A stretch of DNA of 64,000 nucleotides, taken from IMG/VR virus record IMGVR_UViG_3300043100_000006, positions 38,180 through 102,179 of that record, one strand, 5' to 3'. The position numbers were made by a program, and so were the translations under genes. Below the pieces are notes generated by a model, which was not told the DNA's origin, did not search any database, and saw nothing but the letters and a program-made list of their open reading frames with translations. This DNA comes from a virus. This document shows, piece after piece, positions 1-64,000 of the stretch (the stretch's first letter is position 1; each line of letters opens with the position of its first letter).

Positions 1-29
1 ATCTGCCGCGTCGCGACAGGATTTCAGAA

Positions 30-950
30 GTGCAAGACCGCAAAGAGATTGGAGACCAAGTGACATCGAAGGAATTGGTACAGAAAACTGTGCTGGGCTG
101 GAGTGGCAGACTGGCCGCACACGAAATTTCTTACAATGGCGACGGCCATGTGCATCGTGCGATTCCTTACAACCCCACGACCCCAGCGGTTGCGCTACAG
201 AAGGCGCAACTGATGCAGTCGGACGGAGTGGATATTTGCATCTGCACATGGCAGGGGCCGTGGGCAGAATCCTGCAATGCGGCAGCGATAGCGATGCTGG
301 CCGCGTGTGAGCAGGTAGGGTTGCAGTTTGCGCTACTGCTTGATCCTGGCGGAATGCAGAAGTGGCTAGCAAATCAATCGCAAGCAACAATTACGGACAA
401 TGTGATAGCGGCTCTGCAAGCGGTCTCCACGGTGCAAATGATCGACTCCCCGGCGTACGTGCCAGAACGATGGGTATTGGATTTCAACACAGGCGCGAAC
501 CTGTCTACGCTGAAGACGGCGTTGCCATCGCTTACGTTCCTAGAACAGGGGGCGGGTTTCAGTTGGATTAGCATTCCAGCAATCACAGATTCGACGGCTC
601 GCAACACTGCCGCAGTGGCGAATCTGAAAACGCAGCACGCAAACCCAGCAATGAAGATTGCCAGTTTCTGCAAGTCGTTCGATGACAGCGGCCAGCCTTT
701 ACCGACAGGAGTGCAATCGCAATCGGCGTTTGATGCTGCAGGCGGAGTCCGAAACCTCACCAACTCCGTGTGGAGCGGCCCAGCCCGCATTCTGGAATCG
801 TTTGCGGGCCAGTTCTCGCTGCAACAGTTGGCGACGATCAACCCGGCGACGCCGGTGATCGCCATCTTAACTTGGTCGGATTACGACGAACAGAGTTCCG
901 GTCCTCGCGAAAAAGTAGTCGCCGAGGAGCAGGGAATCGTCTGGTTATAG
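30..950 (+). CDS. Glycosidase-like (TIM-barrel?) protein, possibly 5'-truncated
   Basis: 306 aa counted from a GTG at 30, but the frame stays open to the window edge, so the true start may lie outside. An alternating hydrophobic pattern (GVDICICTWQGPW near residue 68, then FALLLDPGG near residue 98) resembles strand-helix repeats of glycoside-hydrolase barrels such as GH71/GH99. I see no certain catalytic residues. It lies directly before the portal gene, so it is probably a virion or structural-operon protein. Function is inferred weakly from fold-like patterns only. Confidence 0.4.
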   Translation: MQDRKEIGDQVTSKELVQKTVLGWSGRLAAHEISYNGDGHVHRAIPYNPTTPAVALQKAQLMQSDGVDICICTWQGPWAESCNAAAIAMLAACEQVGLQFALLLDPGGMQKWLANQSQATITDNVIAALQAVSTVQMIDSPAYVPERWVLDFNTGANLSTLKTALPSLTFLEQGAGFSWISIPAITDSTARNTAAVANLKTQHANPAMKIASFCKSFDDSGQPLPTGVQSQSAFDAAGGVRNLTNSVWSGPARILESFAGQFSLQQLATINPATPVIAILTWSDYDEQSSGPREKVVAEEQGIVWL

Positions 951-985
951 GGCTATAGCCGTGAAAGTGATCAGAGGGAACTGAA

Positions 986-2710
986 ATGGCGCGCGGACTT
1001 GTCCAATCCGGGTTCGGTAAGGCAACGCCGATCAGCCGTGGCTTGTTCGAGCGATTCACGGATGGCGTGAACACACAGATTTCGTCCATCAACCCGATGG
1101 GATGGATGGGGCCGTCGCAGCCGATGGCCAGAGTGGCGCCACGCGGGACGCAGACGCGCATCTGGGATTACCGCTTTGGGCAGAACATCGATTACACGCC
1201 GAAAGCGTTCGAGGGTTACTGCTACGAGGTGCTACGAGACCTAGCGGACGGTTTCGATCTTCTACGGATGGTGATCGAGACGCGAAAGGATCAAGTGAGT
1301 CGCGTTCCGCATTCGTTCACAATGCGAGCGCAGCCAGGCGAGCCGCCGAGCAAAACGAAAGAGCGACAGTTGGAAGATAAGCGCATTGGTAAACTGGAGG
1401 AGTTTTTCTCGAAGCCAGATGGCGTGCACAGTTTCTCCGACTGGCAGCGCATGATTCTCGAAGACATGTTCGTGATCGATGCGCCTTGTGTCTGCCCGCG
1501 CTGGCGGAGAGATGGCGGAGTGTACGGGTTCGATGCGATCGACGGCGCAACAATCAACATCCTAGTGGATGAGAACGGGAGACTTCCGGAGCCGCCAGAC
1601 CCAGCGTATCGGCAGATTATCAAAGGGATGCCGGCAGTGGATATGATGATTCCGACGCCGGCAATTCGGAAGTCGGATCAGTTATTTTATTTCCCACGCA
1701 ACGTGCGGACGCGCTGGCTTTATGGATATAGTCCAGTAGAACAAGTTGTGCTGACCGTCAATATTGGACTGCGGCGCCAAATCCATCAACTTCAATGGTA
1801 CACGGATGGGACGATCCCAGATGTGTTTCTCGAAGCACCAGAGGGTTTGAGCGAGGACCGCTTCACGCAATTCGAGGCGATGTGGAACGAGAAGTTTGCG
1901 ACCACTCAGGCCCGCCGCAAAGCTAATTTCATTCCGCACGGGACTGCGGTCACCTTCGCGAAAGACCCGAAACTGAAAGACGAGATGGATGAATATCTCG
2001 CACGCAAGATCGCTTACGCATTCAGCGTGTCGCCGACAGCTCTGGTCAAGATGGTGAATCGAGCGGCCGGCCAGCAGATGAGCGAGGACGCGAAAGCGGA
2101 AGGGCTCGAACCCATCTTGGCATGGTGGAAAGAGTTCATGGACGATCTACTTGGATTCATGGGCTGCTCGGATATCGAGTATGCGAACGGACAGAGTTCA
2201 CGCGAGAATCCTCTGCTGCAAGCGCAGGTCAATCAAATTTATCTGAGCACGGTCGACGACCAGGGCCACAGCGTTCTGCGGGCAAATGAAGTTAGAGAGG
2301 ATCTCGGTCGCGACCAAATTGACTACGCCGCCGAGGACGACGAAGAATTCCAGAAAGGACTCGATCAGCAGAGTCAGCGCAACGATCTTCAGGCAGACAG
2401 CCAGGAGGATATGATGCGCCGGCAGCAGCAAGTACAGCACGCCGACGAGCCGCGGCCCAAGGCGGCAAAGGCGCTTGCGGAGTGTCCGCTGTGCCGCACG
2501 GGAATGAAGGTAGTGATGCGCGACGGCGATACAGTGACCGGGCCGCATCACGTGGACAGCGACGGCACAGAACTGTTGTGTTATGCGGCGCAAAAGGTTT
2601 TGGGTACGGCGCAAAAAAAAAAGGCTCGAAGCCTACGCGCTACCGGGTCGACTCGGGTTCTCGGAGCGAGCGTCACACGCAAGCTTTTGTCCGAACATCG
2701 AACTTACTGA
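986..2710 (+). CDS. Portal protein
   Basis: 574 aa. The portal forms the dodecameric ring at the capsid vertex through which DNA is packaged and ejected. The length, acidic/amphipathic composition, the run 'YGYSPVEQVV' near residue 250 and the position before a Mu F-like head protein fit the phage portal family. An AGAGGGAAC ribosome site precedes ATG 986. The C-terminus has an unusual zinc-ribbon-like stretch (CPLC, later HH and C, about residues 500-540). It then meets a run of ten A (2613-2622), after which the reading frame encodes a short basic tail. The -1 frame after this run leads directly into the next gene, so a portal/head-protein fusion by slippage is possible. The exact C-terminus is therefore uncertain. 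Confidence 0.82.
   Translation: MARGLVQSGFGKATPISRGLFERFTDGVNTQISSINPMGWMGPSQPMARVAPRGTQTRIWDYRFGQNIDYTPKAFEGYCYEVLRDLADGFDLLRMVIETRKDQVSRVPHSFTMRAQPGEPPSKTKERQLEDKRIGKLEEFFSKPDGVHSFSDWQRMILEDMFVIDAPCVCPRWRRDGGVYGFDAIDGATINILVDENGRLPEPPDPAYRQIIKGMPAVDMMIPTPAIRKSDQLFYFPRNVRTRWLYGYSPVEQVVLTVNIGLRRQIHQLQWYTDGTIPDVFLEAPEGLSEDRFTQFEAMWNEKFATTQARRKANFIPHGTAVTFAKDPKLKDEMDEYLARKIAYAFSVSPTALVKMVNRAAGQQMSEDAKAEGLEPILAWWKEFMDDLLGFMGCSDIEYANGQSSRENPLLQAQVNQIYLSTVDDQGHSVLRANEVREDLGRDQIDYAAEDDEEFQKGLDQQSQRNDLQADSQEDMMRRQQQVQHADEPRPKAAKALAECPLCRTGMKVVMRDGDTVTGPHHVDSDGTELLCYAAQKVLGTAQKKKARSLRATGSTRVLGASVTRKLLSEHRTY
2613..2622 (+). other. A10 run with dnaX-type A AAA AAG slippery heptamer
   Basis: In the portal frame the codons are CAA AAA AAA AAG, giving the A_AAA_AAG heptamer, the classic E. 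coli dnaX -1 frameshift site. The -1 frame is exactly the frame of the next gene and is open through 4062. A GCTCG...CGAGC complement lies downstream. Alternatives are transcript slippage, or a homopolymer sequencing error that hides a single fused gene. Confidence 0.5.
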
Positions 2711-2739
2711 GGCGATTCTTTAAGCGGTGTCAGGCGAAG

Positions 2740-4062
2740 TTGGTTGCAATCGCCAAGGAAGTCCCGTCGCTGGGAAAGATTCCAGAGGGCTGGCACTTCT
2801 ACGATCCTGAGAGTGGAGCCGAGCTGCCGAAGGCTGCGGCCGTCGATATGATGCGCGACGTGATGAAGGTCGCGACCGCAATGATCGTGCTGCCGGACTC
2901 TCTGGCGGCGGAAGTAATTGAGAAGGGCACGGCGCTGATTGCGGACGAAGACTTGGCTGGCAAAGGCCGAGAGGATGAGCCGCACATCACGGTCAAGTTT
3001 GGGGTGAGGGAAAATCTGGACGAGACCGCGGAAGTGCTGGTGGAGTTCTATCCGTTCGATGTGACGCTGGGCAAGACGCGAATCTTTTCTCCAAGCCAGA
3101 ACAGCGGAGGCGGATCGGTTGTGTACGTGGAAGTGATTGCGCCGATCCTACAAGACCTGCACGACCAAGTGAGCGATGGCATCGGCTTGCGGCACGATGG
3201 CGCGGATTATGTTCCGCATGTCACGCTGGCCTACGTGAAGACGGAAGAGGCTGCGAAGTACGACGGACTCGATACGTTCGAGGGGTTGAAGTTCACGGCG
3301 AATGTAGTGACGATCAAGCGGAAAGAGGGCGGCGTTTGGAACTTGGACCTCGGCGCTGCACGGCTCACGGCAAAGGCCGGAGACGATGAAGAGGATGAGG
3401 AAATCGAGGAAATCATTCTCGATATTCTCAAAGGGTTCCAGGAGATCGTACCTGCGGTGCAGCACGAACTGGAAGGCACGTATCTGGACCAGGCGCAGAC
3501 GATGGCGACTGCGATGGAGAGCACGGTCCAGTTGTCGGTACTGAATCAGCGAGCTCTGGACTACGCAAGAGCGCGAGCCGCTGAGATGGTTGGCATGAAG
3601 TGGGTGGACGGCGAGTTAGTCACGAACCCGAACGCAGTCTGGGCAATTACGGACACGACGCGGGATGTGCTGAAGGATCTGATCACAAACGCATTCACGC
3701 AAGGGCAGACGCCGGCAGAGTTGACGAAGTCAATTGAGCAGACGGGAGTCTTCAGCGCATATCGAGCTGACATGATCGCTTCGACTGAGATGTCGAAGGC
3801 TACGATCCAAGGCTCCCTTGGAACGGCGAAGGATGTGGGTGCGATTGGTAAGCAGTGGGAAACCAGCGGCGACCACGACATTGACGACGAATGCAACGAC
3901 AACGAGGACGATGGCACGGTTGCAATTGGGGACAGTTTTAGTAGCGGGGATGATGGTCCCCCTTCCCATCCAAACTGCAATTGTGCCCTTGTGTATATCA
4001 CGGCGGACGATCCAGAAGCAGCGGACCTGCTGGAACCTGAAACTGTAGGGGCGGAGGATTGA
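2740..4062 (+). CDS. Mu F-like minor head protein with N-terminal 2H phosphoesterase domain
   Basis: 440 aa from a TTG at 2740; the frame is open upstream to 2482 with no ATG/SD pair that convinces. Two HxT motifs (PHIT near residue 82 and PHVT near residue 160) spaced about 78 residues apart mark a 2H phosphoesterase / 2'-5' RNA-ligase-like domain. The C-terminal half (about 245-430) has the Mu gpF/SPP1 gp7 signature: 'IASTEMSKA', then an acidic segment ending in HPNCNC. Mu F-like proteins are internal minor head proteins, and SPP1 gp7 is known to interact with DNA during ejection. The 2H domain could therefore be packaged and delivered (inference). Frame relation and A10 run suggest it may also be made as a -1 fusion to the portal. 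Confidence 0.8.
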   Translation: MVAIAKEVPSLGKIPEGWHFYDPESGAELPKAAAVDMMRDVMKVATAMIVLPDSLAAEVIEKGTALIADEDLAGKGREDEPHITVKFGVRENLDETAEVLVEFYPFDVTLGKTRIFSPSQNSGGGSVVYVEVIAPILQDLHDQVSDGIGLRHDGADYVPHVTLAYVKTEEAAKYDGLDTFEGLKFTANVVTIKRKEGGVWNLDLGAARLTAKAGDDEEDEEIEEIILDILKGFQEIVPAVQHELEGTYLDQAQTMATAMESTVQLSVLNQRALDYARARAAEMVGMKWVDGELVTNPNAVWAITDTTRDVLKDLITNAFTQGQTPAELTKSIEQTGVFSAYRADMIASTEMSKATIQGSLGTAKDVGAIGKQWETSGDHDIDDECNDNEDDGTVAIGDSFSSGDDGPPSHPNCNCALVYITADDPEAADLLEPETVGAED

Positions 4063-4063
4063 G

Positions 4064-4231
4064 ATGGCGCAATATCAGCCCGACCCAGCACCGATCACGC
4101 AGCACGGAATGGGTCCGTGGACGAAGCCAGTATCACCACAGCCTCCAGTGACACCGGGAACGGTGAAAGCGCAACCGCCTGAGAAGCATCAAGGGAGCGC
4201 AGATCATCCACAAGGCAGACCGCCGAAATGA
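4064..4231 (+). CDS. Small proline-rich hypothetical protein
   Basis: 55 aa, roughly one quarter proline, with no recognised domain. It starts 1 nt after the head-protein stop and its TGA overlaps the next ATG (ATGA), so it sits in a tightly coupled operon. Low complexity means function cannot be inferred. Confidence 0.5.
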   Translation: MAQYQPDPAPITQHGMGPWTKPVSPQPPVTPGTVKAQPPEKHQGSADHPQGRPPK

Positions 4232-4494
4232 GTGAGCAGGGAGACTTCGCGAAGCAGGTTGCCGACGAAGCCGCGTTGCTGATTGAGATGAAGCGGTTGG
4301 ACCGCAAGAAGCACACGGCATATCTGTGCGGCCAGCGTGCAACCTCGATGGGCATGATGCGAGTGTCGCCGTACTACGAGGATGGGGCAGCGAACGCGGC
4401 GTTCTTTGCGGGGTTCGATGGCAGGGATGAGCCGACGCTGGATGAACTACTCGCTCCGGTGCTTGAGACGACAAATAATGGCGTATCCGCTTAA
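4228..4494 (+). CDS. Hypothetical protein
   Basis: 88 aa, mixed helical composition, no recognised motif. Its ATG overlaps the stop of the proline-rich ORF, and its tail overlaps the start of the next small gene. It belongs to a run of small genes between the head protein and the scaffold/protease gene, a usual place for head-assembly accessory or packaged proteins. Confidence 0.5.
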   Translation: MSEQGDFAKQVADEAALLIEMKRLDRKKHTAYLCGQRATSMGMMRVSPYYEDGAANAAFFAGFDGRDEPTLDELLAPVLETTNNGVSA

Positions 4495-4684
4495 TGTCGA
4501 ACTGAATGGGCCGCCGCAACCAATCGCTGGCATCCAGTCCTGGAAATGCGGCATGTGTCCGTTTGAGTTCGTTCATATCGAACCAGAAGAGACAATTCTC
4601 GCGGCGTTAAAAATGAGCGAGCATCTATTTCTGATGCACGGCAAGTCAATGAGCGAAGTTCCTGTGCACTGCCAGCAGCACTAA
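4478..4684 (+). CDS. Small putative zinc-finger protein
   Basis: 68 aa. CxxC (residues 24-27) followed by an H-x4-H type spacing near residues 49-54 resembles a single C2H2-like zinc knuckle. ATG 4478 lies inside the end of the preceding gene, so translation is probably coupled. Function unknown. Confidence 0.5.
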   Translation: MAYPLNVELNGPPQPIAGIQSWKCGMCPFEFVHIEPEETILAALKMSEHLFLMHGKSMSEVPVHCQQH

Positions 4685-4698
4685 TTCAGGAGGAAGTC

Positions 4699-5169
4699 AT
4701 GAGTAGGGCACGGCAAGCGAAGCAAGTAAAGAACACGGTCGTAACGGCGAAGTGCAAACTGAGCCGCGAAGAGTGCAAGGACGCAAACTGCCCGGTGCAC
4801 GGCGAGCCGAACGACGAAGCGCCAGGTCCGGCGCCAGCAACGAAGGGCGCGGAGAAACTGGAAGCGGCGGAGGAAGAGGGCCGCAGGATCGCGGCGACTG
4901 GCCACGCGATTCCGATTACCGCAGTTGAGGCGGACGAATCCCTCCACCCGGTGGACTTGCCGGGTCATGTGCTCACGATGTTGCGCGAGGCGCACGACAC
5001 GATCAAACACATTCAACATCAGAACGATTTCACGCGTGACCTTTTGAGGCGGATGGAAAATGTACTGGAGCCGCCTCCGGAGTTGATGACGATCGAAGAG
5101 GCACGGCGGCGTTTGGGCGTAGGTGATGTGATTCGATGCAGCGTAAAGCCGGACCAGTTAGCAGGATAA
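4699..5169 (+). CDS. Hypothetical protein with Cys/His knuckle
   Basis: 156 aa with a strong SD (AGGAGG) before ATG 4699. An N-terminal C-x6-C-x4-C-x2-H knuckle (about residues 19-34) recurs in the scaffold/protease protein at 6490-8376. The middle has an alanine/glutamate-rich linker and a helical segment. A copy of the dispersed palindrome lies inside this gene (4943-4955) and is translated as part of 'SLHPVDL'. Function unknown; probably head-associated given its position. Confidence 0.6.
   Translation: MSRARQAKQVKNTVVTAKCKLSREECKDANCPVHGEPNDEAPGPAPATKGAEKLEAAEEEGRRIAATGHAIPITAVEADESLHPVDLPGHVLTMLREAHDTIKHIQHQNDFTRDLLRRMENVLEPPPELMTIEEARRRLGVGDVIRCSVKPDQLAG
4943..4955. repeat. Dispersed palindrome copy 1 (TCCACC-C-GGTGGA)
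   Basis: Exact core, inside a coding region. The left flank GAATCC matches the other long-armed copies but the right flank does not pair. Confidence 0.85.
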
Positions 5170-5224
5170 GCAAGGCACGCGCACGAAAATTCAAGTGGCG
5201 CGATGCGCCAGACAGAGGAATTGT

Positions 5225-5833
5225 ATGGGAGCACCCAAAGTTCTAGCGGCGGTTGGGAGCACGCCGGTAGCAGTGACGGCAGGCGCAAGCGGATGGCAGG
5301 TTAGCATCGCGCCAGCACCAGGGCAGAGCGGAGCGTATCAGGTTTACGATCAAAACCAGAATCTACTGGCAACGATCCAGGGGAACGCGAGCCCATACCA
5401 GTGGACGCTTTCCCAGACCGGAGACCCATATTTCTCTGGGCAGATCGTCGGCTACGTGTCGGTGCCATCGGGCACGATGAACATGCTAGTGACGGACACT
5501 GGAACGCAAGCGACCGCCGTACCGCAGAGCGGCGGAGCATTTGGAGCCGCAGGAGCGATCACGCAAAAGAGTGGGCGCGCATTCCTAACCGGTGCAACGG
5601 CCACGGCTTACACTTTGGCTGCGCCGACGCCTGGAGCAGATGACTTCAAGTTGCTTGAGATTACTGACGCGGTGGGTGCCGCTCACACAATCACAACACC
5701 AGTGAACGCTCTGAATGGCACGCAAAGTATCGCGACGTTTGGCGGCACGCGAGGAACTGTGTTGGCATTGCGAGCCTACCAAGGCGTGTGGTACGCAAGC
5801 CCGAGTACCCCGGTTACGCTTAGCGGAACATAA
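5225..5833 (+). CDS. Probable virion decoration or head-fiber-like protein
   Basis: 202 aa, start chosen at ATG 5225 behind GAGGAA rather than an upstream in-frame codon. The sequence is rich in G, S, T, A and aromatic beta-strand patterns, with two short beta modules and no charged core. It lies between the portal block and the scaffold, where decoration or head-fiber proteins occur. Assignment rests on composition and context only. Confidence 0.45.
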   Translation: MGAPKVLAAVGSTPVAVTAGASGWQVSIAPAPGQSGAYQVYDQNQNLLATIQGNASPYQWTLSQTGDPYFSGQIVGYVSVPSGTMNMLVTDTGTQATAVPQSGGAFGAAGAITQKSGRAFLTGATATAYTLAAPTPGADDFKLLEITDAVGAAHTITTPVNALNGTQSIATFGGTRGTVLALRAYQGVWYASPSTPVTLSGT

Positions 5834-5848
5834 CAAGAAAGGCACGGC

Positions 5849-6235
5849 ATGGCAACGGATCAATTATCCTCCGCGAATGTTTTGCGGGCACAGCTCGATG
5901 CTGCGAACGAATTGCTCCGAAGGTTGACGGCAGTCCTAGCCGCGGTGCTGGTGGATCATCATCGCGGCAGACTGCTGATAACGAGCGAGACGGTAGATGC
6001 GATGTACGGCGACCCGGCGCAAGAGAACGGGTTTATGGTGGATGTGCAAACCGTGCAGCCACTTGGCAAGCACAGGTTGCAGGTAATGCAACCGAATGGC
6101 TCAACGTATGTACCAGCACCAGTAGTGATTGAAGGCGAGACACTGGAAGCCTCGGTCTGCGAGGATCCAAATCATAAGCGCGGCAACGGCTTGCGTTGCG
6201 AGGAGTGTGGGAAACTTCTGGAGAAAAAGGCGTAA
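5849..6235 (+). CDS. Hypothetical protein with C-terminal zinc ribbon-like motif
   Basis: 128 aa. The helical N-terminus may be coiled. A C-terminal C-x3-H / CEEC cluster (about residues 107-122) could bind zinc. The stop overlaps the next ATG by one base. No family recognised. Confidence 0.5.
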   Translation: MATDQLSSANVLRAQLDAANELLRRLTAVLAAVLVDHHRGRLLITSETVDAMYGDPAQENGFMVDVQTVQPLGKHRLQVMQPNGSTYVPAPVVIEGETLEASVCEDPNHKRGNGLRCEECGKLLEKKA

Positions 6236-6441
6236 TGACTCAGGACGAGGTTGACGACTTCGTGATCCCGTCAATATCGTTTACGTCGCGCCCTTCTCAT
6301 CTCGGGAACGATGGTAGCTGGGACCCTGCCATGTCGTTACGCAAACCAAGGGAGGCCACGCGGGAGCAGGTTGACAAGGCGGTAAGTCACTTTATAGACC
6401 TGTTGCACGCTGGCATCGTGCCTATGCCCTACAAGCCATAG
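6235..6441 (+). CDS. Small hypothetical protein
   Basis: 68 aa, start ATG 6235 overlapping the preceding TAA. No domain recognised. It lies immediately before the scaffold/protease gene and may be co-translated with it. Confidence 0.5.
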   Translation: MTQDEVDDFVIPSISFTSRPSHLGNDGSWDPAMSLRKPREATREQVDKAVSHFIDLLHAGIVPMPYKP

Positions 6442-6489
6442 GTGTATGGGGTGCCAATGGCACGCTGTTGCCAGGAGAGGATTTCTGAC

Positions 6490-8376
6490 ATGGACGCAGA
6501 TAAGGCAGTCCAGTTTCTCGTGAAAGATGACAAGGGTAAGGGACATCTGCCCTACACGAAAGCGGACGGCAAGCCTGACCGCGGTCTCATGGGGGCGGCG
6601 CACGCAGCTCTGACAAGTCCCAAAGGATTTCGTGGCAAAAGGTACGAAGGGCCAGACAAAGCAAAGGCGCTCGCAAAACTGAAGAAGATTTATAAGGAGG
6701 AGAAGATGGAACTTCCCAGCGATAAGGCCGCCGCTGCCCTAATTCATTTAATGGCCCTAAAAGGGCGAATTACAAAGAACGGAGAGCCAGAAAAGCGTGC
6801 AACCTTCGCAATCAAGGGCTGTTACGAAGCACCCCCTGATGATCCTGAACCTGGTCTGTTCGTGGAAGGCATTCTAGCTGCTGAGGAGGTTGATTTCGAG
6901 GGGGAAGTGATGGACTACAAATCCTCGAAGCCGAACTTTCAGCGCTGGAATAAAAGCTTCTCCGACATGACTGGCGGAAAGAGCGTCGGGAACGTGCGTG
7001 GTCAACACAACCCGAAAATTGCGGCCGGTAAATTTGTCGAGATGTCATACGACGACGACAAACTATCTATTCCCGTACTGGCGAAAGTCGTCGATCCTGT
7101 GGAAGCAGATAAAGTACGGCAAGGCGTGTATACCTCATTTTCCATCGGCGCACATTACGCGCGGAAATGGAGAGATGGGAAATATACCCGCTGGACCGCC
7201 GACCCGTTCGAGGGTTCGCTGGTGGATTTTGGCTCGATTCCGATGACTCGCGGATTCACCTACCGCGCAGCCGATGGCAAGGAAGAGCAGCGAGAATTCG
7301 ACGGCGGGCGCCGCGAGTTACGAAAATCGTTCGAAGCGCTCGGCAAACCGCTGGTGGTTGAGGAAGAGGATCGCGTTGTGAAGGCCATCACTGGGATGGC
7401 GGCGGCGAGGAAGGGCCTGTACACAATTTCTGGATTCGCGCAGTTGGTGCAAGAGTTGATCTATATGCGCGACTCCATCACCTTCGAGCGAGAGATGGAA
7501 GGTGATGCCTCTCCGGTCACGGATCGCGTGGCCGAAGCAACGCAAGAACTTTTGGAATGCCTTGCAGCCTATACGCAAGAACAGGTCAGCGAGGAAATCG
7601 GCAAGACTAAGGAGAACACCGTGGAACTGAAGGACCTTGTAAAAGATATCGACACGAAGCACGCATCCGCAGCAGCCGATCCCGCTGACAGCAAGCCAAC
7701 CCCCGACGCCATCAAGACGGCACTGGATAGCGTCAACGAAGGCCTGAAGGTTTTGAAGGCCGCAGGCTATTCTCTGCAACCTGGCTCCGCACCAGCCGGG
7801 CATGACAGTCCGGTGCGCGCATCGGACACAGACAGTAAGGCTGTGGCGACCGACCCGAAGGCGAAGGGTCACGCGGAACTGAGCAAAGAAGATTGCAAGG
7901 CGGAGGAGTGCGACGTGCACAAGAAGGCGAAGGCTGCGGCCGATCCTGACGGCGAGAAGTGCAACAAGACCGCCGAGGAATGCAACGACGAGAAGTGCAT
8001 GACGCACAAGGGCAAGAAGTCGGCAGCGGCGGGAGCCAACGGGGATGTCGCCCTGAAGCGCGCGGACGTTGTGAGCATCGTGAATGATACGATGGGCACG
8101 AAGTTGACGGAGTTCAAGACCGACTTCCAGCGAGAGGTAGTTGAGCCGCTCTCCACTCAACTGAAAGCGATTGGTGACACAATGGTCGCTCTCGGCGAAG
8201 TAAAGTTGCCGACACGCATCGTAGCGCGTCCCGGCACCAAGGCTGTGAGCAAGGACGATGAAGCAATCAAGGAAGCAGAGGACGCGCAGAAGGCAATCGA
8301 GAAAGAAAAGAAAGACGGCACCACTACCAGCACCATTCTGCGAATTCGGGAGAACGGCCAGCGCGTTAGCTGGTAG
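6490..8376 (+). CDS. Putative prohead protease / scaffold (XkdF-like)
   Basis: 628 aa from ATG 6490, 9 nt after AGGAGAGG. The first 75 residues carry a small module (GLMGAAHAAL, then YEGPDKAKAL) often seen at the ends of Mu/XkdF-type phage proteins. Residues about 120-290 show an XkdF-like region ('VDFEGEVMDYKSSKP', 'GNVRGQHNP', 'GVYTSFSIGAHY'). The Lys/Glu-rich C-terminal half is compatible with a scaffold. Two Cys/His knuckles (about 460-520) match the one in the 4699-5169 protein. It stands directly before the major capsid gene. Protease activity is inferred from family and position; I cannot point to a certain catalytic triad. Confidence 0.6.
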   Translation: MDADKAVQFLVKDDKGKGHLPYTKADGKPDRGLMGAAHAALTSPKGFRGKRYEGPDKAKALAKLKKIYKEEKMELPSDKAAAALIHLMALKGRITKNGEPEKRATFAIKGCYEAPPDDPEPGLFVEGILAAEEVDFEGEVMDYKSSKPNFQRWNKSFSDMTGGKSVGNVRGQHNPKIAAGKFVEMSYDDDKLSIPVLAKVVDPVEADKVRQGVYTSFSIGAHYARKWRDGKYTRWTADPFEGSLVDFGSIPMTRGFTYRAADGKEEQREFDGGRRELRKSFEALGKPLVVEEEDRVVKAITGMAAARKGLYTISGFAQLVQELIYMRDSITFEREMEGDASPVTDRVAEATQELLECLAAYTQEQVSEEIGKTKENTVELKDLVKDIDTKHASAAADPADSKPTPDAIKTALDSVNEGLKVLKAAGYSLQPGSAPAGHDSPVRASDTDSKAVATDPKAKGHAELSKEDCKAEECDVHKKAKAAADPDGEKCNKTAEECNDEKCMTHKGKKSAAAGANGDVALKRADVVSIVNDTMGTKLTEFKTDFQREVVEPLSTQLKAIGDTMVALGEVKLPTRIVARPGTKAVSKDDEAIKEAEDAQKAIEKEKKDGTTTSTILRIRENGQRVSW

Positions 8377-8393
8377 AAGAGTTTCCGCAAGTC

Positions 8394-8415
8394 AGAAAGG
8401 TTCCCAGACCTTTCT
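8394..8415 (+). terminator. Hairpin before the capsid gene
   Basis: Perfect 8-bp inverted repeat AGAAAGGT / ACCTTTCT with a 6-nt loop, lying between scaffold and capsid genes. No U-tract follows, so it is more likely an RNA-processing or stability element than a strong terminator. Confidence 0.4.
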
Positions 8416-8489
8416 CATGTACGGCACGTAGCCCTAGACGATCTGGCCCGGATCGTTGACCGGCACATCTTGCATCAGGAGAAAAACAA

Positions 8490-10037
8490 ATGTTGCCTCT
8501 CGGCATGACCGCGGAAACACTTGAGGCCCTGAAAGCCATTCGCGCACGCGGCGGTGTGGCATACAAGGACATCAATACGGGCCTCGGCTATCAGTGGTAC
8601 GATCTGCAACCGCTGGTAGACCGCACCTTCCCACAAATCACCCCTCTAATCTCTGAGGTTCCACGGCTGGCCGGAGACGGCGGCAGTTCGACGAACTGGA
8701 AAGAGATCTATGCCATCAATGCTGGCAACCTGTCGCCTGGCGTTTCGGAACGCAATCGCAACGCGACAGTGTCGACGTTGCTGCGCAACCACTTCGCGCC
8801 GTATGCCGAACTTGGCTACGAAGACTTCGTAACCTGGAAGTCGGAACTCGAAGCCGGTAAGTTGACGCCGGAAGTGAAAGCGGTTGCGGTTGAAGACCTG
8901 TTCTACGCTTCGCGGCAGGCAGAAGAGAAAGTGCTGCTGTGGGGCAACACCGGCTTGGTAAGCGGCGGCAACGGCGTAACTTTCGGAGTCGCACCGACTC
9001 CGGTCGCGGCCTTGGTTGCTGGCGGCGCTTTGACGGCGCAATCCACTTCGCTGTGGGTTGCAGCGCTGACACCAGAAGGCTTCTTCAACTCGACTGTAGC
9101 GGGTGGCGTACCTACTTCGATCACGCGAAACAATGTTGGCGGGTCGACGGACACTTACGGCGGTGGCAGTTCGCAAATCTCCGCCGCATCAAACGCCGTG
9201 ACCACGGCTGGCGGCAACTTGTCAGTGAGTGGCACGGTTGCATGGGTGCCGGGAGCCGTGGCGTATGCATGGTTCATCGGTTTGACTTCTGGCGGTGCTG
9301 CTACGGCGCGGCTGGCTGCAATTACCACGATTAACTCCGTGGTGATTACGGCGAATCCGGCTGTGACCACGCCGATTTCAGGCTCGACCGTTCTTGCTTC
9401 CGGTTGCAGTCAGGACAATACGGGCAACCAGCTTGAGTTTGACGGGATGATGACGCAAACTGTCGCAGGCTATCTCGCGGGTTCAAGCGCGGTAGTAAAC
9501 GCGCAGGCCACGGGCGTGCCTGGTACCGGCACCGGCCTGACCTACGACGGCGCGGGCGGCATCGTGGAGATCGAAGCGGACTTCCTGCAATTCTGGAATG
9601 CTTCGCGGCTAATCCCCGATGAGATCGTCGTTTCAGGGCAGGAGTTGAAGAACATCCTGCAACTGATCATCAACGGCGGCGGCGCTTCGCTCTATCGTTT
9701 GAACTTGGACGGCAACGCGATGCGCGGAGGCATCACGGCAGGAAACCTAATCCGCAGTTACCTTGGAAAGTTCGCAATGGGCGGCGGTCACGAAGTCTCG
9801 ATCAGCCTCCATCCGAACATGCCAGCCGGGACGATTCTGTACCGGACTAAGCAACTGCCGTACCGTATCCAGAACATGCGGAACACGTTTAACATCCGCA
9901 CGTTGCAGGAGTGGCGGCAGATTGATTGGCCAATCGTGCAGCGGTCGTGGGACTACGGCGTCTACGTAACTGAGACGGCAGAAATGCACGCATCTTTCAG
10001 TTTTGGCATAAGATCTAACATCGCCAATATTGGCTAG
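8490..10037 (+). CDS. Major capsid protein (HK97-fold expected)
   Basis: 515 aa with SD CAGGAGAAAAACAA before ATG 8490. N-terminal 'YQWYDLQPLVDRTFPQITPL' and C-terminal segments ('TKQLPYRIQNMRNTFNIRTL', then 'DYGVYVTETAEM') read like a phage capsid subunit. A G/S/T/A-rich stretch at about residues 150-310 looks like a surface-exposed inserted domain. It follows the scaffold/protease and precedes connectors, and a hairpin ends its transcript. Good confidence from order and length; the fold is inferred. Confidence 0.8.
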   Translation: MLPLGMTAETLEALKAIRARGGVAYKDINTGLGYQWYDLQPLVDRTFPQITPLISEVPRLAGDGGSSTNWKEIYAINAGNLSPGVSERNRNATVSTLLRNHFAPYAELGYEDFVTWKSELEAGKLTPEVKAVAVEDLFYASRQAEEKVLLWGNTGLVSGGNGVTFGVAPTPVAALVAGGALTAQSTSLWVAALTPEGFFNSTVAGGVPTSITRNNVGGSTDTYGGGSSQISAASNAVTTAGGNLSVSGTVAWVPGAVAYAWFIGLTSGGAATARLAAITTINSVVITANPAVTTPISGSTVLASGCSQDNTGNQLEFDGMMTQTVAGYLAGSSAVVNAQATGVPGTGTGLTYDGAGGIVEIEADFLQFWNASRLIPDEIVVSGQELKNILQLIINGGGASLYRLNLDGNAMRGGITAGNLIRSYLGKFAMGGGHEVSISLHPNMPAGTILYRTKQLPYRIQNMRNTFNIRTLQEWRQIDWPIVQRSWDYGVYVTETAEMHASFSFGIRSNIANIG

Positions 10038-10133
10038 CGCTTACACGGTATAGGTTGCAGATTCGCGGCAAGACAAGCAGCATAACTTTCCCTGGCAGGG
10101 CACTTCTGGGATGTATGTCGGGGGAGCCGGAAC

Positions 10134-10159
10134 GGGCGGCGGTTGGGAGACCGTCGCCC
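10134..10159 (+). terminator. Hairpin ending the capsid transcript
   Basis: Nine-pair stem (one G-U) GGGCGGCGG / CCGTCGCCC with an 8-nt loop, then a short GTTTTAT tract. It separates the capsid gene from the small autonomous unit that follows. Confidence 0.5.
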
Positions 10160-10168
10160 TGAAGGTTT

Positions 10169-10174
10169 TATAAT
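10169..10174 (+). promoter_or_regulatory. -10 box TATAAT of a leaderless small unit
   Basis: A perfect TATAAT ends 6 nt before ATG 10181, so the transcript would start at or near the start codon. The -35 is weak (TTGGGA at a long 20-nt spacing) and lies within the preceding hairpin. Confidence 0.45.
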
Positions 10175-10180
10175 TCAGAC

Positions 10181-10423
10181 ATGAACGATCAAGGCTGCTA
10201 CCATATTTGCTGGCCTCCGCCGATGTACAATCCATCGTGGCTCGGCAGGTTGCTCGGTTTCAGTATCGCCCAAGCCATTGGTCTCACCAAGATTATGAGG
10301 CTGGTAGTCAATAAGCCGAGCAAGGGCGAATACGCATTCGACTCGGCCACTGGCGTTTTCACATTCGCGGTCGAAGACGCTGACAGGGAGATTCTGATTG
10401 GATCTGCGATACGTACTATATAA
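10181..10423 (+). CDS. Moron-like small protein
   Basis: 80 aa, no SD; start inferred as leaderless from the TATAAT box. The C-terminal third (from 'GEYAFDSATGVF') matches a beta module found in the connector, tail-tube and tail-tip proteins of this window. The N-terminus is aromatic and proline-rich. It is bounded by a hairpin upstream and a strong terminator downstream, so it is an independent insertion in the late operon. Function unknown. Confidence 0.45.
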   Translation: MNDQGCYHICWPPPMYNPSWLGRLLGFSIAQAIGLTKIMRLVVNKPSKGEYAFDSATGVFTFAVEDADREILIGSAIRTI

Positions 10424-10428
10424 GTCGT

Positions 10429-10501
10429 GCAGGTTCAAATCCTGCCTATGCTGCTCACATAGATAGCTCGCGCGGTAGCGGGAAACTGGAGGCAAACCAG
10501 T
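10429..10501 (+). ncRNA. tRNA-like arms in permuted order (candidate only)
   Basis: GCAGG-TTCAAAT-CCTGC (10429-10445) is a consensus TPsiC arm. It is followed by CTATG...CATAG (acceptor-like, 7-nt loop), a D-arm-like segment with GGTAGCG, and a perfect 5-bp stem with a 7-nt loop (10485-10501, loop AGGCAAA). This order is T-arm, acceptor, D-arm, anticodon arm, i.e. circularly permuted. Defects: no U33, a short acceptor, no encoded CCA. It may be a tRNA relic, a structured RNA or chance. Confidence 0.25.
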
Positions 10502-10510
10502 AGAGCGAAG

Positions 10511-10534
10511 GCCGTCCCAAAAAGGACGGCTTTT
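10511..10534 (+). terminator. Rho-independent terminator
   Basis: GCCGTCC / GGACGGC perfect 7-bp stem with a 6-nt loop, followed by TTTT. It ends the small unit at 10169-10510. Confidence 0.85.
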
Positions 10535-10541
10535 CTATTTC

Positions 10542-10554
10542 TCCACCGGGTGGA
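10542..10554. repeat. Dispersed palindrome copy 2
   Basis: TCCACC-G-GGTGGA, extended by a C/G pair outside the core. It lies 15 nt upstream of the connector ATG (10570) and its right arm GGAGGG is the only nearby SD-like sequence. Confidence 0.9.
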
Positions 10555-10569
10555 GGGACTGGGAAATAA

Positions 10570-11415
10570 ATGCTGACCGACATCGCCACGGTAATGCGCG
10601 CGCTGCATCTCGTGACGACCAACAGCGTGCCGGTACTGTCGCCGCTAATTCCTGATCAGAGCCAAGCGTTTCTGGATGAGACCGGGCGCACGACCTTTGA
10701 TCTTGCAAGCTATGTCGAGACGCGGGACGGACTCGGCAACGATACGATGCAGTTGCAGTATTTCCCGGTGCAGTCGGTCGCATCGTTGGTCAAGAATGGC
10801 GTGACGATTCCGCTGTCAACCGCATGGAACATGTGGGGCTACCAGTGGGACGCGCTCGGCAAGATCACGCTGATCTGCGATTCGTTTAACTGCGGGAATA
10901 TCACGTTCAACCGCAAGAACGTTGTTATTACCTACACCGCTGGCTATCCCACGATCACGGTATCGAACGAACTACAAACCATCGTAGCAACGAATCCGCA
11001 AGGGCCAGGGGGGACGGTAGCGACATGGCCTCCGCCGTACACGATTTACGTTCTGCAACCGAACTGGCTGGCGGATGGCGGCGTAAGTTATTTCGGGGGC
11101 GCGGCGTTGACGCCAGTGACAGGACCGCCGAGCGTGGGACAGTATTACGTTTTGGGAAGTGGCGGTTACCTGTTTGCTGCGGCTGATGTGGGCAAGCAGG
11201 TGACGTTGAACTATACCGCATCTGGCTATCCATCAGACTTGGTTGGTGCCGTGACGCGGATGATCGCTCTGCGCTACTATCAGCAGGGGCACGAGGACAA
11301 GAAGCAAGACAAGCTCGGCGAGGGAACAACGACATATTCTAAAGAAGCGTACCCAACAGATGTTGTTAGGATCATCAAGAAATTTAAGAAGCATTTCTTC
11401 CTTCCCGGATTCTAA
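10570..11415 (+). CDS. Head-tail connector (gp6-like)
   Basis: 281 aa. Ends ('LVGAVTRMIALRYYQQGHED', then 'IIKKFKKHFFLPGF') resemble phage head-tail connector/DNA-packaging adaptor proteins. A beta module of about 60 residues (around 158-220: 'ALTPVTGPPSVGQYYV', 'DVGKQVTLNY') interrupts the helical core and recurs in the tail tube and tail tip. A palindrome copy sits just upstream. The stop abuts the next ATG. Confidence 0.6.
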   Translation: MLTDIATVMRALHLVTTNSVPVLSPLIPDQSQAFLDETGRTTFDLASYVETRDGLGNDTMQLQYFPVQSVASLVKNGVTIPLSTAWNMWGYQWDALGKITLICDSFNCGNITFNRKNVVITYTAGYPTITVSNELQTIVATNPQGPGGTVATWPPPYTIYVLQPNWLADGGVSYFGGAALTPVTGPPSVGQYYVLGSGGYLFAAADVGKQVTLNYTASGYPSDLVGAVTRMIALRYYQQGHEDKKQDKLGEGTTTYSKEAYPTDVVRIIKKFKKHFFLPGF

Positions 11416-11898
11416 ATGCCCAAAGCCTTCGACTTTTCCGTCAGCGGCGACATGGCAGCGCGTGCGCGAATGGAAGGTATGCCAGACCGCCTCGTGCCGC
11501 TGCTAGTGCGAAATTTGAACACGGTCCACACGCAACTCCAGCGGTTTATTGTGAGCGACAAGTTGAGCGGCCAGGTGCTCAAGTCGCACTCTGGAAACCT
11601 GAAGCGAAACATCCTTCAGATCCCTGCAACGGTCGAAGGCTATCAAGTTACGGCCGGTGTAGGGCTCGGCAAGAATGCCAAGTACGGATTGGCGCATGAG
11701 TTCGGCGCCGATATCCCGGAACGAACGCCAGTGAATGCTAAGGCGCTTTCGTGGATCGGCGCGGATGGGGTCCGCGTGTTCTTCATGCGAGCACGGGCGT
11801 TTCATCTGCCAGAGAGAAGTTTCCTGCGATCCTCATTTACTGAGTTCCAGCCAAAGATTCAGGATGCCGCGGCATCCGCAGTGCAAGAAGCCCTATGA
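11416..11898 (+). CDS. HK97 gp10-like tail completion protein
   Basis: 160 aa. 'GKNAKYGLAHEFGADI' and the flanking helical segments are typical of the HK97 gp10/gp9-type family that joins head and tail. It starts immediately after the connector and overlaps the next gene by 4 nt (ATGA), so stoichiometry is probably coupled. Confidence 0.7.
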   Translation: MPKAFDFSVSGDMAARARMEGMPDRLVPLLVRNLNTVHTQLQRFIVSDKLSGQVLKSHSGNLKRNILQIPATVEGYQVTAGVGLGKNAKYGLAHEFGADIPERTPVNAKALSWIGADGVRVFFMRARAFHLPERSFLRSSFTEFQPKIQDAAASAVQEAL

Positions 11899-12386
11899 GT
11901 GGTCCTTCAGTCTTTATTCCTCCATCGCGAGAATCGGTCTACGCCGCGCTGTTCGCGTTACTTCAGTCGGCGACTCTTGGCGGGAATCCGGCCTTCGTAA
12001 CCACGGGGCGCGCCTTGCGGTCACAGGAACAAATCAACGGCATTGAGCAGCCGGCGATGTTCATGTTGCAGACGGATGAAGAGTGGAAGCAGAATGCCAG
12101 CGGCCTGCCCTACGTGTCCGATGCGATGGTCGAGGTGTACATCTTCGCGCAGCAGCCGGACGATCTGGTAGCGCCGTCTCCGCAACTGAATAACTTGGTC
12201 GACGCAGCACTTGCGACCTTGAAACCTCCATACCCAGGACAGAAGCAGACCCTTGGCGGTCTTGTGGAAGCGGTTGTACTCCGCGGCAAAGCAGAATACC
12301 GTCTTGGTCTTCAGGGAGTGATCAATGCTTTCGCAGTCTTTCCGGTTGTACTCATCATGCCGAAGTGGCAGCAGGGTCTCGGCTGA
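11895..12386 (+). CDS. Tail terminator-like protein
   Basis: 163 aa with the size, alpha/beta pattern and operon position of phage tail-terminator (gpU-like) proteins: 'ESVYAALFALLQSA' at the N-terminus, then 'QPAMFMLQTDEEW', and a C-terminal strand-rich region. The family call rests on position and general pattern. Confidence 0.5.
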   Translation: MSGPSVFIPPSRESVYAALFALLQSATLGGNPAFVTTGRALRSQEQINGIEQPAMFMLQTDEEWKQNASGLPYVSDAMVEVYIFAQQPDDLVAPSPQLNNLVDAALATLKPPYPGQKQTLGGLVEAVVLRGKAEYRLGLQGVINAFAVFPVVLIMPKWQQGLG

Positions 12387-12389
12387 GTC

Positions 12390-12668
12390 ATGGTTTGGAA
12401 TCCGGTGCGCATGGCAAACGGGACATGGCTCTGGTGGGCCACACTGCCAAGCGAGTGGACTGCATGGGTAATTGACGATTCCTGGCGTCGAGGGATTGGG
12501 ACAGAGTACAGGATTGCAGTCTCGGTCAAGACGGTGACATTCTTTTCGCCGGGCCGATTCATAGACTTCCGCGAGGCGAAGGTTGCGGCGGTTACTCGAG
12601 CGCTGCATCTCCAGTGGCAACCGCTGGCGAATAACGGGCACTTTTCCAAAGAACGAAAATCCACGTAG
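12390..12668 (+). CDS. Hypothetical protein, aromatic-rich
   Basis: 92 aa starting 3 nt after the preceding stop, with an unusually high tryptophan content in its first 35 residues. No domain recognised. It lies between the tail terminator and the secreted fiber-like proteins. Confidence 0.5.
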   Translation: MVWNPVRMANGTWLWWATLPSEWTAWVIDDSWRRGIGTEYRIAVSVKTVTFFSPGRFIDFREAKVAAVTRALHLQWQPLANNGHFSKERKST

Positions 12669-12682
12669 AAAGGAATAAATCT

Positions 12683-15673
12683 ATGAAGATCATGGGAGGG
12701 CGCATCGTCGCACTGGTGGGCATTCTCTCGCTCATGCTCTGTAGTCTTGTACTTGCGCAGGATATTCAACCAACCACGCAAGGGCCAAACAAAGAGACGG
12801 CAGCCTCGGCGGTAATTTCAATTTCGGGAACGCCGGTCTTCTTCGCGGATAGGGGCGGCACGGTTTCTCAGGATTTTGAAATTGTCGTGAACGGATCTCC
12901 GTCCGCGCTGACAGTCAACGTTTACGGGTGCGGACTCTTTGTTTGTACTGCGCTTCCGCTCGGGACTTCGACAGGAACGGGAAGCCAGCACATCCCGGTG
13001 AGCGGCCCCTACGCCCGGTACGAGGTTGTGCCGACTTTTAGCGGCGGAACTTCGCCGACCGTACAGATTAATCGCTACGCAACGACGGCACGAAGCGGCG
13101 GCACGACGCTCACGGGTACGGCGCCAATCGTAGTCGCGGGAGGGGCAGTGTCATGCCCCACCTGCGGCACTGGTACGGGTAACGTAATCGGCGCCACTAC
13201 GCCAACAGCGGGCGATGCGGCGTCATTTGCCGATACCACTGGCAAGTTGCTAGCAGATGCCGGTGGCCCAGTCCCAACGACCATCGCTCCGGTAGCGACT
13301 CAGTTCTTAAGCGGGTATACCAAGAGCACTGGGGCATTTACGCAACGGGCTCTTGTGAGCGGCGATGTTCCAAACAATGGCGCGAACACAACCGGCAGTG
13401 CTGGAAGTTTTACAGGTAACTTGGTCGGCGACGTGACGGGAGCGCAGGGCGCGACGGTTGTTGGGAAAATCAACGGTGTGCCTTTATGTTCTGGCGTCGT
13501 TCCATCTACGACGCAAGTATTAACCTACACAACAGCGAGCAGCCCGAATCCATGTCTTACGTATGGATCTGTTAGCCCGCTTACGACAACTGGCGACATA
13601 TATATCTACAATAGCGGTAATGCTCGGCTACCATTTGGGGCAAATGGCCAATTCATGTTTGGTGCGAGCGGACTGCCGGCATGGGATGTGAATCTAACTG
13701 ACGTTTCTAACCTACTTTCATATACCGGGGCGAGCGGAATCTCCACCAGTGGGCCGATCGCTGGCGGAACTGGAATAAGTAGCAGTGGATCGGGGGCTGG
13801 ACGATTCAGTGCGGGTGCTGGTGCTACGCCGTTTCCAATTAGCGGCAATGCTTATGAATTAATCGGCCCCGCGCAAACGGGGACGGAGTATCAAGAGATG
13901 GTACCGAATGCTGCAGCGACTGGGTTTCTCTACGATACCTCAATCACTCCAGCGACGGCCGGTACGATCACTTTTAGCGGGACTGGGATTGCTACGATTC
14001 CACTCTCGACGGGCGGCACATATCCAGCAGGGATGTATGCTGGGAGCGGCACCGGGCCTCCTTGTCAAATCTCAGGTAATGGCACGAATGCCACCTGCAC
14101 TACGACGATGAATAGCGGCGGGACGGCTGTCGCAAGCTTTAACGTCGGACTCCCTGGCAGTGGCTACACTTTAGCTACCGCATCCGTGCCCAACCAAAAC
14201 TTTCGCTCTTATCTTGCGACAGCAGGTATTCCTCAAGGCGGTACGGGCCAAGCAACGGCCAATGCGGCATTTAACGCCCTGTCCCCAATGACAACGTTGG
14301 GTGACATTGAGTATGAAAACTCTACTCCAGCAGCCGCTAGATTAGCGGGGAACACGAGTGCGACCAAGAACTTCTTAACACAGACGGGCAATGGAACGAC
14401 ATCATCAGCTCCATTATGGGGGCCACTTGCATCTGGCGACATTCCGAATAATGCGGCGAACACTACAGGCACAGCTAGCAATGCAATCGCTGTCAATACG
14501 AACGCGTTTCCCGCTGCCGGTACCTTCGTTTCGGGTGGTATGCCCTGCTACACGAGCACGACCGTAGAGGCTTCTTCCCTATTGTTTAATACGGCGCAGC
14601 CTATCATCGGGAGCGGCGCTGGCACATGCCCAGTAAGCGCTTCAGGAATTAAGTTTGGAAACAATTTAATTCAAAGCACGGCCAACGCCAGCAATATGAC
14701 CTACTCTTCTGGCAACGGAAACGTCAATGCTAACGTTGCCTTGGGTACGACTACCCTCCAAGGGCCAGATATCAATGGGACTGGCGGAGCAGCGTCTGTC
14801 GGTGGGCAAGCTTTAGTCCGCGGCGGAAACAACGCGGCCACCAACGCATCAAGCACGGCTGGAAACGTCGAAGTAGTGGCCGGGACTAGCGTGAGTGCTA
14901 CGATCGGCCATCAGGGTCTTCATCAATTTGGGGGTGCCTATACAAAAGGCACGACCTATACTCAATGGAATCTTCAGTGCTCACAATCTACGGCGGAACA
15001 AACACAGGACTGCACGGCGAGCCCGACCAATGTGATTGGAGTTGGTGAGAGCGTGAGTGCGACTGGCGTTACGGTGTTGGATGATGGAGATATCCCGATC
15101 AATGCCAGCGCAGCGGTGACGGCCGGGCATTCGGTATGCGCAGGCACGACGGCTGGACAGGTTACGGATAGCGGCGGCACAGGCCCATGCACATTTGGAT
15201 CAACGATTGGGCACGTAACGCATACCAGTGGGACTTACACACTGCCGGATGGCGTGAGCGTTACAGCGAGCACTTCGCTTCCGATTGTCCATTGGGAATA
15301 TCGTGCGCCGACCTTCCCGCAAATGGTGGGTTCGGTTAGTTGCACACAAGCCAACTGCGCATCCTCCGCGACCACGCTATTCACTACAGGTGGAAGCACG
15401 GCACTATATAACATTTTCGCGGCAATTGACTGCACCGGTACGACCTCGACAGCTACGGCACAAATCAGCGTCAAATATACTGATCCCAGCGGGACGGTAC
15501 AAACTCTCGCACCCACGGCTGCGGCCTGCACCGCTTTAGGAAGTTCCTCGGTAGCTATGATAAACCAGAGTGTAGAAGCGCAAAATGCGACAGCGATTCA
15601 ATATCTAACGACGGGAGTAAATTCACCGAACTATCAAGCCCGCGTCTCCATTATCCAGTTAACCACGAACTAA
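12683..15673 (+). CDS. Fiber-like surface protein with signal peptide
   Basis: 996 aa. An N-terminal signal peptide is clear: K/R, a hydrophobic core LVGILSLMLCSLVLA, then a cleavage-like LA-Q near residue 26. The rest is G/S/T/A-rich. It has tail-fiber style repeats ('SPLTTTGDIYIYNSGNARLP' and 'SPMTTLGDIEYENSTPAAAR') that typically give trimeric fibers. A Sec signal on a fiber-like protein inside the virion operon is odd: it may be exported from the infected cell rather than assembled. SD AGAAAGGAA precedes the ATG. Confidence 0.65.
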   Translation: MKIMGGRIVALVGILSLMLCSLVLAQDIQPTTQGPNKETAASAVISISGTPVFFADRGGTVSQDFEIVVNGSPSALTVNVYGCGLFVCTALPLGTSTGTGSQHIPVSGPYARYEVVPTFSGGTSPTVQINRYATTARSGGTTLTGTAPIVVAGGAVSCPTCGTGTGNVIGATTPTAGDAASFADTTGKLLADAGGPVPTTIAPVATQFLSGYTKSTGAFTQRALVSGDVPNNGANTTGSAGSFTGNLVGDVTGAQGATVVGKINGVPLCSGVVPSTTQVLTYTTASSPNPCLTYGSVSPLTTTGDIYIYNSGNARLPFGANGQFMFGASGLPAWDVNLTDVSNLLSYTGASGISTSGPIAGGTGISSSGSGAGRFSAGAGATPFPISGNAYELIGPAQTGTEYQEMVPNAAATGFLYDTSITPATAGTITFSGTGIATIPLSTGGTYPAGMYAGSGTGPPCQISGNGTNATCTTTMNSGGTAVASFNVGLPGSGYTLATASVPNQNFRSYLATAGIPQGGTGQATANAAFNALSPMTTLGDIEYENSTPAAARLAGNTSATKNFLTQTGNGTTSSAPLWGPLASGDIPNNAANTTGTASNAIAVNTNAFPAAGTFVSGGMPCYTSTTVEASSLLFNTAQPIIGSGAGTCPVSASGIKFGNNLIQSTANASNMTYSSGNGNVNANVALGTTTLQGPDINGTGGAASVGGQALVRGGNNAATNASSTAGNVEVVAGTSVSATIGHQGLHQFGGAYTKGTTYTQWNLQCSQSTAEQTQDCTASPTNVIGVGESVSATGVTVLDDGDIPINASAAVTAGHSVCAGTTAGQVTDSGGTGPCTFGSTIGHVTHTSGTYTLPDGVSVTASTSLPIVHWEYRAPTFPQMVGSVSCTQANCASSATTLFTTGGSTALYNIFAAIDCTGTTSTATAQISVKYTDPSGTVQTLAPTAAACTALGSSSVAMINQSVEAQNATAIQYLTTGVNSPNYQARVSIIQLTTN

Positions 15674-15685
15674 TGCGGAGAATGA

Positions 15686-17500
15686 ATGGCTATCTTAAAG
15701 AGAGTCTTAGTCCTATTTTTATTAGTCGCATCCATTGACGCACAACAGCAACTCAATCTGGTTATGGTCGCGCAAGCGCCGCTCGCCTCGGGGGGATCGA
15801 CGGCAGCCCTATATACCGGACTCGTCAATAATGTGTTCCAGCAAGGCGCATCGGGGAGTCTCGCGCGCTATGTAAGTGGCGTGACGCCTATTGTCGCTTG
15901 GAATGTGGTGGACACTGGTACGACTGCTCCATCAATCAATTGGACGACGCTCGATGCCGATCTTAATGCTTGGCTATCAAACGGCGCGCCCTATCTTGGA
16001 ATCATCTTCGCGCCAGCGATCGAAGGCGGCAATAACAACGGAACGCCAGCTTATGTCTTTACGACAACATACCAGGCGGCCATTGGAGCCGCACAGCCGC
16101 AAGATATCGTAGTGACGGGTTCCTATAGGGGTGGCAGCGGCAGTCCTTACGGCAATGCGAATGGCGCAACAGGATGCACGACAGGCTGTGATTACAATAT
16201 CAATACTTGTGTTACCGCTGGCTGCACGTGGACGAATAGCGGCAATGACACGAGCGGACTCCCGGTGAGTATGATCGGGGAACCCATTGTCACCGCATGG
16301 GAATCTTTTGTGCAACAGGTTTACATCCACTTCTCTTCGGCCTGTGCGACGGGCGCGGGAGTGACGGACTGCACAAATGCGGCGACGGTGACCGCTAAAT
16401 TAAAGTACATAAAGTTCGGTCCAACACAAGGCGGCGAAGCGAGTGTAGTTGGATTGGCCCTTTGGCCGATTCCCTCGGCGTACTCGACCTTCTCGCAGGC
16501 TTTTGTGGGAACTAACTCAGTGGCTCCAACTACGCCAACATGCCATCTCACTGGTACGGGTGGCGTGCTCAGTTATCTGGAACAGTTTTACGCTTTGCTG
16601 GGAACCTATATCACAACCTACAATCCCTCGTGGATAGTGGTCGAATCGCTTCACTCGAATGGCAATCCTCCCAACGCTTCTTATGCGGACTGTCAGGCGA
16701 TCTACGCAAAGGGAGACGGGTTGGGATTCGGCACCAACGGGTTAGAGATCAGCGACCAAGCCAATTATGCTGCTAGCAACGCGCCGCTTACGCCAGACCT
16801 TACGAATTGCACGAGCGATTGGTGCTACAACGTAAACGCCTATTGGCTGAATGTGCCGGCGAACTATCTTCAGACGTTGACGATTACCGATCCATCAAAT
16901 GGATATCCACCTGGCGAAGTTACTTCTGGCCAAGCCGGCTCGCTTGTAACCCTACTCACTTTTGCTTCGCAACGCCACGTGAGTATTGCGGAAATCTATC
17001 CGTGCGATGCCATGTTCGCCTTTGCAACCGCATGGAGTGGCCTTCCATCTACAGGTAATGGGGCAAGTTTGACCAACTGCCAGAGTTGGTACAACCAATC
17101 CTCGGGTGGGATTATCGGCTCGTCTGTCGGGGCGATTGGCGCGGGTTACGCGGTCAACGACACAGGCACGGTGACAACGGGCGGGGGTAATGCAACTTAC
17201 ATTGTTACGGCTGTCGTCGGGGGCGGAGTCTCATCTTTCAATATTGTGCTCACTGGGACTGGATACTCGGTTTCAAATGGCCAAGCGACGGCGAAAACTT
17301 CGGGGTCCGGGAATGGAGCATTCACGGTAAATGTAACGGCTATCTCACCGCTTGCGGGGAGTTACAATGCCACTGGCGGCGGAGCAGGGGTGAATAATCA
17401 GTATGCGGAGGCGATTCAAAGTTTCACGTCGGCCAGCCCTGCGGGGACCGCGACTCTCACTGGTAATGCATCTGTAACAGGAAAGGCCTCGATTCAATGA
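15686..17500 (+). CDS. Secreted glycosidase-like protein
   Basis: 604 aa with a signal peptide (VLVLFLLVASIDAQ). Residues about 45-440 resemble a TIM-barrel glycosidase-type domain ('PYLGIIFAPAIEGG', 'PAYVFTTTYQAAI', 'KYIKFGPTQGGEAS', 'WIVVESLHSNGNP'). Related phrases occur at about residues 950-1260 of the tail-tip protein. A G/T-rich C-terminal segment follows. It overlaps the next gene by 4 nt. The substrate, perhaps host exopolysaccharide, is inference; the fold call needs a profile search. Confidence 0.5.
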   Translation: MAILKRVLVLFLLVASIDAQQQLNLVMVAQAPLASGGSTAALYTGLVNNVFQQGASGSLARYVSGVTPIVAWNVVDTGTTAPSINWTTLDADLNAWLSNGAPYLGIIFAPAIEGGNNNGTPAYVFTTTYQAAIGAAQPQDIVVTGSYRGGSGSPYGNANGATGCTTGCDYNINTCVTAGCTWTNSGNDTSGLPVSMIGEPIVTAWESFVQQVYIHFSSACATGAGVTDCTNAATVTAKLKYIKFGPTQGGEASVVGLALWPIPSAYSTFSQAFVGTNSVAPTTPTCHLTGTGGVLSYLEQFYALLGTYITTYNPSWIVVESLHSNGNPPNASYADCQAIYAKGDGLGFGTNGLEISDQANYAASNAPLTPDLTNCTSDWCYNVNAYWLNVPANYLQTLTITDPSNGYPPGEVTSGQAGSLVTLLTFASQRHVSIAEIYPCDAMFAFATAWSGLPSTGNGASLTNCQSWYNQSSGGIIGSSVGAIGAGYAVNDTGTVTTGGGNATYIVTAVVGGGVSSFNIVLTGTGYSVSNGQATAKTSGSGNGAFTVNVTAISPLAGSYNATGGGAGVNNQYAEAIQSFTSASPAGTATLTGNASVTGKASIQ

Positions 17501-18300
17501 AGGTTCCCTTTATCACAGTAGTCTTCATCGCACTGACAGCAGTGGTCGCTGCGCAAAAGGTTGTACTGCCGATGCAAGTCGAGAGAATTCCCTGCCAGGC
17601 TAACTCAAACTACATCGGCGATTTCGGACCAATGGAGGGCGGCACAAATCCGGCGTTGCGCGCCGAAATTGCAAAGCCGAACGCTGGAGCACCTAACGGC
17701 AGCGTGAGCCTGACATGCACCGCAGGAACAAGCGGAGCCGGACAGGGCGCGGCGATGAGTTTCAATTTTTACCGGGCTACCGCGACGACGGCATCCTGCC
17801 CGGCGAGTGGTTATGTAATCCTTGGCACAAGCCCGATGTTATCCAGTTGTGCATATGCAGATACTACCGTCTCGCCGAACACCACCTACTGCTATACGGC
17901 AACGGATCTAGATATTACGGTTGGTGCGACGTGCCCTGCGGGAGTGGTCTGCGAGAGCGGCCAATCATCGCCGCTTTTAGTCACAGTGCCAGCGCTGCTT
18001 CCGCCAAATCCGCCAACGGGATTGACGGCTGGCCAGATCGTTGCAAAGTCAGTGCCCTTGCAATGGAAGGCTCCAGCGGCCCAGGCTGGCGTGATCGTGG
18101 AATCCTACAATGTGCTGCGGTGCCATGAAGCGAGGTGTCCTGACCCTCCGCTGGCTGCTACGGTGACAGCAACGAAGTACACCGACACCTGCGATTACAC
18201 AAACCTCCTGTGCTACTACGAGATCACGGCCAATGACTTGGTGGGCGGGGTAAAGGAAACGACCGGGCCGAGCAATATCGTGGAAGCCAAGGTTAATTGA
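17497..18300 (+). CDS. Secreted protein with fibronectin type III domain
   Basis: 267 aa. Signal peptide (FITVVFIALTAVVAA), then a Cys-containing beta region. A C-terminal FN3 domain covers about residues 168-265 ('PPNPPTGLTAGQI', 'VPLQWKAP', 'YNVLRC', 'YYEITAND'). FN3 domains in phages and secreted enzymes usually mediate carbohydrate or surface contact. It is the third consecutive gene here with an export signal. Its stop overlaps the LuxR-type gene. Confidence 0.65.
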   Translation: MKVPFITVVFIALTAVVAAQKVVLPMQVERIPCQANSNYIGDFGPMEGGTNPALRAEIAKPNAGAPNGSVSLTCTAGTSGAGQGAAMSFNFYRATATTASCPASGYVILGTSPMLSSCAYADTTVSPNTTYCYTATDLDITVGATCPAGVVCESGQSSPLLVTVPALLPPNPPTGLTAGQIVAKSVPLQWKAPAAQAGVIVESYNVLRCHEARCPDPPLAATVTATKYTDTCDYTNLLCYYEITANDLVGGVKETTGPSNIVEAKVN

Positions 18301-18572
18301 TGCGTCGGCCCCTGAAAACGGCAACAAGCTCTCAATTGCCGGGACGATGCTGTAGCGCAGCGCTCACCGCAAACCAGACGCCAACACTGACTGAGCGGGA
18401 AATTTTAGCATTAAAGTTAGCTGCGGAAGGATTGAGAAACAAAGAAGCTGCCGTGGTTCTTGACTGCTGCAGGACAAACGTGCGGAAACTGTGGCATTCA
18501 GCCTGCGTAAAACTTGGCGCAAACAATAAGTGCCACGCTATTGCACTTGCGATCCGAAGGAAGATCATTTGA
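18300..18572 (+). CDS. LuxR/GerE-type HTH protein
   Basis: 90 aa. The C-terminal 60 residues form a GerE/LuxR four-helix DNA-binding domain: 'LTEREILALKLAAEGLRNKE', then 'RTNVRKLWHSACVKLGA'. There is no receiver or sensor domain, so it is a stand-alone regulator. ATG overlaps the upstream TGA. Its target is unknown; being in a late operon it may act on late phage or host genes. Confidence 0.7.
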   Translation: MRRPLKTATSSQLPGRCCSAALTANQTPTLTEREILALKLAAEGLRNKEAAVVLDCCRTNVRKLWHSACVKLGANNKCHAIALAIRRKII

Positions 18573-18610
18573 ACGGAACGGAACGCAAAAATCTTCTAGC
18601 GCTCACCGCC

Positions 18611-19153
18611 TCAGGGAACATGCTTCCAGATGTCGCGGCGCACGATTAGCCCGATCAGAGATGGCGAAACGTCATATTTGTCAGCAAGCCGACGATACTC
18701 CGTACCAATACGGGCCTTGCAATCAGTGCGTATCTCTCTCACCTGATCCTCGGTGAGTTTGGACTGAGGAAGGTCCTCTCCCCGCTTGGTGCGGTTGCGC
18801 TTGTTTCTGTCGGCGGCGTTCTGGGCGTCAGTCCCTTCGATAACGTGGCGGGGGTTAAAGCAAGCCGGGGTATCGCAGGTATGGCGAGCCAAAGGATCAG
18901 GCCAGCGCCCGTGAGTCAGGTAGAAAGCAAGCCTATGTGCCCGTACTCTCTGCCCTGCTCCAAAATAGCAACGCCCATAGCCACCACTCATTTTGCCAAA
19001 TGGCCAGATTAGGCACGCATCTGAATTGTGGGCTGCGATAGCCGTTTTCAGATAAAGCAACCGTGCGTCAGCATTTGCGAGATGCCGCGTCCGCATCTCC
19101 TGAAGAACGTCTAATTGTGCAGTAGAAGGTTTGCTAGAATTACGAGGAAGCAT
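18611..19153 (-). CDS. HNH homing endonuclease, reverse strand
   Basis: 180 aa from the ATG at 19153, preceded by GGAGG with good spacing; an earlier in-frame ATG at 19192 lacks one. The HNH core is visible: 'RAHRLAFYLTHG', 'HTCDTPACFNPRHV', 'GTDAQNAADR'. A C-terminal helix-turn-helix-like segment ('LTEDQVREI', 'LADKYDVSPSLIGLI') is typical of phage HNH homing enzymes that bind flanking DNA. It is the only reverse gene in the tail operon, sitting between the LuxR-type gene and the tail-tube gene, consistent with a free-standing selfish insertion. Confidence 0.8.
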   Translation of the reverse strand: MLPRNSSKPSTAQLDVLQEMRTRHLANADARLLYLKTAIAAHNSDACLIWPFGKMSGGYGRCYFGAGQRVRAHRLAFYLTHGRWPDPLARHTCDTPACFNPRHVIEGTDAQNAADRNKRNRTKRGEDLPQSKLTEDQVREIRTDCKARIGTEYRRLADKYDVSPSLIGLIVRRDIWKHVP

Positions 19154-19281
19154 CGTTGCCCTCCGATGGCAATGGTGGTTTATGGCGAGCACGCTTTCGC
19201 GAGCGTCTCGCCTTTCCTTATTCTAGCAGAGCGCGAGATCGCAAGTCCAAACGCCCTAGGCGTAGAAAAAGGAGAAAGCAT

Positions 19282-20037
19282 ATGGTAATCGAATTCGGAA
19301 GTGGGGTACTATTTGGTAAGCCCATCGCGGGCAACCTGCCCACAAACCCGACGCCGGTGCGTCTCGGCGTCTTACAAGAATGCGCGATCAGTTTCAAGGG
19401 AGACTTGAAAAAGCTTTACGGTCAGTATCAGTTTCCGGTAGCGACGGCGCGCGGCAAAGTGGATATCGACATCAAAGGCAAGTTTGCGGCCTTCGATCCG
19501 ATCGCAATGAACCAGTTGATGTTCGCGCAGCCGCAAACGGCGGGCATTACGCTGATTGCGGATAGCGAGAGCCATCCAATTGCAGCGACCGTTACCACTA
19601 CGAACGCCTCAACCTATGTGGCCTCGGGCGGAGACTTCGGCGTGCAGAACGGTACGACGGGCGCGACGATGATCAACGTGCCATCCTCTCCGGCTGTTGG
19701 CCAGTACAGCGTGAACACCGCGACGGGCGTCTACTCGTTCAACGCGACAGATGTCACGAGCGGGTTCCCGGTTCTGATCAGTTATTTGTATCTGGCCTCG
19801 ACGCGCGGCTGGACTACGGCCCTCACGCAACAGCTCATGGGCTACGCTCCGGTAGTCGAGATGTTTTTCTATGGCGACTTCCGCGGCAAGTACCTGGCGT
19901 GCCAGTTGAACAACGTAACCATCGGAGATATCTCGCTACCCTCGAAGCTTGAGGACTTCTGGATGTCCGATCTCACTGGGTCCGCTAATGCGGACGCGAG
20001 CAATAACGTCGGCTATCTGTACTCGGATGCCGCATAA
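19282..20037 (+). CDS. Major tail tube protein
   Basis: 251 aa from ATG 19282 (SD GGAGAAAG). The N-terminus ('TPVRLGVLQECAISFKGDLK', 'KVDIDIKGKFAAFDP') and C-terminus read like siphovirus tail-tube subunits. A middle beta module (about 113-170: 'SPAVGQYSVNTATGVYSFN') is shared with other structural proteins here. It is followed by a C15 tract, a long hairpin and the chaperone genes, the classical order. Polymerises to form the tail tube. Confidence 0.75.
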   Translation: MVIEFGSGVLFGKPIAGNLPTNPTPVRLGVLQECAISFKGDLKKLYGQYQFPVATARGKVDIDIKGKFAAFDPIAMNQLMFAQPQTAGITLIADSESHPIAATVTTTNASTYVASGGDFGVQNGTTGATMINVPSSPAVGQYSVNTATGVYSFNATDVTSGFPVLISYLYLASTRGWTTALTQQLMGYAPVVEMFFYGDFRGKYLACQLNNVTIGDISLPSKLEDFWMSDLTGSANADASNNVGYLYSDAA

Positions 20038-20039
20038 TT

Positions 20040-20054
20040 CCCCCCCCCCCCCCC
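20040..20054 (+). repeat. Homopolymer C15 tract
   Basis: Fifteen consecutive C just after the tail-tube stop. Such tracts vary in length by slippage; it could equally be a sequencing or assembly weak point. Confidence 0.7.
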
Positions 20055-20061
20055 TCCACTT

Positions 20062-20090
20062 GTCGGGCGGAGCGTTCTGCTTCGCCCGAC
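20062..20090 (+). terminator. Long hairpin after the tail-tube gene
   Basis: GTCGGGCGGAGC / GCTTCGCCCGAC, 12 pairs with one G-U, loop GTTCT. No U-tract follows, so it may be a partial terminator or 3'-end stabiliser keeping tail-tube mRNA abundant over downstream genes. Confidence 0.6.
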
Positions 20091-20123
20091 CTCTAACCTC
20101 ATTCCCCGAAAGGAACGAAAGCC

Positions 20124-20585
20124 ATGCGCACGAAAGAAGTAACAGTCAATGAAGTCGCCTACCCCCTAACTTCCCTCAGTTGCGTCCAAGTCGATGAGAT
20201 CATCTTCGCCAACGTAGATCTAAAGCAAGACGGCGCGACTGTCACTGCGGTTGTGCAGGGAACCAAGCGAACGATCCGCGACCGCGTGTGTCCGGCAATC
20301 GCAGCCTCCCTCAATAATGCAGTCGCCATCAATCACAGGACTGGGTTGCCGGGCGATGCCCAATGGTTCCTGCGAGCAAACCGCTGGGATGCTCCCGATG
20401 GTATTGCAGAAGAAAAGTGGGCGACGCCAGAGTCGGTCAGCGAACTGCTTTACGACGAATCAATGCGGCTCTACGGCGAGATCATGATTCTCACCGGACT
20501 GCGTGCCACCGCCGAAGTGACCAAGCGAGCGGAAGTAAAGGTGCAGCCAGAGGGGGAAGAAACAGCCACCAGCGTCGTGCACTAG
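20124..20585 (+). CDS. Tail assembly chaperone (G-like)
   Basis: 153 aa between tail tube and tape measure, with the size and position of lambda gpG-type chaperones. SD AAAGGAAC. The frame of the following ORF is -1 relative to it and is open across the end of this gene. A GGGGG run at 20552-20556 lies in the overlap. Chaperones of this class coat the tape measure before tube polymerisation. Confidence 0.6.
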   Translation: MRTKEVTVNEVAYPLTSLSCVQVDEIIFANVDLKQDGATVTAVVQGTKRTIRDRVCPAIAASLNNAVAINHRTGLPGDAQWFLRANRWDAPDGIAEEKWATPESVSELLYDESMRLYGEIMILTGLRATAEVTKRAEVKVQPEGEETATSVVH

Positions 20586-20590
20586 AGGAC

Positions 20591-20896
20591 ATGGTTGGCT
20601 GCTTATCGGTGGAACTGCACAAGTTTCCCGAAGAAGTCTGGTGCATGTCGTACTGCGATGCGATGTTGCAGTGGCGGGAGTTTGAAAAGGCTCCGCCCGT
20701 GCGTTATCAGGTCGCGCAATATCTCGGCTACAAAAACCCTCACCGCAAGTGGACCGGCAAGGTTGCTCCTGGCGACTTTATTGAAATGCAGAAGGTCATG
20801 GGACCGGCTGCGCCTATGCCAGCACACTTGAAAGAGGCTATCAAGTGGGCAGAGGGCATGAAGAATAAGCATCCTGGGCTAAAAACCGTGCAGTAA
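20591..20896 (+). CDS. Tail assembly chaperone C-terminal (T-like) part, likely made by -1 frameshift
   Basis: 101 aa if started at ATG 20591, but that ATG has only a too-close AGAGG. The frame is open upstream through the overlap with the G-like gene, so a G-T fusion by -1 slippage near the G5 run is the usual arrangement. The heptamer (G GGG GAA) is not canonical, so the exact slip site is uncertain. 'GDFIEMQKVMGP' near the C-terminus is unremarkable. Confidence 0.55.
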   Translation: MVGCLSVELHKFPEEVWCMSYCDAMLQWREFEKAPPVRYQVAQYLGYKNPHRKWTGKVAPGDFIEMQKVMGPAAPMPAHLKEAIKWAEGMKNKHPGLKTVQ

Positions 20897-20984
20897 GTTT
20901 TCATTGGCTACAGACTCGACTCCCTGCTGATTCAACCATAACCCCGATTCCGAGCTAAGGCCGAAACTCAAATGGAGGGAAAAC

Positions 20985-21227
20985 ATGGAAAAGATCACAG
21001 CGGAAATAAGAGTAACAGGACTCAAGGTTCAACCGTTCGCTTACAAAGGCAGCACTGGCGATGAGGTTGGAGGCGAATCATTAGAAATGCGGGCTGCTGG
21101 TTTCTGGGTCGATGAAAAGACCAAGGACCACTATCCCGTATCGCTTCACATGACCGTCTATCCGGGGCACGGCGTCGTTCCCGCGATAGGCGATTGCGTG
21201 AACATCTCTGTAGAACGCAGCAGTTAG
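20985..21227 (+). CDS. Small protein in frame with the tape measure
   Basis: 80 aa with SD GAGGGAAA. No domain recognised. Its TAG stop at 21225-21227 is the only stop between it and the tape-measure ORF, which is in the same frame. It may be an independent gene, or readthrough could make a fused protein. Confidence 0.5.
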   Translation: MEKITAEIRVTGLKVQPFAYKGSTGDEVGGESLEMRAAGFWVDEKTKDHYPVSLHMTVYPGHGVVPAIGDCVNISVERSS

Positions 21228-21270
21228 GCGGTCCGCAGGGGGGTCGAGTCTGTAGCCAGCGACAAATCCC

Positions 21271-21283
21271 TCCACCCGGTGGA
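21271..21283. repeat. Dispersed palindrome copy 3, containing a GTG start
   Basis: TCCACC-C-GGTGGA with outer arms AATCC / GGATT pairing beyond one mismatch. The GTG at 21279-21281 within it is the only usable start codon near the tape-measure N-terminus. Confidence 0.9.
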
Positions 21284-24062
21284 AGGATTCGAGGACAATC
21301 CCATCGACGACGTTGTTTTCAAACTGACAACCGTATACGACGGCGCACAACTAGCCGAAGGTATGTCTGGGTCTACGGCTGTGATCGAGGGCGATGTCGC
21401 CGCATGGAAAGAAGCATTTGCTTCCGCATTTACCCAGATAGAATCCAGCAACGCCGCTGTCGTTGAGTCCATTCGCACTCTCACTGCCGCGATTGACACC
21501 ATCCCAGTTGCATCTACTAAGGCCGCTGCCGAATCAGGGAGCGCCTTCTCCGCCCTTACTGAGCACATCGTTAGTTCTGCTGAGGTAGCAAAGCTAGAAG
21601 CGGCCGGCATCGGCGGAGCTTTCTCTGGACTCGGCGCAATCCTCGGCGGGGGACTTGCCGTAGGGTTCCTCGCACATCTTCTCGATGAAACCAACAAAGA
21701 GGTAATCGCGCTGGGGAACCTTTCCGTGCAGAGTGGAGTGTCAATCAGTTCACTCGCAGGACTACAACTGACGGCGAGAGAACTCGGCATTGATTTCCAG
21801 GTTGTCCAGCAATCCATGACCAGGTTGGAGGCGGCGCAGGCTCGCGCCGTTGAAGGCAGCCGGGCGCAAGTGGAGGCCTTCGCGCGTATTGGGTTGACGG
21901 TCAATGAGATCAAGAATCTTTCACCGGAAGAACTGTTCAATACCGTATCCGGAGCCATACAGCACACGGGCAGTTCCGCGGATATAGCAGCATCCGCGAT
22001 TACGCTTCTCGGTCGCGGTGGACGCGCCTTAATTCCAGTATTCAAGGAATATGGCGGGACGCTCGACGAGGTAATGAAGAAACTCGGGGAGGAGAGCGGC
22101 GTCACTGAGCAAGCTTATCAAGAAGCGCTGAAATACCAGAAGGTCATGGCGGACCTTGGCGACGAGATTCGTAAACTGGCCATCGAGTCCATACCCTACC
22201 TAACGTTCGGGATACAGCACCTGTCGGCGTTCTTGGATGAAGCGAGAGCGGCAGTCGGCGAACTTGTGATCAGATCCGTCGAGTGGGTAGCGGTTAATCG
22301 TGACGTTGCGGATGCGCTGACTGGAACTAAAAGTTTTAGCGAAGCCTATGCGGACATCAAGGTTCAGGCGGCTTTAGCAACTCAGTCCATCGCGCAACTG
22401 AACACCGAGACGGCAAAGTTGGTGAATCAGGACCTCGGCAAAACTCAAGAGAAACCAGGCGACCTAATGAACTGGGTCAACAGCCTCGACAGTGGCAAGA
22501 ATGTACCATCGGGCGCAGGAGCACCGGCAGCGAAAGATAACCGCCTCGAAGACTGGAAACTACAACTTCAGCAGATGCAGGATGCGAGCAACCAGTCGCA
22601 TCTGGAAATGCTGGCGCAGGAAGTGGCGTTCTGGGATAACATCCTGCAAACCGTTAAGTTGAAGACTGCGGAAGAAGTCGAGATCCGGCACACGATTGCG
22701 ACGGCAAATAAAGAGTACACGAAACAGATCGAAGGCGATGTCATTCGGAGTTATCAGGAAGCGGCGCAGGCGGCGGGCGAGGGCACGGAAAAGCAAATCG
22801 CCATTCTGCAAACTCTCGAAGCCTATGTAGAGAAGACCTCGGGCAGCCAGTTCTCAGCAGAAGCCATCCACGCGCAAGAGGAGATCACGAAGGCCAAGAA
22901 TGCGGCGGCGGAAAACGAGATCAAAAACCTCTCGAAGATCGCGTCGATGAATGAGGAGATCGCCGCACAGGAAGCGAAGCGCGCGACTCTCCAAGTCCAA
23001 GAGGCGGTGAAGGACCAGCAAGCGCAGATCATCGAGCAGAAGGACCAGCAAATCAAGCCCACTGGAACCATCGGGGCCGTTGTCGACGCAAGCCAACTCC
23101 AGGCGCGGTCCTCTCAACAGATTGCCATCGCACAGAGTGCCGCGTCTCAGGAAGAAGCAATCAGTGAACAACTCAGAGACAAACAAATCGCAGACGCGGA
23201 AGTTGTGGAGAACGCGAACACCCAAGCCTTCGCGGCTGGTACCATCAGCCTCCAGCAATATCAGGAGGAGCACGACCGCATCGAAGGCGAGATTACAAAG
23301 TTCATCCAGCAGCAGGCAACAGAGCGCGAGGAGATCAACAAGAAACTGAACGATCAGATGGACAAGGCGGACGAGCAGGAAGCGAAGAAGATGATGCAGA
23401 TTCAGGAGCAACTAACCAACTCCTTCGCGGCTGCCTTCGACAAGATGATTTTTCAGTCCAAGAATGCGGGTCAGGCCCTCCGCGATTTGTGGCAGGGGAT
23501 TGTGAAAGCCATCATCGAGCAATTTGTGAAGATGGCAACGCAATTCATCATCCAGCAGACAGTGATGAACGCAATCGCTAAGGCTTTGGCTGCACAGAAG
23601 TTGGCAACGGCAATGGCTGCGGATGAAGCGGAGCACGTCACGACGGTAGCGGCGAACGAACTCCAAGTACAGAGTTATGCGGGAGTGGCGGCTGCGGCTG
23701 CGTTTGCTGCGAATGCCGAAGACCCTGTCGCGGCTGCTGTGGCAGCTACGGCGGCGTTCGCTGCTACAGAAGCTTTCGGATCGGCTGCCGCAGCGGAGCG
23801 CGGGTACGATGTGCCGGGAAAGAGCGGCGTGTATCCAACGTTCCTCCATCCGCGCGAAATGGTTTTGCCGTCCGACATCGCCGGCGGAGTGCGGAGCATG
23901 GTAAACAACTCGACTTCGAACACAAGTGCGGCAGGCCAGACATTCAACGTGCGCCAGGTGTTTGCGCCGACGATCAATACGCCATTCAATCCGGAGGAGC
24001 ACGCGGATAAATTGTTCTCGATGTTCCGCGGCAAGTTGCGGAAGTTGGGGGTGAGCGCATAA
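21279..24062 (+). CDS. Tape measure protein
   Basis: 927 aa; sets tail length. N-terminal 'VVFKLTTVYDGAQLAEGMSG' is typical. Gly/Ala-rich membrane-like helices (about 105-135) and long Gln/Glu/Lys coiled coils (about 420-720) follow. An Ala-rich region and a C-terminal segment ('GAASAAERGYDVPG'-like, 'FLHPREMVLPSDIAGGV') are common in lambda-gpH-type tape measures. The GTG start lies in a palindrome without a clean SD. No other ATG/GTG/TTG lies between the upstream in-frame TAG and this site. Confidence 0.85.
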   Translation: MEGFEDNPIDDVVFKLTTVYDGAQLAEGMSGSTAVIEGDVAAWKEAFASAFTQIESSNAAVVESIRTLTAAIDTIPVASTKAAAESGSAFSALTEHIVSSAEVAKLEAAGIGGAFSGLGAILGGGLAVGFLAHLLDETNKEVIALGNLSVQSGVSISSLAGLQLTARELGIDFQVVQQSMTRLEAAQARAVEGSRAQVEAFARIGLTVNEIKNLSPEELFNTVSGAIQHTGSSADIAASAITLLGRGGRALIPVFKEYGGTLDEVMKKLGEESGVTEQAYQEALKYQKVMADLGDEIRKLAIESIPYLTFGIQHLSAFLDEARAAVGELVIRSVEWVAVNRDVADALTGTKSFSEAYADIKVQAALATQSIAQLNTETAKLVNQDLGKTQEKPGDLMNWVNSLDSGKNVPSGAGAPAAKDNRLEDWKLQLQQMQDASNQSHLEMLAQEVAFWDNILQTVKLKTAEEVEIRHTIATANKEYTKQIEGDVIRSYQEAAQAAGEGTEKQIAILQTLEAYVEKTSGSQFSAEAIHAQEEITKAKNAAAENEIKNLSKIASMNEEIAAQEAKRATLQVQEAVKDQQAQIIEQKDQQIKPTGTIGAVVDASQLQARSSQQIAIAQSAASQEEAISEQLRDKQIADAEVVENANTQAFAAGTISLQQYQEEHDRIEGEITKFIQQQATEREEINKKLNDQMDKADEQEAKKMMQIQEQLTNSFAAAFDKMIFQSKNAGQALRDLWQGIVKAIIEQFVKMATQFIIQQTVMNAIAKALAAQKLATAMAADEAEHVTTVAANELQVQSYAGVAAAAAFAANAEDPVAAAVAATAAFAATEAFGSAAAAERGYDVPGKSGVYPTFLHPREMVLPSDIAGGVRSMVNNSTSNTSAAGQTFNVRQVFAPTINTPFNPEEHADKLFSMFRGKLRKLGVSA

Positions 24063-24913
24063 TGTCCTCGCCGCTGCTCACGTTCCCGCTGTCAATTCCT
24101 GCAACGTTCGGCTGGCCTCTGAAACAAACTGCATATGGCACGACAATAACCCAGCATCCGGCAAGCGGGCGCGGCGATATCCGCATTCCGACAATGCTTT
24201 ACCCGCGCTGGAAATTCTCATTGGACCTCTCATTTTTGAAAGGCGACGCTACGGGCGTCAATACGAACTGGCAGTTGTGGACAAACTTTTTTATTGGCGT
24301 CCAGTTTGGAGCTGCGGACTGGCTCTTACTTCACCCATACGACAACATAATTGGCAGTTACAAAGTCACGGGGGCGGTAACGAGCGGGGTCTTCTTCCCG
24401 GACGAACAGGTAGTGCAGGCGACTAGCGGGGCAGCGGCGCAGATGATTGGATCGACCTTTGGAATCGGCCCATTGCTCATGGGACCAATTACAGGCACTC
24501 CAGATGGAACGCATGGATGGGTCGGTCAACAGAGCGGAGCGGTGTTTACGCCGAGCGCGACTCCGGTTGTAAATACCTCGCAGGCAATCGCGACAGGTGA
24601 CGGCACGACTACCGAATTTTCCATTATCAGAACGTTCGTGGTCGGCGGCGCCCAGGAACTTATTCAGAATTTCTCGGTCGGATCGCCACAGGTATTCTTG
24701 AATGGTGCTTTGCAGTCATCCTCGCTGTACAGTATTGACGAGTACGGAACCATCACGTTTACAACCGCACCAGGCGCAGGCGTAGTGATTTCGTGGATTG
24801 GGCAATTCTATTACCGGTGCCACCTCCTGAAAGACGAGTTTGACGATTTGAGCGAGGACTATTACCAGTTATGGTCCTGCAGTTCCGTGGAGTTTGAAAG
24901 CAGCCTTCTCTGA
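24062..24913 (+). CDS. DUF2460-type tail protein (gp12-like)
   Basis: 283 aa. The N-terminus ('GWPLKQTAYGTTITQHPASG', 'IPTMLYPRWKFSLDLSFL') and C-terminus ('FYYRCHLLKDEFDDL') match the DUF2460 family found between tape measure and baseplate proteins. A foreign-looking module of about 75 residues (around 102-176: 'KVTGAVTSGVFF', 'GWVGQQSGAVFTP') is inserted in the middle. A near copy occurs in the tail-tip protein. Confidence 0.75.
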   Translation: MSSPLLTFPLSIPATFGWPLKQTAYGTTITQHPASGRGDIRIPTMLYPRWKFSLDLSFLKGDATGVNTNWQLWTNFFIGVQFGAADWLLLHPYDNIIGSYKVTGAVTSGVFFPDEQVVQATSGAAAQMIGSTFGIGPLLMGPITGTPDGTHGWVGQQSGAVFTPSATPVVNTSQAIATGDGTTTEFSIIRTFVVGGAQELIQNFSVGSPQVFLNGALQSSSLYSIDEYGTITFTTAPGAGVVISWIGQFYYRCHLLKDEFDDLSEDYYQLWSCSSVEFESSLL

Positions 24914-24914
24914 A

Positions 24915-26042
24915 ATGAAGAAAATATCTCCCGCCCTCCAAGCCTTCTTGCTCACAGCGAACGGCATCATGTCGCGCGCCGATCTTGTGAGCATCACGCT
25001 TCCGAACGGGATGACGCTCAATGTTGTCTCCGGCACGAACACCGATATCGTTTTCCCTGCGAACGGAATCCGGTTCTATTGCTCAAAATACGGCGTTTGG
25101 GAGCGCGGCGCGTTCACGAACAAGGCAGACTTTAAGCCAAGCAGCGAGTCGATGGAACTAAAAGGACTGATTAAGGAAACGGTCTTCTACCCTGGAACCA
25201 CTACCCCATTGATGCAGGTGATCAATCTCGGAATGTTGAGCGGAGCGACAGTCAGCATCCAGAGCATCTTCTGGTCCGCGGGTGCCCCGACTGCATCCTT
25301 CTATCTTCCTGCCAACCTGAATGTAGGATGGACAGGCGGAAACGTTACCGGCATCAGCATGGGTTCGATGCAATTGACGGTTGGGCAGATCGGAAATATC
25401 AAGAACGCGGGCCGGTCGAATATTATCTGTGAAGTCTTTGATCTGCTTTACATCCTGAACCGCCAGGTACCTCCGTTCAGCATCCAGTCCGCGTGTCGTC
25501 ATTCCGTCTTCGATCCAAGTTGCACGCTAAATGTGGCGAACTTTCAAAGCACGAATGTTCCACTGGATGCGACCAGCACAAGCCTTTACTTGAATCTCGA
25601 TCTGCCAGCGCGCGCAAGCGGCACAGCGTATGCGTTCGGCAACTTGATCAATGTCGGCAACGTGATCTACATGTGCACAACGGCAGGAACGTCGGCTGGC
25701 AGCGCTCCAACGTTCAACTCCGCACGCGGCGCGATTACATCGGACGGCTCTACGCTCAGATGGACCTCGCAAAACGGCGCCTATCCGTTGGGTTACGTGT
25801 TCTTCACGGGCGGCCAAAACACAGGACTCAAGTGGTCGGTGAAGGCGCAGGCGATCACGGTAGTGGGCAGTCTCCAGCAGTTGCAACTCATCAAGCCCCT
25901 TCCGTTCCCGGTGGCACCGGGAGATACGATTCAACTGATTCCAGGGTGCGATAAGACAACTGCGACGTGCTTGGGCGCATTCAATAACTTGATTCACTAT
26001 GGCGGCCAAAATCTGGTTCCCAATCCCGAAGTGGCGGTATGA
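24915..26042 (+). CDS. DUF2163 / BR0599-type baseplate hub protein
   Basis: 375 aa from ATG 24915. The N-terminal part ('ALQAFLLTANGIMSRADLV') and a Cys-bearing region ('SACRHSVFDPSCTLN') are the signature of phage DUF2163/BR0599 proteins. These accompany DUF2460, NlpC/P60 and tail-tip genes in gene-transfer-agent-like tail tips. A G/T-rich carbohydrate-binding-like segment is inserted at about 230-290. Confidence 0.75.
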   Translation: MKKISPALQAFLLTANGIMSRADLVSITLPNGMTLNVVSGTNTDIVFPANGIRFYCSKYGVWERGAFTNKADFKPSSESMELKGLIKETVFYPGTTTPLMQVINLGMLSGATVSIQSIFWSAGAPTASFYLPANLNVGWTGGNVTGISMGSMQLTVGQIGNIKNAGRSNIICEVFDLLYILNRQVPPFSIQSACRHSVFDPSCTLNVANFQSTNVPLDATSTSLYLNLDLPARASGTAYAFGNLINVGNVIYMCTTAGTSAGSAPTFNSARGAITSDGSTLRWTSQNGAYPLGYVFFTGGQNTGLKWSVKAQAITVVGSLQQLQLIKPLPFPVAPGDTIQLIPGCDKTTATCLGAFNNLIHYGGQNLVPNPEVAV

Positions 26043-26076
26043 ACCATCAATCAAATTCTGATTCGAGAAATGCGGC

Positions 26077-26553
26077 GTGAGCACTCTCCGCGAGCAGATA
26101 CTAGCCTCAGCGCTCTCGTGGAAAAACACCCCCTATCATGACAGGGCCGGTATACGTGGAGTCGGGGTTGACTGCGCCCTACTGCCCCTTCGCGTTTGTC
26201 AGGAGGTTGGTCTTGCGCCGCAAGATTTCGTAGTGCCAGTGTATAGCCCACAGCAATGGCTTAATTCTAAAAGCCAGACTGACAAGTATCATCTGAAGTT
26301 TGAGGACCGAACGATGCTAGACATCGTTTTGAAACTTACGAACCGCGAGATCACAGAAGCGGAAGTGCTGCCAGCCGATCTTGTTCTCTACAAAGTCGCG
26401 GCGTCATGGACTCACCTTGCATTTGTGATTCACTGGCCAGATTATCTTCTGCATCCCATCAAGGGACTCGGCGTCATCGGTTCTGCATCGAATGAAGGCT
26501 TTCTGAATAACCGCCCGCGCAGATTCTTTACCCTCGTGCCTCCAGGTCAGTAA
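26077..26553 (+). CDS. NlpC/P60-family tail hydrolase
   Basis: 158 aa from a GTG. 'GVDCALLPLRV' holds the catalytic Cys and 'HLAFVI' the catalytic His of NlpC/P60 peptidases. Such enzymes sit in phage tail tips and open peptidoglycan during DNA entry. It lies between the DUF2163 and tail-tip genes, the conserved order. Confidence 0.75.
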   Translation: MSTLREQILASALSWKNTPYHDRAGIRGVGVDCALLPLRVCQEVGLAPQDFVVPVYSPQQWLNSKSQTDKYHLKFEDRTMLDIVLKLTNREITEAEVLPADLVLYKVAASWTHLAFVIHWPDYLLHPIKGLGVIGSASNEGFLNNRPRRFFTLVPPGQ

Positions 26554-26561
26554 CTTTCCAT

Positions 26562-29500
26562 ATGAGTCTTTTTCAGAACAACGACAATCGTCCCCAGACT
26601 CGCTACAACGAACTCCGTACCTCTGAGGCGGTCTTAGGCACACCCCTGCCCATTCTGATCGGGCAGCAGCGTATAAGCTGGAAGTTGCTCTGGTATGGCG
26701 CGTTTACTTCTGCACAAGCGAAGCAGCAAGGCGGGAGTGGCGGCGGAAAGGGCGTGACAAGCTACGTCTACTCCGCTAGCGTAGCAGGCGCACTCTGCAT
26801 GGGGCCGTGCGTAAACTTCCTTGGCGTGTGGGATGGCGTCGGGAAGTTTGGCATCGAAAGCCAGTCTCTTGCGGCCACTCTCCCGAGCAGCGGTTCGATC
26901 ATCTTCACACCTCCGAACGGGACGCAGTATAAGCAAGACCTTGGTGTCGCCCTGCTCGTGCCCTACAGTCATACCGCAAACGACTACGGCTCGCCGGGCG
27001 CAATTGCCCTCACTGGAACTCAACAGGGTCCACTCGTCTACACTCCAAGCCCAACTCCAGGACCCGGCGAGTACACCGTTGTCGGTACGCCAAGCATTGG
27101 CCCATTTCAAATCACATCGATCGATGCGGCGGTGGGCGGAAACACCACTTACAACGGTGTGGTAACGGGCGGAGCCGCGAACGCATTTGCAGGGTATGTG
27201 TTCGTGATGGAAACTGCGAGCACCCTCTACCCGCAGAATGTTGGGCAGTTCACTTGCGTAGCCTCCACCGCTACAAGCGTCACGCTGAACAATCCAAACG
27301 GAGTGGCGGCGGCCTCGGTGGTTTTCCAGGCTGCGGTTCTTGCCGGCGCGCCAGTCTACGTTTTCAATGCGGCGCAAGCCGGAGCGCAGATTGTCGTCAA
27401 CATCGCATATCTGCGATATCTCATCCAAGCGAACGAAAACGATATCGCGGCGGGTACTGTCATCGTTGAGTACCAAGCGCAATATAACTTCGATTCGGGG
27501 GTGACTTACTACCCATCAGGAGTCGCTCTGACTCCGGTGGCAGGCACTCCAACGGTGACCGGGACCTACAATCCAAACGGCGGTGGGCCACTTGGAACCT
27601 CCAATAGTCCATCGGGTGGCGTCTATCTGTTTGCGCCGGGCGATTGGGGGCAAGCTGTCACGATTGACTACGCTTATAACGATCCGAACATCGATGACAA
27701 CACGACGAACTATCAGAACCTAACTTTCTTCGGCGGGTCGCTTGGGCAAGCGCCGTGGTCCTATCTCACGAGCAGTTTCCCGAGCGATGCTCTCGGCTAC
27801 AGCGAAGTCTGCTATATGGCGAGCATCGCGCTCTATTTGGGATTCTCGAATCTCCTGCCGCAACTCAACTTCGAAATCCTTGGCCCGTACAGTTTCGGCG
27901 GCGGTGTCCCTGACGCGAATCCGGCCGATGCAATCTTTGGACTGCTGACCAACCCTTCCTATAAGTACAATTTCCCGGCCGCAAATATCGATACATCGCT
28001 CTTGGGAATCTACGCCGTCACGGGAGCCGTGAGCAGTGGCACATTCACCTCCGGCGAAGTAGTGAAGCAGACTACCACCGGCGCAACGGCGAATCTCATC
28101 GGCACAGTGACGGGTTCGAACCCGATGCAAACGACGCTGATTGTCGGTACGGCAAATGGGACCAGCACATGGGTTGGGCAGACCAGTGGCGCGATCTACA
28201 CTCCAACGGATTCCCCGACATCCTCTTCGGCCAGAGCGCAGTGGTCTACAAACGATTTCTTTATTTCTGACATCCTCGATTCCCAGACCTCGCTCATGGA
28301 TACGATCTCGCGATGGTGCGAGGCCGGTCAGGTCTATATCTCGTGGGACGAAGGGCTGCTGAAATTCATTCCGCTATGCGACACCACGACCGTGGGGAAC
28401 GGGATCATCTACTCACCGCCGACGCAGCCAGTGATCGATCTGGACGATAGCGACTTTGTTCCCGAAGAGAAAGATAAAGATCCAATCACGATCGCGCAGA
28501 CGCCGTGGCAGAACCGCTGGAACCGTGTCAACGTGCGGTGGAGCGTCCGGACCAACGACTACAACGAAGATATTCTTCAGGTCCAAGATGAGGCTTCAGT
28601 CCAGCAGTACGGATTGATGAGCGAGAGCGCGCAGGATTATCAGTTCATCTGCACGGAAGACGCAGCTCAGTACGCGGCGGCGATGCGTTTGCAGCGGCTG
28701 TCAGCGATCTACACGACCTACAATTTCACACTAAAATCCAACTTTGCTTTTGTCAGTCCAGGCGACGTTGTAACTGTCACAGACGGACTATTGGGGACTT
28801 CGGGAACGATGTTCGGACGCACGCCGGTGCGTCTCACGAAAGTTACCGACGATCCAACAAAAGGGATTGTCTGCGAGGCGGAAAACTTCCCTTGGTCGGT
28901 GGGCGCGGCGGTTCTCAATAACGTTCAGGCGCAGAACCCAAGCAACACGAACGATGGGCCGCAAGAGTATCCGGGCAACACGATCCCAGCAATCTTCGAA
29001 GTCCCGAATCAGGCTGCGCAGTGGAACGGTGGGACCATCTATATTTTTGCGAACGGCTCCAACGTAAACTGGGGAGGCTTTGAGCTCTACGTTTCGTTCA
29101 ACGGGGTCGATTACACCTATTACGGCAAATACAGCACGCCGGGCCGAATCGGCGTTACGGCAAATGATTTTCCGGGAGGCAGCGGCAGCGCTCCGGAGAA
29201 TACGGCAAAGCTTTATGTATTCCAGCCTCCAGCCGGAGGCAGTTCGAGCCTTGCGACGATCTACGCGAACGCGGATGGCGCGGTCGTGGCTATCCCGTGG
29301 TCAGCCGATAATGTTTCGCCGACGCTTGGCGGGTGGGAGACATCCAGCGGATCGGCGAGTGCAGGCTACAACTTCACGGACTTTGATGCTGTGATCAACA
29401 CGCAGATCGGTTACGGCGCAACTTCAGTTGTCGTTCTCCTCGAGCCGGTTTCCTTTGAGCCAGCGAACGGATACACGCCGAACTATGTGTTCACGACCGG

Positions 29501-32393
29501 ATATGCAACGAGCATCAGTTCACCAACCGGCCAACTCTATACCGCCGCCAGTACCTTCTATCCAGGCAGCGGCGCAATTCCGGTCAACACTTGCGCTCAG
29601 GGGGTGGACAACACCGCATTCCCAGCAGCTTTCCAAGCGCCATTCGTCACCGCATGGAAGGCCGCAGTCGTCGCAGCCCTGAACCACATGAAGGCCGCAA
29701 GTTACGCTTCAAAGATCGCATATGTTCGAGTCGGGTGCAGCACGGGAGGGCAGTCGAATCCGGTGTCAGTGGCGGCTCTTGAAACGATCTGTTCGCCGGC
29801 AACGTTCGCCGGATTGCAGACTGCATGGCTTGCTTATGTGAATGCGGTCGAGGTGGCCATCGTAGGAACCGCGAGCGGGTTTTTGTTTGACCAGGCAATA
29901 TCGGGTGGCATGTTCTCTGGAGTCAACGCAATTCCTTATTCGTTCGCGGATGCGATGGCGGCTCAGGCCGTGGCAAATGGGTTTGGGGTCGGCGGCCAAG
30001 GTTTACAAAATTACGACATTACAGCCTTCGGAACCTACGGAACCATATCTGGAGGGTCGGCCACAAGTGGCTATCCATCGGCCGATTTCTGTTATGTGTG
30101 GGCCACGTATCCCGGCAGTTTGCATGAGTCTCAAACAGTCGCTGCAAGCAATCCAGCTTTTGTGGGAACACCATCGCAGGGGGTTATGGGGTCGTTGGTT
30201 CCACTGGTTCCCTTTGCGGTCGCGCGCGGGACGAATCGCATGGAACTGTACTATGCGGACTGGCAGGTAGCGTTCGACTCATCCAGTCCCTACTATTCAA
30301 GTTACAGTGCGGCCTATCAGGCTACTTTCGCAGCAGCGCGAGCAGGGAGCACCGGCAGCGGCACGCCTTACCCGCAAAACTATCTGGACAACACGAATAC
30401 GCTGATCGTGAACATGCAACAGTCTGGAGCTACGTTGCAAAGCGTAACGGCTGCGGATCGCGATGCGCTGGTAACGCTGTCCGCGATTGTTTCGCCAGGT
30501 CAAGCCTTTACTCAACAAAACACGGCGACTGTGGGGCAGAGCGTAGGTACGTCGGCGTCCGGGGCCAGCGTCGGTTCGGCTGGGCCTAACGTAGCTCTCA
30601 CTGCCCAAGATGTCGATTACTCCAGTCCTCGGGCTATCTGGAGCAACGTTAATGGAGTCCTCGGCAGTTCCAGTTACGCGAGCGTCGTGCTCAATTGTCC
30701 GGGGCCGTATGCCGTAAACTCAGACCTATTGGTGGCATTAACGAACTTCGATGTGCCTTCGCCCGGCATCGGCCCCATTGTTGGGGTCGCTGTGTCCTTT
30801 AAGGCGTACTACACGCAGAGCAGTGGCCCAACCTCCACTCCGGGACTCGCTGTGGCAATCGCCGAGGGGGAGAATTATTTCCTCGCAGGAACACAGGTCC
30901 AATCACTTACGACAACTCCAACGACATACACGCTTGGAGGGGCTTCAGATTTGTGGGACTTTCCTGCTGGCAATCTGTACGCTATCGACGGAATCCTTAA
31001 CGGACTGGGCTTCACGTTGGAAGGAATCAATAACGTCGTCGGCTCCGATGTGACTGTTTACGTCCAGGACGTTCTAGTCACGATTTATTGGAATGCAGCT
31101 GGCGCGGCAATTCAATGGAGCAGTCCATCCTGTATCACCGGGACCAGTTGCGATGCTTCGGTGAGTTTCACATCCTCGGACGTATCGCAATGGCTCGCTG
31201 CAACAAATTTCGGATTCAGTCTTCCCTTCGGATTTGTCCTCGACGGAATCGTGGTTACAGTGACCGGCAAAATGAACTCAGCGCCTGGGACTATAACCGC
31301 TCAACTCATGTATCAGGGCTTGCGTATCGGCAGCGCAAAAAGCTTGGTGCTTGGAACGGGCGGGGGCTTTGGGTTGGCATATACATTCGGCACGGCTACC
31401 GACATATGGTCGGCGGAGCAAACTCTTGATCTCGACGCGCTTAATGACCCGAGTTTCGGCGTCGCATTTCAGTGCTCCGGGGATTTTGGCGACGATGCTT
31501 TCTTGCAGAACGCTCAGATCACCCTGAACGGAACCAGCACAACGAACCTAGAACTGATTTCCTACGAGACAGCCACTCTGATTGGATTGAACACCTATGC
31601 ACTGACCAGCATGAGGCGCGGAGTGGACGGCTCCTATCCATGCGACCATCCGCCAGGTTCGGTCTTTGTCCGGCTTGACCAAGCGACATTGACCTATACC
31701 ATCCCTTCGAACTTTATCGGCGAGTCGCTGTTTTTCAAATTCCTCAGCTTCAATGCATACGGAAATCAACTTCAATCGCTTGCAAATGTGCAGGCCTACG
31801 AGGTGGAGATTGGAAGTTTGTCTCCGGGGGCAATTGACGCAGCGACCGGCGCTCTGTTGACAGGCACGCCGAACTGGGACGTGTCGCTGATTGAGTCGGC
31901 GATTTCCGCGCTGTACGGCTCGTACGGTATCGACAACATTCCGCCAGGGTATGCACTCATGGGCAATCCACTACTAGGAGTGAGCGGCATACCTCAATGG
32001 GTTCCACTCGCTGGCGGCCCGAATCAGGGTGCTGCTCCTGGCGTCAATGATATGTACATCTACATCCCGCCGATCGCGGGAACCTATGGACCGGCTCAAG
32101 AACTTTACTTCTCTCAGCCAGTCCGTAATGTCATCTTCCCAAGTGGAATGACCAGTTCCAATTCTGGGTGCCGCGTTGCGCCCACTGGAAACATAGTAGT
32201 CTCGCTCAATAAGAACGGGATTCAGTTTGGAACAGTCAACATCGCCGCCGGCGCGACAACCGCAACGTTCACCGTATCCTCAAGCGTCATGTTCAATGGC
32301 CTCACGGACACATTCAGCATCACCGCGCCTGTGACTGTGGACAAAACATTCGCTGGTTTCTGGCTAGATATCTACGCCACGCGCAATAATTAG
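26562..32393 (+). CDS. Giant tail-tip / host-specificity protein (J-like)
   Basis: 1943 aa. The N-terminal ~75 residues and the region at about 560-800 ('FFISDILDSQTSLMDTISRW', 'WQNRWNRVNVRW', 'FVSPGDVVTVTDG') match phage tip-attachment proteins. Insertions include a beta module (about 178-260), a second module shared with the DUF2460 protein (about 486-560), and a glycosidase-like domain (about 950-1260) shared in phrases with the secreted protein at 15686-17500. Two lectin-like beta regions are also present (about 1360-1660). The C-terminus is receptor-binding-like. It probably recognises and degrades a surface polysaccharide (inference). Confidence 0.75.
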   Translation: MSLFQNNDNRPQTRYNELRTSEAVLGTPLPILIGQQRISWKLLWYGAFTSAQAKQQGGSGGGKGVTSYVYSASVAGALCMGPCVNFLGVWDGVGKFGIESQSLAATLPSSGSIIFTPPNGTQYKQDLGVALLVPYSHTANDYGSPGAIALTGTQQGPLVYTPSPTPGPGEYTVVGTPSIGPFQITSIDAAVGGNTTYNGVVTGGAANAFAGYVFVMETASTLYPQNVGQFTCVASTATSVTLNNPNGVAAASVVFQAAVLAGAPVYVFNAAQAGAQIVVNIAYLRYLIQANENDIAAGTVIVEYQAQYNFDSGVTYYPSGVALTPVAGTPTVTGTYNPNGGGPLGTSNSPSGGVYLFAPGDWGQAVTIDYAYNDPNIDDNTTNYQNLTFFGGSLGQAPWSYLTSSFPSDALGYSEVCYMASIALYLGFSNLLPQLNFEILGPYSFGGGVPDANPADAIFGLLTNPSYKYNFPAANIDTSLLGIYAVTGAVSSGTFTSGEVVKQTTTGATANLIGTVTGSNPMQTTLIVGTANGTSTWVGQTSGAIYTPTDSPTSSSARAQWSTNDFFISDILDSQTSLMDTISRWCEAGQVYISWDEGLLKFIPLCDTTTVGNGIIYSPPTQPVIDLDDSDFVPEEKDKDPITIAQTPWQNRWNRVNVRWSVRTNDYNEDILQVQDEASVQQYGLMSESAQDYQFICTEDAAQYAAAMRLQRLSAIYTTYNFTLKSNFAFVSPGDVVTVTDGLLGTSGTMFGRTPVRLTKVTDDPTKGIVCEAENFPWSVGAAVLNNVQAQNPSNTNDGPQEYPGNTIPAIFEVPNQAAQWNGGTIYIFANGSNVNWGGFELYVSFNGVDYTYYGKYSTPGRIGVTANDFPGGSGSAPENTAKLYVFQPPAGGSSSLATIYANADGAVVAIPWSADNVSPTLGGWETSSGSASAGYNFTDFDAVINTQIGYGATSVVVLLEPVSFEPANGYTPNYVFTTGYATSISSPTGQLYTAASTFYPGSGAIPVNTCAQGVDNTAFPAAFQAPFVTAWKAAVVAALNHMKAASYASKIAYVRVGCSTGGQSNPVSVAALETICSPATFAGLQTAWLAYVNAVEVAIVGTASGFLFDQAISGGMFSGVNAIPYSFADAMAAQAVANGFGVGGQGLQNYDITAFGTYGTISGGSATSGYPSADFCYVWATYPGSLHESQTVAASNPAFVGTPSQGVMGSLVPLVPFAVARGTNRMELYYADWQVAFDSSSPYYSSYSAAYQATFAAARAGSTGSGTPYPQNYLDNTNTLIVNMQQSGATLQSVTAADRDALVTLSAIVSPGQAFTQQNTATVGQSVGTSASGASVGSAGPNVALTAQDVDYSSPRAIWSNVNGVLGSSSYASVVLNCPGPYAVNSDLLVALTNFDVPSPGIGPIVGVAVSFKAYYTQSSGPTSTPGLAVAIAEGENYFLAGTQVQSLTTTPTTYTLGGASDLWDFPAGNLYAIDGILNGLGFTLEGINNVVGSDVTVYVQDVLVTIYWNAAGAAIQWSSPSCITGTSCDASVSFTSSDVSQWLAATNFGFSLPFGFVLDGIVVTVTGKMNSAPGTITAQLMYQGLRIGSAKSLVLGTGGGFGLAYTFGTATDIWSAEQTLDLDALNDPSFGVAFQCSGDFGDDAFLQNAQITLNGTSTTNLELISYETATLIGLNTYALTSMRRGVDGSYPCDHPPGSVFVRLDQATLTYTIPSNFIGESLFFKFLSFNAYGNQLQSLANVQAYEVEIGSLSPGAIDAATGALLTGTPNWDVSLIESAISALYGSYGIDNIPPGYALMGNPLLGVSGIPQWVPLAGGPNQGAAPGVNDMYIYIPPIAGTYGPAQELYFSQPVRNVIFPSGMTSSNSGCRVAPTGNIVVSLNKNGIQFGTVNIAAGATTATFTVSSSVMFNGLTDTFSITAPVTVDKTFAGFWLDIYATRNN

Positions 32394-32416
32394 TCGCTAA
32401 AACGCGAAAGGAAATT

Positions 32417-33709
32417 ATGGCACTCCAGTTCCTGATGTCGGGTGGAAACTTTATCGCAACCGTTGGCGTGAACGGAGCGGCGGGAGTTTGGGCCTCCGGT
32501 TCTGGTGGGTGGGTGATCGTCCAAGCTACGCCGGGAGGAAGTATTGTCGGTGACAGCTATTGGCACCAATCGGCGTCGCCTAGCAGTCCAGTTTTAATTA
32601 CTCCTGCTCTCGGCGCCGGTGGCTGGTCGGGACTCATCGCGGGGTGCAGGATGAACGTAGCAGCCTTGTCGAACAACCAGGCTTTGATTCGATTCCTCGA
32701 TGCTGCAAATAACGCGCAATGCGATGTTCGGATGAATGCCGCTGGACAATTATTTTTCACCAGAAATGGAATCGTCATCAGTTCAAACAGTTCATTTGCA
32801 CTGACAGCAGTCAGTGATTTTTATATAGAGTTCAAGGCGATTTTCTCTACTACGTCTGGAGGAACTTGCGAAGTTCGGATCAATGGCATAGCAGTCCTAA
32901 CCGTCACCGGAGTAACTAATGCGGTGAACGTAAACGGCGGAACGGTTGCTGTGTTCTGTTCGGTTAATCCCAGTGGCTGCTACCTTCGTGATTTCTATGT
33001 ACTCGATACAACTTCTGGATCGAACGTAGGCTATCTCGGCGATCTTGCCGTCGTGGAGTTATTCGGCGATGGTCCGGGAGTCAATAGTGCTTGGACTCCG
33101 AACGTCGGACCATTCTCGATTACCTCAGTCGCGAATGCTTCTGGAGGAAACACTGTCTACACTGGCGCGATCACGGGCGGAGCCAGCAATACGTATCTCG
33201 GATATAACTTTCTTCCAAGCGGCTTCGCGCACTCCCAAAACAATACTGGAGGATCGAATCCAGCCTTCTTCGAGTGTGTCGCTTCGACGGCGACGACGAT
33301 CACACTTAACAATCCTTCAGGTGTGAGCGATACGACAGGAAGCATTGCCTTTCAGTGTATCGTACAAGCTGGCATCAATCAGACAGGCACAAGACCGAAC
33401 GCCGACGTGACATACATCTCAGATGCCACCACCGGCGACATCTCCGACTTTGTACACACGCCGCTCGTGTTAACTGGAATCGTTTTTGGAGTAGTTCATC
33501 AGTCCTACTTACGCAAAGACGATCTCGGCACGCGGCAAGTTGCGCAAGTCTGTCTATCGGGAGGCTCCACTGAGCAGGGCGCAACTATATCGGTCGGTAA
33601 TTCTTATCAGTATTATCAAGATGTTTTAGAGGTTGATCCCAATACTTCAACTCAATTCAGCATTTCCGGCTTAAACGCGGCTTCGTTCGGCATAAAGGAG
33701 ATCACGTAG
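32417..33709 (+). CDS. Lectin-like tail appendage protein
   Basis: 430 aa. A beta-rich N-terminal ~215 residues resemble a concanavalin/laminin-G-like jelly roll ('CRMNVAALSNNQALIRFLDA', 'CEVRINGIAVLTV'). A module near residues 231-315 ('GPFSITSVANASGGNTVYTG', 'ASTATTITLNNPSGV') is shared with the tail tip. It sits immediately downstream of the tail tip, so it is likely an adhesive appendage. Confidence 0.6.
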   Translation: MALQFLMSGGNFIATVGVNGAAGVWASGSGGWVIVQATPGGSIVGDSYWHQSASPSSPVLITPALGAGGWSGLIAGCRMNVAALSNNQALIRFLDAANNAQCDVRMNAAGQLFFTRNGIVISSNSSFALTAVSDFYIEFKAIFSTTSGGTCEVRINGIAVLTVTGVTNAVNVNGGTVAVFCSVNPSGCYLRDFYVLDTTSGSNVGYLGDLAVVELFGDGPGVNSAWTPNVGPFSITSVANASGGNTVYTGAITGGASNTYLGYNFLPSGFAHSQNNTGGSNPAFFECVASTATTITLNNPSGVSDTTGSIAFQCIVQAGINQTGTRPNADVTYISDATTGDISDFVHTPLVLTGIVFGVVHQSYLRKDDLGTRQVAQVCLSGGSTEQGATISVGNSYQYYQDVLEVDPNTSTQFSISGLNAASFGIKEIT

Positions 33710-33710
33710 C

Positions 33711-33953
33711 ATGGCAGCACGTAACGACCAAGACCTACCGATTGCAGCAACCCTGCCATCCTCATCGAAGGCGCGCGATGCGCAGGACATGGCCCTGGCT
33801 GGAACCCTGCCATCGTCGTCAAAGGCGCGCGATGCGCAGGAAGGTATTATTGTTGCCGCATTGCCATCCATTGCGCGCTCACGGAACGGCCAGCAAGTGA
33901 TCTTGGTTGCGCTCGGCAAGTCTCGCTTCCCTGTAACTTTTGTGGTTACATAA
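33711..33953 (+). CDS. Small internally repetitive protein
   Basis: 80 aa made largely of three imperfect copies of a ~22-residue unit (LPSSSKARDAQ twice exactly, then LPSIARSRNGQ). It starts 1 nt after the lectin-like gene. No family recognised; repeats suggest a short multivalent linker or fiber element. Confidence 0.6.
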   Translation: MAARNDQDLPIAATLPSSSKARDAQDMALAGTLPSSSKARDAQEGIIVAALPSIARSRNGQQVILVALGKSRFPVTFVVT

Positions 33954-33957
33954 ACCG

Positions 33958-33970
33958 TCCACCCGGCGGA
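33958..33970. repeat. Dispersed palindrome copy 4 (degenerate)
   Basis: TCCACC-C-GGCGGA, one substitution from the core. It lies between the end of the late operon and the reverse-strand pilin-like gene. Confidence 0.65.
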
Positions 33971-34003
33971 CAGATTTCGCCCCGAAAACAGGTGTCCTTA
34001 AGC

Positions 34004-34162
34004 TTATTGGCCTATGCTGCTGCCTACCTGGCTGAATACGTTGTTGGCGTTGTTTCCTATGAGCCGGATTGTGCCTATCACGATCACGAGAATCACGGCC
34101 AGCATTACGGCATACTCCGCGATATCTTGAGCTGCCTCATCCTTCCAAAACATTCTGAACAC
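34004..34162 (-). CDS. Flp-type (type IVb) pilin-like peptide
   Basis: 52 aa on the reverse strand, GTG at 34162 with SD AGGAGG at ideal spacing (an ATG at 34153 is also in frame). It has a short charged head and then 'DIAEYAVMLAVILVIVIG', the glutamate-bearing hydrophobic helix of Flp/Fap pilins. It ends 'NVFSQVGSSI', like many Flp pilins. No Tad machinery is seen in the window. Its start overlaps the end of the membrane-protein gene, so the two form an operon. Such a gene in a phage could block or mimic host pili (inference). Confidence 0.65.
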   Translation of the reverse strand: MFRMFWKDEAAQDIAEYAVMLAVILVIVIGTIRLIGNNANNVFSQVGSSIGQ

Positions 34163-34565
34163 GATAGAACCTCCTGTAGGCCAATTTTAGTTTTCGAACG
34201 CTGAACATGATGATGCCGATAAAAAGAAGAATGTCCCCGACGCTGTAGAACCATAACCTCGCATTGTCGGCCAGTATGAGCCAATGACTCCCGGCACCGG
34301 ATGCGCTCCAAATGCCAGCGGCTGGGACTATCGAGGACGGCATTCCGATGACTGGCATGATTCCGCCATTGCCCACCGTCACGACCGCGTTACTTAGAAC
34401 GCCAGAGAAAAGAAAGATGGCTTCCGGCTCCGACATCTTCCGGCTACGCAATGCGATTTCCAAGACTGAGAAGATTGAAAGCCAGTAGCCAGCACAGGTA
34501 AAGACGCCGGGGGCTGACCGCCACACAAACCAGAAAATGGCTACGACAATAAATCTCAACTTCAC
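34137..34565 (-). CDS. DUF5317-like integral membrane protein
   Basis: 142 aa on the reverse strand with about four hydrophobic segments. 'VTVGNGGIMPVIGMP' resembles the conserved NGG-MPV stretch of DUF5317 membrane proteins. The GTG start at 34565 lies 7 nt after the -10 box of an operator-bearing promoter, so the mRNA is probably leaderless. It is followed by the pilin-like gene. Function is unknown; superinfection exclusion is a reasonable but untested idea. Confidence 0.6.
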   Translation of the reverse strand: MKLRFIVVAIFWFVWRSAPGVFTCAGYWLSIFSVLEIALRSRKMSEPEAIFLFSGVLSNAVVTVGNGGIMPVIGMPSSIVPAAGIWSASGAGSHWLILADNARLWFYSVGDILLFIGIIMFSVRKLKLAYRRFYRVQNVLEG

Positions 34566-34572
34566 GGCTCAT

Positions 34573-34602
34573 ACATTACTAGTGAATCCGGCAGTCTGTC
34601 AA
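34573..34602 (-). promoter_or_regulatory. Reverse promoter with GATTCACTAGTA operator
   Basis: Read on the reverse strand: TTGACA (34602-34597), 18 nt, TAATGT (34578-34573). The operator-like GATTCACTAGTAA spans 34588-34576. The start codon follows 7 nt later. The same sequence marks six forward promoters in the window. Confidence 0.7.
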
Positions 34603-34614
34603 GCCCCGAATTCC

Positions 34615-34627
34615 TCCACCGGGTGGA
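34615..34627. repeat. Dispersed palindrome copy 5 (long arms)
   Basis: Exact core plus outer arms CGAATTC / GGATTCG pairing over seven positions (one G-T) after a single mismatch. It lies between divergent transcription units. Confidence 0.9.
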
Positions 34628-34749
34628 AGGATTCGGACGGGCAAGAAAAAGCATTGCATCCAAAGGGCGATGGGATAGAATGGGGATGCCTCCCCAGTCC
34701 TGCCGCACGGCACGGTTCGGCACGGTTCCGTCTTTCGTAAATTTTACTG

Positions 34750-34778
34750 TTGCTGTGTTGAAAATCTCAAGTTATAGT
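34750..34778 (+). promoter_or_regulatory. Promoter of the lysis cassette (predicted)
   Basis: TTGCTG, 17 nt, TATAGT, followed by SD TTGGAG and GTG 34795. It lacks the GATTCACTAGTA sequence, so it may be a different temporal class. Confidence 0.5.
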
Positions 34779-34794
34779 AAAAACTTGGAGAACC

Positions 34795-35133
34795 GTGATT
34801 GAACAACCTCTGGCACTGGCGGTTGATATCGGCGGCGATCTACTTTCCCAGGTTCGGGGAGCAGCCATTCAACTTATCGTACTGGCTGTGGTGGGGATAT
34901 TTAGCACTGTTAGTGCCGTCTTTTGCTGGCTTGTGCGGCGTGATCTCAGTCGTGCGGCTCAGGAAGAAGCAAAGCGCGGCCTTGCACACGCGGCACTCGC
35001 AGAGCGATTCGAGGATCATGTCAGGCGATCTGGAAATGAAACAAAAGATATTGAGTACCGTTTGGGCATTCTGGCAACGCAGTGTCAGCGCGTTATTCCA
35101 GAGGTCACCATCCCAGAGTGGCCAAGCCGTTAA
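34795..35133 (+). CDS. Membrane-anchored small protein of the lysis region
   Basis: 112 aa. One strong transmembrane segment (AIQLIVLAVVGIFSTVSAVFCWLV, about residues 24-48) with a soluble helical C-terminus. GTG start with SD TTGGAG behind a predicted promoter. Likely a holin- or spanin-associated protein; the exact role is not shown by sequence. Confidence 0.5.
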   Translation: MIEQPLALAVDIGGDLLSQVRGAAIQLIVLAVVGIFSTVSAVFCWLVRRDLSRAAQEEAKRGLAHAALAERFEDHVRRSGNETKDIEYRLGILATQCQRVIPEVTIPEWPSR

Positions 35134-35164
35134 GCCGTGGAGTTGGTGGAGGGAGCGGCGGAAT

Positions 35165-35602
35165 ATGCGGGAGCAATTAAAACTCCACAAACAATTCCTT
35201 CGAGACAAGGAGGAATTGGAGCGCCATATCAACAAGAAAGGCATAGCCCTGATCCGGTCTTTATTCCTTGCCCTGGCTTGCACGATGGCAGTGTTTGCGT
35301 TCTCCTACCAGCCGAAATATGAAGTCGTGACCGAGCACAACGTCGCAATCCTAGAACAGTTGAACGATGGAGATTTCGCTTACAAAAGCGACGAAAAGCC
35401 GGAGGGTGACATCTACCGACCGTGCGAGATTGATAGGAAGCACGGTATTGACGTAACAGGAATGCTGCGGCAGGCAATCGGATACGTGGCCGACAAAGCT
35501 ACTTGGCAGGAGCGCGGGACATGCAAGAGTATTCTCAGGCCGGAGTGGCAATTCTGGTTCCGGGATGCGAATAACAGTTTCACTTATGTGAGGGTAAAAT
35601 AA
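35165..35602 (+). CDS. Membrane protein with coiled N-terminus, spanin-like
   Basis: 145 aa. A charged helical N-terminus (KLHKQFLRDKEELERH), one transmembrane helix (IRSLFLALACTMAVFAF, about residues 30-46), and a large periplasmic-side domain. The frame is open further upstream but that part is a shadow of the preceding gene. ATG 35165 chosen. Its stop overlaps the next ATG (TAATG). Confidence 0.5.
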   Translation: MREQLKLHKQFLRDKEELERHINKKGIALIRSLFLALACTMAVFAFSYQPKYEVVTEHNVAILEQLNDGDFAYKSDEKPEGDIYRPCEIDRKHGIDVTGMLRQAIGYVADKATWQERGTCKSILRPEWQFWFRDANNSFTYVRVK

Positions 35603-35778
35603 TGGCTGGACCACCGAACAAATGGGTTAAGCAGCAAATTTCAGCAATATCCGATCCCAGCGCACCGACCAGCGATTGGGTACTCACTCAGTTGACCGGC
35701 AACCTACCTATCAACGCTGCCCTTTCTTCGGTGTGCAGCGACGGCACATTCGCTTTCGTCGGGGTCTATAGCACCTAA
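35602..35778 (+). CDS. Small hypothetical protein
   Basis: 58 aa, start overlapping the preceding TAA by one base. No transmembrane segment and no recognised domain. Confidence 0.4.
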   Translation: MAGPPNKWVKQQISAISDPSAPTSDWVLTQLTGNLPINAALSSVCSDGTFAFVGVYST

Positions 35779-35827
35779 AGTCAGCGCACGGCAAGGCACG
35801 GCATGATCAGCCCTCGGAGGGTAGGCT

Positions 35828-36259
35828 ATGTCGCCCCTTGAGCTTCAGATTGTCACCATTGTATTTGGAGCCATGCTGACTGCGATCCTTGCGATCTGCG
35901 GCTATGTGCTCGTGACCATTACCAAGCATGGCGAACGCATAGGTATAGTGGAAACTCAGGTCAGTCCGCTGTGGGCGCGCGTGCAGGCGCAAATCTCTGC
36001 CGATCTCCATCATCCGGACGACAGGCACTCCGAAATGGATCGGCTTTTGGAAAAACTGGACCACCTGCAAATTACGCTTGCAGAGCGCGCAGTCTTGAGG
36101 AATCTGCTCAGGGAACGAATGCATGATCCAAGCGTTAGTCTCACGGAGCAGAAATCGGCAGCAATGATGATTACCGTAATGGAACGAGTATTGATCGAAG
36201 CACACGACGCGGAAGTTGGAGCTAGCGCCGATGATGCGCCCGATACCGAACAAGGCTGA
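35828..36259 (+). CDS. Membrane-anchored coiled-coil protein of the lysis cassette
   Basis: 143 aa with SD GGAGGGTAGG. One N-terminal transmembrane helix (about residues 7-31), then long amphipathic helices with many Glu/Leu. This layout fits an inner-membrane spanin or similar lysis accessory. It overlaps the next small gene by 29 nt. Confidence 0.5.
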   Translation: MSPLELQIVTIVFGAMLTAILAICGYVLVTITKHGERIGIVETQVSPLWARVQAQISADLHHPDDRHSEMDRLLEKLDHLQITLAERAVLRNLLRERMHDPSVSLTEQKSAAMMITVMERVLIEAHDAEVGASADDAPDTEQG

Positions 36260-36395
36260 AATCGAATCCAAAATTGAGCAGTTAGAGCAACTACTGGAGT
36301 TTAATCCCACAGGGCTGCCGGCCGCGGCGATTGCGACCGAACTCATGCGACTGGAGAAACAGTTGAAAGAACTGGAGAAAGAGGAAAGTGAATGA
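36231..36395 (+). CDS. Small coiled-coil protein
   Basis: 54 aa, ATG 36231 inside the end of the preceding gene; the TGA overlaps the endolysin ATG. Two Glu/Leu/Lys heptad helices are separated by an FNPTGLP turn. Possibly a spanin partner or an endolysin regulator; no family recognised. Confidence 0.5.
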   Translation: MMRPIPNKAEIESKIEQLEQLLEFNPTGLPAAAIATELMRLEKQLKELEKEESE

Positions 36396-36829
36396 ACTAC
36401 GACGGCGACGACTTGGAATCGATGCGGCTGTGTATCTGGCGCGAGGCCAGGGGTGAGAAGGAAGAGGGTATGCAGGCGGTCGCCAGTGTCATTGTAAACC
36501 GCGCCAGCCAATGGTTTCCAACGGACCAGGCCCCGCTGCATCGCGTCATCTTCCAAAAGAACCAATTTTCGTCGATGAGCATTCCTTCCGATCCAGAGTT
36601 CCATTTGCAGCCAGCGCCGGACGATCCGCAGTACGCGTTCGCTCTTTCGATCTGTGAACCCACGATTAACGGAACGAACCCCGACCCGACCCACGGAGCC
36701 CTCTATTACGCCTATCTGAGCGAGGTCACGTCTGGATGGTTCTCTCGCAACATCTCAGGGCCGGATGGCAAGGGAACGCCAGCGCATCCACTGTTGGCAG
36801 TAATCGGCAAACAAAACTTCTACCGATAG
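36392..36829 (+). CDS. Endolysin, SleB/Hydrolase_2-type cell wall hydrolase
   Basis: 145 aa. 'IWREARGEKEEGMQAVASVI' followed by 'VNRA' is the signature of the cell-wall hydrolase SleB/CwlJ family, with the conserved Glu in REARGE. It lacks a signal peptide, so release probably needs the adjacent holin candidates. It overlaps the upstream gene by 4 nt. It cleaves peptidoglycan at the end of infection (family knowledge). Confidence 0.75.
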   Translation: MNYDGDDLESMRLCIWREARGEKEEGMQAVASVIVNRASQWFPTDQAPLHRVIFQKNQFSSMSIPSDPEFHLQPAPDDPQYAFALSICEPTINGTNPDPTHGALYYAYLSEVTSGWFSRNISGPDGKGTPAHPLLAVIGKQNFYR

Positions 36830-36837
36830 GGGGACCG

Positions 36838-37317
36838 ATGCAATTTGAAAGGCTCGACCTGTACGTCGGCGCGGCAGTGCTGATTGCTGTGCTTCTGATC
36901 GCGCTGGCATGGAAGATCGTTAACCAATCCGCATGGAGCCTGCCAAGCGTCCAGGACATTCAAGAACTTGCCACGATGTGCAACACGAAGGGCGGCATCG
37001 TTTTGCTTCTGGTTACAATGTGGGCGTTCACTTTAACGATCATCTTAATATTCAGCATCTGGGTGATCATCAAAGGGATTGATCCGCAGAACGCAATCGT
37101 GGTTCTCGTGTTGGGGATGATGACCAGCGGCGCATTCGGAACGATCAACGGCGCCCTTTTCCGCACAATGACAGGGGAAGATCCGAAGGCACCGGCTGGC
37201 GTCTCCACGGAAACGACTTCGACAAAGAGCACGGCGACCACGGAGGTAGCGGCACCCACGGTCCAGCCAGCGGCTCCTGCCGCTTCGCAGACTGGCACAG
37301 CCAAGTCTTTCCTCTGA
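36838..37317 (+). CDS. Holin-like membrane protein
   Basis: 159 aa, start ATG 36838 after a G-rich SD (GGGGGACC). Three hydrophobic segments (about 10-27, 54-80, 88-108) are followed by a Thr/Ala/Pro-rich soluble tail. Located directly after the endolysin. The tail composition suggests an exposed flexible domain. Confidence 0.55.
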   Translation: MQFERLDLYVGAAVLIAVLLIALAWKIVNQSAWSLPSVQDIQELATMCNTKGGIVLLLVTMWAFTLTIILIFSIWVIIKGIDPQNAIVVLVLGMMTSGAFGTINGALFRTMTGEDPKAPAGVSTETTSTKSTATTEVAAPTVQPAAPAASQTGTAKSFL

Positions 37318-37374
37318 GCACAATTGAGCATCTAAGATGTGTTCGGTCAGACACAATGAATCTAGGAGGCTTAT

Positions 37375-37581
37375 ATGCCAATGCTCTATCTGCTCGGTAT
37401 TCTGGTTTGTGCGATTGCGGTTGGATGCTTTGCGGTGTGGGCTATCCGCAAGTTTGTTCCCGCTGAAATGCAGAAGTGGGTATTCCTTCTGGTGGGACTG
37501 GTCGCGCTTGTTTTCTTCTGCTACTTCGTGATGACCCTGGTGGGTAGCGGGGGTTCGTTCGCGCCTCTTAGGATTCGCTAA
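37375..37581 (+). CDS. Two-helix holin candidate
   Basis: 68 aa with SD AGGAGG. Two transmembrane helices (about 3-24 and 35-56) separated by a short charged loop, the class II holin layout. It is the last gene before the lysis terminator. Confidence 0.55.
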   Translation: MPMLYLLGILVCAIAVGCFAVWAIRKFVPAEMQKWVFLLVGLVALVFFCYFVMTLVGSGGSFAPLRIR

Positions 37582-37601
37582 TCAGGTTTTCTCTCTCCAT
37601 C

Positions 37602-37631
37602 CGGCCTGCCCTTCGCGGCGGGCCGCTTTTT
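37602..37631 (+). terminator. Rho-independent terminator of the lysis cassette
   Basis: CGGCCTGCC / GGCGGGCCG, nine pairs with one G-U, loop CTTCGC, then CTTTTT. It ends the late transcript right before an early promoter. Confidence 0.9.
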
Positions 37632-37634
37632 CTC

Positions 37635-37663
37635 TTGCGCCAAAGTTCCTTTGCGCGTATCTT
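37635..37663 (+). promoter_or_regulatory. Early promoter candidate, leaderless
   Basis: TTGCGC, 17 nt, TATCTT, then ATG 37671 after 7 nt. It sits on the tail of the terminator. No GATTCACTAGTA sequence. Confidence 0.4.
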
Positions 37664-37670
37664 TTCCCGC

Positions 37671-37877
37671 ATGGCATTCGGAACGAAACAGGTCGCTGGC
37701 AACTTCGAGGTCGTAGACTATGAGGATGATTGTGTGACGGTGCGCCATCTCGCCACGGAGGTAGAATACACGTTCACGATTGCGGACGGAGCCGCGGACA
37801 AGTTTCTCGAAGTGCTACCGCTCGGGACTTTCTTCGCGGGAGCGCTGGAGATTGAGGATGACGTTCATTATTGCTGA
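37671..37877 (+). CDS. Small hypothetical protein
   Basis: 68 aa, probably leaderless, beta-rich ('VEYTFTIADGAADKFLEV'). It overlaps the next gene by 20 nt. First gene of the early block. Confidence 0.5.
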   Translation: MAFGTKQVAGNFEVVDYEDDCVTVRHLATEVEYTFTIADGAADKFLEVLPLGTFFAGALEIEDDVHYC

Positions 37878-38088
37878 TAGGCAGGAGCGGCGCGTGTTGC
37901 CGAACGGCGTTCTGTTGATCACGGACTTTGAGCGTGGCATTGCGCTGATCTGCGATCCTGAGGCTGGCAGGATTTGCCGGTGTTGCGGGAAGGTAAGTTC
38001 GTTCTGGGATGTGACCATAGGGTATGAGGTGGTGGGGACGGAGCAGATGCAGCAACCGCCGTTCAAGATGAGGCTGGGGTTTAACTAA
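37858..38088 (+). CDS. Small hypothetical protein with CxCC cluster
   Basis: 76 aa. A CRCCGK cluster plus an earlier Cys may bind metal. Start ATG 37858 is inside the preceding gene behind GAGG. No family recognised. Confidence 0.45.
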   Translation: MTFIIADRQERRVLPNGVLLITDFERGIALICDPEAGRICRCCGKVSSFWDVTIGYEVVGTEQMQQPPFKMRLGFN

Positions 38089-38089
38089 G

Positions 38090-38596
38090 ATGAACACGAC
38101 TGCGGAAGTAATCGAGATCGTCGGATTGGATCGCAGCGCGAAATTACCAGTGCGCATTGAGCAGTTCAGCAACTTCCGCATGGAAGTCTGGGAAAAGTTG
38201 CAAACCAAAGCGCCTTGCCCAGACAAAGCGCGGGCATACTGCTGTTACATGAACACGGTAATTTTCTATGTTGGCCCAAGATATATCGTTCGACCCTGGC
38301 ACCATCTCTGGCGGTGCAACGGCAGACTGCTGGCAGAGAAACCCGGCAGTAGTTTCGAAGAGTGGGGGCGTACGGAGTACGAACTATATTGGGACCGCGT
38401 GTTTCGCTGGCGTGGCAATGAATGGGAAGTCGGGGGCGGCTCGGTTCTTTGGCTCGGCAAAGGGCTTGGTTGGTGGATGAAGCACGGAGCGAGAAAGAGA
38501 GTTAGCGATGAAGGACAAAACCGTAACAGTCACTTGCAAAGAGGCGCGGGAGATGCTGGCGAAGTACGAGCAAATCATCATCCACTGGCGTCCTGA
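38090..38596 (+). CDS. Hypothetical protein, tryptophan-rich
   Basis: 168 aa with many aromatic residues between 75 and 130. The last 30 residues overlap the next gene in another frame and look low-quality, so the functional protein may be effectively shorter. No domain recognised. Confidence 0.5.
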   Translation: MNTTAEVIEIVGLDRSAKLPVRIEQFSNFRMEVWEKLQTKAPCPDKARAYCCYMNTVIFYVGPRYIVRPWHHLWRCNGRLLAEKPGSSFEEWGRTEYELYWDRVFRWRGNEWEVGGGSVLWLGKGLGWWMKHGARKRVSDEGQNRNSHLQRGAGDAGEVRANHHPLAS

Positions 38597-38657
38597 TGGC
38601 CTTATCAATCACCGTGAAGCAGACTACGACCCGGCAGTGGTGACGGTATTCGGCTGA
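38508..38657 (+). CDS. Small hypothetical protein
   Basis: 49 aa overlapping the previous ORF by 89 nt. A coherent sequence ('TVTCKEAREMLAKYEQIIIH', then 'INHREADYDPAVVTV') argues that this frame is real. No clear SD. Confidence 0.4.
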   Translation: MKDKTVTVTCKEAREMLAKYEQIIIHWRPDGLINHREADYDPAVVTVFG

Positions 38658-38662
38658 AAGCT

Positions 38663-38675
38663 TCCACCGGGTGGA
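38663..38675. repeat. Dispersed palindrome copy 6
   Basis: Exact core with a T/A and C/G extension outside it. It lies 30 nt upstream of an operator-bearing promoter, so both dispersed signals are adjacent here. Confidence 0.9.
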
Positions 38676-38704
38676 AGGATTTGCCGCCTACAGCAAAACC
38701 CGCC

Positions 38705-38733
38705 TTGACACGGATTCACTAGTACAGTTAAAT
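38705..38733 (+). promoter_or_regulatory. Promoter with GATTCACTAGTA operator
   Basis: TTGACA, 17 nt, TTAAAT; the operator covers 38713-38724 within the spacer. ATG 38742 lies 8 nt after the -10 box, so the mRNA should be leaderless or nearly so. Confidence 0.75.
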
Positions 38734-38741
38734 TCAGAATC

Positions 38742-38948
38742 ATGCCCGTACTGGAAATGCTCGAAGAGATTGACGGAGTCGGTGTCGCAGACATCGGTTG
38801 GTGCCCTGCTTCGGAAGAAGGAGAGCACGAGCGGCTTGTGCGTGATGCGCGGGCAGAGCGGGAGCGGATGGGATTCGACGTTGCGGAGTCTTCGGTGGTT
38901 TGCGGCCGGTGCCACATGCTGATTCCGCTGGAGTGCCGGGTCGGATAG
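38742..38948 (+). CDS. Small zinc-ribbon-like protein
   Basis: 68 aa, leaderless. An acidic helical N-terminus and a C-terminal CGRC plus further Cys. Possibly a small regulator of the early region; no family recognised. Confidence 0.5.
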   Translation: MPVLEMLEEIDGVGVADIGWCPASEEGEHERLVRDARAERERMGFDVAESSVVCGRCHMLIPLECRVG

Positions 38949-39009
38949 AGGTCGAAATGCACGGTCAAGAAACCGTTTCAAAAGCAAGCCAGATGGCTCT
39001 CTGGTGAAG

Positions 39010-39381
39010 ATGGTTGTAACGAACAGCCCACTCTCGCGCAACGCGGAACGCAGTCGTCTTGCTGGAAGCCTACCCATTGACTTCCGGTGTCCTGAGTGCA
39101 GCGCCGATCTAGGCACCCTCTGCTATCATGCGGATCGGCAGCATCGCGTCAAAGCTTTCCATGCTCGGCGGAAACTCATGGCTAACGCTGCAGCGCGGGC
39201 GATGGGGCTTGTCTATCCTCGGCGATTGAGGACCAAGCCGAGTCTTGGTACTGGTCAATTGCAGATGGGGAAAATGCTAGTTACCGACTTCGCGCAGCGA
39301 GCAATAGAAGAGCATGATCCACAAAAGGCGGTTCGCATTGTGAAACTGTGGAGGGGAGACAGGAAAGTTGATAAACGATGA
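39010..39381 (+). CDS. Zinc-finger protein, phage type
   Basis: 123 aa. 'FRCPECSADLGTLCYHA' followed by H and R/H residues ('HRVKAFHARR') resembles the short phage zinc-binding motif that begins CPxC and ends HxxRR. A basic helical region follows. A GTG at 39004 is an alternative start. Its TGA overlaps a possible 35-aa ORF. Confidence 0.5.
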   Translation: MVVTNSPLSRNAERSRLAGSLPIDFRCPECSADLGTLCYHADRQHRVKAFHARRKLMANAAARAMGLVYPRRLRTKPSLGTGQLQMGKMLVTDFAQRAIEEHDPQKAVRIVKLWRGDRKVDKR

Positions 39382-39485
39382 CCTCGACTATGTGTACCTG
39401 GCACCAGCGGCACACTGGCGGGGTGGAAGACTTTTTATCGAAGCCCAGCCATCGGCTGTCGCAGGTCCACAGCTTGCCGCGTTGA
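39378..39485 (+). CDS. Possible 35-aa peptide
   Basis: ATGA overlap with the preceding gene is its only support; no SD and no recognised motif. It may be untranslated. Confidence 0.2.
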   Translation: MTSTMCTWHQRHTGGVEDFLSKPSHRLSQVHSLPR

Positions 39486-39502
39486 GTTCGCGCCAGCACC
39501 AC

Positions 39503-39613
39503 CTACCGTGCGTGTTCCTTCTGCTCCGTTAAAGCATCGGCGACCTCGCGCAGCGCGGATAGTAAAGATGGGTTGAGCACTTTTGCACAGACTTCAACCG
39601 CCAGTCGGAGCAT
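39503..39613 (-). CDS. Possible reverse-strand 36-aa peptide
   Basis: From ATG 39613 the reverse frame reads as a plausible amphipathic helical peptide ('LRLAVEVCAKVL', 'LLSALREVADALTEQKEHAR'). It fills a forward-strand gap. The frame is open further upstream but that part is a shadow. No convincing promoter. Confidence 0.2.
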   Translation of the reverse strand: MLRLAVEVCAKVLNPSLLSALREVADALTEQKEHAR

Positions 39614-39644
39614 CATAGAAGGGCTAACATTCTCGGAGGCTGAC

Positions 39645-39968
39645 ATGGCAACCAAGAAAGCCAAGAGAAAGGCACGGCCCAAAGCAGCGCTTCCCACTCC
39701 TGAACCCTTTCCGCTCCCAGAGCCGGACTGCGGCCAGCACGAAGCCAAGTACGAACAACCCGAGGAACTCGGCCAGCAGCCAACCGAAGTTCCAAAGCCG
39801 GAAATTGCCGTTGTAAAGATCGAAGCGCCGGAACCAGATGAGCGGCTCATCGTGCTTCAGGTGAAAGGACAGCCCGAACATCTACCTGAGCCAATGCTGC
39901 CAGAAGTGCCCGTGGAAATTGAGCAGACCCCACTGAAGAAATCTTTCTGGCAATGGCTTGGGCTTTGA
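39645..39968 (+). CDS. Proline/glutamate-rich protein
   Basis: 107 aa, start ATG 39645 behind CGGAGG. A basic N-terminal patch (KKAKRKARPK), then a long Pro/Glu-rich segment and a short aromatic C-terminus. Mostly disordered; no domain recognised. Confidence 0.55.
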   Translation: MATKKAKRKARPKAALPTPEPFPLPEPDCGQHEAKYEQPEELGQQPTEVPKPEIAVVKIEAPEPDERLIVLQVKGQPEHLPEPMLPEVPVEIEQTPLKKSFWQWLGL

Positions 39969-40015
39969 GGTAATCTGTACGGGACCGTCCGATTCTGATC
40001 GCGGAGAAAACTATC

Positions 40016-40564
40016 ATGCCCGAACCAAAGAAAATCAAGGAAGCCCCTCTGCCAGTCAAGTTCAACGTGTCAACCCATATCATCGGGCATGGCGAGAAAG
40101 CGAAATTCATCTTTCACCCGGTCGGCGCGGATGGTGTAGGCATCGCGCTTCCGAAAGGTACGGACAAATTGGCGTTCGAAGCGAGCGACCCAGCCGCACT
40201 GCATTTGCAGCCTGACACAACCGACATCGGCGGGTTGACAGTGATTGGGAAGCCAGTGGCCCCAGGCCTTGAACTGGACGGGCTCACGGTGCACGGCCAA
40301 GTTGTTCTGCCCGGCGCCGATGCTCCGATCGAGGGTACGTCCGAGCCGATCAACTGCGTCTATGGTCCCATCGGAGCCCACGGGCACAAACTGGAATTGC
40401 CAGAGACGGACGAACAGAAGGCCGCGAAGGCGAAGGCCAAGAGCGATGCGAAGGAGCGGTCAGAGAAGGCGCGGGCCGAGCGAAAGAAAGCTGCGGAGCC
40501 AACTCCGGTGCACGCGAAACCAGCACAGCCGGGGAAGGCAGTAGCGCGGCTACACGAAGAGTAA
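40016..40564 (+). CDS. Hypothetical protein with Ig-like beta domain and basic tail
   Basis: 182 aa. The first ~120 residues look like a beta sandwich ('KAKFIFHPVGADGVGIALPK', repeated GL-V turns). The last 60 are Lys/Ala/Glu-rich helix. A comparable Ig-like plus helical layout, in the other order, occurs in the 60277-61032 protein. Function unknown. Confidence 0.5.
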   Translation: MPEPKKIKEAPLPVKFNVSTHIIGHGEKAKFIFHPVGADGVGIALPKGTDKLAFEASDPAALHLQPDTTDIGGLTVIGKPVAPGLELDGLTVHGQVVLPGADAPIEGTSEPINCVYGPIGAHGHKLELPETDEQKAAKAKAKSDAKERSEKARAERKKAAEPTPVHAKPAQPGKAVARLHEE

Positions 40565-40581
40565 AGCGAATGCCGAATCTT

Positions 40582-40594
40582 TCCACCGGGTGGA
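40582..40594. repeat. Dispersed palindrome copy 7 (longest arms)
   Basis: The core plus continuous outer pairing to 40573 and 40603 (15 pairs including one G-T): outer arms CCGAATCT / AGATTCGG. Where copies 3 and 5 have C-G, this copy has T-A, a compensatory change. Confidence 0.9.
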
Positions 40595-40667
40595 GAGATT
40601 CGGTGTTATATTCATCCGGCCAGCGGTGTGGCAACGCGAGACTCCAGCCGCCGACTTTTTCTCCGTC

Positions 40668-40853
40668 ATGCACGGTCTGACCAAACTCGAATACGCCGCG
40701 ATTCTGCTCACGGCAGTATGGGTCGGCTATCGCGCCTATCCTGGCTACGCGCTGGCCGACATGGTTGGCAGTTTGTTCGTTATGTTGTTTGCCTACCTTG
40801 CGATGACGGTAATCGTGATCTGGATCAAGAGCGGCGGCGACACGCATTTATGA
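40668..40853 (+). CDS. Small two-helix membrane protein
   Basis: 61 aa; hydrophobic helices at about 8-22 and 32-53. An upstream GTG inside the palindrome (40590) is in frame and would add 26 residues, but ATG 40668 fits a membrane protein better. Its stop overlaps the nuclease ATG. Confidence 0.5.
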   Translation: MHGLTKLEYAAILLTAVWVGYRAYPGYALADMVGSLFVMLFAYLAMTVIVIWIKSGGDTHL

Positions 40854-41215
40854 CGCCCGCCGAGATCGTCGCTACGCTCCAGCGCTACCGCTTCAGTTGT
40901 GCCACGGAAGATGAGTTGCAACGCGGCATAGCGCTGGCGTTGGTCGCACCACTCGGCGGCGAGACATGGAAGCGCGAAGTCAGACTCACCCCTCAGGACC
41001 GCCCCGATTTTTTTCTCGAATCATACGGCATCGTGATCGAAGTCAAAATCAAAGGCTCATTCGGAAACACATTGCGACAGCTTGACCGCTACGCATCGCT
41101 CCCCGCCGTGAAGGGAATCGTCTTGGTAACGACCAGGTCGGTGCAGGCGTTGCGTATGCCATACATGCTGCAAGGAAAGCCGCTCGCGGTCTGTTGTCTC
41201 CATGCTTTATGCTGA
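40850..41215 (+). CDS. PD-(D/E)XK-type nuclease
   Basis: 121 aa. 'PDFFLESYGIVIEVKIKGS' gives the D...ExK catalytic pattern, followed by 'LRQLDRYASLPAVKGIVLVT', typical of small PD-(D/E)XK/resolvase-like nucleases. It overlaps the helicase gene downstream by 7 nt, so the pair is probably made together for DNA repair, recombination or replication. Confidence 0.65.
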   Translation: MTPAEIVATLQRYRFSCATEDELQRGIALALVAPLGGETWKREVRLTPQDRPDFFLESYGIVIEVKIKGSFGNTLRQLDRYASLPAVKGIVLVTTRSVQALRMPYMLQGKPLAVCCLHALC

Positions 41216-42894
41216 AAGCGAAAGTGCAAGACCCACACGGCGTAGTGTCGTTCTGGGAAGATGGAAACTGTTGGCTGATTAAAACGAAACCACACATCGC
41301 GCTCCGGATGAAGCGCATCTTCCCAAAGATCAATCCCGGAGAGCAGGGAATCCTGCGCCTTGCGGACACACCGGAAAATTGCCGCGACCTCGAATGGTTT
41401 CTCGAACGCTATCCGCATGACTGCCCTTACTTCCGAATGCTGCGAGAAAGGGCGAAGTCGCACCGAGAAGCAGAGGCAGTCATTACTAGCCTGATGAAAA
41501 CCGTTCCAACGAACGGGCGCGTAAAAGAATTCAAGATGGCGAAGCCGCCGCGCGACTATCAAGTGCAAGTGGCGGATTTACTCAAGGCATCTGGCGGCCT
41601 ACTCTGCGCGGACGACGTCGGCCTGGGGAAGACCGTGAGTTGCATCACAGCCATCGTCGATCCGAAACTCCAACCCGCGCTCGTGGTTTGCTTGGCGCAT
41701 CTCCCGTTGCAGTGGCGAAACTTCATCCGCGAGTTCGCGCCGCATCTCCGCGTGCACATTCTTAGCAAAGGCACGCCATACAATTTCAAAGACAAGTGGG
41801 GTGATCTGCCGGACGTGATCATTAGCAGTTATGGGAAGATGCGAGATTGGGCAGAGACGCTGGCCGCCATAGTAAAGAGCGTTACCTGGGACGAGGGGCA
41901 AGAATTGCGGCATGAAGGGACGCAACGCTATGCGGCGGCGCGCGTCATCGCCAACGCGGTTCCCTACCGATTGTGTTTAACAGCTACACCCATTTACAAC
42001 TTCGGAATCGAGATGTACAACGTGATGCGGTGCGTGAAACCGGAAGCTCTCGGAAGCCGCGATGAGTTTGTGACGGAGTGGTGCGCTGGCGAAGCGATTC
42101 GCGACCCACGCGCGTTCGGAGAGTACATGCGAGCTTCCGGCCTCATGCTTCGCCGCACGAGGGTCGATGTCAAACGAGAACTCCCGCCGTGCCAGTCCAT
42201 TGTGCATTCCATTGAATGCGATGAAAAGGCGCTAGAGGCGGGCATCTCGGGCTGTGATGAACTTGCAAACATCATCGTAAGTCGAAGCGAGACTTTCCGC
42301 GGGCAGAAGATGCAAGCGGCGGCCGAGTTCGATATGCGAATGCGGCAGGCCACGGGGATTGCGAAGGCCGGTTACGTTGCAGAGTTTGTGAGGATGCTGG
42401 TCGAGGGTGGGCAGAAAGTTGCGCTGTATGGTTGGCACAGGGCCGTATATTCGATATGGCTGAAGCGGCTCGAAGATTTGGGCGCAACGATGTACACGGG
42501 CAGCGAGAGTCCAGCGCAAAAGAACTTTGCGAAGGAACGGTTCGTGAGCGGCGATTCGAAAGTGATCATGATCAGCCTGCGCAGCGGCGCCGGCCTTGAT
42601 GGATTGCAGAAAGTGTGTAGCACTGTCGTGTACGGAGAGTTGGATTGGAGCCCCGGATGTATGCAGCAGTGTACCGGGCGAGTCTTTCGCGACGGACAGG
42701 AGAATCCCGTCATGGCCTACTATCTGGTTTGCGATTACGGCTCGGACCCAATCATGTCGGACACTCTGGGAATCAAGCGGCAGCAGAGCGAAGGGATTCT
42801 GAATCCGGCAGCGGACATCATCGAAGGACTTCAAATAGATCCTGAGCATGTGCGGAAACTAGCGGAGGCGTATCTTCGGCGAAAACATGCTTGA
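41209..42894 (+). CDS. SNF2/DEAD-like helicase
   Basis: 561 aa from ATG 41209. Superfamily 2 motifs in order: Walker A as DDVGLGKT (K141), a DEGQ box in place of DEAH, 'LTATPI' (motif III), and C-terminal motifs 'VISLRSGAGLDGLQ' and 'CTGRVFRDGQ'. This matches the SNF2-like helicases of many phages. It probably works with the preceding nuclease. The DEGQ variation keeps the catalytic DE. Confidence 0.85.
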   Translation: MLKAKVQDPHGVVSFWEDGNCWLIKTKPHIALRMKRIFPKINPGEQGILRLADTPENCRDLEWFLERYPHDCPYFRMLRERAKSHREAEAVITSLMKTVPTNGRVKEFKMAKPPRDYQVQVADLLKASGGLLCADDVGLGKTVSCITAIVDPKLQPALVVCLAHLPLQWRNFIREFAPHLRVHILSKGTPYNFKDKWGDLPDVIISSYGKMRDWAETLAAIVKSVTWDEGQELRHEGTQRYAAARVIANAVPYRLCLTATPIYNFGIEMYNVMRCVKPEALGSRDEFVTEWCAGEAIRDPRAFGEYMRASGLMLRRTRVDVKRELPPCQSIVHSIECDEKALEAGISGCDELANIIVSRSETFRGQKMQAAAEFDMRMRQATGIAKAGYVAEFVRMLVEGGQKVALYGWHRAVYSIWLKRLEDLGATMYTGSESPAQKNFAKERFVSGDSKVIMISLRSGAGLDGLQKVCSTVVYGELDWSPGCMQQCTGRVFRDGQENPVMAYYLVCDYGSDPIMSDTLGIKRQQSEGILNPAADIIEGLQIDPEHVRKLAEAYLRRKHA

Positions 42895-42920
42895 CGATTT
42901 CACTAGCAATCTTCTAAACT
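42891..42920 (+). promoter_or_regulatory. Promoter with degenerate operator
   Basis: TTGACG, 18 nt, TAAACT; TTTCACTAGCA (42898-42908) matches the operator except at its ends. ATG 42928 is 7 nt after the -10 box: leaderless. Confidence 0.65.
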
Positions 42921-42927
42921 TGCACTC

Positions 42928-43254
42928 ATGAGAACGCCACTACCGAGCGGCCCGAATCGCTTCACGGCGAAGCGCGGCGGGAAGCAGGCCACAAACGGCA
43001 AGTCGATTCCTGTTACGTGCTATCCACGCAAGCGAACAAAAGCGCTGCTGGTGGAGATTGCGCAGCAAGTTGAGCAGGGTGTGAGTGCATTCCTGATTAT
43101 CTCTGGACTGGAGAAGGTTGCACGCATTAAGGCGCAGGGCAACAAAGTTGAGGTATTGACGGAGAGCGAGTTAGAGTCCGCGGTGAGATCGTTGATTCCG
43201 GAAGAAGAGTACGCCGAGCTTTTGCGGAAGCGCGGCGGCAAGGGAAAGAAATGA
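42928..43254 (+). CDS. Hypothetical basic protein
   Basis: 108 aa, leaderless. A basic, Gly-rich N-terminus and C-terminus flank a helical core with a beta-like 'KSIPVTCYPRKRTKALLVEI', which could be a ribbon-helix-helix-like DNA-binding unit. Not recognised with certainty. Confidence 0.5.
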   Translation: MRTPLPSGPNRFTAKRGGKQATNGKSIPVTCYPRKRTKALLVEIAQQVEQGVSAFLIISGLEKVARIKAQGNKVEVLTESELESAVRSLIPEEEYAELLRKRGGKGKK

Positions 43255-43559
43255 AACTGGCTCGAATGCTCATACGTGACAGGCATCTTCGTTGCCGTAG
43301 AGGCTCAGACAGTTTTGCGAAATGGAATTGGATGACCGCCGAACAGAAACGCGAAGCCCGATATCGCAAACTGTGCTCCCGTTGCAAGTCCGTTCCCGCA
43401 GTCCGTCGCAATGTCATGGGCTCGCCGATGTGGTTGCACGATTCGACAGTCGAATGCAAAGCGGCAGCGGAACGCGAAAAGGATTTTCAGTCCGACAAGA
43501 AAGAGGCAAGCGATGGACAGTCAGATGATCAAGCGCAGGTGCGACAACCCAACCTGTGA
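43251..43559 (+). CDS. Hypothetical protein
   Basis: 102 aa overlapping the preceding stop by 4 nt and the next gene by 47 nt. A CSRC pair and basic residues in the middle could form a small metal site. Function unknown. Confidence 0.4.
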   Translation: MKLARMLIRDRHLRCRRGSDSFAKWNWMTAEQKREARYRKLCSRCKSVPAVRRNVMGSPMWLHDSTVECKAAAEREKDFQSDKKEASDGQSDDQAQVRQPNL

Positions 43560-43839
43560 CACGGTTCTTGTTATCGATCCGCAAAACCCGCCACTTACGG
43601 AACTGACGCACTGGATCGCGCTTATATTCACGAGCATCGTTGACGGGAAGCCAGCGCCGCGCATGAAACAGGCGTGCCGGAAAACATGCGCGGTGAATAT
43701 CGTCAACCTGGAAGAAGATGCGCCGGCGACAACCGAGCTGGAACCCCGGAAGGCGGAGGACAAGCCGAACCTCGCCAAACTGAAAGCGGCTGCGGTTGCG
43801 ACGGCTGTACCCATGCCTCATCTAATTCCCCCTTCGTAA
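43513..43839 (+). CDS. Hypothetical protein with Cys pairs
   Basis: 108 aa from ATG 43513. 'RRCDNPTCDTVLVIDP' and later 'ACRKTCAVN' give two Cys pairs, a treble-clef-like zinc layout. Ala/Pro-rich tail. No family recognised. Confidence 0.45.
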   Translation: MDSQMIKRRCDNPTCDTVLVIDPQNPPLTELTHWIALIFTSIVDGKPAPRMKQACRKTCAVNIVNLEEDAPATTELEPRKAEDKPNLAKLKAAAVATAVPMPHLIPPS

Positions 43840-43844
43840 AAGTG

Positions 43845-43857
43845 TCCACCGGGTGGA
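43845..43857. repeat. Dispersed palindrome copy 8
   Basis: Exact core with an added G/C pair, 28 nt upstream of ATG 43886. Confidence 0.9.
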
Positions 43858-43885
43858 CTGATCAGCAACACTAAAAGGAACCATC

Positions 43886-44014
43886 ATGGAAATCCCCGGC
43901 ATCATGTGGGAATGGGATCACGCTCGATTCCTCGGCCACGAGGAATACGAATACTGGATGATGAACCCGCTGCCCTTTGGATGGTCGATTGTTTCCGCGC
44001 CAGTTTCCGCTTGA
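43886..44014 (+). CDS. Small aromatic protein
   Basis: 42 aa, SD AAAGGAACC. Very rich in Trp, Met and acidic residues in its first 30 positions, like short phage proteins annotated near DNA-metabolism genes. Its end overlaps the -35 box of the next promoter. Confidence 0.45.
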   Translation: MEIPGIMWEWDHARFLGHEEYEYWMMNPLPFGWSIVSAPVSA

Positions 44015-44039
44015 CTGATTCACTGGTATTCTGTATTCT
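44011..44039 (+). promoter_or_regulatory. Promoter with operator variant GATTCACTGGTA
   Basis: TTGACT, 17 nt, TATTCT; operator variant at 44017-44028. ATG 44046 is 6 nt after the -10 box: leaderless. Confidence 0.7.
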
Positions 44040-44045
44040 GCCTTC

Positions 44046-44654
44046 ATGTCGCACGGTCCCATCCTGCTTGATGTCGATTCCCATCAATACACGAGAGACG
44101 GCATCCCCTACCGCAGCGTGACCCAAGTGATCGCAGACGCGGGGTGGTGCGACTTCTCGTTTGTGGAAGAGGAGTTGCGCGTGCACAGTATGAAGCGCGG
44201 AAAGAGCGTGCACTGGATGACGTGCCTTGAGGACCAGGGAGGTTTGGATTATCGGCGGGTGCCAGCGGCCTTGCGAGGATACAGACGGGCATGGAACGCA
44301 TGGAAACGGGCAAGCGGATTCATGGCCGAATTGATCGAGTGGCGATTTATTTCGGCATACGGCTATGGCGGAACGCTTGACAGGTACGGGATGCTGCCAG
44401 CGACGGAGATGTGTCCGGTCGCGACTCATGCCGTCATCGATCTGAAGACCGGCGTTGTCCCTGACTGGGCCAGATTCCAACTCGCTGCCTATGCCGTAGG
44501 ATGGCAACCAAAACTTGCCCTGGCGCGCCGCATCCGCAGGATCGGAGTATCGGTCCTCGCCAACGGAAAATATTCGACACGAGAGTTTCCGATCGCCTCG
44601 TTTGATTCCGATTTCTCGCTGTTTGCGGAAGCGGCGCGACAGGGCAACGAGTAG
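44046..44654 (+). CDS. PD-(D/E)XK exonuclease (Cas4/RecB-like)
   Basis: 202 aa. Catalytic pattern: D112 in 'GGTLDRYG', D132-x-K134 in 'AVIDLKTG', and Q145 in 'ARFQLAAYA', the RecB-family layout (no Fe-S cysteine cluster seen). Probably a recombination or DNA-processing exonuclease. Leaderless behind an operator-bearing promoter. Confidence 0.7.
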   Translation: MSHGPILLDVDSHQYTRDGIPYRSVTQVIADAGWCDFSFVEEELRVHSMKRGKSVHWMTCLEDQGGLDYRRVPAALRGYRRAWNAWKRASGFMAELIEWRFISAYGYGGTLDRYGMLPATEMCPVATHAVIDLKTGVVPDWARFQLAAYAVGWQPKLALARRIRRIGVSVLANGKYSTREFPIASFDSDFSLFAEAARQGNE

Positions 44655-44725
44655 GGGAAGTTTGGCAAGTGCAGGTGTGGTTAACGCAGCAGGCGGAAGG
44701 CACAGTCTTGACAAGTTCTGGCAAG

Positions 44726-45031
44726 ATGATGCAGTATACTGGCATGGAACGGTCAGAGATTTCGCGGCACGAAGTCCAGATTTACCAAGTTCTTAAGAAC
44801 AATCCTACCCAATGGTTCACCAACAAGACTCTGTCCGATGCTAGCAAGGTCACAGGGCGTACCGTTAGGCTGCATACCAACCGCTTTGTTAAGCTCGGCA
44901 TAGTTGATTTAGCCGAAGTCTTCCCGGCCCATCGCTATAGATTCGCAGAGAAAGCATCACGAAGAAATGCTGCCTACGTGCAACGATTGGAAAACGCGGT
45001 CGAAGTATTCACGGAGGCAGTTCGATGTTGA
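44726..45031 (+). CDS. Winged-helix-like DNA-binding protein
   Basis: 101 aa from ATG 44726 (alternatives: GTG 44669, ATG 44729, ATG 44744; none has a decisive SD). 'EISRHEVQIYQVLKNNPTQW', then 'SDASKVTGRTVRLHTNRFVK' reads as a winged helix-turn-helix. A TTGACA (44708) and TATACT (44735) are 21 nt apart, too far for a standard promoter. Its end overlaps the RNase H start. Candidate early regulator. Confidence 0.5.
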   Translation: MMQYTGMERSEISRHEVQIYQVLKNNPTQWFTNKTLSDASKVTGRTVRLHTNRFVKLGIVDLAEVFPAHRYRFAEKASRRNAAYVQRLENAVEVFTEAVRC

Positions 45032-45078
45032 TCGGCTATTTTGACGGTTGTTGGGTTTGTATTACACTAGCGCCATGA
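45025..45078 (+). pseudogene. 5' fragment of a split RNase H gene
   Basis: An ideal SD (GGAGG, 7 nt) precedes ATG 45025. The frame encodes MLIGYFDGCW, the first strand of RNase HI with the catalytic Asp of the YFDG motif. It then runs into a TGA that overlaps the LAGLIDADG gene start. The rest of RNase H lies downstream at 45611-46069. Confidence 0.65.
45041..45068 (+). promoter_or_regulatory. Promoter of the LAGLIDADG gene
   Basis: TTGACG, 16 nt, TACACT, ATG 45075 after 6 nt (leaderless). 'ATTACACTAG' resembles the left part of the operator. The -35 lies within the YFDG codons of RNase H. Confidence 0.5.
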
Positions 45079-45590
45079 AACTCCATTGTACTGAGCTCGC
45101 TTGGCAGGCAGGAATCATGGACGGTGAGGGATGTATAACTCTCGCCAAGCAACTTCGCAAAGGTAGGCCGTCGCCAGCCTTTCGCCCGACTGTCACCGTG
45201 ACCAATACCGACCCGGCGATATGCCAGCCATTCGTAGCAGCCTGGGGCGGGAAGTTGTACGAGCGCCCCGACAAAAGAGTAGTTAAAAAGTGGGCACTAT
45301 CCTTCACTTGGTATTGCCCTCGCTCATCGGTGTGGTCGTTTTTAAGCTACATACGACCGTACCTAGTTTCAAAGCGGAAACAGGCTGATCTTCTCATTGA
45401 TTTTGTGGCCAGATGCCGAGAATTCCCTCGCTATAAGGGGAGCACTTCAGGTAGCGCGAGGGGGGGCTCAAAACCATTAGGAAGCGCTGAGATTAAATAT
45501 CGGGAAAGGATATGGAATGAAATCAGAAAACTCAACACTAAGGGACAATTCTCGCGGAAAGGGGGAATCCCAACGGCATCTATCGAATAG
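45075..45590 (+). CDS. LAGLIDADG homing endonuclease
   Basis: 171 aa with one LAGLIDADG motif near the N-terminus ('WQAGIMDGEGCITL'), so it should act as a homodimer. The rest is beta-rich with basic residues, typical of DNA-binding saddles. The 21 nt before it and about 20 nt after it separate it from two copies of a YFDGC-coding sequence. There is no room for a group I intron core, so it is a bare homing gene inserted in RNase H. Confidence 0.85.
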   Translation: MKLHCTELAWQAGIMDGEGCITLAKQLRKGRPSPAFRPTVTVTNTDPAICQPFVAAWGGKLYERPDKRVVKKWALSFTWYCPRSSVWSFLSYIRPYLVSKRKQADLLIDFVARCREFPRYKGSTSGSARGGSKPLGSAEIKYRERIWNEIRKLNTKGQFSRKGGIPTASIE

Positions 45591-45610
45591 CGTCTTAACG
45601 GCCTATTTCG

Positions 45611-46069
45611 ATGGGTGCTGCTAGCGAACCGGTCAATCCGGGCGGTCATGCAGCTTGGGGCGCATGTCTCTGGCGTGGTGACGTAGAAGTCTGGCGCGAC
45701 AAGGGCTACTGCGGAAGTGGGCCGAAGGCGTCAAACAACGTGGCGGAATACTCTGGAGTCTGCGCCGTGCTGGAACGGCTTAGACATGAGACCGAGCCCT
45801 GTTTGATTCGCGGCGACTCGAAGTTGGTCATCTACCATTTGGTGCCAGACCCAAGCATCGGGCGAAAGTGGAAGGTCAACGGCGGACTCTATATGCCGTT
45901 CCATGTGAAGGCCAAGGCGCTGTACGAGCAGATGAAGGACCGCGTGAGTTTCGAGTGGATATCGCGGGATCAGAATGCGATCTGCGACGTTCTCTCGAAA
46001 GCGGTGTTGCATGAGCGAGGGGTTGTGTTCAAGATTCAGCCGGAAAGGCCGGAAAGAAAGCGAGCGTAA
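45611..46069 (+). CDS. RNase HI, 3' part, lacking the first catalytic Asp
   Basis: 152 aa. 'EPVNPGGHAAWGA', 'NNVAEYSGV' (catalytic Glu), 'IRGDSKLVI' (Asp) and 'NAICDVLSKAV' (Asp) are RNase HI motifs. The ORF starts at an ATG inside GATGGG and so misses the YFDG strand. That strand is encoded just upstream in a different frame and ends in TAG after YFDGCC, with four extra bases (TAGC) before the GAA codon. No SD. Unless frameshifting restores it, the enzyme should be inactive. Confidence 0.75.
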   Translation: MGAASEPVNPGGHAAWGACLWRGDVEVWRDKGYCGSGPKASNNVAEYSGVCAVLERLRHETEPCLIRGDSKLVIYHLVPDPSIGRKWKVNGGLYMPFHVKAKALYEQMKDRVSFEWISRDQNAICDVLSKAVLHERGVVFKIQPERPERKRA

Positions 46070-46073
46070 GGCT

Positions 46074-46787
46074 ATGCCCGAAGTAATCGCAGAGCAGGAG
46101 CAGGAACTAACCCAGCAGGCGCTCACGATTGTGGAGCGCGCAACCGCAGTAGTCATTAAAGATCAAGCCAGTTACGATTCAGCGTGTGCGCTGCTGCTGA
46201 ACGACATCAAACCGTTTCGCGCCAAGTGGGACGCATACTGGAAAGGTTCTGACTCAGCGCCAGGGCCAATAAAACTGGCGTATCGCGCCTACAAATCGCT
46301 ACTCGACAAGTTCAACGAGATCGACAACCCGGCGGAACTCGCGGAGAAAACCGTCAAGGCGGCAACGATAAAATGGGAGCAGGACCAGGAACGCATTCGC
46401 CAAGAACTACAACGCAAGGCGCAAGAGGACGCGGAGCGCGAGGCCGAAGAGGAGCGCGACCGTGCGGCGATTGTCGCGGAGAATGCCGGAGCCACGGAAG
46501 AGGAAGTGCAGGCAATCGCGGCAACTCCTGTGATGGCGGTCGCTGCGCCGGTTGCGCAAACGTTCCAACGAGCGGCGGGGATGAGCAAACCGCGTGACAA
46601 CTGGAAATGTATCTGCAAGGACATTAAGAGACTGTGCGCGGCAGTGGCGAAAGGAATTGTGCCGCCAACCTATGTGGAACCGAACCAGGTTGCGCTGGAC
46701 GCGCGCGCACGCGCAGATCGCCAAACCTTGAATATCCCAGGCTGTGTCCCTTTTAACGATCCTGTGGCATCGGCGAGGCGACGGTGA
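46074..46787 (+). CDS. Coiled-coil phage protein of the recombination region
   Basis: 237 aa. The helical N-terminus and long charged coiled coil (about 95-140, 'WEQDQERIRQELQRKAQEDA') look like the uncharacterised coiled-coil proteins often next to phage recombinases. A C-terminal basic domain holds CIC and LC residues. The GTG of the next gene overlaps its stop. Confidence 0.5.
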   Translation: MPEVIAEQEQELTQQALTIVERATAVVIKDQASYDSACALLLNDIKPFRAKWDAYWKGSDSAPGPIKLAYRAYKSLLDKFNEIDNPAELAEKTVKAATIKWEQDQERIRQELQRKAQEDAEREAEEERDRAAIVAENAGATEEEVQAIAATPVMAVAAPVAQTFQRAAGMSKPRDNWKCICKDIKRLCAAVAKGIVPPTYVEPNQVALDARARADRQTLNIPGCVPFNDPVASARRR

Positions 46788-47017
46788 CCTACCATCCCCT
46801 TGCAAACGAAACCGGCGGCGATGACTTTGCGCGGAACCGCGAAGCGCACTCGATCATCTTCGACATGCAGTTGTACGCGAAGGTGGGAGAGATGACGGAG
46901 CGGGAGCGAGACTTCGTGACGCAGTCGAAGGACCGACTGGAGCGGTACGGGGTGAAGGCGATGTTCAGCGCGAAACAGTGTTTCTGGCTCAGGGATCTGA
47001 AAGACGTTTATCTTTAG
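46784..47017 (+). CDS. Small hypothetical protein
   Basis: 77 aa, GTG start in GTGA overlap with the upstream gene. Helical and charged ('MTERERDFVTQSKDRLERYG'); resembles short phage proteins that contact primase or recombinases, but not recognised. Confidence 0.5.
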   Translation: MTYHPLANETGGDDFARNREAHSIIFDMQLYAKVGEMTERERDFVTQSKDRLERYGVKAMFSAKQCFWLRDLKDVYL

Positions 47018-47019
47018 AA

Positions 47020-47048
47020 TTGACACCCGCGCGATTCACTAGTATTCT
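47020..47048 (+). promoter_or_regulatory. Promoter with GATTCACTAGTA operator
   Basis: TTGACA, 17 nt, TATTCT; the operator (47033-47044) overlaps the -10 box. The gene start at 47070 has an AGGAG SD, so this one is leadered. Confidence 0.8.
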
Positions 47049-47069
47049 ATCGGCTAGGAGAACGACATC

Positions 47070-48614
47070 ATGATTCGAGGTATTACGCATACCGAAGACG
47101 GTCAGCAGATTCAGCGGTTGGCCGTTTCAACGAAGGTCGCCATAGGATTGCCGCCTAACCCGGCAGAAGGCAAGAAGGCGCATCCATCCAAGCTCGACCA
47201 TTTCATATTTTTACGAAAGTCTCCCGCCCAGCAAAACGCTTGGGAACTCGACGATAAATTGATGAAGGCCTACGGGACGAAGTGCAAAGAGTTCGAGATC
47301 GTTCTTTTGGATGACGAGATTGAGAACGTGTTCCCGACTAAACTTGCGTGGTTCACTCAATCTGAGTGTAAATGCTTCGGGGATGGAGAATCGGCCACGC
47401 GACGCACGGCAGAACATCCAGAGGGCCAGCCGTGGTCTCCATGCGGGAAAGCATGTCCAGACCTTGAAAACGGTTCCTGTAAACCGGCCGCAGACTTGCG
47501 TTTCATGCTAGCAGCCTTCCCGCAACTCGGCGCGGTCGCGCGGATTCACACATCGAGTTATCGCAGCATCATGCAAATTTCTTCTAGCCTGCAGCAAATC
47601 CAAACTATCACCGGGGGGCGGCTGGCCGGCATCCGAGCGAAGTTGGTTGTCAGGCCGGAAAAAACGTCGTACATGGGCGCGGACCAGAAACGTCATTCGA
47701 CCACCGTGTTCGCGCTGAATCTGGAAATCCAGGCGGCAGGAATCAAGGAACTGGTCACGCACATGACAGACCATGCGCGGCTGTTCGAGCACACTCGAAA
47801 ACTGTTGGGCACCGGGCGGATCGAAGTGATCGAAGATGATTCGGCACGCGCTGGAGAAATCACGCCAGAGTTTTACCCAGAAGTTTCGCCGCCGAAGTTC
47901 CCGACCGCGGAAGAGGCAGGGCAAGCCGATCCTGAAATCATCCCACCGATAAAGCAGGCGAACATGGACGTGATGTGCCAGGAGTGCCGACAGGTGAACG
48001 GGCACAAGCCGGATTGCTTCCACGCAACGCAGTCGGTAACTGGCAAAAGCGATCAATGCCAAGACTGCAAAGCGTTCGGGGGACACTTGCCATCCTGCAA
48101 ACACCACGCGGCATGGAAAGCCTCTCTCGGCCAACCGGCAACGGCTAAGCCCTCAGGACAGACTGCCATCGCGCCAGCGGAAGCCGCACAGCCACAAACG
48201 ACGGCAGCGGCCACTGAGACTGCCAAGCCAGCGGACCAGGCTCCTGCGGGGCTGGAAACGATGACGCTGGTGGTCATGGGAGTCGCCCCCAAAGAGAAAG
48301 CGGCCATGAAAGGAAGGAATCCAACCGGCGAGAAACAGCAATACCGAATCCTGACCGTGGTCAGCAAGGGCGATCTCCAGTGGGCGCTTTACGCTTGGGA
48401 CCCAAAACACTTCGAGTTCTTGGATCCGATCCCTTCTGGAACTAAGTGCGAATTCCAGACGAAGAAAACGAAGTCAGGGTACTACCAGTTGGAGCACATA
48501 TTGGACACGGGCGGATTGAAATTCAAGGACGACAAGCCGATGGTTGCGGTTGAGGGCGAGGTCCTGGTGGATGAGGGCGAAGACTGGTCGCTGCTGGACG
48601 AACAGCCGAAGTAG
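47070..48614 (+). CDS. Large DNA-metabolism protein with tandem zinc knuckles
   Basis: 514 aa. The N-terminal ~270 residues resemble phage proteins of the Gp3/recombination-directionality-like group ('DHFIFLRKS', 'YGTKCKEFEIVLLDDEIENV', 'SPCGKACP'). Two tandem zinc knuckles follow at about 308-350 (CQECRQVNGHKPDCFH and CQDCKAFGGHLPSCKHH). After an Ala/Thr linker comes a C-terminal OB-like beta domain (about 400-500, 'QYRILTVVSKGDLQWALYAW'). A single-stranded DNA or recombination role is plausible; the family call is tentative. Confidence 0.45.
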   Translation: MIRGITHTEDGQQIQRLAVSTKVAIGLPPNPAEGKKAHPSKLDHFIFLRKSPAQQNAWELDDKLMKAYGTKCKEFEIVLLDDEIENVFPTKLAWFTQSECKCFGDGESATRRTAEHPEGQPWSPCGKACPDLENGSCKPAADLRFMLAAFPQLGAVARIHTSSYRSIMQISSSLQQIQTITGGRLAGIRAKLVVRPEKTSYMGADQKRHSTTVFALNLEIQAAGIKELVTHMTDHARLFEHTRKLLGTGRIEVIEDDSARAGEITPEFYPEVSPPKFPTAEEAGQADPEIIPPIKQANMDVMCQECRQVNGHKPDCFHATQSVTGKSDQCQDCKAFGGHLPSCKHHAAWKASLGQPATAKPSGQTAIAPAEAAQPQTTAAATETAKPADQAPAGLETMTLVVMGVAPKEKAAMKGRNPTGEKQQYRILTVVSKGDLQWALYAWDPKHFEFLDPIPSGTKCEFQTKKTKSGYYQLEHILDTGGLKFKDDKPMVAVEGEVLVDEGEDWSLLDEQPK

Positions 48615-48625
48615 GGGTGAATGCG

Positions 48626-48638
48626 TCCACCGGGTGGA
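48626..48638. repeat. Dispersed palindrome copy 9, right arm gives an SD
   Basis: Exact core; the following AAGGA is the SD of ATG 48647 at 5-nt spacing. A stem through the core would occlude the ribosome site. Confidence 0.9.
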
Positions 48639-48646
48639 AGGATTCG

Positions 48647-49372
48647 ATGCCAACGCATGAGTGCTCGATTGACGAACGCGACCAGGACCCAGACGCGCCA
48701 GTTACGATGAAGGCGGCAGAAGCCTATGCTGACGCCGTGGAGTCGCTAGCGCGTGCACTGATCGATGCTCGCGAAAACATCCCGCTCGGATTCACGGAGA
48801 TTGCCACGAAGCACGAGTGGATGCACAGACTGTCATTCCTGGCATTTGCGTGCGAGCATCCCAGTCGGAGAAAGAGGACACCAATGGACGTGGAGGACAT
48901 GATTGGAAAATGGTTACCGCTGATTCGGCAACTGGCAATGGCGCATGACATTGACGAGCGAGATGCGGCGAGTTCGCAACTCGATGAATTCTTGACGCCG
49001 ATCATCGCTGCGCCAGTCGCGCAGATTCGGGAGTTCTACCGCGAGCTCGTGAAGCGGATGAAGGCCGATCCCACAGTCCCTTGGTGCGTCTGGAAGATGT
49101 TTGAATTCTGGGGGACGAATGTCTTGGACAAGATCGAGAAAGAGGAAGTGATCGGACTCAAGACGGAGATAGCAAAACGCATCGCAGAAAACTCGTTTGC
49201 TCAGATACCGCGGTCTGACTGGATCGATTCGATGGTGGGCGCTTTGCAGTGGCGTGAACCGGAGAAACTGGAGAAGATCGAGAAGGCAATCGAGGCCGGC
49301 GAAAAGCCGCGCGTGCGAGGGAAACAGAGTTGCTTGTTTATGCAGGTCGCTGGGTTGGAGGTCATGTTGTGA
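48647..49372 (+). CDS. Hypothetical helical protein
   Basis: 241 aa, ATG 48647 chosen because the SD lies in the palindrome right arm; a GTG at 48617 upstream would include the palindrome as STGWKDS. Entirely helical and charged, no motif recognised. Overlaps the next GTG by 4 nt. Confidence 0.55.
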   Translation: MPTHECSIDERDQDPDAPVTMKAAEAYADAVESLARALIDARENIPLGFTEIATKHEWMHRLSFLAFACEHPSRRKRTPMDVEDMIGKWLPLIRQLAMAHDIDERDAASSQLDEFLTPIIAAPVAQIREFYRELVKRMKADPTVPWCVWKMFEFWGTNVLDKIEKEEVIGLKTEIAKRIAENSFAQIPRSDWIDSMVGALQWREPEKLEKIEKAIEAGEKPRVRGKQSCLFMQVAGLEVML

Positions 49373-49626
49373 GCGACACATTCTACACGTACACACTTGA
49401 ATGCACGTTTGAGTGCGGAGCCAAGATCGAGGTTACAGACAAGCATCCTGGCGACAAATGCGATGCTGCGGCTGAGGCATTGGGGTGGGCTACATTCGAC
49501 GTGCCGAATCCCAAGAAGCAGCGGAAGGGACAGAAGAGCGATACCCAAGACGTGGTGTGTCCGGACTGCATCGAGAAGGTGCGGGCGATCTACCACCAGG
49601 TTGCGGGACCGGAACTGGAACCATGA
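49369..49626 (+). CDS. Small protein with two Cys pairs
   Basis: 85 aa, GTG start. 'CTFECGAKIEV' and 'VVCPDCIEKV' give a zinc-ribbon layout. Function unknown. Confidence 0.45.
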   Translation: MSDTFYTYTLECTFECGAKIEVTDKHPGDKCDAAAEALGWATFDVPNPKKQRKGQKSDTQDVVCPDCIEKVRAIYHQVAGPELEP

Positions 49627-49638
49627 ACGGAGGCAGTA

Positions 49639-49938
49639 ATGCCAATTGAGACGTTGACGCAGTTGCAGTACAGCGAAGATCGGCAGGGCCCGTGGCAGCT
49701 TTACGTCTACGATCCGAACAGTCAATACCATCGCGGCGGTCAGTGGTTTAGAAACAAACCGCAGTATCCAGACGAGGAAATCACGACGGAGCGGGCGTGC
49801 AGCATCGCCAAAGAAGCCTTCATTGCTGGTCGCGAGGTTCGCGTTTGCGACGGTGGAGACATGCTCGTGTTCCACTCTAAGGGCAAGTCTATTCTGTACG
49901 GCGACAACTTCTGGGAAGATATAACCCGGAGCAAATGA
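49639..49938 (+). CDS. Hypothetical protein
   Basis: 99 aa with SD GGAGG. Aromatic N-terminus, then a helix and a beta-rich tail. Its stop overlaps the following ATG. Confidence 0.45.
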   Translation: MPIETLTQLQYSEDRQGPWQLYVYDPNSQYHRGGQWFRNKPQYPDEEITTERACSIAKEAFIAGREVRVCDGGDMLVFHSKGKSILYGDNFWEDITRSK

Positions 49939-50123
49939 TGCCGCGTTGCGACGATGACTCCATGCACAAGCACCACTGCGACTGCGGACTTGTGTGGGAA
50001 CATCCTGACACCTGTTTCGGCGAGGATCGATTACACAAGTGTCCGGGCTGTGGAGCGGAAGAGTATTTCAAAGCAGACATTACATTGACGGTTACGGTCT
50101 GCCACTGGCCGCCGAGTCCTTAA
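49935..50123 (+). CDS. Small double zinc-ribbon protein
   Basis: 62 aa. 'HHCDCGLVWEHPDTC' and 'HKCPGCGAEEYF' suggest a zinc-binding fold. Overlaps the upstream gene by 4 nt. Confidence 0.5.
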   Translation: MMPRCDDDSMHKHHCDCGLVWEHPDTCFGEDRLHKCPGCGAEEYFKADITLTVTVCHWPPSP

Positions 50124-50146
50124 CAGTCATCAACAGATTACCGGCG

Positions 50147-50155
50147 TTGTCCACA
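50147..50155 (+). promoter_or_regulatory. DnaA-box-like sequence
   Basis: TTGTCCACA in a 131-nt gap just before the replication genes; one mismatch from the TTATCCACA consensus. A single box is weak evidence for an origin. Confidence 0.3.
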
Positions 50156-50254
50156 GGAAACGCACAGCGGAACTAAAATCGGCAATAGACAAGATTTGGA
50201 ATTGCGCGTAGAGTTTGGGCTTGCAAGCACCAGAGGTTGTGCGGTAGAGTGAAC

Positions 50255-50431
50255 ATGGATTCCGGGGTTGGCGCGCTGGAAAATCTTAGCCGGTTCGCCG
50301 GCCCCAGCCCCGAGCAATCCAAGAAGGAACCGGCTAACTTGAAACCCAAAAAGCTTCGTCGCGTTCGGCGTCATTGGCTCTTTGAGATGGAGGAGGATTG
50401 GAATTTATGGTCCTTCCTGGGGTTGCCATGA
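50255..50431 (+). CDS. Small basic protein
   Basis: 58 aa, no SD; a TAGAGT box ends 4 nt before the ATG and TTGCAA lies 18 nt upstream. Lys/Arg-rich middle (PKKLRRVRRH). Overlaps the HNH gene. Doubtful but coherent. Confidence 0.35.
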   Translation: MDSGVGALENLSRFAGPSPEQSKKEPANLKPKKLRRVRRHWLFEMEEDWNLWSFLGLP

Positions 50432-51132
50432 CCGACAAACCGACTCCAACGCCCTTTGAACATTCCGTCATCACTGAATGTTTTGCCATCCAAGACCTCG
50501 AAGAGGAGCTGCGCTCTCGGAAAGCAGAACTGCTAGAATATCTCGGCGAAGAGGCGGATGCACTGAGGGCAAGCCGGGTCCTAGCCATTCTGTACTGGAG
50601 ACACAGCAACATCACGAATTCCGTGGACCTCGCCGAAATATTGAACTGTACTAACCTATCCCTCCGCAAGATGTGCGGTCGCATAAAGGTCTGTCTGGAA
50701 TGCCTGGATTGCGGCGACGAGGTAGAGGTTACCTGCAAAAGTCGGGCAGAACTTACCCGCAGGCGAACCATCGTGCTCTGCGTTGCGTGCGAAGAGACGC
50801 GTAGGGTTCAGCGAGAGCGTGATGCCGCAGCATGGCACCAGCGGTCGACTGCACTGGTCGCACAGCGCTCCGCACGGATAGAAGCATTGCGGTCGATGCC
50901 ATATGGCGATTATTTGCAGACGCCAGAGTGGAGGGAGCGCCGCCTATATGCCTTGAGACGCGCAAGGTATGCTTGCCAGTTATGTTCATCGAAAACCCAA
51001 CTCCAGGTCCATCACAGAACTTATGAGAGGCGCGGGAATGAGAAAGAGGAGGACCTCATCGTTCTTTGCGACGACTGCCATTCCAAGTTTCATGACAAGC
51101 CGTCCCTGTCAGAAAAGGCGGCTAGTTTATGA
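50407..51132 (+). CDS. HNH endonuclease
   Basis: 241 aa from ATG 50407 (SD GGAGGA). A helical/HTH-like N-terminus, CxxC pairs near the middle (CLECLDC), and a C-terminal HNH domain: 'YACQLCSSKTQLQVHHRTY' then 'LIVLCDDCHSKFH'. It may be a homing enzyme or a phage-own nuclease; its position at the head of the replication block favours the latter slightly. Overlaps the replication gene by 4 nt. Confidence 0.75.
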   Translation: MVLPGVAMTDKPTPTPFEHSVITECFAIQDLEEELRSRKAELLEYLGEEADALRASRVLAILYWRHSNITNSVDLAEILNCTNLSLRKMCGRIKVCLECLDCGDEVEVTCKSRAELTRRRTIVLCVACEETRRVQRERDAAAWHQRSTALVAQRSARIEALRSMPYGDYLQTPEWRERRLYALRRARYACQLCSSKTQLQVHHRTYERRGNEKEEDLIVLCDDCHSKFHDKPSLSEKAASL

Positions 51133-51899
51133 GGTTGGGTTTTGACTTCGTCCCATTCCCTCGTGAAATCTGGACGGACGGTATTGAGTTATCGCAGTCC
51201 GAGTTCCGGCTATTGGGTTGGTTTTGTGCTCATCTGAAGTTCGGGCAGTCGCAGTTCGACATGACGGACGACAACATCCTTTCCGGCGTCAACAAAGATG
51301 GACGCGCGTACCCGCCTGTTGGACTTTCTCGAAATTCCATGCAGGCAGCTAGGTCTGCTCTTGTCGAAAAGAAATTGCTCATGGCGATACAGATGGCAGG
51401 CGGTGGCGGACGAGGAAAAGTCGCACAATGGGCTTATCGACTAAACCTCTCAGACGTTGAGGAGAATACGCCAGAAACCTCTCAACCTTTGACAAAAAAC
51501 CCCGCAGAGCCTGAGATGTTTACCCAGCCAAACCTCTCAAACTTTGATAATGCAATAAAGGAAGTAAAGATAGAACCAGAGAAAGGAAAGAAAACAAGCA
51601 CGACTTTGATTCTCCCGGACTGGGTTCCTGCTGAATCATGGGATGGATTTATAGAGATGCGCCGCAAGATGCGACATGCCCCCCTCACCGACCGGGCGGT
51701 GGGGATGCTCCTAAAAGAGTTGTGCGCTTTGCGTGCAGCAGGCGAAGATCCTGAGCGGGTACTAGATGTGGCTACGACTAAAGGCTGGCGAGGGTTATTT
51801 CCGGTCAGCGAAAAGAGGAATGGCAATGGAAACAGCAAGCCCAGACAAAGCAGCGCAGAGCGCGAAGCCCAAGAACTCGCATTCATCCGGGGACATTGA
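51129..51899 (+). CDS. Phage replication initiation protein
   Basis: 256 aa. A winged-helix-like N-terminus ('LSQSEFRLLGWFCAHLKFG', 'LSRNSMQAARSALVEKKLL') and a C-terminal domain ending '...TTKGWRGLFPV' match phage replisome-organiser proteins. It overlaps the following helicase-loader candidate. Probably binds the phage origin. Confidence 0.65.
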   Translation: MRLGFDFVPFPREIWTDGIELSQSEFRLLGWFCAHLKFGQSQFDMTDDNILSGVNKDGRAYPPVGLSRNSMQAARSALVEKKLLMAIQMAGGGGRGKVAQWAYRLNLSDVEENTPETSQPLTKNPAEPEMFTQPNLSNFDNAIKEVKIEPEKGKKTSTTLILPDWVPAESWDGFIEMRRKMRHAPLTDRAVGMLLKELCALRAAGEDPERVLDVATTKGWRGLFPVSEKRNGNGNSKPRQSSAEREAQELAFIRGH

Positions 51900-52647
51900 G
51901 CGGATCATGAAATCTCTCAATGGGTTCTATGACCTCGTGGGGCACAAGCCGGAAGAGACGGGCACGCTATCGAAGATGGCTGCGTACCTGGCCCAAAACG
52001 CCACGCCAGAAATGGTTTCAGCCGCGCTTGACCGCTGCGTGAAGGAGTGCCGCTACCCGGTGCGCTTGCCCGACATCACGCAACGCATCGTCGGCATGGA
52101 AGTGCCAGCAGTGGAAGCGGAGATGCGTGCAGCCTGGGATACAGTTGTAAAGTATTGCGCGAGGTACATTGGCGCGGACCCAGAAGGCAATTACGGGCCA
52201 GAGTTTGGGATGTACGGAGCATGGGGCGGGGAAGATGCGGATGGGAATCCGCGGCATCCCGCACGCTATCCTGAACTGCCGCAACGCTTGCTCGATTGCG
52301 TGCGGCGTACGGGCGGATGGATTCAATACAAGCGCATGACGGAGGAAGACCAACCGTTTCAGCAGAAGCGCTTCTTCGAGGAGTACGTTGCATGGACCGC
52401 GGTGGAGCCCGTCGCTCAGCAGTTCGCCAAATTGGTGCAACCGAAGGAACTGAAGCAACTCGCGGCAGGCAAGGGCATGGAGGCCGTAAAGAACCCGGCA
52501 CCTGTAAAGAAATCTGCGACCGTAAAGAATTCCGCGCCAATGCCGGAACGCGACTTTGGGCGCAAAGATCCCGCAGTCGAGAAAGCGCGGCTGGCGGAAT
52601 GGCTGAAAGACCATCCGGAAACTGCGGACTGGAGGAGCGTGAAGTGA
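51826..52647 (+). CDS. Putative helicase loader / replication protein
   Basis: 273 aa from ATG 51826 (SD GAGGA). 'LSKMAAYLAQNATPEMVSAA' and 'YPVRLPDITQRI' resemble phage replication-protein-P-like helicase loaders. A Lys/Ala/Pro tail follows. Its place right after the initiator supports the call. The final TGA overlaps the GTG of the methyltransferase. Confidence 0.5.
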   Translation: METASPDKAAQSAKPKNSHSSGDIERIMKSLNGFYDLVGHKPEETGTLSKMAAYLAQNATPEMVSAALDRCVKECRYPVRLPDITQRIVGMEVPAVEAEMRAAWDTVVKYCARYIGADPEGNYGPEFGMYGAWGGEDADGNPRHPARYPELPQRLLDCVRRTGGWIQYKRMTEEDQPFQQKRFFEEYVAWTAVEPVAQQFAKLVQPKELKQLAAGKGMEAVKNPAPVKKSATVKNSAPMPERDFGRKDPAVEKARLAEWLKDHPETADWRSVK

Positions 52648-53270
52648 CACCGAACGACTATATCCAAGCTGCGAGAGTTCCAGAACGGCTGAAACCACAG
52701 GCGTTTGGGCGATGGGAAATCTTTCGGGCGTGGGCTCATGACTCGCAGACAGTTGTAGGGAGCTTTCTCTTTCAAGAGCAGGTAGGATTCAATAGTCAGA
52801 CGCAATTGCTCGCGCACACGATGGCGACCTTGCACCGGAAGCGCGGCGAGGTAGTGATGGAGGATGGGATAAGCGAACTACGAAAGCATCTACCAATCTG
52901 GCTGTGTGCGAAAGGCCACGTATTGGTCACAGGCCTTGGTCTCGGATGCGTCGTGCGCGGACTGCTAGCCTCGCCAGACGTTGAGCAGATTACAGTGGTC
53001 GAGATCGATGCTGACATTTTGCGAGTCGTTGGGCATGAGTTCCGCGCAAACCCGCACGTGCGCTTGGTTCATGGCGATGCGTTCAAAGTGCAACTGCCAG
53101 AGAAATTTGATTGCGCGTGGCACGATCTATGGACCGATGGCGACACTCATTTACAGGTGCTTCACGCGAAACTGCTGAAACGGTTCCGGCCTAAAGTTCG
53201 AGGGGTACAGGGTGCGTGGGAGTTGCCACGGTATATCAAGCGGCAGATGCCGGAATGGGTGCTGAGATAA
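52644..53270 (+). CDS. Class I SAM-dependent methyltransferase-like protein
   Basis: 208 aa from GTG 52644. 'GHVLVTGLGLGCVVRGLL' is motif I, 'ITVVEIDADIL' motif II (acidic ribose-binding residues), and 'VRLVHGDAFKV' motif III. The fold resembles spermidine-synthase-type methyltransferases. 'CAWHDLWTDGDTH' is in the motif IV position, with no DPPY/NPPY, so DNA adenine methylation is unlikely. Substrate unknown. Confidence 0.65.
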   Translation: MTPNDYIQAARVPERLKPQAFGRWEIFRAWAHDSQTVVGSFLFQEQVGFNSQTQLLAHTMATLHRKRGEVVMEDGISELRKHLPIWLCAKGHVLVTGLGLGCVVRGLLASPDVEQITVVEIDADILRVVGHEFRANPHVRLVHGDAFKVQLPEKFDCAWHDLWTDGDTHLQVLHAKLLKRFRPKVRGVQGAWELPRYIKRQMPEWVLR

Positions 53271-53644
53271 TGGGGCTCTACAATTTCCAAGCACGATTCG
53301 TGGCGAAAATCCTCTCCGGAGAAAAGCAGCACACCATCCGTGCCACCCGAGCGAATCCAGACAAGCCGGGTAATATGTTGCATCTCTACACCGGACTGCG
53401 GCAAAAGGGCGCGAAGTTACTGATGCGCGCGCCGTGCGTGAAGGTGGAAGAGATCGAGATCAAAGATGGCGCATTCGGCGACGAACACCACGCATTGATC
53501 GCCATCGATGGAGTAAAGTTGGACCGGAGCGAGAAGGAAGCGCTGGCGCGGCGGGATGGATTCACGGACCTGGAGCAGATGATTCAGTTCTGGCGTGGCC
53601 GACTGCCGTTCAAGGGGCACATCATCCACTGGAGGAAGTCATGA
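53270..53644 (+). CDS. ASCH-domain protein 1
   Basis: 124 aa. 'YNFQARFVAKILSGEKQHTI' followed by 'RATRANPDKPGNMLHLYTGL' is the ASCH fold pattern. ASCH proteins are RNA-binding or amidohydrolase-like. It overlaps the methyltransferase stop, which may point to nucleotide modification. Confidence 0.65.
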   Translation: MGLYNFQARFVAKILSGEKQHTIRATRANPDKPGNMLHLYTGLRQKGAKLLMRAPCVKVEEIEIKDGAFGDEHHALIAIDGVKLDRSEKEALARRDGFTDLEQMIQFWRGRLPFKGHIIHWRKS

Positions 53645-53919
53645 TCTTATTTGGCGAAACACCGGCAGTCGAACTAGAAGGCAGAAACATGAGCGCACAC
53701 GATTTCGCGGCTGCTCATGCTCCTAAAGGACCCATATCGCTAATGTTCGGGACGAATAAGCACATGACGGCAAAGGCGCTGCGCGAACTAGCCGACAAAC
53801 TGGAGAGAGACGAAGTGCATGTCCTCGGGGCCAAGGTGCTCACAGTGGCAACCAGTGAAGACTTCACCCGCTCAGTTTTGCGGCTTAGTTTCGTGGAGAG
53901 CGTGAAAGTCAAGGCGTGA
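53641..53919 (+). CDS. Hypothetical protein
   Basis: 92 aa, ATGA overlap with the ASCH gene. A helix-rich middle ('MTAKALRELADKLERDEV') and beta ends. Not recognised. Confidence 0.45.
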   Translation: MILFGETPAVELEGRNMSAHDFAAAHAPKGPISLMFGTNKHMTAKALRELADKLERDEVHVLGAKVLTVATSEDFTRSVLRLSFVESVKVKA

Positions 53920-53933
53920 TAGACTTCCATCCG

Positions 53934-53946
53934 TCCACCGGGTGGA
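53934..53946. repeat. Dispersed palindrome copy 10
   Basis: Exact core with right flank GAGATTC, 20 nt upstream of ATG 53967, whose SD (AGAGG) lies between them. Confidence 0.9.
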
Positions 53947-53966
53947 GAGATTCAGAGAGGCTGAAA

Positions 53967-54329
53967 ATGCGAAACGTCGCGCTGTTAGTTTGTATGATCG
54001 TCGCACCACACTCACAGGGCGTTACGATATGCCATCTCCAACCCTCTAAACCTTCATGTACATTCAATCTGCCATCTCGCACCGTGAGCGTGGCTGTGGA
54101 GGAGATCGCAGAGAACAAAAGTGACTGTTGCGTGGTTATCATGGGATGCATTGGTGCCAGATGCCACGAACTTGATCGAAACGGTCGTTTCCCAGCGATT
54201 CAATCCGTGTCAACGCCGATATTCGGCGGATATGATCGCATTGTGCTGCGATTTACTGGCGGCGGTTCCATTGTGGCGGCCATCGTTATCACAAGACTTG
54301 GCAAGGAGGACGAGATTGATGGAGAGTGA
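53967..54329 (+). CDS. Hypothetical protein, possibly exported
   Basis: 120 aa. Weakly hydrophobic N-terminus and six Cys; a second frame overlaps it, so assignment is moderate. Ends in GKEDEIDGE; overlaps the next ATG by 11 nt. Confidence 0.4.
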   Translation: MRNVALLVCMIVAPHSQGVTICHLQPSKPSCTFNLPSRTVSVAVEEIAENKSDCCVVIMGCIGARCHELDRNGRFPAIQSVSTPIFGGYDRIVLRFTGGGSIVAAIVITRLGKEDEIDGE

Positions 54330-54618
54330 TCTGGGAGTCCGACGCTCTACCGGAGAGCCGCTTATCCGTGTCCGGAAACGGTTCTTTGGTCCAAAGGTCG
54401 GGCAGTATACGTTCGACGGCAGCACTTGGACATTCAGCCGTAGAGATCAAGGCCGAGTCATGGTCACGTTTGTAGCGAATGGCATAGTTTTCAACAGCAT
54501 CGAAGTAGCTCTGCAAAAGACGTGGCTACGAAACCGCAATATTTTCGAGTACAGTAAACTGCTGGAGAAAGAGAGGTACGTCATCAATGTTCCGCACGGA
54601 AGCAGAAGAGACGCATGA
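54319..54618 (+). CDS. Hypothetical protein
   Basis: 99 aa from ATG 54319 (SD AAGGAGG). Basic, beta-rich ('VGQYTFDGSTWTFSRRDQGR'). No family recognised. Overlaps the following gene by 32 nt. Confidence 0.5.
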   Translation: MESDLGVRRSTGEPLIRVRKRFFGPKVGQYTFDGSTWTFSRRDQGRVMVTFVANGIVFNSIEVALQKTWLRNRNIFEYSKLLEKERYVINVPHGSRRDA

Positions 54619-54886
54619 ACTCTGCCGCGAAGTAATCGCGGACCTGATGCAGCGGCCAGCGGAGCGGTTTTACGCGGGCGAACAGATAGCGCTGAATGCG
54701 GCATCGCTCGGACTTTATCGACAGGACCAGGACTTGCTCGACTGGCTGTTCGATCTGCGCCGGATGACGGCGCGAGCACTAGAGGGGAATATTGACATAT
54801 ACGCCATCGCAGGCAAGCCAGAGCGAATCGAACACCGATTGACGCGGCGTGAGATCATGGTGCCGTACATGCCGAGGATTCGATGA
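54587..54886 (+). CDS. Hypothetical helical protein
   Basis: 99 aa, helical and rich in Leu/Arg/Glu. ATG 54587 lies within the preceding gene; the stop overlaps the next ATG. Confidence 0.45.
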   Translation: MFRTEAEETHELCREVIADLMQRPAERFYAGEQIALNAASLGLYRQDQDLLDWLFDLRRMTARALEGNIDIYAIAGKPERIEHRLTRREIMVPYMPRIR

Positions 54887-55278
54887 AGGCGCGGGACATC
54901 ATAGCGAACTGGCCACGCGGTCGCAGTTCAAGCCGACCGATTCGAATTCCCGCATGGTTCCGCTTCGCATGGTACAAGTCAAGGATGGAGGCCGCAGGGC
55001 ATCCAATCTTTGGGCCGACCGATGCAGCATTTGAGGAGTTCACGCGGACGAACATGATTCTGTTTTTTGAAGCGGAGGCTGAGGCGAAGTACCGCGCAGA
55101 GCAGGACCGCATGACGGATGCCTATAGACTGGAGCAGTTTGGAGAAAGGGAATTCGTTCGCATCTTCGGACGCGCGGACATCACCCGCGAGGAGATCGAG
55201 AAACTGTTTCCAGGCAAATGCGAATTTCCATTCGACAAACTCCCGCGCAAGATTGCAACAGCCGAGGCCCAACAATGA
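54883..55278 (+). CDS. Hypothetical protein
   Basis: 131 aa. Basic N-terminus, helical acidic core ('EAEAEAKYRAEQDR'). ATGA overlaps on both sides show tight operon coupling. Confidence 0.5.
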   Translation: MKARDIIANWPRGRSSSRPIRIPAWFRFAWYKSRMEAAGHPIFGPTDAAFEEFTRTNMILFFEAEAEAKYRAEQDRMTDAYRLEQFGEREFVRIFGRADITREEIEKLFPGKCEFPFDKLPRKIATAEAQQ

Positions 55279-56180
55279 GCAAAAAGAAATTCCAGGAAAT
55301 CATCCCGCCCGACGACTTAATCAACCACGCAGAGAACCTTGACCGCGAAGCTCGCCGACTCTGGACCGAGATGGACATGCACATCACGGCGGCGGAAATC
55401 ATCAGCATCCCATTCGGGAAAGTCTGCCAAGAAATGAAAGACCAGGCATTGCACAAGATGGTGCGTAAGGCCCACTCGCGGAAGGGCTACCCGTCTTTCC
55501 CGGAGTGGGTAGAGTCGGTGACGAACGGAAAACTGTCGAGCAGTTCACTTTACATGGCGATGGGGCTCCATCGGTTGACAGAAGGGCCGAACGCGATTCC
55601 TGCCGAAGAAATTGTGCAGATGCCGAAAGAGAATGCCTATCGACTTTCGACGCAACTCACGCCGGAGCAGCGGACGCCGGAGATGATTGAGAAGGCGAAG
55701 AAAACCACGAAAGAGGAATTCCCGAAGCGCATCCAGGAGAAATTGAACGAAGGATTGCCGGCGGATAAGCAGGTTGTCATCCGCGTGGAGTTCTTTCGGC
55801 AGTGGGCGCCGGACGTGGTCAACAAGCTGGAAGCGACGATTGAGCGGTTCACGCATTTGCCGATCGTGCGTGATCACAACCGGGAACTGACTTTGCAGGA
55901 GAAGGCGGTGTTGGCGATTTGCTTTGCCGCGGAGAGTGATTGCGATTTATTGTTGAAGCAAGCGGAGGCGGAACACAGTGCGGAGATCGAACTACCTGAA
56001 GCGAAAGAAGCCGTTGCCGAGACAAACGAAGCCGTTGAAGCGGACGGCGATCAAACGGAAAGCGACATGGAAGACCTTGAAGCGGCAAACGGGGATACGT
56101 TCGCGGAAGGAGACATCGTCGAGCAAGAGGAGTTCCACGAAACGCGGCGGGTGGTCCCGCTCGAAGAAGTCGAGAGTTAA
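55275..56180 (+). CDS. Acidic-tailed helical protein, possibly DNA-binding
   Basis: 301 aa. The N-terminal part contains a helical region with 'KLSSSSLYMAMGLHRLTEGP', which could be a helix-turn-helix. The C-terminal 60 residues are extremely acidic. That acidic stretch is overprinted in the +1 frame by the basic N-terminus of the next gene over 203 nt. Confidence 0.5.
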   Translation: MSKKKFQEIIPPDDLINHAENLDREARRLWTEMDMHITAAEIISIPFGKVCQEMKDQALHKMVRKAHSRKGYPSFPEWVESVTNGKLSSSSLYMAMGLHRLTEGPNAIPAEEIVQMPKENAYRLSTQLTPEQRTPEMIEKAKKTTKEEFPKRIQEKLNEGLPADKQVVIRVEFFRQWAPDVVNKLEATIERFTHLPIVRDHNRELTLQEKAVLAICFAAESDCDLLLKQAEAEHSAEIELPEAKEAVAETNEAVEADGDQTESDMEDLEAANGDTFAEGDIVEQEEFHETRRVVPLEEVES

Positions 56181-56565
56181 GCCGGACATCGAGATAATCG
56201 ACGATCCGTATTCGCCTTCGGCAGACCGCAAGCGGGTGCTCTACCACTCGAAAGAAGCGATAGCATCGTTGCACTTGGAGTTGTGGACCTTGGCAGGCGG
56301 GATGTGCGAGGCGCATGTAGACATCGCAAGGCTGGCGGCAATGGGCAAGATGGTAAGCGAACCGCACCCGGCTCATCGGATTCGACTGGAAGATATGCAA
56401 CCGCATCATCGGCACGGGCGGGGCGCTGGCAAAAGAGAGGACCGACCTTTTATCACGCTGGACGATGGGCGACTGCTACGGATGGCGCTGTGTGTGTGTC
56501 AGCGCGGGCACGACCTGATTCACGAGTTCGCATTGCTGAGGGATTTTCTGACAGAGGTGAGATGA
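55978..56565 (+). CDS. HNH-like nuclease with Lys/Arg-rich N-terminus
   Basis: 195 aa, GTG 55978 with GGAGG 9 nt upstream. N-terminal 'RKKPLPRQTKPLKRTAIKRK' is the style of many phage HNH proteins. 'HLELWTLAGGMCEAHV', then 'PHPAHRIRLEDMQPHHRHG' and a later CQRGHDLIHE hold His/Cys spaced like a degenerate HNH/zinc site. The first 68 codons overlap the acidic tail of the previous gene. Confidence 0.55.
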   Translation: MRRSNYLKRKKPLPRQTKPLKRTAIKRKATWKTLKRQTGIRSRKETSSSKRSSTKRGGWSRSKKSRVKPDIEIIDDPYSPSADRKRVLYHSKEAIASLHLELWTLAGGMCEAHVDIARLAAMGKMVSEPHPAHRIRLEDMQPHHRHGRGAGKREDRPFITLDDGRLLRMALCVCQRGHDLIHEFALLRDFLTEVR

Positions 56566-56744
56566 CCAAGATTCTGTGGGCAATCGAGACGCATCGTGCC
56601 GGCGTGTGGACCCTGCTCCCTAACACCATCATGGTTGATCGTCGTAATGCCGAATTCGAGATGGAGTGCCTGCGAAAAGAAGAAACCAAGAAAGCCAATC
56701 CAGAAAGATACCGACTAGTTCGTTATCAGCGAATCGAAGGTTAG
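56562..56744 (+). CDS. Small hypothetical protein
   Basis: 60 aa, ATGA overlap. Charged helical; no motif recognised. Confidence 0.45.
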   Translation: MTKILWAIETHRAGVWTLLPNTIMVDRRNAEFEMECLRKEETKKANPERYRLVRYQRIEG

Positions 56745-56752
56745 GAGTCTAA

Positions 56753-56992
56753 ATGAAAACGTACAGCAATGCCGAATTAATGATGGGCCGAACACCGCAG
56801 AGCAGGGGGCGCGACATGAGCACCTACCGTCAGTCACGCCGCCGCACTCATCTCGCGGAAGCGAGACAAGAAATCACAAAACGCTTTGCAGGCACCGGGC
56901 GGGGCGGGAACTTGCAATGGCCGGAAGAGTTATGTCCGCGACGCCGGCGGCGTTCCATTATCCGCGCAAAGGCGAAACGCCATGTGGACTAA
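56753..56992 (+). CDS. Small basic protein
   Basis: 79 aa, SD TTAGGAG. Very Arg-rich C-terminus (RRRRRSIIRAKAKRH). It overlaps the next gene by 11 nt. Possibly nucleic-acid-binding. Confidence 0.4.
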   Translation: MKTYSNAELMMGRTPQSRGRDMSTYRQSRRRTHLAEARQEITKRFAGTGRGGNLQWPEELCPRRRRRSIIRAKAKRHVD

Positions 56993-57626
56993 GGAAGCAC
57001 CGAAGGAGCCGGGGTTCTACTGGTTTAGATATCCGCAGATGACCCCGATTTACAGGGACGACAACCCAACCATCGTGCGCGTGCTGAAACCGCTGTATGA
57101 TGGCGGTCCAGTGCAGTGCGCGTTTCCGGGGAACGAAGAATGTCCACATTCGATAAACATTCCCGGCGATCCAGAGTGGTGGAGCGAGCGCATTATCTCG
57201 CCATCGGAGCACGTGTTATTCGATGGATTCTTCGCACCGAAAGACTTCCCTGATCAAATGGCGCGCATCTTTGAGACGCGATATACGTGTCTGGTAAAGC
57301 AAAAGTCGGTGCAGTCTGTTCACGAAGGCGACGTTGTAGTCCTGCCGGAATATGGGCGGCTTTGGGTGCGCAAGATTGGTCCACCGAATACGGACGGATC
57401 CGTTCAACTCGAATGTTCAAACCGCCCACCAGAATGGTTAGCATTTGCGCCAGTCGGGAGCGAGCCAATCTCTCCACCGGGTGGACAAATGATCTGCTCG
57501 TCGGCAGACATGCCTTCGGAGACTGGCACACTGGTGATGCCTGGGCGCGCCGAATCGCAGCGAGCAGCAGGACTGCGGACCATCGCGAAGCCGGGAGAGC
57601 CGGGGTACAAGGAGCCAGCGCAATGA
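56982..57626 (+). CDS. Hypothetical protein carrying a palindrome copy
   Basis: 214 aa from ATG 56982. 'EAPKEPGFYWFRYPQM' at the N-terminus resembles small phage proteins of unknown function. The dispersed palindrome at 57473-57485 is translated as SPPGGQ. Overlaps the ASCH gene by 4 nt. Confidence 0.5.
   Translation: MWTKEAPKEPGFYWFRYPQMTPIYRDDNPTIVRVLKPLYDGGPVQCAFPGNEECPHSINIPGDPEWWSERIISPSEHVLFDGFFAPKDFPDQMARIFETRYTCLVKQKSVQSVHEGDVVVLPEYGRLWVRKIGPPNTDGSVQLECSNRPPEWLAFAPVGSEPISPPGGQMICSSADMPSETGTLVMPGRAESQRAAGLRTIAKPGEPGYKEPAQ
57473..57485. repeat. Dispersed palindrome copy 11
   Basis: Exact core inside a coding region; flanks not conserved. Confidence 0.85.
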
Positions 57627-58084
57627 AAGCCTTGACTCTCTGGCAACCTTGGGCGAGTTTGGTAGCGGTAGGCCAGAAAGAAGTGGAGACTCGCTGTTGG
57701 CAAACAAAGTATCGCGGCGAACTGGCGATTCACTCAGCCGCAAATCTTCCCGCGAAGTGGCTCGGAGCTTCGCGACATCAGCCAGAGTTCCGCGACAAAA
57801 TAGCGGATATTTTCAACGCTCGGCGGGACCGTGACGAGCGAACAGGCTTCCACGTAGACGATGCGATTCGCAAACTTCCATTCGGGAAAGTGCTCTGCAT
57901 CGTTCGGCTCGTGGACATTCAAGAGACGGGCAGCATGGATTGCTGTGAACTGGCGGAGACGGAGCGACTATTCGGCAACTACGAACTCGGCAGATATGCT
58001 TGGTTCCTTGAGATGGTGGAGAAATTTGAGGAGCCGATACCGGCGAAAGGAAACAGGATGCTATGGAATTGGAATCAGGACTAA
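57623..58084 (+). CDS. ASCH-domain protein 2
   Basis: 153 aa. 'LTLWQPWASLVAVGQKEVET' then 'RCWQTKYRGELAIHSA' is a clear ASCH signature, closer to the family consensus than the first ASCH protein. Overlaps the next gene by 22 nt. Role in phage biology unknown; RNA or modified-nucleotide binding is expected from the fold. Confidence 0.75.
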   Translation: MKALTLWQPWASLVAVGQKEVETRCWQTKYRGELAIHSAANLPAKWLGASRHQPEFRDKIADIFNARRDRDERTGFHVDDAIRKLPFGKVLCIVRLVDIQETGSMDCCELAETERLFGNYELGRYAWFLEMVEKFEEPIPAKGNRMLWNWNQD

Positions 58085-58407
58085 CTACAGGAATGACGGC
58101 ATCGAATTCCGCTCAAGCCCAGAAGCCCATATCGCTCTCTGATCTCCAAGACTCTCTCGCGGCGATTAAAGCAATTGAGCCATCCGATAGCGTACTCTGG
58201 GTTAATCAGGCGACAATGGAAATATTAAAAGCACAACTGCCACGGGCGACGGGGCCGCGATCACGCCACTTAATGGACCTCGAAATCTACATTGATGAGA
58301 GCGTGCCCTATCGAACAGTGGAAAGCGGTGTATGGGCGAGGATGAGCGATTTCAAAGAAGGGGAAAGCGGTCGCATGAAATCCGTGCGCCATCGATACAT
58401 GATTTGA
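58063..58407 (+). CDS. Hypothetical protein
   Basis: 114 aa, start ATG 58063 within the ASCH gene. No motif recognised. It is followed by the ParB promoter. Confidence 0.45.
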   Translation: MELESGLTTGMTASNSAQAQKPISLSDLQDSLAAIKAIEPSDSVLWVNQATMEILKAQLPRATGPRSRHLMDLEIYIDESVPYRTVESGVWARMSDFKEGESGRMKSVRHRYMI

Positions 58408-58408
58408 C

Positions 58409-58451
58409 TTGACACCCTTTTCCTTTTGCTGATAAAAATTACTAGTGAATC
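58409..58451 (+). promoter_or_regulatory. Promoter of the ParB gene with inverted operator
   Basis: TTGACA (58409-58414), a 16-18 nt spacer, GATAAAAAT, then the operator in reverse orientation (58439-58451, TTACTAGTGAATC) over the expected transcription start. The ATG at 58486 has SD GGAAGGAG. Confidence 0.7.
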
Positions 58452-58485
58452 AACCGGAACAAAGAAATCGGAAGGAGCGCACGGC

Positions 58486-60171
58486 ATGGCCACGGCAGAG
58501 CAAGTAATCGGTGAATCAGTGTTTGAGATTTCGCTAGACCAGATTGTCCCATCCCCAAACAATCCCCGCAAGAACTTCGACGAGGGCGCGCTGGCTGAAC
58601 TGGCGACGACCATCGACCGCGATGGTTTGCAATCGCCCATCTTGGTGCGACCGCTGCCGGAAGGCAAAAACGAAATCGTTTGCGGTGAGCGCAGGTTTCG
58701 TGCGTTCATGCTTTTGGGGCGCGGATCAATTCCGGCCATTGTTCGCGAGATGACGGACGAGCAGGCAGATGAGGCGCGCATTGTCGAGAACCTGCAACGC
58801 GCGGACCTCGAACCACTGGACGAAGCGCAAGCATTCAAGGCGCTCATGGGTGACGGCACGGTCGCGGACGTTGCCGCGAAGGTGGGCAAGGAAGAGTCCT
58901 ACGTCGCGAAGCGGCTCAAATTGACCGACCTGATTCCGGAAGCTGCGAAAGCTTTGAGCACCGGGAAGATCCAACTCGGGCACGCGCTGGAGATTTCGCG
59001 GCTGAACGTTGCCGATCAAAAGCGCACACTAAAATTCTGCCAGAGCGAGAGCCAGGTCAATACCGGCGATTCATGGGAGAACGTCAAGACTACGATCACG
59101 GTCGAGTCTCTGCGGAAGTTTATCCAAGGCAGTCTGCTGGTGCAACTGAGCAATGCGAAGTTCGACTTGGCGGACCCAAACCTGAATCCAGAGATGGGCG
59201 CCTGTACCGCATGTCCGCATAACACAGCGAACCAAGGCGCGCTGTTTTCCGATGTCAAGAATGCGCGATGCACGCTGCCGGAATGTTTCTTCGGAAAAGA
59301 GAAGGCGGCACTGGAAGGGAAAGTCGAAGCTGTTGCGGTCGAGACGGGCAAGAAAGTGTTTCGGCTCGGGATTGGCAGCGAGCACGCGAACCGCGGAATG
59401 ACGAAAGTTCCGGTCGATGGATACTTCCAGGAGCACAGTTCGGCGATTGCGGTAGTCGATAAGGGCAAGGAGTGCGAGTCGGCAGTACCAGCGGTCGTGA
59501 CGTTTGTCGATCCAAACTCAGAAACCAAACTCGCGCCGGGCAAGCAGATCACCATCTGTACCGACGAGAAGTGTAAGATTCATCACGGGGCAGCGTCCTC
59601 GAGCAGCGGAGCAAAGAAACCGCTCAAGGGTCTGGCGAAAGTCGAGCACAAGGCGGAAGTGCTTGCGGAGAATCTCGGGCAGCGGGTGCGGGACGAAGCG
59701 TTCAGTCAGCTCGCCGACAAGTTGCTGGCTCAGGCGAAGTTGGGAGGCAAAGCAGTATCGTTCGACGCGCTCTCGGCCTTTGTGCAAGCGCATCTGCACA
59801 GCGACCGCTTCCGTGATATGGGCAATGCGCTGCAACTTCCGAAGCCGGAAAAGAAAGACGAATTCCGGGGAGCGGATTGGGAGGGTGCGGTCGCGAAGTG
59901 CTTCGAAAAGAATCCTTCAGCGTTCCTCCTGGCAATGGTTGCAGCGGAAGGCTTGCAGGATGAGGACCGCAAGAACGTACTCTATCGAATGGCCGACGAG
60001 TACAAAGTTGATGTGAAGAAGATCGAGACAGTGATCGCCGCCGAAGACAAAGCAGCCATCAAGGAAATGCGGGACCGGGCGAAGGAGCGAGAGAAGCCGA
60101 AAGCGGAGAAGAAGGCGAAGGCTCCAAAGAAAGAGAAGAAGGCGAAGAAAACCAAGGTCGTCGACGCATAG
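58486..60171 (+). CDS. ParB/RepB/KorB-family protein
   Basis: 561 aa from ATG 58486. The N-terminus has 'LDQIVPSPNNPRKNF' and the CTP-binding CGERRFRA box near residue 66-73. A helix-turn-helix follows ('VADVAAKVGKEESYVAKRLK', about 125-148). A Cys cluster (CTACPHN ... CTLPEC, about 240-275) is a zinc-like insertion not in chromosomal ParB. A Lys/Ala C-terminus ends the protein. No ParA is visible. ParB-family proteins bind palindromic sites; this genome has two such classes. It sits behind an operator-bearing promoter, so autoregulation is plausible. Confidence 0.8.
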   Translation: MATAEQVIGESVFEISLDQIVPSPNNPRKNFDEGALAELATTIDRDGLQSPILVRPLPEGKNEIVCGERRFRAFMLLGRGSIPAIVREMTDEQADEARIVENLQRADLEPLDEAQAFKALMGDGTVADVAAKVGKEESYVAKRLKLTDLIPEAAKALSTGKIQLGHALEISRLNVADQKRTLKFCQSESQVNTGDSWENVKTTITVESLRKFIQGSLLVQLSNAKFDLADPNLNPEMGACTACPHNTANQGALFSDVKNARCTLPECFFGKEKAALEGKVEAVAVETGKKVFRLGIGSEHANRGMTKVPVDGYFQEHSSAIAVVDKGKECESAVPAVVTFVDPNSETKLAPGKQITICTDEKCKIHHGAASSSSGAKKPLKGLAKVEHKAEVLAENLGQRVRDEAFSQLADKLLAQAKLGGKAVSFDALSAFVQAHLHSDRFRDMGNALQLPKPEKKDEFRGADWEGAVAKCFEKNPSAFLLAMVAAEGLQDEDRKNVLYRMADEYKVDVKKIETVIAAEDKAAIKEMRDRAKEREKPKAEKKAKAPKKEKKAKKTKVVDA

Positions 60172-60192
60172 GAAATTTGTTTAGAAATTAAC

Positions 60193-60241
60193 TTGAACGC
60201 TGGTCTGTTCTGTGCGATAAATACTGAGCATAACAGACCAG
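60193..60241 (+). promoter_or_regulatory. Promoter overlapped by a perfect inverted repeat
   Basis: TTGAAC, 17 nt, GATAAA, with CTGGTCTGTT (60200-60209) and AACAGACCAG (60232-60241) flanking the -10 region. It may be an operator, or a terminator-like hairpin of the ParB gene, although no U-tract follows. Confidence 0.5.
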
Positions 60242-60276
60242 TCCGCATCGCCCCACTGTTGTAAGATAGAGAGACT

Positions 60277-61032
60277 ATGAATATCCCTCAGCAACTTTGC
60301 CAGATCAAGTTAGGCGTCGACCGCATCGAAGACGCCGTAAAAAGCATTCCCGAACTGGCCGATTTGCTGGCGGAGCAGACTTTGCTGATAGGACGCAACC
60401 TCGCCGCCGTCAGTAAAGAAGTGCTGGCGATGACGGATCAGGTAAGTTCGATCAACCGCGAGATCGAAGCGCAAGGGCTGCAAATCACGGCACTCGTGAA
60501 CCTTTTAACACCCAAGCCAGCTGTAAGCGCAGTCGGCTCGGTAATCGCTCGCAACCCGCAAGCCATTGAGCTTGCAGAAAATGATGGAGAAGACGACATG
60601 TTGAAATTCAAAGGACGCAAACTTTCAGGCAAGCCGGCAGTTCGAAAAGCCGGTGCCGACGTTGAGATCCAGGACGACGGAACAGCACTTTATACCGTAA
60701 CCGCCCTGGACTCAGACGGCAATCCGACCGCATGGCCTGCGGGCGCAACGTTGACCAACCCGGTCGTTACCGACCCGAGCACGGTCGCTGGTGGGCCGTA
60801 CTGGGCAGTGACGCCGAACGCGGCAGACCCGACAGGCGCAAGCCTAATCGGCACGCCGCAGAACGTGAACCCGGCTCCGGCTGGCGCACTGCCTGACACG
60901 GGCGTGGGCGTATCGGTGACGGTGACGTTCCCGAACGTTGCGCCATTCAGCATCCCATTCCCGCTGATCGACGTGATTGCCGATCCTAACGCGGCCAGCG
61001 CGAGCGGTGGAGTGGCAGTCGCTACAACCTAA
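60277..61032 (+). CDS. Coiled-coil plus Ig-like beta protein
   Basis: 251 aa. The first ~80 residues form a coiled coil; residues 115-250 are a G/P/T/V-rich Ig-like beta domain ('ALYTVTALDSDGNPTAWP'). No signal peptide. Resembles virion decoration or adhesion modules. A strong terminator follows. Confidence 0.5.
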   Translation: MNIPQQLCQIKLGVDRIEDAVKSIPELADLLAEQTLLIGRNLAAVSKEVLAMTDQVSSINREIEAQGLQITALVNLLTPKPAVSAVGSVIARNPQAIELAENDGEDDMLKFKGRKLSGKPAVRKAGADVEIQDDGTALYTVTALDSDGNPTAWPAGATLTNPVVTDPSTVAGGPYWAVTPNAADPTGASLIGTPQNVNPAPAGALPDTGVGVSVTVTFPNVAPFSIPFPLIDVIADPNAASASGGVAVATT

Positions 61033-61067
61033 ATCGCGGGCGAACTCTGAACCCGAGAGAGAAAGAG

Positions 61068-61099
61068 CCCGGCCTGAAAATGGCCGGGTTTTGTTTTTT
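61068..61099 (+). terminator. Rho-independent terminator
   Basis: CCCGGCC / GGCCGGG, 7-nt loop, then TTTTGTTTTTT. Confidence 0.92.
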
Positions 61100-61128
61100 G
61101 CGTAAAACAAAATCAGAAAGGAAATTCT

Positions 61129-62943
61129 ATGCCAATTCAACGCAGTTACGGTCGGCGGCGCGTGCCGCCAGCGCTTCCCGCACACATGATGTTGACGCGA
61201 GTCAGTCCAGTGCTGCCGATCTCTGTAGACCTCAGAGCATTCGACGGGCCAATCAAGGACCAGCAAAACTTGGGCTGCCACGATGACAAGACCGAAGTGT
61301 TGACAGAAACAGGTTGGACCCCTTGGCCGAAATACGACGGTGCTGCTCAACTTGCCACAGTGAATCCCTTGAGCGGAATGTTGGAGTATCAAGAACCCTC
61401 GGCAATTACGCAGTACGACTACGATGGCGAAATGGTTTCGCTGGAACACTGTAGTCTAGATTTCAGCCTCACGCCGAATCACAGGATGTTCGTGAGAAAG
61501 TGGGTTGAGTCCGCTCGCACCCTTTCGTCTTCGTATGAGTTCGTGCCAATCTCCGGCATTGGATGGTACAGCGGACTGCTGGCTTCTCCCTCTGGCTTTG
61601 TCGGAACTCAACTTGACAAAATATCTATCGGTAGGCGTAGTTACTCGGGCGACGACTTCATTGCAATGCTCGCGCTAATTGCGTCGGACGGATGGGTAGG
61701 GGGGACGGATAACAACAAGAATACGGTTAGCTTTTGTTGCTTTAAGGAATCTCGCCGACCGGCAGTTGAAGCGCTCGCTCATCGCATGGAGTTGCGCGAG
61801 GTTCCTTCACGGCGAGGCGTTTGGAAGTGGGCCGACCCAGACCTCGCACATTGGGTCCGTGTGAATATGTTTACTGGAGATCGATATCGTTCGCCATTCA
61901 AGCGCGTACCGGATATCGTCAAATGCGCCGCGCAAAGCCAAATCTCAATGTTCTTCGAGTTTTTTGGCGACAAGCATGTTAACCCAGAGCGAGGCCGACA
62001 GTTCTACACATCGAGCCAAAGAATGGCGGACGACATCCAAGAGCTGTGTCTAAAGATCGGCAAACGATGCAGTACGTTCGGGCCGATTCCAGCCAGTGAC
62101 GTAAAACTGAAAGACGGCAGGGAGATTCTCGCGGAGAACTGTGCAGACGCGTACACCCTCACGGAATGGACAAGCAACAACCTGTCAATCGAACGCAAAC
62201 GGCAGATTCGCTCTGAGCCCTACAAGGGCACAGTGTTCTGCGCTACCGTTCCCAACTCAACTCTAATCACTCGGCGCAATGGCACGGTCTTAATCTCAGG
62301 CAATAGCTGCACCGGGCACGCGTTCGCTTCGTCTCTCGAATGGATCTTCCGAAAGTATCTCAAAAAGCAACCGATCTTGAGCCCACTCTACGTGTATTCC
62401 AAAGAACTCATCGCAGACGGAAACTTCCCGAACGATGATGGCTCGGACGGGGTGACCGGGTGCAACGTGGTGATCGTGAATGGGGCGTGCGAAGATTCGC
62501 TGTACCCAGACGCATCGCAGAGAATCACGAAGCCGACTCCGGAGATGGATGCGAATGCAGCGCAGTATCGGGTCGGATCATACCACGGACTTACTGGAGC
62601 ACAGGTCGCAAAGAGTGTATTGGGTGACCCCGTTCCATGGCCAGTCCAGATAGGCTTCAACGTGGCAGCATCGTTCGAGTCGGACGAGGTTGCTAAGACC
62701 GGAATCTATAACCCGCAACCCGGCGAGCAGATTGTCGGAGGTCATGAAGTGAAGGCTAGCGGCTATGACCTAGGACCGACGCCGACGCTTCGACCTGCAG
62801 GATGCCCGCCTGCATTCCTTATTCAGAATTCGTGGTCGGACGATTGGGGGCTGAAGGGGTATTTCTGGATGCCGACATCGGTACTGGATGATCCCGCGAC
62901 AGACTGCAAGATCGTGCATTCAGGCGGCCCCTGGCGGCAATAG
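61129..62943 (+). CDS. Papain-family (C1A) cysteine protease precursor with intein
   Basis: 604 aa. Host protein (261 aa after splicing): 'FDGPIKDQQNLG', then SCTGHAFA with the catalytic Cys, 'GGHEVKASGYD' with the catalytic His, and 'FLIQNSWSDDWGLKGYF' with the catalytic Asn. The order is that of C1A peptidases. The intein (343 aa) lies between the G and S one residue before the catalytic Cys. No signal or propeptide is obvious. A protease at this point in a phage genome is unusual; it might process virion or host proteins. Confidence 0.85.
   Translation: MPIQRSYGRRRVPPALPAHMMLTRVSPVLPISVDLRAFDGPIKDQQNLGCHDDKTEVLTETGWTPWPKYDGAAQLATVNPLSGMLEYQEPSAITQYDYDGEMVSLEHCSLDFSLTPNHRMFVRKWVESARTLSSSYEFVPISGIGWYSGLLASPSGFVGTQLDKISIGRRSYSGDDFIAMLALIASDGWVGGTDNNKNTVSFCCFKESRRPAVEALAHRMELREVPSRRGVWKWADPDLAHWVRVNMFTGDRYRSPFKRVPDIVKCAAQSQISMFFEFFGDKHVNPERGRQFYTSSQRMADDIQELCLKIGKRCSTFGPIPASDVKLKDGREILAENCADAYTLTEWTSNNLSIERKRQIRSEPYKGTVFCATVPNSTLITRRNGTVLISGNSCTGHAFASSLEWIFRKYLKKQPILSPLYVYSKELIADGNFPNDDGSDGVTGCNVVIVNGACEDSLYPDASQRITKPTPEMDANAAQYRVGSYHGLTGAQVAKSVLGDPVPWPVQIGFNVAASFESDEVAKTGIYNPQPGEQIVGGHEVKASGYDLGPTPTLRPAGCPPAFLIQNSWSDDWGLKGYFWMPTSVLDDPATDCKIVHSGGPWRQ
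61276..62304 (+). other. Intein with LAGLIDADG (DOD) homing domain
   Basis: 343 aa in frame. Starts with Cys (CHDDKTEVLTETGW, block A), block B 'FSLTPNHRMFV', DOD motifs 'ALIASDGWV' and 'FFEFFGDKHV', block F 'GTVFCATVPN', and ends RNGTVLISGN followed by Ser. The usual penultimate His is Gly. Confidence 0.9.
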
Positions 62944-62985
62944 TCCGAGACTCTGATTTGTAACTGCGAACTCTCCGAACATCTC

Positions 62986-63030
62986 GATAGCCGCAGCATC
63001 ATAAGACTGGGCTGCGGCTATCCTGCTTTT
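62986..63030 (+). terminator. Terminator after the protease gene
   Basis: Perfect 12-bp stem GATAGCCGCAGC / GCTGCGGCTATC with a 13-nt loop, followed by CTGCTTTT. Confidence 0.8.
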
Positions 63031-63105
63031 GAAACGGCCGAGATTGCGGCGGCTCTTCATGTTGGGAGTATTGCCGCCTATTGATGCTCTCCAGTTCACG
63101 ATTAT

Positions 63106-63984
63106 TTACCTGACGAGTTCCGCAAATGAAAGTGGATCACAGGTCACCATATGACGCAAGGTTTCGGTAAACAGGTCGCGATTCTTTCTCCGGTTGAAGC
63201 GGAACTCCATCTCCGCCAGATACCGGGCAAGATGCTTGGCCGAAACCTTGTGCCACGATCCCACGATGCCGCGCTTGAGCAGCGAGAACGCCGATTCGAC
63301 GGTGTTGGTATGAACGTCGCCTTCGACATAGACGCCAGCCGAGTGCTTGATGGTCTTGTGCTTCGACCGCATGTTGCCGAACAGGGGAGGCGCGGCATCG
63401 TCCAGCGCACGCGGGTAGCTACTGGAATCATCCGTCACGATCACTTCCACGGAGCCGCTAACGTGCTCTTGGACGAACTTCGCCAGAGTGCCACTCTTAA
63501 CGTCGTCAACGTGGAAGAAGCGCAAATCGCCGCCGCGCTGCCGAATGCCGAGCACGATGTCTTTGTCAGTTCCGCGTCCGCGCTTCCCGCCGCGCTCGAC
63601 TCCGCCGACATAGGTTTCGTCCAGTTCAACCGTGCCAGTCAGGGGCGGACGTTCCGCTGTCGCCATAGCGAAGCGGATACGATGGCACAAGTACCAGGCC
63701 GTCTTGTAGCTCACACCGATGGTTCGCTTGAGTTGATTCGCAGACATGCCTTTCCGCGCTTCACAGAGCAGCAGGACAGCGAGAAACCAAGTTTCCAAGG
63801 GAAGCTTCGTGTCTCCGAAGATCGTGCCTGTAGTGACTCGGAACTCGTAATGGCAGGCATAGCAGATCAGGATAGCGCCGCGTCTGGACACGTCGCCCTG
63901 ACACCTGATACATTTCGGAGCGATGGGCCAGCGCAAACGCTCAAGCAAGTCCCGGCAGCAATCTTCATCGGAGAAACGCGACAT
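63106..63984 (-). CDS. IS1595-family (ISXO2-like) transposase
   Basis: 292 aa on the reverse strand. An N-terminal zinc ribbon (CIRC ... CYAC), then a DDE-type domain: 'TVELDETYVGGVERGG', 'VIVTDDSSSYPRALDD', and a downstream 'DVHTNTVESAFSLLKRGIVG'. This is the IS1595/ISXO2 pattern. The start ATG is 16 nt from the window edge, so terminal repeats on the right lie outside. I could not identify terminal inverted repeats with confidence. It marks either an insertion in the phage or the phage/host boundary. Confidence 0.9.
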   Translation of the reverse strand: MSRFSDEDCCRDLLERLRWPIAPKCIRCQGDVSRRGAILICYACHYEFRVTTGTIFGDTKLPLETWFLAVLLLCEARKGMSANQLKRTIGVSYKTAWYLCHRIRFAMATAERPPLTGTVELDETYVGGVERGGKRGRGTDKDIVLGIRQRGGDLRFFHVDDVKSGTLAKFVQEHVSGSVEVIVTDDSSSYPRALDDAAPPLFGNMRSKHKTIKHSAGVYVEGDVHTNTVESAFSLLKRGIVGSWHKVSAKHLARYLAEMEFRFNRRKNRDLFTETLRHMVTCDPLSFAELVR

Positions 63985-64000
63985 GAGATCACGAAGAGTC

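Follow-up and report, generated by a model that had tools for sequence, protein, structure and literature searches.

A dispersed 12-bp element, putatively the operator of a single repressor, overlaps promoters of non-structural genes in a large uncultivated phage

The C1 operators of bacteriophage P1 are 22 dispersed, asymmetric sites of 17 bp with the consensus ATTGCTCTAATAAATTT (PMC8546580), and genomes of cluster A mycobacteriophages each contain many asymmetric 13-mer operators and stoperators recognized by one protein, the L5-type repressor; stoperators are also found away from promoters, in short intergenic spaces, and have been proposed to stop elongation (PMC9283540). In SPbeta, the SPBRE element is conserved in about ten promoter regions and is bound by MrpR, a protein with a tyrosine-recombinase fold; 24 years separate the description of the element from that of its repressor, whose fold was unexpected (PMC10516654). 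The KorA operator of RK2 is 12 bp long and overlaps the -10 box, and the KorB operators are dispersed 13-bp palindromes (PMC2680271, PMC11790492) of sequence TTTAGC[c/g]GCTAAA, that is, with a 6+1+6 form and a free C/G centre (PMC2680271).

The phage analyzed here resembles P1 in having one asymmetric putative operator dispersed at promoters over a genome of around 100 kb, the cluster A phages in having many asymmetric sites per genome with, as predicted here, one recognizing protein, and SPbeta in the dispersion of a conserved element over promoter regions. Additionally, the combination of a 12-bp element, dispersed 13-bp palindromes and a ParB/KorB-family protein recalls the KorA/KorB system. 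The window, a stretch of 64,000 nt, corresponds to bases 38180–102179 of a virus record of 102,179 bp (IMGVR_UViG_3300043100_000006; G000 hereafter), which was scanned in full. The complete record contains 11 sites matching GATTCACTAGTA (seven exact, three with one mismatch and one weak variant), six of them inside the window and five outside, at record positions 1560, 7797, 11286, 13923 (inverted) and 22004. In 60 dinucleotide shuffles the mean number of exact matches was 0 and that of matches with up to one mismatch was 0.17, vs. the seven and ten observed; when up to three mismatches were allowed, the window alone gave 33 matches vs. 26 expected, which is not above chance, so that the signal resides in the close matches only.

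The full-genome matrix scan proposed in the initial annotation of this DNA separated the sites well: with a 12-position matrix, promoter sites scored at least 13.5 and every other match at most 13.0, a separation that is partly by construction because the matrix was derived from the same sites, and no site above the threshold was found away from promoters in the record. The initial annotation had also named an equal frequency of the motif away from promoters as the result that would count against a common operator. What we found is that all 11 sites are non-coding, end 12–102 nt before a start codon and lie in the non-coding DNA within 130 nt upstream of starts, which amounts to 6.6% of the record (binomial p = 1e-13, to be taken as indicative because the gene model was homemade, some genes near the sites having been entered manually, and gene starts are approximate). 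Thus, the idea of one binding site common to dispersed promoters held, as did six of the seven sites originally listed; the remaining one (45061–45070) has mismatches at 5 of 12 positions when aligned on CACTAG. The motif had been described as a near-palindrome around ACTAGT, and this hexamer is indeed palindromic, but it is the only symmetric part of an element whose flanks are not, and GATTCACTAGTA as a whole is asymmetric. In a matrix of all 21 sites from this phage and its sister (see below), T3, T4, C5, A6, C7, T8, G10 and A12 were invariant, and conservation outside the 12-mer was mainly that of the -10 box. Restriction avoidance at ACTAGT (SpeI) was considered and rejected, as no depletion was found.

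Every one of the 11 sites overlaps a predicted sigma70-like promoter, with a -35 box of the TTGAC- or TTGCA-type and a plausible -10 box. Among intergenic TTGAC/TTGCA promoter-like pairs, all those with a good -10 box carry the motif and the six lacking it have a poor -10 box; the scan missed the minus-strand promoter at 34577, whose gene (34137–34565) was absent from the gene list and whose boxes are visible in the sequence. The spacing between motif and promoter is partly regular: the distance to the -35 box in the record is 0, 2, 7, 8 or 10 nt, four of the 11 promoters have the arrangement TTGAC[A/C]-N7-GATTCACTAG-TATTCT, where the -10 box starts in the last two bases of the motif and the spacer is 17 bp, and at record position 1560 the TAGTAT within the motif is the likely -10 box. 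Two sites are inverted, in the same manner in the sister phage, one of them in the spacer (record 13923) and the other downstream of the -10 box (window 58440). Since the position relative to the -35 and -10 boxes is variable and both orientations occur, the element is best interpreted as an operator and not as a part of the promoter. In agreement with the initial annotation, an extended -10 box was therefore rejected, and likewise a MotA-like element, as neither position nor orientation relative to the -10 box is fixed and the two inverted sites are conserved. The leader behind the inverted operator (L008:13880–14079) shows 81% conservation relative to the sister phage; it includes a hairpin with a UUCG loop showing a compensatory pair change (GGTCC-TTCG-GGACC / GGCCC-TTCG-GGGCC).

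The genes found behind the sites encode a DUF932 protein, a radical-SAM protein, an exonuclease, a Gp3-like protein, ParB, a two-gene pilin-like operon and unknowns, and include all those assigned to the regulon at the outset (exonuclease, Gp3-like, ParB and pilin operon). The exact site at 34577–34588 (minus strand) falls within the spacer of a promoter on the same strand (-35 TTGACA, 34597–34602; possible -10 TAATGT, 34573–34578). The minus-strand operon that it precedes, 34004–34565, starts with a gene for a 142-aa membrane protein (34137–34565, with a weak match to DUF5317, below cut-off) and continues with one for a 52-aa Flp/Fap pilin-like protein (34004–34162, with a weak match below the Pfam cut-off), for which we did not find a counterpart in the sister phage. 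The other promoters of the window that bear a site are on the plus strand. An exact site at 38713–38724 (plus) is located between a -35 TTGACA (38705–38710) and a -10 TTAAAT (38728–38733), and is kept in the sister phage at 95558. The weak variant ATTTCACTAGCA at 42897–42908 (plus) abuts a -35 TTGACG (42891–42896; -10 TAAACT, 42915–42920), with CTTTCACTAGTA as its equivalent in the sister phage at 101355. Similarly, GATTCACTGGTA, with one mismatch, at 44017–44028 (plus) abuts a -35 TTGACT (44011–44016; -10 TATTCT, 44034–44039), is kept at 102392 and precedes the exonuclease-like gene (44046–44654, plus; PHROG exonuclease families), which is followed by a gene for a winged-helix-like protein of 120 aa (44669–45031, plus). 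The exact site at 47033–47044 (plus), kept at 2023, has a -35 TTGACA (47020–47025) and a -10 TATTCT (47043–47048) overlapping the end of the motif, and precedes the gene for the Gp3-like protein, similar to recombination directionality factors (47070–48614, plus; Pfam PF18897, E 6e-32). Lastly, the exact site at 58440–58451 (minus; record 96619) lies in inverted orientation immediately after the -10 box of the plus-strand ParB promoter (-35 TTGACA, 58409–58414; -10 TAAAAA, 58433–58438) and is kept inverted at 29985; the gene encodes a 561-aa ParB/KorB-family protein with a PRTRC-type extension (58486–60171, plus).

Conversely, the structural module, which is half of the genome, contains no site, and the largest gap, of 50.8 kb (record 22004 to 72756; chance about 0.01), holds the terminase, capsid and other structural genes. 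Gene content thus supports early/middle control of the genes bearing the putative operator.

The sister phage (G001; IMGVR_UViG_3300050821_002231, 102,896 bp) is largely collinear with the record and circularly permuted, and the terminases and capsid proteins are 92% identical. It has ten sites, nine of them at promoters orthologous to those of the record, where the 12-mer is 93.5% identical vs. 41% and 36% in the flanks, an estimate of conservation that rests on a single sister genome. Several of the genes behind these conserved promoters have been replaced, or are preceded by other genes, between both phages, indicating that the unit of promoter and operator outlives the genes it serves. The motif was not found in the records of the more distant relatives examined, and a fragment of 20.8 kb from a third relative, equivalent to around 19.5–42 kb of the record, lacks a close match. 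Other pattern matches in viral contigs were rejected as relatives because they look like chance in AT-rich DNA, and no relatives of the capsid were found in bacterial and archaeal genomes. The region at 12–30 kb of the sister phage (L040, L041) contains an insertion of around 15 kb with transposase-like genes, an HTH_3 protein and an operator promoter of its own (12484); in the window, an IS1595-type transposase gene (63106–63891, minus) is located at the end of the record.

Six-frame searches did not reveal any tyrosine integrase or serine recombinase in either phage, nor any HTH_3 protein in G000, consistent with the initial annotation, which had seen no CI-like repressor; the only HTH_3 protein is in the accessory island of the sister phage (G001 19187–20338). 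In Pfam scans covering most of the remaining non-structural genes, no recognized repressor was identified. A lambda-type CI/Cro switch was consequently rejected, given the lack of an HTH_3 repressor in G000 and of an integrase, and sites that are single and asymmetric. Likewise, a role in lysogeny lacks direct support because there is neither a recognized repressor nor an integrase. P1 encodes ParB, as does this phage; however, its operators differ from GATTCACTAGTA in sequence and length, and no C1-like protein was recognized here (no match to the C1/Coi family in general Pfam/PHROGs scans). Unlike in cluster A phages, every site is located at a promoter and inverted sites occur, and an L5-family repressor was not recognized, as judged from the lack of HTH_3 matches in G000. 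In contrast to MrpR of SPbeta, there is no match to Phage_integrase (PF00589) at E<=1 in either phage, a search that a strongly diverged fold could escape. Finally, the KorA operator is palindromic whereas GATTCACTAGTA is not, no KorA homologue was recognized, and only four of the 21 operators have a palindrome within 60 bp upstream. By analogy, this system most likely works like those of P1 C1, L5 gp71 and SPbeta MrpR but is not assigned to any of them, because the sequence differs, all sites are confined to promoters and a matching repressor was looked for without success.

We consider it likely, from the arrangement of the sites, that GATTCACTAGTA is a single-copy operator for one sequence-specific DNA-binding repressor, which would block RNA polymerase at the 11 dispersed promoters of early/middle genes, and one regulator probably switches all the genes bearing the operator together. 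The motif tolerates shift and inversion and yet always overlaps the polymerase footprint, pointing to an operator and, most simply, to that of a repressor. The sites would be inside or touching the footprint of RNA polymerase at sigma70-type promoters, from -35 to about +12, such that the bound repressor would block the polymerase, with early/middle, non-structural genes as the putative targets; the deviant operator preceding the 108-aa gene described below could in turn allow weak autoregulation by its product. Repression over activation, early timing and a phage-encoded protein are what we infer from sequence data. If the element is bound by a repressor, mutation of TTCACTAGTA should raise promoter activity when phage proteins are present.

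Some of the same observations could be accommodated otherwise. It is unlikely that the site is bound by a recruited host regulator, for instance a stress repressor or one of the SOS type, instead of a phage protein. Host repressors are known to control genes of other phages directly, and the window's phage has no recognizable CI-like regulator, but the strict pattern TTGAC-N7-9-GATTCACTAGTATTCT was absent from all 84,980 species genomes, a weak test because it demanded the exact full promoter and the host is not identified. As a special case of repression, the ParB/KorB-family protein might itself bind GATTCACTAGTA, as its own gene has the operator in both phages and the protein shows a ParB HTH plus a weak match to the KorB domain; we regard this as quite unlikely because the known ParB/KorB sites are palindromic and GATTCACTAGTA is not, and the 13-bp palindrome described below fits better.

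That the four promoters with TATTCT start their -10 box at the same position of the motif, with a 17-bp spacer, would agree with a target for an activator, or with a MotA-box-like element for a phage factor plus RNA polymerase, which would turn the genes on. We nevertheless find this very unlikely: the distance to the -35 box varies, both phages have two inverted sites, one of them downstream of the -10 box, and the promoters have retained -35 and -10 boxes of good quality and so do not look activator-dependent. The joint recurrence of the -35 sequence and the motif might also reflect chance or common ancestry, with a promoter cassette copied around the genome and no trans-acting factor; however, the sites have in common only the 12-mer and the promoter hexamers, and nine orthologous promoters retain the 12-mer with flanks that drifted apart, which makes this explanation practically negligible.

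A phage repressor, our preferred explanation, has consequences for the search of the protein, because an operator common to both phages requires that the shared regulator be conserved. Three conserved genes are directly behind an operator in both genomes: that for ParB, the gene at record 13997–14497, conserved between both phages over its first ~34 residues only, and a gene for a 108-aa protein with a net charge of +10 and no recognized domain (42928–43254, plus). The last one leads as candidate because it lies directly behind the weakest operator, which is the most deviant in each of the two genomes and carries an identical A-to-T change at position 2, fitting weak autoregulation; still, its designation as the regulator is a guess, and a doubtful one. 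Its relatives were not recognized beyond these two phages in the collections searched, AlphaFold models of the protein are of low confidence (pLDDT 52–54), and a ribbon-helix-helix fold, suspected by eye, was unsupported by Pfam, hhalign, pairwise ranks or a confident structure. This basic protein and ParB are the best candidates. Conversely, the winged-helix gene (44669–45031) is unlikely to encode the shared regulator, as it was not found in the sister phage, which has the same operator, and the LuxR/GerE-type HTH protein encoded within the structural gene region (18297–18572) was set aside because no counterpart was found there. The elements would thus constitute a genome-wide regulon with a single operator in a large uncultivated phage lacking both an integrase and a recognizable repressor; a new type of phage repressor, or an early-gene shut-off system, may await discovery, as SPBRE illustrates, and the motif could be used directly as bait to recover the protein.

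The same genome contains, besides its ParB/KorB-family protein, a second dispersed element, the 13-bp palindrome TCCACC[G/C]GGTGGA with AATC...GATT flanks, which has the same 6+1+6 form and free C/G centre as the KorB operator. There are about 19 copies in the record and 13 in the sister phage, mostly intergenic; those in the window, of 13 bp each, start at 4943, 10542, 21271, 33958, 34615, 38663, 40582, 43845, 48626, 53934 and 57473. The variable flanking positions did not covary beyond expectation, so that a palindrome at the DNA level is a better fit than an RNA hairpin. Across both phages, a palindrome is centred 29–50 bp upstream of four of the 21 operators, two in G000 (p = 0.036) and two in the sister phage, a proximity that is a lead and not a result. 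By analogy with KorA and KorB, a ParB clamp could load at the palindromes, slide and be trapped at promoters where a small protein occupies GATTCACTAGTA, thereby silencing early genes at a distance, although we deem such a network highly improbable.

Other parts of the genome encode DNA methyltransferases of the C5-cytosine and N4/N6 types (L008:12995–13873 and L009:883–1878) and, at L008:4645–5429, a phage acyl carrier protein and, after it, a JAB-domain protein with a relationship to the Cap3/Cap2-3 isopeptidases.
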